From IMG/VR virus record IMGVR_UViG_3300025098_000203, positions 1 to 29,376 of that record: a stretch of 29,376 nt of DNA, one strand, 5' to 3'. The position numbers were made by a program, and so were the translations under genes. Source of the DNA: a virus. The notes under the pieces were generated by a model. That model was not told where the DNA came from and made no database searches. It saw only the letters and a program-made list of their open reading frames with translations. Shown piece by piece: positions 1-29,376 of this stretch (position 1 is the stretch's first letter; each line of letters opens with the position of its first letter).

Positions 1-141
1 TGCACAGACTCAAAAAGCAGATTCGTTATTATATCATCGTTACTTGATGCAGGATTTACAAGAATTGGAATTGCATCTACCTTTATACATTGCGACACCG
101 CAGAAAAAGGTAAATCACAACAAGTTATTTGGACATACTAA
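1..141 (+). CDS. Peptidase M15-type endolysin, C-terminal part (5' truncated)
   Basis: Reading frame 1 is open from the window edge to TAA at 139-141 and gives 46 residues. They end in FIHCDTAEKG...VIWTY. This is the typical C-terminus of phage M15 D-Ala-D-Ala carboxypeptidase-like lysins, in which the FIHxD segment contributes a zinc ligand (His30 of the visible part) and the protein ends near W-x-Y. M15 enzymes cleave peptidoglycan peptide cross-links, so this is probably the endolysin. A holin gene follows 18 bases downstream, which fits a lysis cassette. The N-terminal two thirds lie outside the window. The assignment rests on this short tail plus context. Confidence 0.72.
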   Translation, partial: CTDSKSRFVIISSLLDAGFTRIGIASTFIHCDTAEKGKSQQVIWTY

Positions 142-159
142 TACAGTTGGTAGTACACT

Positions 160-570
160 ATGCCTAAAAAGAAATTCAAAGACACCGCAGTAGGTTCTTT
201 CCTACTTCAAAAGATACCCAAAGTCGTAGGTGCAATAGCACAGGATACACCTGTAGGAAGCGTTATAGAAGCTATTATAGGAGGTTCTGATATGTCAGCA
301 GAGGACAAAGACATAGCCTTAGAGAAACTACGCTTAGAACGTGCCGAAATGGATGGGGTAACACGTAGATGGGTTGCCGATAGCAGAAGCGGATGGTTAG
401 CACAAAACGTAAGACCACTAACTTTAGTCTTTTTTTCTATTAGCTATGTGGTAGGGTGGTATATGGGGTATCCATTAGATTCTATTACTGGATTGCTTAG
501 TGTGGTAATAGGTGGATATTTTGGTAGTAGAGGTGTAGAGAAAGTAATGGGTAATAAACTTCATCAGTAA
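160..570 (+). CDS. Holin, 3TM/GTA-type family
   Basis: A 136-residue protein. The stretch around residues 68-90, with W71, D74 and the NVRPLTL motif, followed by hydrophobic segments at about 86-103 and 108-122, is the signature layout of the GTA_holin_3TM-like phage holins. Residues 30-42 form a weaker hydrophobic or amphipathic stretch that may be the third membrane-contacting helix. Holins form lesions in the inner membrane so that the endolysin can reach the cell wall. The gene follows the endolysin remnant by 18 bases, and its stop TAA shares a base with the next start. A short charged tail (GVEKVMGNKLHQ) is expected on the cytoplasmic side. Confidence 0.8.
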   Translation: MPKKKFKDTAVGSFLLQKIPKVVGAIAQDTPVGSVIEAIIGGSDMSAEDKDIALEKLRLERAEMDGVTRRWVADSRSGWLAQNVRPLTLVFFSISYVVGWYMGYPLDSITGLLSVVIGGYFGSRGVEKVMGNKLHQ

Positions 571-704
571 TGGCAAAACAAATAATAGGAAACTACGAAA
601 AAAATCCTAAAAGAAAGCGTAAAGGCGTACACGCTAAAAGCAAAACAAGTAGCCTAAAATCCAGTAAAATTTACAGTAAGAAATATAGAGGACAGGGTAA
701 ATGA
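570..704 (+). CDS. Small very basic protein (44 aa), unknown function
   Basis: ATG at 570 overlaps the holin stop (TAATG). The 44 residues are dominated by Lys, Arg, Ser and Gly, with NPKRKRKG near the start and YRGQGK at the end. There is no hydrophobic segment. I believe similar short proteins occur next to lysis genes in other flavobacterial phages, but I know of no function. The charge would suit nucleic-acid binding, which is inference only. The overlapping start and clean basic composition argue that it is translated. Confidence 0.6.
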   Translation: MAKQIIGNYEKNPKRKRKGVHAKSKTSSLKSSKIYSKKYRGQGK

Positions 705-750
705 TTATAATTATTTATAAACATCTATTTACTTTGTAAAAAAAAACGTT

Positions 751-758
751 TACCTTTG
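751..758 (+). promoter_or_regulatory. Candidate host-type -7 box TACCTTTG
   Basis: TACCTTTG matches the Bacteroidetes -7 consensus TANNTTTG exactly. The nearest upstream TTG (734-736) is only 14 bases away, shorter than the usual 17-23. The box lies in the gap after the lysis genes and would start transcription near 764-766. That puts an in-frame ATG at 756 upstream of the transcript and decides the start of the next gene (801). Confidence 0.45.
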
Positions 759-800
759 GTGGGTAAGTGGGATATAATGTTAACCTATTTAATAAATACT

Positions 801-1040
801 ATGGAAGATACTACTATTAGACAATTAGCGGAAAAGATTGCAAAAGACTTTGCATTATCAGTTAGAGAACGTACTGACTTACTTTTAGAGTTAGATGCTA
901 ACCAATATACAAACTTAGGTATTGACAGTACTAAAACTGAAAAAACTAAAGTAAAAGCTGATAGTAAGTATATTTACAAGAATATTAAGGGTATTGACGA
1001 AGTAACTGGTAAGATGTTGCTTAATCATATGGATGCTTAG
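801..1040 (+). CDS. Hypothetical early protein (79 aa) upstream of ninG
   Basis: The product begins MEDTTIRQLAEKIAKDF and is mostly helical and charged, with no recognised domain. The frame is open from an ATG at 756, but that codon lies inside the TACCTTTG promoter box, so I start at 801, which also has the A/T-rich upstream sequence normal here. An in-frame ATG at 777 is a second alternative. It is the first gene after the lysis cassette and probably the first gene of the early transcript. The next reading frame overlaps its stop. Confidence 0.6.
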   Translation: MEDTTIRQLAEKIAKDFALSVRERTDLLLELDANQYTNLGIDSTKTEKTKVKADSKYIYKNIKGIDEVTGKMLLNHMDA

Positions 1041-1047
1041 GAAAACT

Positions 1048-1440
1048 ATGCCAAAAACTGCTAAAAAACCAACACGAAGTAAATTAGTAAAGAAGTTAGA
1101 TGTAGTGTTTAGTCAATATATAAGACTAAGTAGTGCAGATAGAAGGGGTATGTGTACTTGTGTTACTTGTGGAAAGCAGTACCATTGGAAAAACATACAG
1201 GCAGGACATTTTATGAGTAGAAAGCATTACTCTACAAGGTGGGATGAAGATAATGTATTTGCCCAGTGTGTAGGTTGTAATATGTTTAAGCAGGGAGAAC
1301 AATATAAATATTCTATTTTTCTTGGTTCGGAACTGGCAAATGAGTTATATTTGAAAAGTAAAGAAACAGTTAAGTTTAGTAGTCAAGACTTGCAGGATAT
1401 GATTGATGATTACCAAGCAAAACTAAAGACTTTCCAGTAA
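1048..1440 (+). CDS. ninG: NinG/Rap-like recombination nuclease
   Basis: The protein has the zinc-site pattern CTCVTC followed by H-W-K-N-I-Q-A-G-H-F, then CVGCN after about 38 residues, and an R-W-D-E-D-N segment. These are the hallmarks of bacteriophage lambda NinG (Rap). NinG in lambda is a structure-specific endonuclease that cuts Holliday junctions and D-loops during phage recombination. The length (130 aa) is shorter than lambda NinG because the N-terminal region is reduced. I chose ATG 1048, 7 bases after the previous stop. ATG 1033, which overlaps that gene by 8 bases and adds MLRKT, is possible. A strong terminator follows at 1466. Confidence 0.85.
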   Translation: MPKTAKKPTRSKLVKKLDVVFSQYIRLSSADRRGMCTCVTCGKQYHWKNIQAGHFMSRKHYSTRWDEDNVFAQCVGCNMFKQGEQYKYSIFLGSELANELYLKSKETVKFSSQDLQDMIDDYQAKLKTFQ

Positions 1441-1465
1441 TTTTTGTTTTTATTGTTTTATTAAG

Positions 1466-1495
1466 AAGGGTAGCTAAACGGTTGCCCTTTTTTTG
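1466..1495 (+). terminator. Rho-independent terminator after ninG
   Basis: AAGGGTAGC pairs with GGTTGCCCTT across a short A-rich loop (one G-U and one imperfect pair near the loop) and is followed by a run of T. It closes the unit that starts near 751. Confidence 0.8.
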
Positions 1496-1519
1496 TTTAA
1501 AATTTTTTTGTTATCTTAG
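1493..1519 (+). promoter_or_regulatory. Candidate promoter overlapping the terminator tail
   Basis: TTG (1493-1495), 16 bases, then TATCTTAG (1512-1519), one mismatch from TANNTTTG. The next ATG is at 1524, so the leader would be almost absent. The position directly behind a terminator supports it. The imperfect -7 box and slightly short spacer weaken it. Confidence 0.4.
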
Positions 1520-1523
1520 CACT

Positions 1524-1634
1524 ATGGAACAATTTACAAAAGCAGAAATCTACGGCAAGGTCTTAGAACTGCAAGAAGAAAACGAACAACTTAAAAAACA
1601 GTTAAACATTCAAAACGGTATCTACTATGGATAA
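1524..1634 (+). CDS. Short coiled-coil protein (36 aa)
   Basis: ATG 1524 gives MEQFTKAEIYGKVLELQEEN and continues with a heptad-like E-Q-L-K-K-Q-L pattern before stopping at 1632-1634. The composition predicts one amphipathic helix, probably a short coiled coil. It sits right behind a candidate promoter and overlaps the following start (1627) by 8 bases, consistent with translational coupling. Function unknown; it might be a leader ORF that brings ribosomes to the next gene. Confidence 0.5.
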   Translation: MEQFTKAEIYGKVLELQEENEQLKKQLNIQNGIYYG

Positions 1635-1947
1635 AACACAACTTTACATTATTAAACAAAATGCCCTTACAAATGCAAATGTATTTTATGGGAAAGATGA
1701 AACTAAAACAGAAGAAAAGGTTTTAGCTACTGCACAACAGTTTGCAGATTGGGTTATAGGTGCAGAGGCTACTAATGCGGTAGCTGACTTACCTAAGACA
1801 CCTGACAACGAAAAAAAGTGGTTAAATAAAAACACACCTGACTTTAACGAAATGATTAACTATATTAAACAAGGTGGTACTGTAAAACAAATAAGAAACA
1901 AGTACAAAGTATCAAAAGAAGTTGAATCAGAATTAAATAAATTATAA
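1627..1947 (+). CDS. Hypothetical protein (106 aa), partner of the DUF3127 gene
   Basis: No domain that I can name. The central part (ATAQQFADWVIGAE) looks helical. The C-terminal 30 residues (YIKQGGTVKQIRNKYKVS) look like a small helix-turn-helix, with a turn before QIRNKYKVS. Its stop at 1945-1947 is immediately followed by the start of the DUF3127 gene at 1948, so the two are almost certainly co-translated and may work together in single-strand DNA handling. That role is inferred from position only. Confidence 0.6.
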   Translation: MDKTQLYIIKQNALTNANVFYGKDETKTEEKVLATAQQFADWVIGAEATNAVADLPKTPDNEKKWLNKNTPDFNEMINYIKQGGTVKQIRNKYKVSKEVESELNKL

Positions 1948-2274
1948 ATGGATTTAAAAGGAACTATTAAATTAATAAGCGACCCTGTAACAGTAAGCGA
2001 CAAGCTAACTAAACAACAGATGATTTTAACTATTGATGAGGACACTAAATACCCTCAAAATATACCAGTTGAATTTCTAAACAAAAGTGTAGATCAATTA
2101 CAGAAATTTCAAACAGGACAAAAAGTATCTGTAGGTGTTAATTTAAGAGGCAATGAGTACAACGGAAAATACTATATGAATGTAGTAGGTTGGAAGATTG
2201 CACAAATACTAAATAACGAAGTTACTAACACACAACAAAACCCTGCAAGAGAGGGAGTAGATTTACCATTTTAA
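1948..2274 (+). CDS. DUF3127 OB-fold protein, probable phage SSB
   Basis: This 108-residue protein matches the DUF3127 pattern: MDLKGTIKLI at the start, YPQNIPVEF at 35-43, and VSVGVNLRGNEYNGKYY at 60-76, followed by NVVGWKI. DUF3127 is a Bacteroidetes family with a predicted OB fold like that of single-strand DNA-binding proteins. The last residues, REGVDLPF, resemble the acidic D-x-P-F tip by which bacterial SSBs recruit partners. I therefore propose that it coats ssDNA during replication or recombination. It is the last gene of a short unit, with a terminator 8 bases after the stop. Confidence 0.78.
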   Translation: MDLKGTIKLISDPVTVSDKLTKQQMILTIDEDTKYPQNIPVEFLNKSVDQLQKFQTGQKVSVGVNLRGNEYNGKYYMNVVGWKIAQILNNEVTNTQQNPAREGVDLPF

Positions 2275-2281
2275 TAATGAG

Positions 2282-2304
2282 GGGGGTAACACCCCCTTTT
2301 TTTT
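2282..2304 (+). terminator. Strong terminator after the DUF3127 gene
   Basis: A perfect stem GGGGGT/ACCCCC with loop AAC is followed by eight T. It ends the 1524-2274 unit. The next gene starts at 2305, directly after the T run. Confidence 0.9.
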
Positions 2305-2457
2305 ATGTTTAAAAAATTGAAACAAGGCGATAAGTTTCCAATGGATTTTTGGAATTACAATATAAATCCTATATTGGGATATGAATACAAACCTGAACCA
2401 AGAGATTCTAAAAAAGAAAAGTTAAAATATGGACTGGAAAACAACCAAATAAGATGA
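2305..2457 (+). CDS. Small hypothetical protein (50 aa) coupled to the helicase
   Basis: ATG 2305 opens a 50-codon frame (MFKKLKQGDKFPMDFWNY...) rich in Lys, Tyr and Asn. Its stop overlaps the helicase start in ATGA at 2454-2457, so translation of the two is probably coupled. The start is the first base after the terminator T run, and I see no promoter between them, so it depends on read-through or an unrecognised signal. Function unknown. Confidence 0.5.
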   Translation: MFKKLKQGDKFPMDFWNYNINPILGYEYKPEPRDSKKEKLKYGLENNQIR

Positions 2458-3362
2458 TAGCACAAAGTAAAGCAATACAAGACAAAATACTGGACATAAA
2501 ATACGGAAGGGTAAAGGAAGGGTTAAAGATAGGAGTGCCTGAAATAGACGAGTACATAAGGTATAAACAGGGTGGGTTTAATTTACTAATTGGACACGCA
2601 AATGTGGGAAAGACTACCGTGATATGTTATCTATTAACCTTGTGGGCAATAAAGCACAACCTAAGATTTTTAATTTGGTCAAGCGAAAACACACCACAAA
2701 GCATAGTAAGAAAGATTATAGAGTTTAAGATGGGTACACCAATACACCAAGCAGAAGAAAAAGACATAGCCGATGCGGTAGTATGGTGTGATAAACATTT
2801 TAAGATTATAGACGTTGAGGATTTATACACTTACAAGGATTTGATGAAAGAAGCTAACGCAGTAAAGGATGCTTGGGACTATGATGGTTTACTTATAGAC
2901 CCCTACAATAGTTTAGCAAAAGACCATCAACTTTTAAGAGCGGTAGGAAGCCACGAGTACGACTACCAAGTGAGTAGTGAGTTTAGACTATTTGCCAAAA
3001 AGAAAAATGTAACGGTATTTTTAAATGCTCACGGAGTAACCGAGTCCCTGCGAAAAACTCACGTTAAAGGACACGAATACGAAAACCTACCAATGCCATT
3101 AAATTTAGCAGGTGTAGAGGGTGGAGGTAAATGGGGAAACCGTGCAGACGATGTTTATTGCATACACAGGTACACGAGTAGCCCAAGCGATTGGATGTAT
3201 AGCCATTTGCACGTATTAAAGGTTAAAGAAAACGAAACAGGTGGAAGGTGTACACCATACGAACAACCTATTAGCCTTAGAATGGCTTTAAACAATGTAG
3301 GATTTGAATACAAAGGGCAAGACCTACTTAACTACAAAGAAATAAAACCTATAGAAATATGA
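2454..3362 (+). CDS. DnaB-like replicative helicase domain (RecA-fold ATPase)
   Basis: A 302-residue single-domain ATPase. The Walker A motif is GHANVGKT (47-54), the Walker B-like strand is LLIDPYN (146-152), and FLNAHG (189-194) matches motif H3 of the SF4 (DnaB/T7 gp4) helicases. The region LRFLIWSSENTP (70-81) fits motif H1a. The N-terminal primase-binding domain of full DnaB is absent, as in several small phage helicases. It should unwind the replication fork as a hexamer. No primase or polymerase is present in the window, so replication is likely to rely on the host or on genes elsewhere. It overlaps the next gene by 4 bases. Confidence 0.8.
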   Translation: MIAQSKAIQDKILDIKYGRVKEGLKIGVPEIDEYIRYKQGGFNLLIGHANVGKTTVICYLLTLWAIKHNLRFLIWSSENTPQSIVRKIIEFKMGTPIHQAEEKDIADAVVWCDKHFKIIDVEDLYTYKDLMKEANAVKDAWDYDGLLIDPYNSLAKDHQLLRAVGSHEYDYQVSSEFRLFAKKKNVTVFLNAHGVTESLRKTHVKGHEYENLPMPLNLAGVEGGGKWGNRADDVYCIHRYTSSPSDWMYSHLHVLKVKENETGGRCTPYEQPISLRMALNNVGFEYKGQDLLNYKEIKPIEI

Positions 3363-3616
3363 TAGAACCAAACATTTTTGCAAGTCCGATTTTACATATA
3401 TTTATATTACTGATGACAATAGGTGGTATTTTTGTAGTAGTAGGATTTGTAGTACGAGCCGAAATAATTATAAGTCCTATTAAAGGTTTTGTTATTGGTG
3501 CTTTGGTACACGATGAAACATATACAGAAAACAATACAGAAATTACGGAATATACTTTACAATGCTTATTAGGTGTAATTAGTATAAACGTAATATGGGA
3601 GAGGCAGGATGGCTAA
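3359..3616 (+). CDS. Small membrane protein (85 aa), unknown function
   Basis: The N-terminal part (about residues 12-34, HIFILLMTIGGIFVVVGFVV) is a clear membrane helix, followed by a hydrophobic stretch at 38-50 and another at 67-80 (LQCLLGVISINVIW). The middle is acidic and polar. It starts in the helicase stop (ATGA) and its last 22 bases overlap the sigma-like gene, so it is part of a tightly coupled run. A membrane protein between helicase and transcription factor is unexpected. It could act on the host envelope or tether replication to the membrane. Neither is shown by the sequence. Confidence 0.65.
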   Translation: MIEPNIFASPILHIFILLMTIGGIFVVVGFVVRAEIIISPIKGFVIGALVHDETYTENNTEITEYTLQCLLGVISINVIWERQDG

Positions 3617-4140
3617 GTAAAGTTGCTGAAAGGCATAGTGAATGGATTAAGATTGTACATTCTTTTGGGGAGTTTGACTATGCGGAAGATATTGTGCAGG
3701 AGATGTACCTTGTATTAAACAAATATGCAAGTGAAAAAAAAATCATTAATAAGGGTGTTGTTAGCAGGGGTTATTGCTATTTTACCCTTCGGTCTATTTT
3801 TTTACAGTATTGTAATGCTAAGAACAAAATCAAAAAAATTGAAATTGACGATGAAGAAACTTATACGCAAATTGCAGACGATTCGGAAATGGATGACCAA
3901 ATAGGTTACAACGAAATTACCACTAAGATAGACAAACACATAGATGGTTGGAGGTGGTACGACAAAACACTATTTAGGTTGTACAGAGATACAGATATGT
4001 CTATTAGAAAAATAGCAGAAGAAACTAATATAAGTTGGGTAAGTATATTTAATACACTAAAAAAGTGTAAGGAAGAACTAAGAGAAATATTTAAAGAGGA
4101 CTTTGAAGATTATTTAAATAAAGATTATGACAGAATTTAA
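3595..4140 (+). CDS. Sigma-70-family-like transcription factor (ECF size)
   Basis: 181 residues. The segment FDYAEDIVQEMYLVL (27-41) is the typical region 2 helix of small sigma factors, and YCYFTLRSIFLQY (60-72) fits the following region 2.3/2.4 helix. A helix-turn-helix at about 135-162 (MSIRKIAEETNISWVSIFN) corresponds to region 4. An acidic linker lies between. Two-domain (sigma2-sigma4) architecture and size are those of ECF sigma factors. In a phage this suggests a factor that redirects host RNA polymerase, and the late genes here carry a distinct promoter motif that it could read. Target specificity cannot be seen from the protein. It ends inside the start of the next gene. Confidence 0.65.
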   Translation: MGEAGWLSKVAERHSEWIKIVHSFGEFDYAEDIVQEMYLVLNKYASEKKIINKGVVSRGYCYFTLRSIFLQYCNAKNKIKKIEIDDEETYTQIADDSEMDDQIGYNEITTKIDKHIDGWRWYDKTLFRLYRDTDMSIRKIAEETNISWVSIFNTLKKCKEELREIFKEDFEDYLNKDYDRI

Positions 4141-4540
4141 AGGCGATAAACGTACAAAGGAGTACAAGGAGTGGAAGAAGAACCACGCAGAAGCAAGTAA
4201 AGGATTAGGAGATACGGTAGAAAAAATTACTAAAGCTACTGGAATAAAGAAAGCGGTCAAATGGATAGCAGGAGATGACTGTGGGTGCGATGAACGTAAG
4301 GATAAGCTAAACAAATTATTCCCAAGACGTAAGCCTGAATGTTTAAACGAAGATGAATACAATTATCTACAAGAGAAGTTTGAGAACCGCAAAAGCACAA
4401 TCCTATCAGACGAACAAAAAAGGATGTTGGAAATATACAACAGAGTGTTTAGTGATAACGCACAACCAACCAACTGCTCTCCTTGTTTTGTAAATGGTGT
4501 TTATAAGAAGTTGGAACAACTATACAAGCAATACCTGTGA
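4127..4540 (+). CDS. Conserved phage protein with DCGCDERKDKLNKLFP motif
   Basis: The 137-residue protein has a basic N-terminal helix region, then GLGDTVEKITKATGIKKAVK and DDCGCDERKDKLNKLFP (about residues 50-66). The C-terminal half is helical with two more cysteines in NCSPC. I recognise the Gly-rich helix plus CGC-x-x-R-x-x-x-LN segment as recurrent in phages of Bacteroidetes, including crAss-like ones, but I know no assigned function. The cysteines (DCGC and CSPC) could bind metal. It overlaps the sigma-like gene by 14 bases at its start and the next gene (GTG start) by 4. Confidence 0.7.
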   Translation: MTEFKGDKRTKEYKEWKKNHAEASKGLGDTVEKITKATGIKKAVKWIAGDDCGCDERKDKLNKLFPRRKPECLNEDEYNYLQEKFENRKSTILSDEQKRMLEIYNRVFSDNAQPTNCSPCFVNGVYKKLEQLYKQYL

Positions 4541-4926
4541 AAAACTGGAATGAAAACGACCTGTTTTTATATCTGCAAACCTGCTGCTATCCTGATTTAG
4601 TAAAGGCAAGGAAACAGATGTCTAAATGGGATTGTTACAGTCCTGAAAGTAAACATAGGATAGAACTTAAATGTAGGGGCGCACACTACGATACTTTGCT
4701 TATAGAAAAGAAAAAGTACGATGCTATGATTAGTAAGGCAGACGAAAACTTAGACATACCCATTTACATAAATTCCACACCACAGGGAGTATATAAATTT
4801 AATTTGTACCTTGTAAATCCAAAGTGGGAAATACAATACCATAATAAAACAACCCATTTTAGCAATAACAATAAAATAAAAAAAGAGGTAGCTATGCTGC
4901 CTGTTATAGATGCTGAAATACTATGA
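4537..4926 (+). CDS. Putative PD-(D/E)XK nuclease, GTG start
   Basis: Residues WDCY (Asp32), IELK (Glu43-x-Lys45) and a following YDTLLIEKKKYD helix give the D...ExK arrangement of PD-(D/E)XK nucleases. The C-terminal half alternates strands such as DIPIYIN and YKFNLYLV, fitting the fold. The enzyme may resolve or trim branched DNA, but the exact substrate is unknown. The start is GTG at 4537, overlapping the previous stop as GTGA. No in-frame ATG lies near, and using GTG preserves the N-terminal WNENDLFLYL helix. The next gene starts in its stop codon. Confidence 0.55.
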   Translation: MKNWNENDLFLYLQTCCYPDLVKARKQMSKWDCYSPESKHRIELKCRGAHYDTLLIEKKKYDAMISKADENLDIPIYINSTPQGVYKFNLYLVNPKWEIQYHNKTTHFSNNNKIKKEVAMLPVIDAEIL

Positions 4927-5234
4927 ACAAAAAAATACATAACTTAAAACACATTAACTACTTAGCTAACTTTGATATTATAGCTAATACCTTTTTAGAG
5001 TGGCAGGAGAAGAAACCAACCGACACGGTAGATAAGTTAATGGAAAGTCTTATAGACATCAACTATTACATTACAGACATATATACAAACGAACTGTACT
5101 ACAACGAAGGTTTAAATGATTATAGGGCTGCCAAACTTAGAGCAATAGAACGTGCGCAAAAAGCAGAAAAGAAAATACAAGAACTGGAAAAGGAAATATT
5201 AAAACTAAGAAAAGAAAAAGAATTAGGGTTATGA
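4923..5234 (+). CDS. Hypothetical coiled-coil protein (103 aa)
   Basis: The N-terminal half is Tyr/Asn-rich and helical. The last 35 residues (KLRAIERAQKAEKKIQELEK...) form a long charged heptad repeat, a likely coiled coil. No catalytic motif. It is joined to both neighbours by 4-base ATGA overlaps, so it belongs to the same translation run as the nuclease and the MazG-like gene. Function unknown. Confidence 0.6.
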   Translation: MNKKIHNLKHINYLANFDIIANTFLEWQEKKPTDTVDKLMESLIDINYYITDIYTNELYYNEGLNDYRAAKLRAIERAQKAEKKIQELEKEILKLRKEKELGL

Positions 5235-5449
5235 GTGATAGTAAAAAGAAATACTTTGAGATGCAAACGGATGGCATAGTAGAAGATGTAAAGTACATAA
5301 TGGACAAGCGTAGTAAGAAAGGGCAGAGGGAATACGGAACGACCTTAGAGGATAGTCCTGATGGCTTTTATTCGTTTCTTAATCATTTGCAAGAAGAGCT
5401 ATTAGATTCGGTGCTTTACATACAAAAGCTAAAAAAACTTAATAAATAG
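5231..5449 (+). CDS. MazG-like all-alpha NTP pyrophosphohydrolase, small
   Basis: 72 residues. The pattern SKKGQREYGTTL followed by FLNHLQEELLDSVLYIQKL resembles the MazG/dUTPase-2 all-alpha fold, with the metal-binding EExxD (E55, E56, D59) on the second helix and a K-x-G-x-x-x-Y-G loop before it. Such phage proteins hydrolyse nucleoside triphosphates or the alarmone (p)ppGpp. The protein is near the lower size limit and lacks a visible second metal motif, so activity is uncertain. Its last codons lie in the first copy of a 40-base-period repeat that continues into the promoter region downstream. Confidence 0.5.
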   Translation: MSDSKKKYFEMQTDGIVEDVKYIMDKRSKKGQREYGTTLEDSPDGFYSFLNHLQEELLDSVLYIQKLKKLNK

Positions 5450-5506
5450 TTTGTTAAATAAAGATTATTCAAAAAAACTTAAATAATGTTTTGTTAATTA
5501 AATATT
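5431..5506 (+). repeat. Two imperfect direct repeats, period 40 bases
   Basis: Copy 1 (5431-5466) and copy 2 (5471-5506) both begin AAAAAAACTTAA and both contain a TTTGTTAA core 19 bases in. I count about 29 identities over 36 positions. Copy 1 covers the last codons and stop of the MazG-like gene. Copy 2 supplies the -33 TTTG of the promoter at 5491-5520. Confidence 0.6.
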
Positions 5507-5520
5507 AATAAGTAGCTTTG
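5491..5520 (+). promoter_or_regulatory. Host-type Bacteroidetes promoter TTG-N19-TAGCTTTG
   Basis: TTG at 5491-5493 (in a TTTTG), 19 bases, then TAGCTTTG at 5513-5520. Both boxes and the spacing fit the Bacteroidetes primary sigma consensus (TTG-N17-23-TANNTTTG). Transcription would start near 5527, giving a leader of about 8 bases before ATG 5535. It probably drives 5535-8537. Confidence 0.8.
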
Positions 5521-5534
5521 TTAAAAACAATAAG

Positions 5535-5690
5535 ATGGATAATTACAAACATTACCTTTGGTCATACTATTCGGATGACGAACTACGCAAAATAATAAAA
5601 AGCGGCAGTACACTTAAAGGTCACATAGAAGATGCAAAGGCTGAACTAAGAAGCAGACAAGAATCACAAGACGAAATATTAGGGCTATGA
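5535..5690 (+). CDS. Small acidic protein (51 aa), first gene of the exonuclease unit
   Basis: ATG 5535 lies just behind a consensus host-type promoter. The product (MDNYKHYLWSYYSDDELRKI...) is aromatic at the N-terminus and helical and charged after. It stops in an ATGA overlap with the exonuclease start at 5687. I do not recognise it. Promoter position and coupling make it a credible gene, and its tie to a RecE-type exonuclease suggests a cofactor or regulator, as inference. Confidence 0.6.
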   Translation: MDNYKHYLWSYYSDDELRKIIKSGSTLKGHIEDAKAELRSRQESQDEILGL

Positions 5691-6451
5691 TAACACTACT
5701 AAACGGAGAGCATTGGGGTAAGGAAGAAATACTTACACAGATGGTCTTGGATGACTTCTACTATGGGCATTTAGGGAAACACGCATTAAGTAGTAGTAGT
5801 TTAAAGATGCTACTGAAAAGTCCTAAGACATACAGGAACGTTACAAAATACGGAAGTGATACGGATTCCCCAGCACTAAGAGCAGGTAAGCTATTGCATT
5901 GGATGGTGTTAGAGCCACATAAGATAGATGCTTTGCATTTTGTAGAGGCGAGTTCGAAAAACACAAACATTTACAAACACGCAGTTGAAGAACACGGAGA
6001 GGTGTATTTGGAAAAAGAAAAGCAACAGTCACAACGATTAACAGATGCTTTGCTAAGAAACGAAGAAGCTATAAAACTAATTAACAAGTCAGAATTTGAA
6101 GTACCTGCAATAGAAATGTACGATGGTCTTGCGTTTAGAGGTAAGGCAGATATACTAAAAGACAATAACATTATCGACATCAAGACAACACAAGATATAG
6201 GTTCTTTTAGGTATAGTGCGGACAAGTATGGTTACGACCTACAAGCTTATCTGTACACAAAACTATTCAACGTGGATAAGTTTACCTTCTTAGTGATAGA
6301 CAAAGGCAGTTGCGATATAGGAGTCTTTGAAGCAAGTGAAGATTTTATAGCAAGAGGCGAGGACAAATACAGACAAGCAATAGATTTATATAAATACTTC
6401 TTTGTAGAAGAACACGACTTAGACCAATATGTAATGCGAGGAATATTATAA
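5687..6451 (+). CDS. PDDEXK exonuclease, RecE/Exo VIII-like (DUF3799)
   Basis: 254 residues with the full motif set of this family: ALSSSSLKMLLKSP (33-46), H71 in GKLLHWMVLEP, RGKAD (Asp155), IIDIKTT (Asp164-x-Lys166), and YDLQAYLY (Gln186, Tyr190). These match PF12684-type phage exonucleases related to RecE, which degrade one strand from double-strand ends to leave 3' tails for annealing. No annealase of the RecT type is visible in the window. The DUF3127 protein or a host protein might serve instead. Start at 5687 is coupled to the 51-aa gene. About 50 bases without a recognisable signal follow. Confidence 0.85.
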   Translation: MITLLNGEHWGKEEILTQMVLDDFYYGHLGKHALSSSSLKMLLKSPKTYRNVTKYGSDTDSPALRAGKLLHWMVLEPHKIDALHFVEASSKNTNIYKHAVEEHGEVYLEKEKQQSQRLTDALLRNEEAIKLINKSEFEVPAIEMYDGLAFRGKADILKDNNIIDIKTTQDIGSFRYSADKYGYDLQAYLYTKLFNVDKFTFLVIDKGSCDIGVFEASEDFIARGEDKYRQAIDLYKYFFVEEHDLDQYVMRGIL

Positions 6452-6500
6452 GGGGTAGCCGAAAACCTTTTAGAGTAGGCAAAACAATAAAACAATAATT

Positions 6501-7271
6501 ATGTATAGTAAAAACGAAAAAAGTATTAAAGTAGGAAAGTTTAAATCTAATTATCCAATTAAAAACTTAAAATTTGCAAAAGTGAACAGGGATTTAGTAC
6601 AATCCCACGCAGAAAACTTTAGAGAAAAACTAATAAATTATGGTTGGATGATGCCAATAGTTGTATCAGAAAAAGGAGATTTAATAGAAGGGCATCACAG
6701 ATTGGAAAGTGCTATCCTCTTAAAAGAAAAAACTGTTCCTGCATACATAGTAGATTGGATAGACACACGAGTACAAAAAGAACACTTAGACACAATTATA
6801 AGTTTAAACAACGGTAATAGGGAGTGGAAAACTGACGATTATTTAAAAGCATATGTTGAATTTAATTTAGACTATAATTTAGTTTATCGTGCGTATCTTG
6901 AAAATAAAAACAACATAACAGTAGGTAATATAGTTAACTGTTATTTTGGAATTAAAGACATTGGTTTTAAAGAGGGTAAATCTAAAATAATTAATAAAGA
7001 TTTTTCTGATTACCTGGTAAGTAAATTTTCTTATCTAAACAAAGAATACGGTAAAAATAGAATTGCTGCGTATTGTGTAAGGGAAATGATAAGCGTTGCT
7101 TTATATAAAACAAAAATGGATAAGAAAGCAATGAACTATCTTTTTAAGCAATACGAAACTATGGCTAAACAAAATCACTTAGCAATAACATCTATTACAG
7201 ATTTTAAACCTATTATGGAGGCATATCTTAATGACTATTATATGATATTAAGACAAAAGAAAAATAAATGA
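6501..7271 (+). CDS. ParB-like nuclease-fold protein
   Basis: The N-terminal third carries the ParB/Srx pattern: NFREKLINYGWMMPIVVSEK (39-58), G-D-L-I-E-GHHR (GHHR at 64-67), then a V-P-A-Y-I-V strand. GHHR is the phosphate or nucleotide-binding motif of this fold. The remaining 160 residues are helical without a recognised domain. In phages, ParB-like proteins often sit next to DNA methyltransferases, and here the stop overlaps the C5 methyltransferase start (ATGA). The pair is visibly more A/T-rich than its neighbours. The role could be sensing or regulating modification. It is not partitioning, as there is no ParA. Confidence 0.75.
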   Translation: MYSKNEKSIKVGKFKSNYPIKNLKFAKVNRDLVQSHAENFREKLINYGWMMPIVVSEKGDLIEGHHRLESAILLKEKTVPAYIVDWIDTRVQKEHLDTIISLNNGNREWKTDDYLKAYVEFNLDYNLVYRAYLENKNNITVGNIVNCYFGIKDIGFKEGKSKIINKDFSDYLVSKFSYLNKEYGKNRIAAYCVREMISVALYKTKMDKKAMNYLFKQYETMAKQNHLAITSITDFKPIMEAYLNDYYMILRQKKNK

Positions 7272-7912
7272 AAATACTAAATCTTTACGCTTGTTTAGGA
7301 GGGAACAGATATAAATGGGATGAGGTGACTGATGTTGAGGTTACTGCCGTAGAATTAGACCCTGAAGCAGCTAAATTGTATCAAGAAAGATTTCCTAAAG
7401 ACAAAGTTGTTATTGCGAATGCACACCAATATCTTTTAGACCACTATAAGGAGTTTGATTTTATATGGAGTTCTCCTCCTTGTCCAAGTCATAGCAGAAT
7501 AAATATAAGTCAAAAAACAAGAGATGTTTTTAAACCGAGATATCCCGATATGAAATTGTATGAAGAAATAATATTTTTACAACATTATTTTGACGGAAAA
7601 TATTGTATTGAAAATGTAATACCTTATTATGAACCTTTAATCCTTGCAAAAAAAAGAGACAGACATTTATATTGGACTAATTTTAATTTACCAAATAAAT
7701 TAAGTGATAGGGGTCGAGGTAAGAATTTAAGTGATATGCTTATAAAAGATTTATCAATTTATCACGACTTTGATTTTAATAAATACAACGGTAAGCAATC
7801 AAGATTAAAAATGGGAAGAAATCTCGTGGACTATAAAGCAGGTAAAACAATACTTGAAACAGCTTTAGGATTTATACGAAAACAAAATGAAAACCAATTA
7901 GAAATGTTTTGA
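7268..7912 (+). CDS. C5 cytosine DNA methyltransferase, short phage form
   Basis: Motifs in order: I, NLYACLGGNRYKW (5-17, AdoMet pocket); II, VELDPEAAKLYQERFP (28-43); IV, SSPPCPSHS with catalytic Cys72; VI, IENV (114-117); VIII, KKRDRHLYWTN (128-138); and an RN-x-V equivalent of motif X near 184-187. The catalytic set is complete, so it should methylate cytosine at C5. At 214 residues it has almost no target-recognition domain, which suggests a short recognition site or help from a partner such as the coupled ParB-like protein. No restriction enzyme is encoded beside it, so protection from host restriction is the likely role. Confidence 0.85.
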   Translation: MKILNLYACLGGNRYKWDEVTDVEVTAVELDPEAAKLYQERFPKDKVVIANAHQYLLDHYKEFDFIWSSPPCPSHSRINISQKTRDVFKPRYPDMKLYEEIIFLQHYFDGKYCIENVIPYYEPLILAKKRDRHLYWTNFNLPNKLSDRGRGKNLSDMLIKDLSIYHDFDFNKYNGKQSRLKMGRNLVDYKAGKTILETALGFIRKQNENQLEMF

Positions 7913-7920
7913 ATAAAGAA

Positions 7921-8085
7921 ATGAAAGAGTTTTACCTACTTGCACTAATAGACTTTCAGAACGGTGTAAGTATGAAAGAAATGTATAAAACATTAAAATT
8001 GTACGAGGACTTGGAAGATTACGAGGCTTGTGCAGGAATACTAAAAGCAATTAAAGAAATAGAATATGACAATAGACAAGATTAA
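7921..8085 (+). CDS. Small hypothetical protein (54 aa) before the DnaA-like gene
   Basis: ATG 7921, 8 bases after the methyltransferase stop, opens MKEFYLLALIDFQNGVSMKE and ends at 8083-8085, overlapping the next gene by 20 bases. It is a helical, Tyr/Leu-rich protein with an acidic second half. A later in-frame ATG (codon 18) could also be used. No family recognised. The overlap supports translation. Confidence 0.5.
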   Translation: MKEFYLLALIDFQNGVSMKEMYKTLKLYEDLEDYEACAGILKAIKEIEYDNRQD

Positions 8086-8467
8086 AGAAATAGTAGAAAG
8101 AGAAACAGGACACAACCTAACAAACCCCTCAAGAAAAACAGAATTAGTATATACAAGGGCAATGTACTATAACCTATGTAGAGAATACACTTTACACTCT
8201 TTAGAAGTAATAGGCAAATCAGTAAACAAGAACCACGCAACAGTACTGCACGGTCTTAAACTATATAGAGATTGGATAGACCAGCACGAAGAAAGATATA
8301 TACAAGCCTATGAAGATATAGACAAACTTATAAGCAGGGAGTTTAAAAAAGAAAATGCTAAATATAGAGGTAGGGACTTCTACAAAAGAAAATATGCAAA
8401 GGTACTTTTAGAACTAAGAGATGTACACACAAAACATAGAAACCTAAAGAAGTTAGTAAATGTTTGA
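8066..8467 (+). CDS. DnaA domain IV-like DNA-binding protein
   Basis: Residues 22-66 (SRKTELVYTRAMYYNLCREY, then SLEVIGKSVNKNHATVLHG) follow the DnaA C-terminal domain. That domain has an Arg/Lys-rich helix for backbone contact, an IG-x-x-x-x helix-turn-helix, and the signature (R/K)-(D/N)-H-(T/A)-T-V at 55-60. Only this DNA-box-binding domain is present. The AAA+ ATPase of DnaA is missing, and the last 55 residues are a charged helix. It could bind DnaA boxes in the phage origin or sequester host origin sites. I found no clear DnaA-box cluster in the window. Confidence 0.75.
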   Translation: MTIDKIKEIVERETGHNLTNPSRKTELVYTRAMYYNLCREYTLHSLEVIGKSVNKNHATVLHGLKLYRDWIDQHEERYIQAYEDIDKLISREFKKENAKYRGRDFYKRKYAKVLLELRDVHTKHRNLKKLVNV

Positions 8468-8537
8468 AGCAATAACTATATTTTACCTAACTGCAATATT
8501 AGCTTTAGTAATAGCATTGTTGTTTAACAAAGAATAG
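8460..8537 (+). CDS. Single-span membrane microprotein (25 aa)
   Basis: ATG 8460 overlaps the end of the DnaA-like gene by 8 bases and encodes MFEAITIFYLTAILALVIAL followed by LFNKE. Nearly the whole product is one membrane helix with a charged C-terminal end. It is the last gene before the late region, and its final codons contain the AACAAA half of the late promoter element. Real translation is not proven, but length, composition and coupling favour it over chance. Confidence 0.45.
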   Translation: MFEAITIFYLTAILALVIALLFNKE

Positions 8538-8555
8538 TTTTTTTTATTGTATAAT
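8526..8555 (+). promoter_or_regulatory. Candidate late promoter 1 (before terminase)
   Basis: AACAAA (8526-8531), 13 bases, TATTG (8545-8549), then TATAAT. It is the first of six copies with identical spacing. ATG of the small terminase candidate is at 8564. Confidence 0.65.
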
Positions 8556-8563
8556 TATTAATA

Positions 8564-8821
8564 ATGTTTTTTAATTCTATGGATGGTAGAAGAAATAACG
8601 GAGGTCACAAGACCGCAGGTAGAAAGTCTAAGGCAGATGAAGTAAACCTTATAGAAAAACTTTCTCCATTAGAAGATGCAGCTTACATAGCATTAAAGGA
8701 TGGAGTGGAAAGAGGGGACTTTAAATTTGTGCAACTGTTCTATAACTATTACGCAGGTAAGCCAAGAGAAACCAAAGACATTACTATCAACGAGGACTTA
8801 CCTTTGTTTATGGAGGATTAG
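8564..8821 (+). CDS. Putative terminase small subunit
   Basis: 85 residues, located immediately before the large terminase. The N-terminus (GRRNNGGHKTAGRKSKADE) is Gly/Arg/Lys-rich, and KLSPLEDAAYIALKDGVERG with FKFVQLFYNYYAGKPRE forms a helical pair followed by an acidic tail (LPLFMED). This layout is common in short small terminases of Bacteroidetes phages, which bind packaging sites and stimulate TerL. Assignment is by position and general resemblance. The start could be ATG 8564 or the in-frame ATG 8579. The late element at 8526-8555 lies before both. Confidence 0.6.
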   Translation: MFFNSMDGRRNNGGHKTAGRKSKADEVNLIEKLSPLEDAAYIALKDGVERGDFKFVQLFYNYYAGKPRETKDITINEDLPLFMED

Positions 8822-8851
8822 GGATAACCACAACCCTAACCTGCATTTTGT

Positions 8852-10018
8852 ATGCGAGTAAAGAAAACTATTGCATTTCATAAGCTAAGAAAACTACAGA
8901 GTAGGATACGAATAGTTAAGGGTGGCACAAGTGCATCTAAGACTATATCAATACTTTGTTTGCTAATAGACTATGCCATTAAAAACGAAGGCAAAGAGAT
9001 TAGCGTAGTATCTGAAAGTATACCACACCTTCGTAGAGGTGCTTTAAAGGACTTCTTAGGCATCTTAAAGGGTCTTAACAGGTATGAAGATAGCCAATAC
9101 AATAAAAGCACGTTAAAGTACACTTTTACAAACGGAAGCTACATAGAGTTTTTTTCAACTGACCAGCCCTTAAAATTGAGAGGTGCAAGACGCACAGAAC
9201 TATATATCAACGAATGTAATAATGTTCCCTTTGATGCTTACACACAATTAGCAGTTAGAACATCAGGGACAATATGGTTAGACTACAACCCATCAAGTTT
9301 ATTTTGGGTGGACAAAGAACTAATAGGTAAAGAAGATACAGACTACATTACACTTACCTACAAAGACAACGATGCGTTACCTGAAACCATAATAAAGGAA
9401 ATAGAGAAAGCAAGAGATAAGGCAAAGACATCTACCTACTGGTCTAATTGGTGGAGGGTTTACGGTTTAGGAGAAACTGGTTCTTTAGAAGGTGTGTGTA
9501 TTCCTGATTGGAAAGAGATAGACACCGTACCAAACGAAGCAAGGCTATTAGCATATGGTATGGACTTTGGATATACAGACCCCACCACAATCATAGGATT
9601 ATACAAATGGAACGAAGCCTACATAGCTGATGAAGTATTCTATAAGTCTAATACGGTTCTAAGGGATGTAAGCTTGTTTCTAAGGCACAATAATATAAAA
9701 GACAACATAATTGCTGACCAAGCAGAACCTAAGTCCATAGAAACGCTTAGAAGGGATGGGCATAATATCTACCCCTGTACAAAAGGTAGGGATAGTGTAA
9801 ACTTTGGAATCAACCTAATAAACCAAAACGAAATATACGTTACAAGTAAAAGCAGGAATCTAAAACGAGAACTACAAGGATATGTATGGGCAAAAGATAA
9901 AGACGGTAACACGCTACCAAAACCAACAGGAGAACATCCTGACTGCATAGATGCCTTTAGATATGTACTAACAGATACATTAGAAAACTCACATAGGGGG
10001 CAATACTTTGTGTATTAA
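8852..10018 (+). CDS. terL: Terminase large subunit
   Basis: 388 residues with both TerL domains. In the ATPase domain, Walker A is KGGTSASKT (23-31) and Walker B is LYINEC with catalytic Glu121. In the RNase H-like nuclease domain, the acidic residues are in GMDFGYTDP (Asp238), IIADQAEP (Asp289) and HPDCIDAFRY (Asp364/Asp367). It translocates DNA into the prohead and cuts concatemers. The length is slightly short for the Terminase_3/6 families but every motif is present. It is separated from the small subunit by 30 bases that include a weak TAGGG/CCCTA hairpin with no T run. Confidence 0.95.
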   Translation: MRVKKTIAFHKLRKLQSRIRIVKGGTSASKTISILCLLIDYAIKNEGKEISVVSESIPHLRRGALKDFLGILKGLNRYEDSQYNKSTLKYTFTNGSYIEFFSTDQPLKLRGARRTELYINECNNVPFDAYTQLAVRTSGTIWLDYNPSSLFWVDKELIGKEDTDYITLTYKDNDALPETIIKEIEKARDKAKTSTYWSNWWRVYGLGETGSLEGVCIPDWKEIDTVPNEARLLAYGMDFGYTDPTTIIGLYKWNEAYIADEVFYKSNTVLRDVSLFLRHNNIKDNIIADQAEPKSIETLRRDGHNIYPCTKGRDSVNFGINLINQNEIYVTSKSRNLKRELQGYVWAKDKDGNTLPKPTGEHPDCIDAFRYVLTDTLENSHRGQYFVY

Positions 10019-10035
10019 AATAAATTGTTTATTAT

Positions 10036-10065
10036 TTGTTAATTAAAAAAAAGGTTATATATTTA
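10036..10065 (+). promoter_or_regulatory. Host-type promoter TTG-N19-TATATTTA
   Basis: TTG (10036-10038, within TTTG), 19 bases, then TATATTTA (10058-10065), one mismatch from TANNTTTG. The geometry equals that of the promoter at 5491. ATG follows at 10086. It is a host-type promoter inside the late region. Confidence 0.7.
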
Positions 10066-10085
10066 CATCATAAAACAAAAAAACA

Positions 10086-10238
10086 ATGAAAGATTACATT
10101 ATTATTAAAAAAGAAATTTGTGCTAAACAAAACAGAAAGCACATTAAAAGAGCAGTAAGAGATATTGCAATACTTGGGCTTGCATCCTACGCAGCTATAT
10201 TTGCATTTGTAGAAATATTGTTTTTCATATGGCGTTAG
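10086..10238 (+). CDS. Single-span membrane protein (50 aa), possible moron
   Basis: ATG 10086 gives MKDYIIIKKEICAKQNRKHI then a basic stretch (KRAVRD) and one membrane helix at about 27-48, ending FFIWR. The positive N-terminus should stay in the cytoplasm. It has its own host-type promoter and is followed by a second small gene (10-base overlap) and a terminator, so it can be expressed independently of the late genes. Short phage membrane proteins with this arrangement often alter host physiology or exclude other phages. That role is inferred. Confidence 0.6.
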   Translation: MKDYIIIKKEICAKQNRKHIKRAVRDIAILGLASYAAIFAFVEILFFIWR

Positions 10239-10465
10239 ACAATGATTTCTTTAGACCATACCTACTTAAGAAGTGGTGCTGGGATAATGGATTCTTTGTA
10301 GTTATAAAGCCTATTACAAAAGGTGGTTATAAGTCAAAAGTAAAAATACATCTTGTAATACAGAAAAACACACAAGTAGGAAAAGAAGAATACGCACAGA
10401 ACTCGAAAGAGTTAGAAAACAAAATAGAAGAATTGTACAAGTATATGTACGAAACCTATAGATAG
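10229..10465 (+). CDS. Hypothetical protein (78 aa), second gene of the small cassette
   Basis: The sequence starts MALDNDFFRPYLLKKWCWDN, continues with beta-like strands (GFFVVIKPI, YKSKVKIHLVIQ) and ends in a charged helix (SKELENKIEELYKYMYETYR). This looks like a small alpha/beta protein, with no family recognised. It overlaps the membrane protein gene by 10 bases and is followed by a terminator at 10491, so it should be made together with it. Confidence 0.6.
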   Translation: MALDNDFFRPYLLKKWCWDNGFFVVIKPITKGGYKSKVKIHLVIQKNTQVGKEEYAQNSKELENKIEELYKYMYETYR

Positions 10466-10490
10466 ATTTTCATTTGGTTTGTTTAGGATT

Positions 10491-10520
10491 AGAGGGCAGA
10501 GATGTCCTCTTTTCTTTTTA
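10491..10520 (+). terminator. Terminator after the small cassette
   Basis: AGAGGGCA pairs with TGTCCTCT (one G-U pair) around loop GAGA, followed by a T-rich run. It separates the cassette from the tail genes. Confidence 0.82.
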
Positions 10521-10522
10521 TA

Positions 10523-10550
10523 CATATTTGTTGTATTTTTATTGTATTAA
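10523..10550 (+). promoter_or_regulatory. Weak late promoter-like element before the tail module
   Basis: TATTG at 10540-10544 followed by TATTAATA, with CATA at the position where the other copies have CAAA. The 3' half fits the late element and the AACAAA half does not. ATG is at 10560. Confidence 0.3.
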
Positions 10551-10559
10551 TATACGATT

Positions 10560-11222
10560 ATGAAAATAGACATATACATACCTGAAAAGCTATCTGATAT
10601 AACATTAGAACAGTATCAGAAGTTTGAAAAGCTGAATACAGTAGACAACCAAAATAGTAACTTCTTACTACACAAAATGGTTGAGATATTTTGTAGGCTT
10701 GATTTAAAAGACATAGCAAGAATTAAATACCAATACGTTAATAGCATAGTGTCTGACCTAAATAATATGTTTAACGTAAAGACAGAACTAATACCTACAT
10801 TTACTTTAAAGGGTGTAGAGTACGGATTTATACCAAAGTTAGATGACATTACCTTAGGGGAGTACATAGACCTTGATAATAATATATCAGACTGGGAAAC
10901 AATGCACAAAGCTATGGCAGTACTTTACAGACCAGTTACACTTAAAAAGGGAGATAGATACCAAATAGAAGAATACACTGCAAAGGAAGATACGGACGTG
11001 TTTAAGGACACGCCTTTAGATGTTGTTATGGGTTGCTTGGTTTTTTTTTACAGTTTAAACAACGAGTTGTTACAAATTACCCTGAAATATTTAGCGAAAG
11101 AGATGAAGGAGAATCTGACTATTCAGCAACGTCAAGCTTTGGAAGAAAGTGGGGTTGGTATCAATCAATCTATGGCTTGGCTAAAGGGGATGTTACCCAA
11201 TTCGACAACATTACTAAACTAA
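10560..11222 (+). CDS. Tail assembly chaperone, short form (gpG-like)
   Basis: 220 residues. Features typical of this phage family are ITLEQYQKFEKLN (14-26), EYGFIPKLDDITLGEYIDLD (85-104), AVLYRPV and the VFFYSLNNELL segment near 161-171. The last two thirds of its 3' end overlap another frame, and a perfect slippery heptamer lies at 11042-11048, the arrangement of lambda G/GT. The chaperones coat the tape measure and recruit tube subunits. The gene is first in the tail module, behind a terminator and a weak late element, and lies about 5 kb before the tape measure gene rather than next to it. Confidence 0.7.
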   Translation: MKIDIYIPEKLSDITLEQYQKFEKLNTVDNQNSNFLLHKMVEIFCRLDLKDIARIKYQYVNSIVSDLNNMFNVKTELIPTFTLKGVEYGFIPKLDDITLGEYIDLDNNISDWETMHKAMAVLYRPVTLKKGDRYQIEEYTAKEDTDVFKDTPLDVVMGCLVFFYSLNNELLQITLKYLAKEMKENLTIQQRQALEESGVGINQSMAWLKGMLPNSTTLLN

Positions 11223-11302
11223 ATATGCACAAGTCATTTATGTATTTAGCCTTTGAAAAAGAAAAGACAGAATTAGAAAAATCAATGATTAAGAAAAGAT
11301 GA
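11033..11302 (+). CDS. Frameshifted C-terminal extension of the chaperone (gpT-like)
   Basis: This frame is -1 relative to the chaperone and carries a conserved-looking domain: SSFGRKWGWYQSIYGLAKGD then FDNITKLNMHKSFMYLAFEKEK. Its nominal ATG at 11033 has no special context. The useful product is the fusion made by slipping at 11042-11048: 163 chaperone codons followed by 84 residues read from 11048, about 247 residues in total. The alternative, an independent 89-residue protein, is less likely because its first 30 residues are just the shifted reading of the chaperone. The stop at 11300-11302 overlaps the next gene by 4 bases. Confidence 0.7.
   Translation: MLGFFLQFKQRVVTNYPEIFSERDEGESDYSATSSFGRKWGWYQSIYGLAKGDVTQFDNITKLNMHKSFMYLAFEKEKTELEKSMIKKR
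11042..11071 (+). other. Programmed -1 frameshift site: T TTT TTT plus hairpin
   Basis: In the chaperone frame the codons are GTT TTT TTT TAC, giving the ideal slippery heptamer T TTT TTT (11042-11048). Nine bases downstream a small hairpin AACAA/TTGTT with loop CGAG spans 11058-11071. Slipping by -1 leads straight into the open frame ending at 11302. The hairpin is weak (five A/T-rich pairs). Confidence 0.75.
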
Positions 11303-11754
11303 AAGGATTTTACGAAGTAACAGACAAACTAAAAACACTACTAAATGCAGAGCCATTTGTAAATACAGTTACCTATGGAAGTATTGACGATGTGGATTTA
11401 GACAAGCAAAGTATATTTCCTTTGTCGCATATTATAGTGAACAATGCAGTAGTAGGTACTAAGACCACAACCTTTAGTATTTCGGTTCTTGCAATGGACA
11501 TAGTAGATATATCTAATGATGAGGTTGCAGATACTTTTGTAGGAAACGATAACGAACAAGACGTATTAAATACACAACTTGCATTACTTACAAGGGTAAT
11601 AAACGAACTACAAAGGGGGGATAGCTACACAGACAAATACCAAGTGCAAGAAGATGTTACTTGTGAGCCATTTATAGATAGGTTTGAGAATAAGTTAGCA
11701 GGATGGACTGCAACCTTTAGTGTTATGGTAGTAAATGATATGACAGTCTGCTAA
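11299..11754 (+). CDS. Putative tail terminator/completion protein
   Basis: 151 residues. The start (YEVTDKLKTLLNAEPFVNTV) is a helix typical of tail terminator-like proteins. A middle FSISVLAMDIVDIS strand, an NTQLALLTRVINELQRG helix and a final FENKLAGWTATFSVMVVND strand pair follow. The FEN-LAGW-F pattern and size match proteins in flavobacterial phages that end the tail tube or join it to the neck. The family is recognised from layout only. It overlaps the frameshift product by 4 bases and shares a stop/start base with the next gene. Confidence 0.55.
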   Translation: MKGFYEVTDKLKTLLNAEPFVNTVTYGSIDDVDLDKQSIFPLSHIIVNNAVVGTKTTTFSISVLAMDIVDISNDEVADTFVGNDNEQDVLNTQLALLTRVINELQRGDSYTDKYQVQEDVTCEPFIDRFENKLAGWTATFSVMVVNDMTVC

Positions 11755-12293
11755 TGACCTTTAAAGAAACAAAACAAGCCTTAGAGGCATTTGCTAAAAG
11801 TATTATAAAGCAGTCAAAGGGAAACCTTAAAAGGCATCGTAATAATAAGTTTATTACTGGTTCTACAAGTGGGGAGTTAGAAGGTAGCTTAGGATATGAA
11901 TTAGACGTTACATCAAACAACTTTAACGTTCGGTTTTATATGGCTGATTATGGTGCTTTTCAAGACTTAGGTGTAAAGGGTAGTAAATCAACTTATTCAA
12001 AAAGTAAGAACAGTCCTTTTAAGTATTCAGGTAGGTTTAAAAGCATACCACCACAGTCTTTAGATAAGTGGATGGTTAAGAAATCTATAAAAGGAATAAG
12101 AGATAAAGAGGGAAGGTTTATTGGTAGAAAGAGTTTAAGATATTTGTTAGCCAAAAGCATATACGAAAAAGGTTTAAGAGCAAGTTTCTTTTTTACTAAA
12201 CCGTTTGAAACAAATGTCATTAAACTGCCTGACGAATTAATAGAGAAGTTTGCATTAGATATTGAAGATTTTATAGCATTAAAAAATGATTAA
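11754..12293 (+). CDS. Putative HK97 gp10-like neck/tail completion protein
   Basis: 179 residues. The central segment VRFYMADYGAFQDLGVKGSK (58-77) matches the pattern of gp10-like completion proteins, in which a Y-x-x-(F/Y)-x-D-x-G-x-x-G turn is conserved, and helices flank it. The N-terminus is basic and helical. These proteins sit at the head-tail interface or tail terminus. Position directly after the putative tail terminator supports this. The start at 11754 is in a TAATG overlap, and the end overlaps the next gene by 8 bases. Confidence 0.6.
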   Translation: MTFKETKQALEAFAKSIIKQSKGNLKRHRNNKFITGSTSGELEGSLGYELDVTSNNFNVRFYMADYGAFQDLGVKGSKSTYSKSKNSPFKYSGRFKSIPPQSLDKWMVKKSIKGIRDKEGRFIGRKSLRYLLAKSIYEKGLRASFFFTKPFETNVIKLPDELIEKFALDIEDFIALKND

Positions 12294-12837
12294 AGCAAGA
12301 AGTCCATTCTTTATAGAACACCAAGAACCTGCTCCACCTGTAGTATTACAGAACTTTAGTTGTGCAGATACAGAGATTACAGGACTTTCAATAGCAGCAG
12401 ATGGTACTATTACAAATCCAACAGTAAGCGTAGGTACACTTCATAGTATAGAGCCAAGTAGTTTTAGTCCTGTACCTGTTGATACATTAAGAAACCTATA
12501 TGTGTTGGTTACATACGATTCGGCTAACTTTTTACCACCAAGTGGGACAAGCTATGAGGCTTATTGTTATAAACAAGTTTTACAACCAGCAACTATAGTA
12601 ATAGCCTATCAAAAAAATTATAGGGTTACAAACCATAGCACAACAGAAAACGCTTTAATAAATTACATAGCCTTTGATGGCAACCAAGAAATAACACATT
12701 TTTTAGCACCAAGCAGTACAGTAGATATATGCGTAGCCCCTGTAAATAATTATACATTTGGGTTTCCTACAGTTACAGGAGAAAACGTTACCTACTTTGA
12801 TTTGGTGCAAGGATGTTCAACCGATATATTAAGCTAA
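12286..12837 (+). CDS. Virion protein with one two-cysteine beta repeat
   Basis: 183 residues. It starts MIKARSPFFIEHQEP, an ARSPFFI-type opening that I associate with flavophage tail proteins. Residues 24-100 form a domain with C26...C94 and SIAADGTITNPTVSVGTL, then SSFSPVPVDTLRNLYV. The same pattern repeats four times in the protein at 19443-21011. The C-terminal 80 residues are a second beta-rich part (NYRVTNHSTTENALINYIAF). It is probably a surface or tail-associated protein. The domain looks Ig-like in strand pattern. A 16-codon ORF copying its N-terminus follows. Confidence 0.6.
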   Translation: MIKARSPFFIEHQEPAPPVVLQNFSCADTEITGLSIAADGTITNPTVSVGTLHSIEPSSFSPVPVDTLRNLYVLVTYDSANFLPPSGTSYEAYCYKQVLQPATIVIAYQKNYRVTNHSTTENALINYIAFDGNQEITHFLAPSSTVDICVAPVNNYTFGFPTVTGENVTYFDLVQGCSTDILS

Positions 12838-12838
12838 G

Positions 12839-12889
12839 ATGAGAATAAACGCAAGAAGTCCTTTTTTTATACAATTTAATAGCAACTAA
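12839..12889 (+). CDS. 16-codon micro-ORF repeating the ARSPFFI opening
   Basis: ATG 12839 to TAA 12889 encodes MRINARSPFFIQFNSN. It copies the N-terminus of the preceding protein (MIKARSPFFIE) and stops 2 bases before the next gene's ATG. In related phages, as far as I recall, ARSPFFI-type openings lead directly into proteins like the next one. So this may be the detached N-terminus of that gene or a leftover of a duplication. Translation is uncertain; it might also couple translation of its neighbours. Confidence 0.4.
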   Translation: MRINARSPFFIQFNSN

Positions 12890-12891
12890 TT

Positions 12892-13881
12892 ATGCCTGTA
12901 TTAGACCGAGCAGAATTGGAACTTTATATTTATGATGGTACGTCAGGTACTTATACTGATAGTGACCTAAGATATGAACTATCCAAAACGAGATTATCAA
13001 CCCAAGACAATATATTATTTGAAATAAGTGAATTAGTTAGGGACTACATAGATATAACTTTTAACAATGACTATTTAAGCACAACTAAATGGGTTACTGC
13101 TATTACAAGGTTGTACGATTCAGATGGAGAAGAATTTGCAAGTGGCAGCCCTGTTACAAATCATTACTTAGCAATGGATGGATATGGCTATTTTGAGGAT
13201 GGTATCAACCCTCAACTATCAGACAACCTACTAATAAGTAATAATACTCTTTACTTGCCTGAAAACACTGCAGGTAAATTACCAATATTTGCAGAGGGTG
13301 TAGGAAAGGTTACAATAGATAGCGTAGATACACAAATAACAGACGATGGTAATTCAAATCAAAAGATACAATATGTAACAATACCTGCGGATAGTAGCAC
13401 AATACAAGTTTACGATACAGACGATACAACCTTACTTAAAACGGTTACAGTAAACAACGTATGTGAGCCTAAGTTTACACCTTATAAGCTGACGTTTGTT
13501 AATAAATTTGGTGCGTATCAGGATATGTATTTCTTTAAGAAGTCTGTAGAGAGTATGGCTATTACAGATGAATTATACAAAGCAAATATTATAAACACAT
13601 CTACGTTAACTTATCCTACATACAAGGGGCAACAAGAAAGATACAATGTTAGTGCAACCAAAAAGGTTGTTTTAAATTCAGGCTTTGTAAATGAAGATTA
13701 TAATTTAGCCATAGAAGAATTACTACTAAGTGAAAACGTTTGGATTAGATGGGAGGGTAGAACATTACCAATAATTGTAAGAACCAAAGAACATACATAC
13801 AAAACATCACTAAACGACAAGCTAATAAACCACACTTTAGAATTTGAATTTGCATTTAGCAAGATTAACAATATCAAATAA
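12892..13881 (+). CDS. Tail/baseplate structural protein (329 aa)
   Basis: Beta-rich protein starting MPVLDRAELELYIYDGTSGT, with ILFEISELVRDYIDITF at about 43-59 and a C-terminal half (YKLTFVNKFGAYQDMYFFKK, then TLEFEFAFSKINNIK) that looks like a distal-tail domain. I recognise the general protein from flavobacterial phages, where it precedes the large tail protein found next here. A role in the tail tip is inferred from that order. Upstream, the micro-ORF with ARSPFFI probably once formed its N-terminus. The end shares a base with the next start (TAATG). Confidence 0.55.
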   Translation: MPVLDRAELELYIYDGTSGTYTDSDLRYELSKTRLSTQDNILFEISELVRDYIDITFNNDYLSTTKWVTAITRLYDSDGEEFASGSPVTNHYLAMDGYGYFEDGINPQLSDNLLISNNTLYLPENTAGKLPIFAEGVGKVTIDSVDTQITDDGNSNQKIQYVTIPADSSTIQVYDTDDTTLLKTVTVNNVCEPKFTPYKLTFVNKFGAYQDMYFFKKSVESMAITDELYKANIINTSTLTYPTYKGQQERYNVSATKKVVLNSGFVNEDYNLAIEELLLSENVWIRWEGRTLPIIVRTKEHTYKTSLNDKLINHTLEFEFAFSKINNIK

Positions 13882-16022
13882 TGCTAAACCTACAACTTTA
13901 CATAGAGGGTACAGAAGTAGAACTGTTTAAAGATGAAGCGGTAAGCTTAACACAAACACTACAGAATGTAAAAGACATAAGTAAGATATTTACAAATTTT
14001 ACAAGAACATTTAATGTACCTGCAAGTAAGGAGAATAACAAAATATTTAATCACTTCTATAACTACGATGTAGTAGGATATGTTTCAGGGGTTAAAAAAC
14101 CATCACAGTTACTACTTAACCAGCAATCGTTTAAGACAGGTAAAATAAGATTAGAGGGTGTAACACTAAAAGAAGGTAAACCACACACCTACAGGCTTAC
14201 ATTTATTGGAGATACGGTAAACATTAAAGACCTATTAGGAGAAAGTCTATTGAGTACACTGGACAATCTATATGACATAGAGTTTACTTATAATGCTGAC
14301 AATATAACAACCTACTTACAAGATGGTTTAGATGTAACTATAAACGGTGTAGAATACGAAGATGCTTTAATAGTGCCTTTAATTACACATACGCAAAGAC
14401 TGTTTTATGATACGACTACTACAGAATCACAAAGTGGAAATTTAGCCTATGATTCAGGGACAGTACAGGGTGTTAAGTACGAACAACTAAAACCTGCTAT
14501 TAGGGTATATGTTTTAGTAAAAGCAATAGAAGATAAGTTTGGTATTAAATTTAGTGGGGACTTTTTCAATAAAACAAATCCTAACTTTTACAACCTGTAC
14601 CTATGGCTACACAGAAAAGAAGGTGGATTATTTGAAGAAGATAAGATACGCTCTAAAACTACGTTTTGTTGTCCAAGTGGTACAACCGAAGACAGGGCAG
14701 TATGGGAAGAACACATTGCAGAAGAAACGTTTTTTTTAAGACAACCTGAAAACCCTGATGATGTAAAACTAAGATACGAAATTAAAATAATAACCAACGC
14801 TCAAAACTACAATGTAATAGTAGAAAACGATGGGGAGATATTTGAAAGGGTAGACAACCTAAATGGAAATCATACAATAGGAAGCGATAACGAATATGCT
14901 GCCTACCCATCAGGAAACTATAGGGTTTATTTTGAAAGCGAGTCATCTGCAGAATTTCAATTAGAGGTTATTCTAAATGAATGGCAAAAAGAATTTGAAG
15001 GGTCTAAGAACATTACAGTACAATTACAAGGAAGGTCAGAAACACAGACAGACGCAGATTTTAATGCAGCATTGCATTTGCCTAAAATGAAAACGTTAGA
15101 CTTCCTTACAGGACTTTTTAGAATGTTTAACCTTACCGCTTTTCAAGACAAAGATGGTATAGTACAGGTAAAAACACTTGACGATTTCTATGCGCAAAGT
15201 AAAAATACTTTTAACATTACAGAATTTTTAGATACTACTACTTCTGCAATAGATGCTTTGATGCCATACAGAAGAATAGTTTTTAAGTACAAAGGGTTAA
15301 AGAGTTTTTTTAGCGAAAACCACAAGCAGTTGTTTAATATTGAATGGGGTACGGAAAACTACGAAGATGTTTATAAAACAGAAGGAGGTACATATAACGT
15401 TGAACTGCCTTTTGAACATCACAAGTTTGAGAGACTAACAGATGATGACCTAACACTTACAGATGCACAATGGGGGTGGAGTGCTGACATAAGACAAGAC
15501 CCATATTTAGGCGAACCCTTTTTGTTCTATGCTAAGAAAATAACAGACGGCACACAAATAGGAGTTGTAAAGACATCAAGTTTAAGGGTAGGAATAACAG
15601 ATTACTATATACCTTCAAATAGTGTTGACATTACAGATAGCCAAAACCTAAATTTTAAAGCAGAGTTTAACGAATATACAGGAACTGTATTTACAGAGAC
15701 GTTATTCCAAACTTATTATAGTAATTACATAGGCGATACATTCGACCAAAAAAGAAGGTTAAGTAAATTTAAAGCCTACCTTCCTCTTAGGGTAATATTA
15801 AACCTAAGTTTAGCAGACAGGATTGTAGTGTTTGATAGAATATACAAAATCAACGAAATAAGGACAAACCTTACAACAGGTCTTAGTCATTTGGAATTAA
15901 TCAATGAAGTAAAAGACTTTGTAATAGAAAACCAAGATAAGTACTTTGCGGATTCGGTAGATAAAAGATTTAAGACTTGTGACAATACAAACATAACAGT
16001 AGATTGGACAGGAACGGTATGA
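13881..16022 (+). CDS. Large tail tip/baseplate protein (713 aa)
   Basis: The N-terminus reads LQLYIEGTEVELFKDEAVSL then NVKDISKIFTNFTRTFNVPA and NNKIFNHFYNYDV. This block is highly characteristic of large tail proteins in flavobacterial phages. Residues 105-170 are strand-rich with INIKDLLGE-type turns. The 380-540 region (LPKMKTLDFLTGLFRMFNLT) resembles tail-tip hub proteins of the Tal/gp27 kind. No enzyme motif is seen. It likely forms part of the tail tip that contacts the fibre. Its last bases contain the start of a 51-aa ORF (16019). Confidence 0.6.
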   Translation: MLNLQLYIEGTEVELFKDEAVSLTQTLQNVKDISKIFTNFTRTFNVPASKENNKIFNHFYNYDVVGYVSGVKKPSQLLLNQQSFKTGKIRLEGVTLKEGKPHTYRLTFIGDTVNIKDLLGESLLSTLDNLYDIEFTYNADNITTYLQDGLDVTINGVEYEDALIVPLITHTQRLFYDTTTTESQSGNLAYDSGTVQGVKYEQLKPAIRVYVLVKAIEDKFGIKFSGDFFNKTNPNFYNLYLWLHRKEGGLFEEDKIRSKTTFCCPSGTTEDRAVWEEHIAEETFFLRQPENPDDVKLRYEIKIITNAQNYNVIVENDGEIFERVDNLNGNHTIGSDNEYAAYPSGNYRVYFESESSAEFQLEVILNEWQKEFEGSKNITVQLQGRSETQTDADFNAALHLPKMKTLDFLTGLFRMFNLTAFQDKDGIVQVKTLDDFYAQSKNTFNITEFLDTTTSAIDALMPYRRIVFKYKGLKSFFSENHKQLFNIEWGTENYEDVYKTEGGTYNVELPFEHHKFERLTDDDLTLTDAQWGWSADIRQDPYLGEPFLFYAKKITDGTQIGVVKTSSLRVGITDYYIPSNSVDITDSQNLNFKAEFNEYTGTVFTETLFQTYYSNYIGDTFDQKRRLSKFKAYLPLRVILNLSLADRIVVFDRIYKINEIRTNLTTGLSHLELINEVKDFVIENQDKYFADSVDKRFKTCDNTNITVDWTGTV

Positions 16023-16174
16023 TAGAAAATATATTAAACTTATTAGAAATAGCTAAACAACAAAAAATAACAGGGGAACATACTGCCATAGCATTAGGCA
16101 AAAACAAATATCCTGAAAGTGTAAGAGAAGCATACAACATATTTAAGACAGAGTTATGGCATACAAAAAGGTAG
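16019..16174 (+). CDS. Small protein (51 aa) between tail tip and tape measure
   Basis: ATG 16019 overlaps the previous stop (ATGA) and the frame ends at 16172-16174, 19 bases inside the tape measure gene. The product (MIENILNLLEIAKQQKITGE...) is helical with a small HTH-like centre (TAIALGKNKYPESVREAYN). The frame relation to the tape measure is -1, and the last sense codons read AAA AGG, so a low-level fusion is conceivable. It may be a chaperone-like helper, as inference. Without it this 136-base stretch would be empty, which favours a real gene. Confidence 0.55.
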   Translation: MIENILNLLEIAKQQKITGEHTAIALGKNKYPESVREAYNIFKTELWHTKR

Positions 16175-17778
16175 GTGTTGAATTTGAATTAAAGTATAAG
16201 GAGGCTGCAAAAAACGCAACCGAATTAGGCAAAATTGTAAATCAACAAGACAAGGAAATAAACAACTTACAAGGTAGTCTTGATGACTTAAAGAAAAGTA
16301 CGGACAAGTCATCTAAAGGTTTTAAAAGTTTTGGTGTTGCAATAAAAAACATAGGCAAAACAACAGGGATAGTGTATTTAGTTGTTAAGGCTTTTGATGT
16401 GCTAAAAGAAACATTTGGGCAAAACCAACAAATAGTAAATATATTCAACACAGGGATGGAGGCTTTAAGTTTAGCCTTTAATGATTTATTTACGTTCTTA
16501 AACGCTAATATAGGGACTGTTATAGGATATTTTAAAAGTATTTTTAACGACCCAGTACAGTCCTTATATGACTTTGGGAATGCTATTTATAATAACATTA
16601 CAGAAAGGTTTAATAGTCTATTAGATACGTTAGGATTCTTAGCAAGTGCAGTTAAAAAAGTTATTGAGGGAGACTTTACAGGTGCATTAAAGGAAGTTAA
16701 AAACGCAGGTAAGGAAGCGGTAGATGTTATGACAGGTGTACCTGATACCTTTGATAAGATTGTGGAGGTTGCACCTTCGGTAATAAAAGGAATTACTGAA
16801 TATGGCAAAAGTACACTAAAAGCAGCCGAAGAAACAACAGAACTGAACAGAGCAGCAGCAATAGGTATAGCACAAAACCAAATAATATTAGAACAAAAGG
16901 ACAGGGAAGCAGAAAAGCTAAGGCAAATTAGGGATGACGAAACTAAAACTATAGCAGAGCGAATAAAAGCTAATGATAAACTTGCAAAAGTGTTAGATGA
17001 GCAAGAAAAATTAATGTTGGCAAATGCAGATGCGGTAATAGCAGCAGCCCAAGCACAGTTTAACAAAAACAAAAATGACGAAAACCAAATAGCATTACTT
17101 GAAGCACAAGCTGAAAAAGAGGGAATACTTGCACAGATAGAAGGGTTTAGAAGTGAGCAATTAATAAATGTAAATTCACTTGAAAGAGAAAGGTTAGATT
17201 TAAAGGATGAGGAAAAGGAAAAGGAAATAGAACTTGCAGAACTAAAAGCCGAACTAAAAGCACAGGAGCGTGAAGATATGCTCAAAAATATGGACATCCT
17301 AAGAGGTATAATAGGCGAAGAAACTGCATTAGGTAAAGCATTATTTATCGCTAAACAAGCAATACTTATTAAGGAGCAAATAATGGAAGCTAAAGCAACC
17401 TTGTCAAGAATAACAATGAGGTCTGCGGAGGCAGGAGTAGATTTAGCTAAAGGGTCAGCGGCAACCGCAAAGGTAGGATTCCCACAAAACGTTCCTTTAT
17501 TAATTTCATTTGCAGCACAAGCAGCAGGTATCTTAGCAGCAATTAAAGCAGCGGTAGATGCAACCAAAAAAGCAACACCAAGAGTAGGAGGTGGTGTATC
17601 AACATCGGCAAGACCAACCCCACCTGTATTTAACATAGTAGGAGCTGCACCTGAAAGCCAATTAGCACAAACCATAGGAGAAAGAGAGCAACAACCCCTA
17701 AAAGCCTATGTGGTAAGTGCAGATGTTACAACCGCACAAGATTTAGACAGAAACATTATTGAGGGTGCATCAATATAA
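16156..17778 (+). CDS. Tape measure protein
   Basis: 540 residues. The N-terminal part has a coiled coil (NQQDKEINNLQGSLDDLKK), then hydrophobic helices at about 70-125. A long charged coiled coil spans 215-380 (KDREAEKLRQIRDDE...; ELAELKAELKAQEREDM) and an Ala-rich stretch lies near 440-475. The C-terminus (PPVFNIVGAAPESQLAQTIG, then YVVSADVTTAQDLDRN) is the tail typical of flavobacterial tape measures. It fixes tail length and enters the membrane on infection. At 0.15 nm per residue, 540 residues predict a tail of roughly 80 nm, short for a siphovirus. Start 16156 overlaps the 51-aa gene. Confidence 0.85.
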   Translation: MAYKKVGVEFELKYKEAAKNATELGKIVNQQDKEINNLQGSLDDLKKSTDKSSKGFKSFGVAIKNIGKTTGIVYLVVKAFDVLKETFGQNQQIVNIFNTGMEALSLAFNDLFTFLNANIGTVIGYFKSIFNDPVQSLYDFGNAIYNNITERFNSLLDTLGFLASAVKKVIEGDFTGALKEVKNAGKEAVDVMTGVPDTFDKIVEVAPSVIKGITEYGKSTLKAAEETTELNRAAAIGIAQNQIILEQKDREAEKLRQIRDDETKTIAERIKANDKLAKVLDEQEKLMLANADAVIAAAQAQFNKNKNDENQIALLEAQAEKEGILAQIEGFRSEQLINVNSLERERLDLKDEEKEKEIELAELKAELKAQEREDMLKNMDILRGIIGEETALGKALFIAKQAILIKEQIMEAKATLSRITMRSAEAGVDLAKGSAATAKVGFPQNVPLLISFAAQAAGILAAIKAAVDATKKATPRVGGGVSTSARPTPPVFNIVGAAPESQLAQTIGEREQQPLKAYVVSADVTTAQDLDRNIIEGASI

Positions 17779-17809
17779 AACAAAAACTAAGAAATAATAT
17801 TGTTATAAT
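17779..17809 (+). promoter_or_regulatory. Candidate late promoter 2 (before the head protease)
   Basis: AACAAA (17779-17784), 13 bases, TATTG (17798-17802), TTATAAT, then ATG at 17810. The 31 bases from AACAAA to ATG imply an almost leaderless transcript if TATTG acts as the -10 region. Confidence 0.7.
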
Positions 17810-18826
17810 ATGAATATCGTAGAACTTGTAATAGATGAAAACGATGACGTTTCAGGAATTGAAGCTATAAGCGTTGTAGAAAGTCCTGCAATAGAAGAAG
17901 ATTTTATTGCGTTAAAAAACCAAGAATTTAAACTTGCAGAGGTAGATAAGGAAAAGCGTATCCTAATGGGTGCAGCTTTAGTACCTAACAAACCTATCTA
18001 CAGAAGAAGCGGAGATAACGAATACTATATTTATTTCTCAAAAGATACTGTACGCAAAGCAAGTGAACTGTTTTTTATAAGAGGCAACCAAAACAATTCA
18101 ACCTTAGAACACAATATGCCGCTTACAGGACTAACTGCGGTTGAGAGTTGGATAGTAGAAGGCGAGAAAGACAAGACAAGGCATTACGATTTAGACGTGC
18201 CTATAGGTACTTGGATGGTTTCTATGAAGGTACACAATGATGACGTTTGGAATAACTATGTAAAAACAGGTAAGGTAAAAGGATTTTCAATAGAAGGTTA
18301 CTTTGCGGACAAGTTAGAAAAACCACAAGACAAATCTATAAAAGATGAACTGTCTAAAATTGAAGAAGAAGAAGCACAACACATATTAGACCAGCTTACA
18401 AACCTGTTTGACAATGAGCAAGAATTTGAAAGCTATGCAGACTACCCTGATGGTGTGAAAAACAACGCTAAAAGAGGTATAGAACTAAACGAAAAGGTAA
18501 ACAATAAGTGCGCTACACAAGTTGGTAAAGTAAGAGCGCAACAATTAGCCAAAGGAGAAGCCATTACGGTAGAAACTATTAAAAGAATGTTTAGTTACTT
18601 ATCAAGAGCAGAAGAATATTACGATGAAGGCGATAGTAAAGCCTGTGGTACTATATCTTATTTACTATGGGGTGGCAAAGCAGGACTACGTTGGGCAGGG
18701 TCTAAACTAAAAGAACTTGACCTATTGGAAGCATCATTAAAAGAACCTTGCCAAGCAGGGTATGAAATGATAGGATTTAAAATTAAGAATGGTAAAAGAG
18801 TACCTAACTGCGTACCGATTAAATAA
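17810..18826 (+). CDS. XkdF-type prohead protease with C-terminal add-on domains
   Basis: Residues 1-170 match the phage serine protease XkdF (Peptidase_S78_2). They show an ELVIDE opening with SVVESPAIE, the catalytic His in TLEHNMPLTG (His101), the strand YDLDVPIGTWMVSMKV, and the catalytic Ser in KGFSIEGYF (Ser160). It would process the scaffold and capsid proteins during maturation. A 130-residue extension follows. Residues 210-303 (YPDGVKNNAKRGIELN, QLAKGEAITVETIKRM, YLLWGGKAGLRWA) form a domain seen on other phage capsid proteins. Residues 313-338 end in GYEMIGFKIKNGKRVPNCV. The extension is unlikely to be part of the protease core. A terminal TAATG overlap leads to the next gene. Confidence 0.8.
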   Translation: MNIVELVIDENDDVSGIEAISVVESPAIEEDFIALKNQEFKLAEVDKEKRILMGAALVPNKPIYRRSGDNEYYIYFSKDTVRKASELFFIRGNQNNSTLEHNMPLTGLTAVESWIVEGEKDKTRHYDLDVPIGTWMVSMKVHNDDVWNNYVKTGKVKGFSIEGYFADKLEKPQDKSIKDELSKIEEEEAQHILDQLTNLFDNEQEFESYADYPDGVKNNAKRGIELNEKVNNKCATQVGKVRAQQLAKGEAITVETIKRMFSYLSRAEEYYDEGDSKACGTISYLLWGGKAGLRWAGSKLKELDLLEASLKEPCQAGYEMIGFKIKNGKRVPNCVPIK

Positions 18827-19446
18827 TGGGAAAAAATACTGCATATAGAGTACACGTTGAAGATGTTACCCAAGAGAAAGTAGATGGGGTAAACATAGAA
18901 AATGGTGCAATGTTACGCACAGATGACTACCTTTATATGGGTCATAATGACGAAAACGTTATAGTTTACCCACAGACAGGAGGTTTAAATTTAGGATGGA
19001 CAAGATACGATGACAAAGAATACACATCCTCTAATAAACTTGCGTTATCTGATGGTGTAGAGGTTGTGATGCCAAATAACGGTGGTTCGGTATATAGAAG
19101 TCATAGTAGTTTAGATTTTTACAATTCTACTACTCAAAAACTGTTAGGAGTAAATGAAAACGATGTATATGTAACAACTATTGTATTTAATGTATCAACA
19201 CCTAACGCAAACCAAACCCATATAGATTTAAGATTTGTAGGAGCAGGAGATGTAGAAAGAATACATAAAACAATGGGGTTCTACAAAGGGAACAATACTA
19301 CGCAAAACTTTCACGAAGTGTTTCAATATTATACAGACTCAACTTTTGTAAGTGATGGGGTAGATATTAAAATAATGTCGCACGGTGGTAGCGCAACGGT
19401 TTGGGATATTATATATTTTATACAAAGAACACAAAACGCAGGATGA
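18826..19446 (+). CDS. Beta-rich virion surface protein (206 aa)
   Basis: Starts MGKNTAYRVHVEDVTQEKVD. Near residues 30-47, TDDYLYMGHNDENVIVYP is typical of small phage appendage or decoration proteins, and the remainder alternates beta strands (VTTIVFNVSTP, THIDLRFVGAG, DVERIHKTMGFY). No signal peptide and no enzyme motif. The fold could be a jelly-roll. Position between protease and repeat protein in the head block suggests a capsid-surface or neck appendage. The next gene starts in its stop codon (ATGA at 19443). Confidence 0.5.
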   Translation: MGKNTAYRVHVEDVTQEKVDGVNIENGAMLRTDDYLYMGHNDENVIVYPQTGGLNLGWTRYDDKEYTSSNKLALSDGVEVVMPNNGGSVYRSHSSLDFYNSTTQKLLGVNENDVYVTTIVFNVSTPNANQTHIDLRFVGAGDVERIHKTMGFYKGNNTTQNFHEVFQYYTDSTFVSDGVDIKIMSHGGSATVWDIIYFIQRTQNAG

Positions 19447-21011
19447 GATATAATAAGGTAAAACCACCAGTACCACAAGACGATAGAAGGGGGTGCTTAT
19501 GCTGGGATACTAACACTTATTCAAGAGAATGTTGTGATGGAGAGTATCAGTCGCAGGGGATAGGGAGTATTGTTGGAGATGGATTGCCTTCATTAGAATG
19601 TAGCCTTATAACCTTGTCAGGTTTTGAAGTTGCACAAGATGGAACGGTAACAATACCAAGTACCGACATAGGAACTATTACACAAACAAGTCCTTCGTCT
19701 TTTAGTATTGTTGATGTAGATACCGAAAGAACACTAACGGTAACAATAGAAGCACCAAGCGACTATAGAAACGTTGGACAAACAATAGAATGTACCACAA
19801 CTGCAACACAGGTATTAACACCTACGCTTTCCTGTAGTGATATTACATTATCAGGATTCGCAGTAGCAGAAGACGGTACAATCACATTACCAACAGCGGA
19901 CATAGGCACAATATCTTCTACAAGTCCTGCATCATTTAGTAGGGTAAACGTAGATACTACACAAACATTAACGGTAAACATAACAGTACCAAGTGGGTAT
20001 TACAACGTAGGAGATACTTTAGTGTGTTCTACAACTGTAGTACAAAGTGCAAGTCAAACGTTAGCGTGTGTGGATATAACAATTAGCGGTTTTGCAGTAG
20101 ATGAAAACGGAGCGATTACACAACCTACAATAGACATAGGTACATTTACAAGCAGTCCTGCTTCATTTGCCACAGTTTCAGTTGATACATTACAAACACT
20201 TACATTAGACATCACAGTACCTGCAGGATATTATAACACAGGAGATATTTTAGTATGTACCACAACCGCTACACAACCTGCTTACAATGTATTTGATTGT
20301 ACAGACGTTACCATAAGCGGTTTCCTTGTATATGCGAGTGGTAGATATAATTCAGCAGCTATATCGGTAAGTGCTGGAACTATCGATAGTATGACACCTG
20401 CAAGTTTTGGAACTGTTACAACAGAAACTACAAGAACATTATCGGTAGATATTACTGTACCTGCTGGATATTCTAATTCAGGGCAAACTGTTACTTGTAC
20501 TACAACTTACTCACAAATTCCAATATTCTATTTTGACCAAATAACACCAGCAGTAGGGAATTATGTTGCGGTAGAGCCGATAATAAATTCAGGTACTAAT
20601 ACATACGCATTTACTGTGTATGCCAATGACCCTGTTTCAGGCAATGCAAACTCATTAGCTTTAATGAATCAGTTAGGCAATCAGATAGCAGGACAAGGTA
20701 CTCAAGCAGGTTCAACATTTTCTTTAGGCGATATAAGAATATCTTTTTATGATTCATCAGATGTTTTATTAGCACAATATACATCTTGTTGTGGTTTATT
20801 TGGTACTTTTAGTTATACTACACCTGACAATTTAAGTAGTGTGCCACCAACACCTTATAGCGGTAATTCTGCAAGTTGGACAAGTTATAAAATGGTATTT
20901 ACTAATATATCAGGTACAAGCGGTACTGCAGCATCAAGTCCAAATCAAGAAATGATTATAGACAACGGAAACGATCAAGGTTACTATTGGACTATTGAAG
21001 ATTTAAGTTAA
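19443..21011 (+). CDS. Repeat-containing surface protein (522 aa)
   Basis: I start at ATG 19443, which overlaps the previous stop, rather than at an upstream in-frame ATG (19401) inside the previous gene. Residues 17-33 (RGCLCWDTNTYSRECCDG) contain four cysteines and are followed by SQGIGSI, a block found in other flavobacterial phage structural proteins. Residues 51-358 are four tandem repeats of 77-78 residues, each with a Cys near the start and another about 64 residues later. Residues 360-522 form a unique beta-rich end with two adjacent cysteines. It looks like a fibrous adhesive protein on capsid or neck. Receptor or polysaccharide binding is inferred. Confidence 0.65.
   Translation: MRYNKVKPPVPQDDRRGCLCWDTNTYSRECCDGEYQSQGIGSIVGDGLPSLECSLITLSGFEVAQDGTVTIPSTDIGTITQTSPSSFSIVDVDTERTLTVTIEAPSDYRNVGQTIECTTTATQVLTPTLSCSDITLSGFAVAEDGTITLPTADIGTISSTSPASFSRVNVDTTQTLTVNITVPSGYYNVGDTLVCSTTVVQSASQTLACVDITISGFAVDENGAITQPTIDIGTFTSSPASFATVSVDTLQTLTLDITVPAGYYNTGDILVCTTTATQPAYNVFDCTDVTISGFLVYASGRYNSAAISVSAGTIDSMTPASFGTVTTETTRTLSVDITVPAGYSNSGQTVTCTTTYSQIPIFYFDQITPAVGNYVAVEPIINSGTNTYAFTVYANDPVSGNANSLALMNQLGNQIAGQGTQAGSTFSLGDIRISFYDSSDVLLAQYTSCCGLFGTFSYTTPDNLSSVPPTPYSGNSASWTSYKMVFTNISGTSGTAASSPNQEMIIDNGNDQGYYWTIEDLS
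19593..20516 (+). repeat. Four tandem 77-78-residue protein repeats
   Basis: Units start at residues 51, 129, 207 and 284 of the protein (LECSLITLSGF, LSCSDITLSGF, LACVDITISGF, FDCTDVTISGF). Each runs through DIGT, SPASF, T-L-x-V-x-I-T-V-P-x-G-Y and a closing C-T-T. The DNA copies have diverged, so the duplication is old or under diversifying drift. Confidence 0.85.
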
Positions 21012-21017
21012 AAATAC

Positions 21018-21046
21018 AACAAAACGTTAAATAATTTATTATATAT
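21018..21046 (+). promoter_or_regulatory. Candidate late promoter 3 (variant TATTA)
   Basis: AACAAA (21018-21023), 13 bases, TATTA (21037-21041), then TATATAA. Spacing is identical to the other copies and one base of the second box differs. ATG is at 21059. Confidence 0.55.
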
Positions 21047-21058
21047 AAAATACACATT

Positions 21059-21442
21059 ATGAAACCAAGCGTAAATAAGATACTTACCAAACTGTCTAAA
21101 GAGAAAGTACTTGAAAAAGTAGAATTAGGCTTGTATGATGATATAAAACAATTAGATAAAAAGGATGCAAATTTAGAGGCAAGATTTGCTGCTACAGGTT
21201 CTAAAATAGAAGCAGAATGTAAAAGTTTTTTAAAAGATTTAAATAGTTACTTGCAAAATAATGACGCAAAAAGAAAAGCTATTAGGAAAATATTAGAAGA
21301 AAAAACAAAAATAGAAAAAGAATTAGGGGTTACAGTAAGAATACCAAGCACAATTAAAGATGAAGATGGTAGTGCTATATCACAAATAAAAACTATGATT
21401 AGTACAGTACAAAGATTTATTTCAGATTTAAAAAGTATATAA
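21059..21442 (+). CDS. Helical coiled-coil protein (127 aa)
   Basis: A Lys/Glu-rich all-helical protein (ILTKLSKEKVLEKVELGLYD; AIRKILEEKTKIEKELGV) with one break near GVTVRIPSTIKDEDGS and a final helix. No recognised family. It has its own late-type promoter and lies directly before the scaffold gene, so it is likely to be a virion or assembly protein made in its own amount. An internal or minor scaffold role is possible but unproven. Confidence 0.6.
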   Translation: MKPSVNKILTKLSKEKVLEKVELGLYDDIKQLDKKDANLEARFAATGSKIEAECKSFLKDLNSYLQNNDAKRKAIRKILEEKTKIEKELGVTVRIPSTIKDEDGSAISQIKTMISTVQRFISDLKSI

Positions 21443-21448
21443 AAACCT

Positions 21449-21480
21449 AACAAATAGAATATTAATTTATTGATATATAT
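21449..21480 (+). promoter_or_regulatory. Candidate late promoter 4 (before scaffold and capsid)
   Basis: AACAAA (21449-21454), 13 bases, TATTG (21468-21472), ATATATAT, then ATG 21481. Confidence 0.7.
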
Positions 21481-22077
21481 ATGAAAGCAACAGATATGTT
21501 AAACAAAGTAAAAGAACTTGTTGGGGTGGAAGCATCCGAAGAAGTAAAATTAGCACAGGCTACTTTGGAAAACGGTACTGTTATAGAAAGTGAAGATTTC
21601 GCACAAGGTAGTGAGGTTTTTATTGTAACAGACGATGAAAAGGTAGCATTACCTGTAGGCGATTACACTTTAGAGGATGGAGAACAACTAAAAGTAGAAG
21701 AAGAAGGCATTATTGCATCAATAGGTGCAGCCGAAGAACCTACTGAAGAAGCATCTGAAGAAGAAGTGGAAGCTGCAGAAGAAGAAATGGCTTATGCAAC
21801 TAAAGAAGAACTTGCAGAGGTAAAATCTATGATTGAGGACATTAAAGCTATGATTGAAAACAAAGCAGAAATGTCGGAAGAAGTAGAATCTACAGAGGAA
21901 GTTGAAAAAGAAGAACTTTCTAAAGTGGAAGAAGTTGAGGAAAAGGTAGAACTTGAAAAAGTAACACACAACCCTGAAGCTGAAGCACAAAAGGAATTAA
22001 AACTTTATGGACAGAAAAGACAACCTACAACTATGGACAGAGTCTTTTCAAGAATATCGAATATTAAAAATAAATAA
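21481..22077 (+). CDS. Putative capsid scaffolding protein
   Basis: 198 residues, strongly acidic in the middle (residues 80-160 consist largely of Glu, with EEPTEEASEEEVEAAEEE). The N-terminus (MLNKVKELVGVEASEE, then LENGTVIESEDF and VFIVTDDEKVALPVGDY) is a compact beta-hairpin domain. A coiled coil follows at 105-125. The basic end (TTMDRVFSRISNIKNK) could bind the capsid protein, as the C-termini of scaffolds do. Location just before the capsid gene, with its own late promoter, fits a scaffold removed by the XkdF-type protease. Confidence 0.7.
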   Translation: MKATDMLNKVKELVGVEASEEVKLAQATLENGTVIESEDFAQGSEVFIVTDDEKVALPVGDYTLEDGEQLKVEEEGIIASIGAAEEPTEEASEEEVEAAEEEMAYATKEELAEVKSMIEDIKAMIENKAEMSEEVESTEEVEKEELSKVEEVEEKVELEKVTHNPEAEAQKELKLYGQKRQPTTMDRVFSRISNIKNK

Positions 22078-22088
22078 ATTTAAAAAAA

Positions 22089-23057
22089 ATGCCAACAACA
22101 ACAACACAAAACGCAAGTGTAGCTTACAACGGAGAGTTCGCAGGAGAGTATATCTCCGCAGCGCTTCTTTCTGCACCTACACTCGAAAAAGGTGGTATTA
22201 CCATCAAGCCTAACGTAAAGTATCAACACGTTATTAAAACAGTAAGCACCGATGACATCGTAAAAGATGCAAGTTGTGATTTTACTGCGACATCTACAAT
22301 TACTTTGGATGAGAGAACACTTACACCTGAATTTCAGCAAGTGAATTTGCAACTATGTAAGTCAGATTTTCAAGATGATTTTGAAGCTATTTCAATGGGA
22401 TATTCTGCTCACGATAGCCTACCTTCTTCTTTCTCTGATTTCTTGATTGCACACGTTGCTGCTAAAGTAGCACAAAGAACTGAAACTTCTATTTGGACTG
22501 GTTCTACTGCAACAAGTGGACAGTTTGATGGAATTTCAACTAAAATTGCTTTAGATGCTAACTTACCTACTGCAAATGAAATTGCTGGTACTACAGTTAC
22601 TGCTGGAAACGTAATTGACGAACTTGGTTCTATCGTAGATGCTATTCCTTCTACCATTTATGGAAAAGAAGATTTAAATATCTATGTTTCGCAAAACATT
22701 GCAAGAGCCTATGTAAGAGCATTAGGTGGATTTGGAAGTATCACTTCTAACGCAGGTGCAAATGGTGTAGACAACAAAGGTACACTATGGTACGGAATGG
22801 GACAAGATTTAGCTTTTGATGGTGTAAAACTATTTGTTGCTAACGGTCTTGCTGACAACACCGCTATTGCTGCTGAAAAAAGCAACCTTTACTTTGGTAC
22901 TGGTCTTTTGTCAGATACTCAAGAAATAAAAGTATTGGATATGGCTGACCTTGATGGTTCTCAAAACGTAAGAGTTATTATGAGATTTACCGCAGGGGTT
23001 GAGTATGGGATTGTTGATGACATCGTAACTTACGGTATCGCTAACTCTGCCAACTAA
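22089..23057 (+). CDS. Major capsid protein, HK97 fold
   Basis: 322 residues. The N-terminal arm (residues 1-25) is Thr/Ala-rich. The E-loop region with GGITIKPNVKYQHVIKTV and the P-domain with LCKSDFQDDFEAIS, followed by a long helix (FSDFLIAHVAAKVAQRTET) ending in IWTGS, fit the HK97 fold. The A-domain includes DLNIYVSQNIARAYVRAL and NLYFGTGLLSD. Codons are less A-ending here than in neighbours, as expected for a highly expressed gene. It lies 11 bases after the scaffold and ends 22 bases before a strong terminator. No separate promoter is seen, so it shares the one at 21449. Confidence 0.88.
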   Translation: MPTTTTQNASVAYNGEFAGEYISAALLSAPTLEKGGITIKPNVKYQHVIKTVSTDDIVKDASCDFTATSTITLDERTLTPEFQQVNLQLCKSDFQDDFEAISMGYSAHDSLPSSFSDFLIAHVAAKVAQRTETSIWTGSTATSGQFDGISTKIALDANLPTANEIAGTTVTAGNVIDELGSIVDAIPSTIYGKEDLNIYVSQNIARAYVRALGGFGSITSNAGANGVDNKGTLWYGMGQDLAFDGVKLFVANGLADNTAIAAEKSNLYFGTGLLSDTQEIKVLDMADLDGSQNVRVIMRFTAGVEYGIVDDIVTYGIANSAN

Positions 23058-23079
23058 GAATTAATTAACTAACAATAAG

Positions 23080-23113
23080 GGGTAGGTGGTTTTATATCTG
23101 CCTACCCTTTTTT
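23080..23113 (+). terminator. Strong terminator after the capsid gene
   Basis: A perfect seven-pair stem GGGTAGG/CCTACCC with a 14-base loop is followed by six T. The next gene starts 13 bases later without a recognisable promoter, so some read-through is probably used. Confidence 0.9.
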
Positions 23114-23126
23114 AATATAAAAAAAA

Positions 23127-23687
23127 ATGAGTTGTACTTTAAATCTTGGAAGAAAAGAACCTTGCAAGGATGTAGTAGGCGGTATTAAAAATGTCTATTT
23201 TGTTGATTTTGGGGATATTTCTCCAACATACGATTCAACAGATACAGATGTTGTAGATAGCGTTGGTTCATCCGTTGCAAGTTATAAATACGAACTCAAA
23301 GGAAACAGTAGTTTTGAACAAGCCATAACTTCTTCAAGAGAGAATGGCACTACCTTCTTTGAGCAGACTTTGAATCTTACCCTTAAAAAACTAACTAAGG
23401 AAGATAACAAAGAATTAAAATTATTAGCCTATGGTAGACCACACGTTGTCGTAGAAGATTACAATGCTAACCTATTTATAATGGGATTAGAAAACGGAGC
23501 GGAAGTATCAGGTGGTACTATTGTTACTGGAGGTTCTATGGGAGATTTAAGTGGATATACACTTTCATTTTCTGCACAAGAAACTGAACCTGCAAACTTT
23601 ATTGGAAAAACTGCAGTAGATGAAACAGTAAGCACTACATTAACTAATGCTGGTTTTTCATCTCCAACAGAAGGAACAAACGTTTAA
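23127..23687 (+). CDS. Putative major tail tube protein
   Basis: 186 residues. The start (SCTLNLGRKEPCKDVVGGIK) followed by VYFVDFGDIS, then FEQAITSSRENGTTFFEQTL and LTLKKLTKEDNKELKLLAYG, and finally GDLSGYTLSFSAQETEPAN, match the tail tube proteins of flavobacterial phages. Those proteins form hexameric rings around the tape measure. Placement between capsid and portal is unusual, because tube genes normally precede the chaperone genes. It is bounded by two terminators (23080 and 23709), so its level is controlled independently of its neighbours. Confidence 0.68.
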   Translation: MSCTLNLGRKEPCKDVVGGIKNVYFVDFGDISPTYDSTDTDVVDSVGSSVASYKYELKGNSSFEQAITSSRENGTTFFEQTLNLTLKKLTKEDNKELKLLAYGRPHVVVEDYNANLFIMGLENGAEVSGGTIVTGGSMGDLSGYTLSFSAQETEPANFIGKTAVDETVSTTLTNAGFSSPTEGTNV

Positions 23688-23708
23688 TAGTTAGAAATAT
23701 TTATAATT

Positions 23709-23737
23709 AAGGGGTGGCGTTAGCTGCCCTTTTTTTT
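23709..23737 (+). terminator. Terminator after the tail tube gene
   Basis: AAGGGGTGGC pairs with GCTGCCCTT (one bulge, two wobble pairs) around GTTA, followed by a run of eight T. It ends 12 bases before late promoter 5. Confidence 0.8.
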
Positions 23738-23748
23738 GCTTTATAAAT

Positions 23749-23779
23749 AACAAAATTTAAGTTTTTTTATTGTATATAT
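23749..23779 (+). promoter_or_regulatory. Candidate late promoter 5 (before the portal unit)
   Basis: AACAAA (23749-23754), 13 bases, TATTG (23768-23772), TATATAT, then ATG 23780. It directly follows a terminator, so it must supply transcription of the portal unit. Confidence 0.72.
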
Positions 23780-24121
23780 ATGATAGTTTTACAAGAAAGT
23801 GCATCTGCACAAAACTTAGATTTTATACCAAGAAGTTTTATAATCGGTAACACCTATAACGTTACCATAGTAAACGAACAAACTAATACGGAGGTTTACA
23901 ATCAAGACGTAGATACTATAACAGAAAATTTGTACTACAATAGGCTTAATGCTATCTTTGATGTAAAGCAAGATAATTTTTATATGGTTACTGTTAAATC
24001 AGGAAGCGATGTAATATTTAAAGATAAAGTATTCTGCACCAATCAGGCTATTACAGACTTTACTGTAAACGATAGCCAATATACAGAGCAGGAAACAACA
24101 AATGAATTTATATTCTTATAA
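23780..24121 (+). CDS. Small beta-rich virion protein (113 aa)
   Basis: MIVLQESASAQNLDFIPRSF opens a strand-rich protein with repeated NVTIVNEQTNTEVYN and FYMVTVKSGSDVIFKDKV segments. I recognise the MI(I/V)LQES opening from flavobacterial phage structural genes, without a known function. This conserved N-terminus supports ATG 23780 as the real start, which matters because it sits only 7 bases behind TATTG of the promoter. It shares one base with the portal start (TAATG). A minor head or neck role is inferred. Confidence 0.55.
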   Translation: MIVLQESASAQNLDFIPRSFIIGNTYNVTIVNEQTNTEVYNQDVDTITENLYYNRLNAIFDVKQDNFYMVTVKSGSDVIFKDKVFCTNQAITDFTVNDSQYTEQETTNEFIFL

Positions 24122-25860
24122 TGGAAAACGTACACATAGTTAGTTTATCATCTTACAATCGACCTCAAATAAAAGAGGACAAGAAAAGGGATTGGGTAGA
24201 GTATGGCGATAATAATGATTTTTACACTTACCTAATAGACCTTTTTATAGAATCGACTACCAACAACGCTATTATAAACGGAGTTAGTCAGATGATATAC
24301 GGTAAAGGGTTAGATGCTTTAGATAGTAGCACTAAAACAGATGAATACGCAGCACTTAGGTCTATCTTTCACGATTCGTGCCTTAGAAAAATAAGTTTCG
24401 ACCTTAAACTATTAGGGGAGGCAAGTTTTCAGGTATTATACAATGACAAACAAGTAGCAAGAGCCGAACACTTCCCAAGACAAACACTAAGAGCAGAAAA
24501 ATGTAATGACAATGGAGAGATAGAAGCATATTACTATTTTCACGACTGGTCTAAAATAAAGCCAAACGATAAGCCTAAGAGAATTGCAGCCTTTGGATTT
24601 GGCAACGGAACAGAATCTGAAATAAAAATAATTAAAAGATACTTGTCAGGGTACGATTACTACTGCCCACCTGACTATATGGGTGGCATAGCCTATGCAG
24701 AACTTGAAAGCGAAGTGTCAGACTTCCTAATTAATGATGTACAGAACGGATTTAGTGGTACTAAGGTTGTAAACTTTAACAACGGAATACCTGATAGAGA
24801 GCAACAGTTACAAGTCAAGTCAGACGTAATGCGTAAACTAACTGGCGCAAGAGGCGAAAAAGTAATTATAGCCTTTAATAACAATGCAGAAAGCAAAACT
24901 ACTATAGACGATGTGCCACTTACTGATGCACCACAACATTATGAATACCTTTCTACGGAAAGTGTAAACAAGTTAATGGTTGCACATAGGATTACATCCC
25001 CTTTACTTTTAGGTATTAGAGATGGCAACAATGGACTTGGCAATAATGCAGACGAAATTAAAACTGCTTCTTTGTTATTTAACAACACAACCATTAAGCC
25101 TTACCAAGATTTAATCGTTGAAGCAATAGACGATATATTAGCGGTAAACGGCATTAGCCTTAAATTGTATTTTAAGACACTACAACCGCTTGAATTTATA
25201 GAAACCGACAATGCCATTACAGACGAAGCAAGAGAGGAAGAAACAGGCGTTAAAATGGCTAAGGAAGAACCATCTTTTGATGATGACAAGATGTTTGACC
25301 TATTAGACCAATTTGGCGAAGATGAAAACCTTGACGATTGGGAACTTGTAGATGAAAGAGAGGTAGACTATGACCAAGAGGAAGCTTTAGATAAAATGAT
25401 AGGTTTGGCAAGTACAGGTAGTGCAAGACCAAAAGCAAATAGCGACCAAGATGGAGAGAATGACGAAGGTGTACAGTTTAAAGTAAGATACCAATACGCA
25501 CCATTAAGAACACAAGCCAACAGTAGGGAGTTTTGCAAGAAAATGGTAAATACTAAAAAAATATACCGTAAGGAGGACATAATGCAAATGAGCCAATTAG
25601 CAGTAAATGCAGGATGGGGACTAAATGGTGCAGATACTTACGATATATGGCTATATAAAGGCGGTGGTGCTTGTCATCATTTTTGGATGCGTAAGACATA
25701 TATGGCAAAAGCAGAGGGTGTAAAGCCTGATGTTGGAAACCCTAACGCAGAGGTAAGCGTAAACCAAGCTAAAAAAGAAGGTTTTAAACCTGAAACAAAC
25801 GATAAGAAAGTGGCTATGCGACCAAAAGATATGCCCAATCAAGGATTTGTAAACAAATAA
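24121..25860 (+). CDS. Portal protein with Cys/His C-terminal extension
   Basis: 579 residues. Residues 1-360 form a portal core: a wing with YGDNNDFYTYLIDLFIEST, KLLGEASFQVLYN at 96-108, a clip/stem with GIAYAELESEVSDFLINDVQ, and a crown end with MVAHRITSPLLLGIRDG and helices 310-345. The portal is the dodecameric DNA entry ring to which TerL docks. A 210-residue tail follows. It starts with an acidic linker (385-425), then a compact domain at 451-535 (FKVRYQYAPL, FCKKMV, KIYRKEDIMQMS, DTYDIWLYKGGGACHHFWMR) with Cys472 and C518-H519-H520 that could bind metal. I know this extension from other Bacteroidetes phages, where its role is not established. Confidence 0.8.
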   Translation: MENVHIVSLSSYNRPQIKEDKKRDWVEYGDNNDFYTYLIDLFIESTTNNAIINGVSQMIYGKGLDALDSSTKTDEYAALRSIFHDSCLRKISFDLKLLGEASFQVLYNDKQVARAEHFPRQTLRAEKCNDNGEIEAYYYFHDWSKIKPNDKPKRIAAFGFGNGTESEIKIIKRYLSGYDYYCPPDYMGGIAYAELESEVSDFLINDVQNGFSGTKVVNFNNGIPDREQQLQVKSDVMRKLTGARGEKVIIAFNNNAESKTTIDDVPLTDAPQHYEYLSTESVNKLMVAHRITSPLLLGIRDGNNGLGNNADEIKTASLLFNNTTIKPYQDLIVEAIDDILAVNGISLKLYFKTLQPLEFIETDNAITDEAREEETGVKMAKEEPSFDDDKMFDLLDQFGEDENLDDWELVDEREVDYDQEEALDKMIGLASTGSARPKANSDQDGENDEGVQFKVRYQYAPLRTQANSREFCKKMVNTKKIYRKEDIMQMSQLAVNAGWGLNGADTYDIWLYKGGGACHHFWMRKTYMAKAEGVKPDVGNPNAEVSVNQAKKEGFKPETNDKKVAMRPKDMPNQGFVNK

Positions 25861-25863
25861 GAA

Positions 25864-26367
25864 ATGGCAGAAGGATTATTTATAACACGGAAAGATTTAG
25901 TAAAGTTTACTTCTGTAAATGGCAACGTAGATAGTGATAAGTTTTTGCAGTACATAAAGATTGCACAAGACATACACATTAAAAACTACTTAGGCACAGA
26001 CTTATTTAACAAACTACAGGACGATATAGAAGCCAGTACACTCACAGGAGATTATTTAACACTTGTTACGGACTATGTAAAACCTATGCTTGTACATTGG
26101 GCAATGGTTGAGTATTTACCTTTTGCTGCCTATTCTATTGCAAACAAGGGAATATTTAAACATAGTAGCGAAAACGCTTCTAATATAGAAAAGGAAGAAA
26201 TAGACTTTTTAATAGAAAAAGAAAGAAACATAGCACAGTATTATACTGATAGATTTATAGATTATATGTCATTTAACGCAAGTGGTACTTTTCCTGAATA
26301 CTATACTAATAGCAACGATGACGTATATCCTGATAAAAACGCAAATTTCGAAGGATGGGTTTTGTAA
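25864..26367 (+). CDS. Head-tail connector, DUF6712/gp6-like
   Basis: 167 residues, all-helical. The opening FITRKDLVKFTSVNGNVDSD followed by FLQYIKIAQDIHIKNYLGTD and LFNKLQDDIEAS is the DUF6712 pattern. Another helix (TDYVKPMLVHWAMVEYLPF) and an acidic C-terminus follow. Proteins of this size and fold form the adaptor ring beneath the portal. It starts 4 bases after the portal stop. Its end overlaps a small gene by 13 bases. Confidence 0.75.
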   Translation: MAEGLFITRKDLVKFTSVNGNVDSDKFLQYIKIAQDIHIKNYLGTDLFNKLQDDIEASTLTGDYLTLVTDYVKPMLVHWAMVEYLPFAAYSIANKGIFKHSSENASNIEKEEIDFLIEKERNIAQYYTDRFIDYMSFNASGTFPEYYTNSNDDVYPDKNANFEGWVL

Positions 26368-26459
26368 GAAACGACTATAAACCAAAAGAGAAAAACGTAG
26401 AAAGGCTTAAAAGCTATCTGCAAAAGACATTTATAACAAAAACTAAAAAAAAGTATTGA
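26355..26459 (+). CDS. Small basic protein (34 aa) after the connector
   Basis: ATG 26355, inside the connector's last codons, gives MGFVRNDYKPKEKNVERLKS and ends KTKKKY. It is lysine-rich and helical. The stop TGA (26457-26459) overlaps the TATTG of late promoter 6, so gene end and promoter share bases. No family recognised. The overlap at both ends suggests that it is translated, and the charge suggests DNA or capsid contact, as inference. Confidence 0.5.
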   Translation: MGFVRNDYKPKEKNVERLKSYLQKTFITKTKKKY

Positions 26460-26465
26460 TATAAT
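26435..26465 (+). promoter_or_regulatory. Candidate late promoter 6 (before the tail accessory unit)
   Basis: AACAAA (26435-26440), 13 bases, TATTG (26454-26458), ATATAAT, then ATG 26466. From TATTG to ATG it differs from late promoter 2 only in the base after TATTG. Confidence 0.7.
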
Positions 26466-26696
26466 ATGGCTAACACAATAAACTGGGGCAAGATATATTG
26501 TTATACTGAATTTGGTAATGAAGATTCTACAGTAGCAGAGGCTATACCCCATTTTTCGTCTCCTGAATGTTTTTTAGGAGCGTTAGAAGGTGGTCAAACA
26601 GAAACATTAGCATTAACGGTAGATGATACACAATTATACAGAGTAGATTCTACAGACTTAACTGCTGACTTAACTTTAGTAACAATATTTAATTAA
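26466..26696 (+). CDS. Small virion-associated protein (76 aa)
   Basis: MANTINWGKIYCYTEFGNED begins with the NxxWGKIY pattern that I have seen at the start of small structural genes in flavobacterial phages. The rest is strand-rich and acidic (ETLALTVDDTQLYRVDSTDL). There is no signal sequence. It is the first gene behind late promoter 6 and precedes two fibre-related genes, so it probably belongs to the tail fibre region. Confidence 0.5.
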   Translation: MANTINWGKIYCYTEFGNEDSTVAEAIPHFSSPECFLGALEGGQTETLALTVDDTQLYRVDSTDLTADLTLVTIFN

Positions 26697-26704
26697 AATA
26701 TAAA

Positions 26705-27139
26705 ATGGCACGACAAACAATTAATGTAGGTTCATCCCCTAATGACGGTACAGGAGCGACACTAAGAGATGCGATGGTATCTATAAATAGTATGACTGCT
26801 GACATTTACGGACAAAGCGGAACAGGAGATAGTCTAAGAGGTTCTTCTGCACTTAGTCCATCGGCTAACTTGGATGTAGATTTTGACACCGCACAAGTAT
26901 TTACAATGACTTCGAGTATTACCGTAGATTTAAATTTTACAAACGCATCCATAGGAGATGTAAAAGATATTATTGTAACAGATTCAGGAGGAACGTCAGC
27001 TTTGACATTTGACACTACCACAAACACGGTTACAACCGTTGCAGGTACTTATGATGCTACCGCTGGTGCAGTAAACTTTATTCAAGTTGCTTGTACTGGC
27101 GCTAACACATTTTTCCTATCAATCTCACAAAGTATATAA
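26705..27139 (+). CDS. Tail fibre-like virion protein with INVG N-terminal motif
   Basis: 144 residues. The N-terminal block TINVGSSPNDGTGATLRDAM (4-23) is a common opening of phage fibre or baseplate-attached proteins, where it seems to anchor the protein to the virion. The remainder is Thr/Ser/Asp-rich with short strands (VFTMTSSITVDLNFT, SALTFDTTTNTVTTV), fitting a beta-solenoid or beta-sandwich. It lies between a short structural gene and the putative fibre assembly gene. Receptor binding is likely but the target is unknown. Confidence 0.6.
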   Translation: MARQTINVGSSPNDGTGATLRDAMVSINSMTADIYGQSGTGDSLRGSSALSPSANLDVDFDTAQVFTMTSSITVDLNFTNASIGDVKDIIVTDSGGTSALTFDTTTNTVTTVAGTYDATAGAVNFIQVACTGANTFFLSISQSI

Positions 27140-27141
27140 TT

Positions 27142-27699
27142 ATGAAAGCAGCAGTAGAAAATGGTAGAATAGTAAACATATACAAAAGTTTACCTAACTC
27201 ACTTAAAACCCCTACAAAACACATTTTAGGAGGTGCTAACAATCTATCTAAAGAAGAACTACAAGAGATAGGTATTTACGATGTTGTAAAGCCAAGCTAC
27301 GACAGACAAACACAAACCAAAGGCGGTTTATACTTTGACGAAGATAAGAAGATAGTAACCTATGACGTTACTGATATTGACTTTAGCCAAGAAGTAGACA
27401 TTATCGGAGAAGATGGAGAACCAACAGGCGAAACCGAAAAAAGATATAAGATAGCCGACATCAAAGCAAGTAAGATTGCAGAGATTAAGTCCAAAGCAGG
27501 TAGTTTGTTACAACCCACCGATTGGCAAGTTATAAGAAAAGCAGAGAGGGATATAGATATTGATACAGACGTTGCAACGGAAAGAGCAGGTATCTTAGCA
27601 GAAGCCGATAGGTTAGAAGCAGAGGTAAATGCTAAGAAGTCTTACAAGACTGCATTGCAATACAACGTACAATTTTTTCCATCTGACGAAATAGAATAA
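27142..27699 (+). CDS. Putative tail fibre assembly-like protein
   Basis: 185 residues. The N-terminal half is beta-rich (MKAAVENGRIVNIYKSLPNS; YDVTDIDFSQEV). The C-terminal half is a long helix with KAGSLLQPTDWQVIRKAERD and ATERAGILAEADRLEAEV. The L-x-x-T-D-W-x-V-x-R-x-x-E pattern resembles the helix of phage tail fibre assembly chaperones and DUF4376-type proteins, which fold fibre trimers. It lies directly before the LamG fibre gene, 2 bases after the INVG protein. The assignment is tentative. Confidence 0.5.
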   Translation: MKAAVENGRIVNIYKSLPNSLKTPTKHILGGANNLSKEELQEIGIYDVVKPSYDRQTQTKGGLYFDEDKKIVTYDVTDIDFSQEVDIIGEDGEPTGETEKRYKIADIKASKIAEIKSKAGSLLQPTDWQVIRKAERDIDIDTDVATERAGILAEADRLEAEVNAKKSYKTALQYNVQFFPSDEIE

Positions 27700-27701
27700 A
27701 T

Positions 27702-29376
27702 ATGGCTTTAGGCAAAAGACTAATAAATACAGGTGCGGTTGCGGTTGATGCAGCTTGTAGTACTGATTCGGTACAAGCATTTGGTGCAGATGCTGCTTAT
27801 AGTAGCAACATAGCTTTATATCAGCTTGATAGTGATGGAGGCACAACAAATAACGTACCTGACACCACAACCAACTACAACGGAACTGCCTCTAACGTAA
27901 CCTATGCTACTGGTAAGTTCGGTAATGCCGCTGTTTTTAATGGGAGTAGTAGTAAGATAACATTACCCACAGGCTCTCCGTTTAATGATTCTAACACTAT
28001 AAAATCGGTAAGTGCTTGGGTAAAATTAAATACTACAAGTAGCAGGGTTTATCCTTTTAGCATATCATCATCAACAAATTCTAATGATTTTTTTAATTTA
28101 GGATATTTAGGAGATTCTAACAACATTCTACTTGCGATAAGGGATGGGTCAGGTTCTAATCAAGCATTGCATTCTGTAAGTGTCAGTATTGACACAAATT
28201 GGCATCACATAGTTGCTCAAACAACAGGCAGTAGTGTTGAAATATATTTAGATGGTGTTTCTCAAACAGTATCTTCTACTACTTCAGGTTCAAGTTCTGC
28301 TGATTGGATTTCCTATCCAAGTTATGCGGGTTCTGTTGTTGGAAGTATTGGAATAAATAAACAAGTATCTCCTATTTATTCAAATGGCTCAATAGACCAA
28401 GTAAGAATCTTTGACAAAGCCATCAGTCAGGAAGAGGTGGAACTACTTTACAATGAAACTTCATCAACCGCATCTAATACCAATCCATTAAGCGAAGGTT
28501 CAGGTGTAGCTTTATATTCTTTGGATTTTGATGCTTCGGAAGCAAGTGGATACTTTGATGGCACACCTACTGACGTTACCTTCGGAGTAGGCGGGGCTAT
28601 AGGTAACTATGGTGCAAGGTTTAATGGGAGTAGTAGTGTTATAGACTTAAATTTAAAAAATCAATTTAAAGGTACTGTTTCAATTTGGTTTAATGGCGGC
28701 ACTCCTTCTGCACAATGTTTTTTATATGCATCAACAATAGGAAGTAGTGGAAATAAAGGCGTTGCACTTTTACCACAAACAAATGGAACAATAAGAGTAC
28801 TTATAGCACAAGGAACAAGTGGAACGTTTGCTTTAGATGTATCAACTACAGATACTTTTTTTGATAGTAATTGGCATAATGCAGTTTTAACTTGGGATTT
28901 AAGCAGTTCTGGAACTAATGTTTATTTATATGTGGATAATGTTGTAAAAGCATCTGGAGCAGCAACTACAGGAAATTGGACTACAGGTCAAGATTCTACT
29001 GGTAACCTTCTTTTAGGGCATTTTAGTAATGCAGGCGGTTCTAACACATTTAATGGAGATTTAGACCAAGTAAGAATATTCTCTAAATCGTTAAATCAAA
29101 CAGAAATATCTGCTCTTTACGCAGAAGAGGCTTGTGTATATGATTGTACTACTGATGATGTAAACTATCCTTTTTCTGATGGAACAAATGTAGAGGCTTA
29201 TTACAAATTGGATAACGATGCTACTGATGAAACAGGAAGCTATGATGGTACTGAATCAAACATTGAGTACAGGTTTGGGCGGTATGGTCAAGCGGCGGTG
29301 TTTAGTGCAAATGGTTACATTTCAGGACTGCCTACCGTACAGAATACGTCAGGAGGGTTTAGCGTTTCTATGTGGT
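27702..29376 (+). CDS. LamG-repeat tail fibre/adhesin (3' truncated)
   Basis: An open frame from ATG 27702 runs to the window edge with no stop, 558 codons. It opens MALGKRLINTGAVAVDAACS, typical of flavophage structural proteins. Three concanavalin/LamG-type domains follow, beginning at about residues 36, 268 and 497 (IALYQLDSD, VALYSLDFD, VEAYYKLDND). Each has a G-x-x-F/Y-N-G-S and S-x-W strand set, and two have the closing (I/L)DQVRIF-K-x-(I/L)-x-Q. LamG domains bind glycans, so this is likely the host-recognition adhesin. More repeats probably lie beyond the window. Confidence 0.75.
   Translation, partial: MALGKRLINTGAVAVDAACSTDSVQAFGADAAYSSNIALYQLDSDGGTTNNVPDTTTNYNGTASNVTYATGKFGNAAVFNGSSSKITLPTGSPFNDSNTIKSVSAWVKLNTTSSRVYPFSISSSTNSNDFFNLGYLGDSNNILLAIRDGSGSNQALHSVSVSIDTNWHHIVAQTTGSSVEIYLDGVSQTVSSTTSGSSSADWISYPSYAGSVVGSIGINKQVSPIYSNGSIDQVRIFDKAISQEEVELLYNETSSTASNTNPLSEGSGVALYSLDFDASEASGYFDGTPTDVTFGVGGAIGNYGARFNGSSSVIDLNLKNQFKGTVSIWFNGGTPSAQCFLYASTIGSSGNKGVALLPQTNGTIRVLIAQGTSGTFALDVSTTDTFFDSNWHNAVLTWDLSSSGTNVYLYVDNVVKASGAATTGNWTTGQDSTGNLLLGHFSNAGGSNTFNGDLDQVRIFSKSLNQTEISALYAEEACVYDCTTDDVNYPFSDGTNVEAYYKLDNDATDETGSYDGTESNIEYRFGRYGQAAVFSANGYISGLPTVQNTSGGFSVSMW
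27807..29376 (+). repeat. Three LamG-like protein repeats, about 690 bases each
   Basis: Units begin near 27807, 28503 and 29190. The string TTTAATGGGAGTAGTAGT occurs identically at about 27937 in unit 1 and 28620 in unit 2, so these two copies are recently related or recombining. Unit 3 is cut by the window end. Confidence 0.75.

Follow-up and report, generated by a model that had tools for sequence, protein, structure and literature searches.

A bipartite candidate late promoter co-occurs with an ECF-type sigma factor gene in a group of marine and freshwater phages

INTRODUCTION

The late promoters of phage T4 consist of a single TATAAATA box, and their use requires the sliding clamp. Proteins gp55 of T4 and gp28/gp34 of SPO1 are alternative phage sigma factors that serve a temporal class of genes, late or middle (PMC9429907), and the locus described here appears to resemble them in this respect. 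It also appears to resemble phiEco32 and Salmonella phage 7-11, lytic phages in which a divergent sigma factor brings the host RNA polymerase to the promoters of structural genes, while the early genes are served by host promoters (PMC4331800). In flavobacteria, a CGT -10 box (motif SM6 of Flavobacterium psychrophilum) is linked to ECF sigma factors of the host (PMC9723704).

The DNA analysed here is a complete IMG/VR record, 29,376 bases long (hereafter the window), from a phage whose host is probably a member of the Bacteroidetes. An earlier note on this DNA had proposed that a six-copy element, AACAAA-N13-TATTG, is a phage late promoter. The proposal is supported by the strand and the intergenic position of the copies, the late genes that follow them, the -35/-10-like geometry of the two boxes, two upstream terminators and synteny. 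On sequence grounds we consider it likely (probability about 0.88) that the element serves as a late promoter, to which the host RNA polymerase is directed by an ECF-type sigma factor that the phage itself encodes. Phage sigma factors for late genes are already known; it is this sigma–promoter pair that is new, and the literature we covered (with few subscription papers) yielded no description of the element or of a late sigma factor in Bacteroidetes phages.

RESULTS

The element in the window

All genes of the window point in one direction, with an early/replication block up to about 8.5 kb (Table 1). The six copies that the earlier note had listed are all present where it had placed them (candidate late promoters 1 and 3–7), with a spacing of exactly 13 in 6/6 and with TATTG as the second box in five copies and TATTA in one. 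The pattern AACAAA-N13-TATT[G/A] thus has six copies in the window, all on the plus (coding) strand, whereas 100 dinucleotide shuffles gave 0.26 on average and never more than 2; on the reverse strand of the window there is no match to the TATTG form. Once two mismatches are allowed, the window contains 43 matches against 34 in the background, i.e. the background level, so the signal resides in the strict element. A weight matrix trained on other genomes, with the window excluded, gives the six sites scores of 16–31 and reveals a seventh, degenerate copy (candidate late promoter 2), which had been missed because its -35 box is TACATA. Sites resembling this copy (TTTATTG...ATG) are present in intergenic regions of G027–G029.

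Some details of the earlier description had to be adjusted. Two of its copies were said to lie by a terminator or in a gap where transcription must restart; candidate late promoter 6 does lie behind a predicted terminator, but it is the only one of the six to do so, and the seventh copy also lies directly behind one. The gene after the first copy was taken as the terminase gene: the first ORF there encodes 85 aa and is in the terminase-small position, and the large terminase comes next. The element was also contrasted with host-type promoters of the early genes. It does lack the TAnnTTTG box. The hits of a strict scan for TTG-N18-22-TAHHTTTG did not coincide cleanly with the early region; one host-type promoter there was read by eye and compared with the published consensus (PMC9723704 and PMC6847099). 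Scans for Escherichia coli sigma-70 promoters gave a background level of matches (67 versus 70.6).

Table 1. Features of the window (coordinates are positions in the 29,376-base record)
Feature	Position	Strand	Remarks
Candidate late promoter 1	8526..8549	+	AACAAA-N13-TATTG; predicted start about 8557; first gene at 8564
Candidate late promoter 2	10521..10544	+	TACATA-N13-TATTG, degenerate -35 box; gene start 10560; matrix score 23.5
Candidate late promoter 3	17779..17802	+	Protease ATG (17810) 7 nt after TATTG
Candidate late promoter 4	21018..21041	+	TATTA variant; coiled-coil gene start 21059
Candidate late promoter 5	21449..21472	+	Scaffold-position gene start 21481, 8 nt after TATTG
Candidate late promoter 6	23749..23772	+	ATG of 113-aa gene (23780) 7 nt after TATTG
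Candidate late promoter 7	26435..26458	+	Gene at 26466, start 7 nt after TATTG
Terminator-like hairpin	10491..10510	+	Directly 5' of candidate late promoter 2
Terminator-like hairpin	23709..23732	+	Directly 5' of candidate late promoter 6
ECF-type sigma factor gene, 181 aa	3595..4140	+	Profile matches and fold
Host sigma-A type promoter, TTG-N19-TAGCTTTG	5491..5520	+	Early region, before gene at 5535
Gene with SSPPCPSHSR motif	7268-7912		N-terminus (LNLYACLGGNRY) like DNA cytosine methyltransferases, by eye
Protein with a stand-alone DnaA C-terminal domain (origin-binding)	8066-8467		Just 5' of candidate late promoter 1; Bac_DnaA_C match, E 2.9e-12
Terminase large subunit	8852-10015		Follows 85-aa ORF in terminase-small position
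Tape-measure-like protein gene			Between terminase and protease in the gene order
Protease, XkdF-like	start 17810		
536-aa protein	19401-21011		Several similar ~80-aa repeats 'SGFAVxxDGTIT...P.DIGT'; tail/adhesin repeat array in appearance
Putative major capsid protein (capsid position)	start 22089		After scaffold-position gene
Portal	start 24121		After 113-aa gene
Open frame past the window end	27700-29376		LamG-like repeats recognised by eye, several copies; probable tail fibre or receptor-binding protein

Conservation of the element in related phages

Searching viral contigs for proteins related to the sigma-like protein or to the portal, we collected 161 loci (window included). AACAAA-N13-TATTG is found 188 times on the forward and three times on the reverse strand of these loci, as compared with 0–18 forward matches for each of the spacings 6–12 and 14–20; a reversed control pattern has nine and seven matches. 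The 146 distinct sites have the consensus tAACAAA-N12-T-TATTG-TATAAAT-ATG. A motif-free search of gene upstream regions (584 regions from 16 genomes) returned TAAC-N17-ATTG as its top gapped pair, with 32 occurrences against 1.4 expected (z 25.7), in 14/16 genomes.

At a threshold of 18, the matrix detects 111 forward and five reverse sites in 20 genomes, every related genome having three to seven. Intergenic DNA makes up 9.8% of the sequence, and 99 of the 111 sites are in it. The freshwater clade, used as a control for this matrix, contains one site. In the long genomes of clades A and B, with positions circularised from the sigma gene, strict sites recur at shared gene borders (not all of them occupied in each genome): before the genes for terminase, protease, scaffold/capsid and the 113-aa protein plus portal, and after the adaptor gene. 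In these clades none is located between the holin end and the sigma gene, and in clade A the early arc that contains the sigma gene has none. The syntenic conservation spans about 20 genomes.

Given the very high A/T content of the intergenic DNA, and a motif picked from a sequence already read, a chance or composition effect has to be considered. It is refuted by the counts, since the motif's specificity for spacing, strand and clade holds across hundreds of related sequences, and the probability of such an effect is negligible.

In the two clade D genomes (G043 and G044) motif-free and neutral-pattern searches gave no clear motif. A scan of bacterial genomes for integrated copies found none. 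It returned two distant sigma factors of hosts and a single phage-like contig, L221, from a 'Candidatus Thioglobus' assembly; this contig encodes a sigma factor that is 54% identical, and is probably a mis-binned phage contig.

An ECF-type sigma factor encoded in the early region

The earlier note had overlooked, besides the seventh copy, the sigma factor gene in the early region of the window, the change of the -10 box between clades and the ATG at the predicted start site. The product of the sigma gene matches phrog_1740 (RNA polymerase sigma factor) with an E-value of 1.7e-6. The NCBI model for ECF sigma-70 factors, TIGR02937, matches 41 of the 42 members of this protein family (best member E 1.7e-12); the window's member scores 40.4 bits, under the curated cut-off of 42.9, so we call it ECF-type and give it no named ECF group. 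The low score weakens the protein's name and leaves the reading of its function intact. The protein has region 2 followed by region 4 only and a length of 181 aa (about 150–200 aa are expected), and an EDIVQEM core in region 2 and a C-terminal helix-turn-helix are conserved across the 42 members. Other sequence searches added little: Pfam returned only a generic helix-turn-helix for the window sigma, and a PDB sequence search with it was uninformative.

The predicted structure points in the same direction. The AF2 model has a pLDDT of 80, and its best Foldseek matches in the PDB are SigL, SigH, SigE, AlgU and SigW, all ECF sigma factors. Region 4 of the model superposes on SigE bound to -35 DNA (2h27_D) with a TMt of 0.85 and an rmsd of 1.4; the whole-chain TM-scores are low (about 0.3), probably due to the uncertain linker between the two sigma domains in the model.

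Element and sigma factor occur together. Among contigs picked by the motif alone, the sigma factor gene is present in 10/10 of those that are 24 kb or longer, and the three picked contigs without it are all fragments under 20 kb. In four flavobacterial phages (FpV9, 11b, P12002L and phi18:1) we detected neither a match to the sigma nor the motif. In one contig (G052, the record of L234) the sigma profile matches a second time, at 30406-30621, over its region 4 portion only; this partial match is possibly a gene fragment or a paralogue.

The -10 box differs between clades

Sigma factors of the freshwater-type clade C are 41–49% identical, and TATTG is absent from this clade. When gene starts are scanned for AAC-N17-XXXX-N7-ATG, the most frequent box in clade A is ATTG (40 sites; next box, 8) and in clade C it is GTTA (23 sites; next box, 6); on the reverse strand no box stands out in this way. 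Both clades share the AAC box, the spacing and the distance of 7 nt to the ATG. A matrix for clade C finds 50 forward and no reverse sites in 11 genomes, 34 of them intergenic; the clade C sites are fewer and weaker than the TATTG-type sites. Apart from contig L015, the ATTG and GTTA types separate on the sigma tree. L015 belongs to clade A; its C label came from one C-type match, which we treated as chance, since such single matches are present in the window too. The co-variation of sigma and -10 box is a single deep split, and is therefore a matter of congruence rather than of many independent events; the clade-linked change supports, short of proof, that the sigma factor reads the box.

A related arrangement is found in a cultured phage. 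Among named phages, Nonlabens (Persicivirga) phage P12024S/L (genus Inhavirus) has the portal and the capsid-position protein nearest to those of the window (37% and 31% identical, respectively). BLAST of the window sigma against INPHARED phages gave no match; P12024S gp33, which carries a sigma-70 region 2 note in its record, was reached by profile only (36.8 bits to the family profile). This sigma is only about 23% identical, and a P12024L protein, 99% identical to gp33, weakly matches ECF models. Seven late genes of P12024S (gp01, gp05, gp08, gp35, gp41, gp44 and gp45) start with AAAAC-N17/18-GTTA-N6/7-ATG, with a C before GTTA (CGTTA), and P12024S and its relatives, with gp33-type sigmas, share AAC-N18-GTTA-N7-ATG. 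The -10 box of P12024S is CGTTA, and its spacer is one base longer. No promoter is annotated in the P12024S record.

Two other ways of reading the element bear on these data. The AACAAA box might be the activator site of another phage DNA-binding protein, with a host sigma factor acting at TATTG, and clades A and B have a conserved DnaA-C-like gene (Table 1), which in the window is located just 5' of the first copy. In clade C and in P12024S, however, no DnaA-C-like gene was detected, and both keep the AAC box with an almost unchanged geometry. AAC cores are usual in the -35 boxes of ECF promoters. Geometry and AAC core agree with a -35/-10 pair of the ECF kind, and the phage has a gene for an ECF-type sigma factor; we consider an activator site very improbable.

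Alternatively, the promoter could be read by a host sigma factor (ECF or primary), with the phage sigma serving some other purpose. Flavobacteria do have several ECF sigma factors, and one of their promoter classes has a CGT -10 box (PMC9723704), similar to the CGTTA of P12024S. But TAnnTTTG is absent from the element (97% of sites have an A in place of the first T of TTTG), the -10 box differs between the clades of the phage sigma while the remainder is unchanged, and the four flavobacterial phages that do not encode the sigma do not have the element either. Reading by a host sigma is therefore improbable, and a phage-encoded reader is favoured.

Position of the start codon

Of the 146 distinct sites, 97 have the ATG exactly 7 nt after TATTG and 16 have it 8 nt after (113/146 together). 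In clades A, B and C, the ATG that follows the element is the first codon of the protease gene and of the 113-aa gene; the N-termini of both proteins are conserved, and in most genomes neither gene has an earlier in-frame start. So regular a distance, together with the fact that A at -3 and -6 favours initiation in Flavobacterium (PMC6847099), could be taken to mean that the element is a translation-initiation signal beside the start codon and no promoter. However, the element begins about 31 nt before the ATG, and sites are found at operon starts and behind terminators, not at every gene. Moreover, the distance from the element to the ATG of the scaffold gene varies between phages (7, 8, 20 or 27–30 nt) and AACAAA-N13-TATTG keeps its spacing, which argues for a promoter and makes a translation signal extremely improbable.

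For a promoter, the predicted start is about 7–8 nt past TATTG, i.e. at the A of the ATG or 1–3 nt before it in most copies. If TATTGT occupies -12 to -7, the predicted start is the A of the ATG; if the G is at -5, as in the host box, the predicted leader is 3 nt. Most late mRNAs would probably be leaderless or nearly so, with predicted leaders of 0–3 nt, as judged from the letters of these sites. In Flavobacterium johnsoniae 87% of leaders are over 10 nt (PMC6847099), and in F. psychrophilum 5.5% of mRNAs are leaderless (PMC9723704).

DISCUSSION

From these features we infer which protein reads the element, when it does so and where transcripts would begin. The phage would make the ECF-type sigma factor from its early/middle gene block; the sigma would take the place of the host sigma on the host RNA polymerase and direct the polymerase to tAACAAA (-35-like) and, 13 nt further, TATTGT (-10-like). 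The putative target sites front each packaging, head and tail gene block, and transcription would restart at them behind terminators. Late genes far from any site may be transcribed by read-through or from host promoters.

We also lean, with less confidence, towards a broader proposal, in which the promoter is fused with the start codon: the ECF-type sigma would start transcription on the ATG, so that head and packaging mRNAs would be leaderless, in hosts that have few such mRNAs, while the -10 specificity of the sigma would drift between clades with the geometry and the ATG position nearly fixed. If true, this would provide orthogonal sigma–promoter pairs (with -10 boxes TATTG, GTTA and CGTTA) that could serve as switches in Bacteroidetes, where tools are few, together with a leaderless route to late translation. 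A further question is then by what means leaderless phage messages would be translated by ribosomes that make no use of Shine-Dalgarno sequences. For a large and mostly uncultured group of marine and freshwater phages, the analysis suggests a transcription scheme in which early genes would depend on host-type promoters and late genes on the phage's own ECF-type sigma factor. The same system in a cultured phage and host (P12024S and Nonlabens sp. IMCC12024) makes the scheme directly testable.

This scheme differs from those of T4 (gp55) and SPO1 (gp28/gp34), whose sigma factors belong to other lineages and use other promoters. In phiEco32 and 7-11, which are enterobacterial phages, the promoter motif is TAATGTATA and the phage also has an anti-sigma factor (PMC4331800), whereas the window's family has a bipartite AAC/TATTG pair with the ATG at the predicted start site. 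With the flavobacterial host ECF promoters (SM6) the phages share an ECF-type sigma factor, and the CGTTA of P12024S fits the CGT box; those promoters, however, belong to host regulons, and phage clades A and C have departed from CGT, to TATTG and GTTA, respectively.
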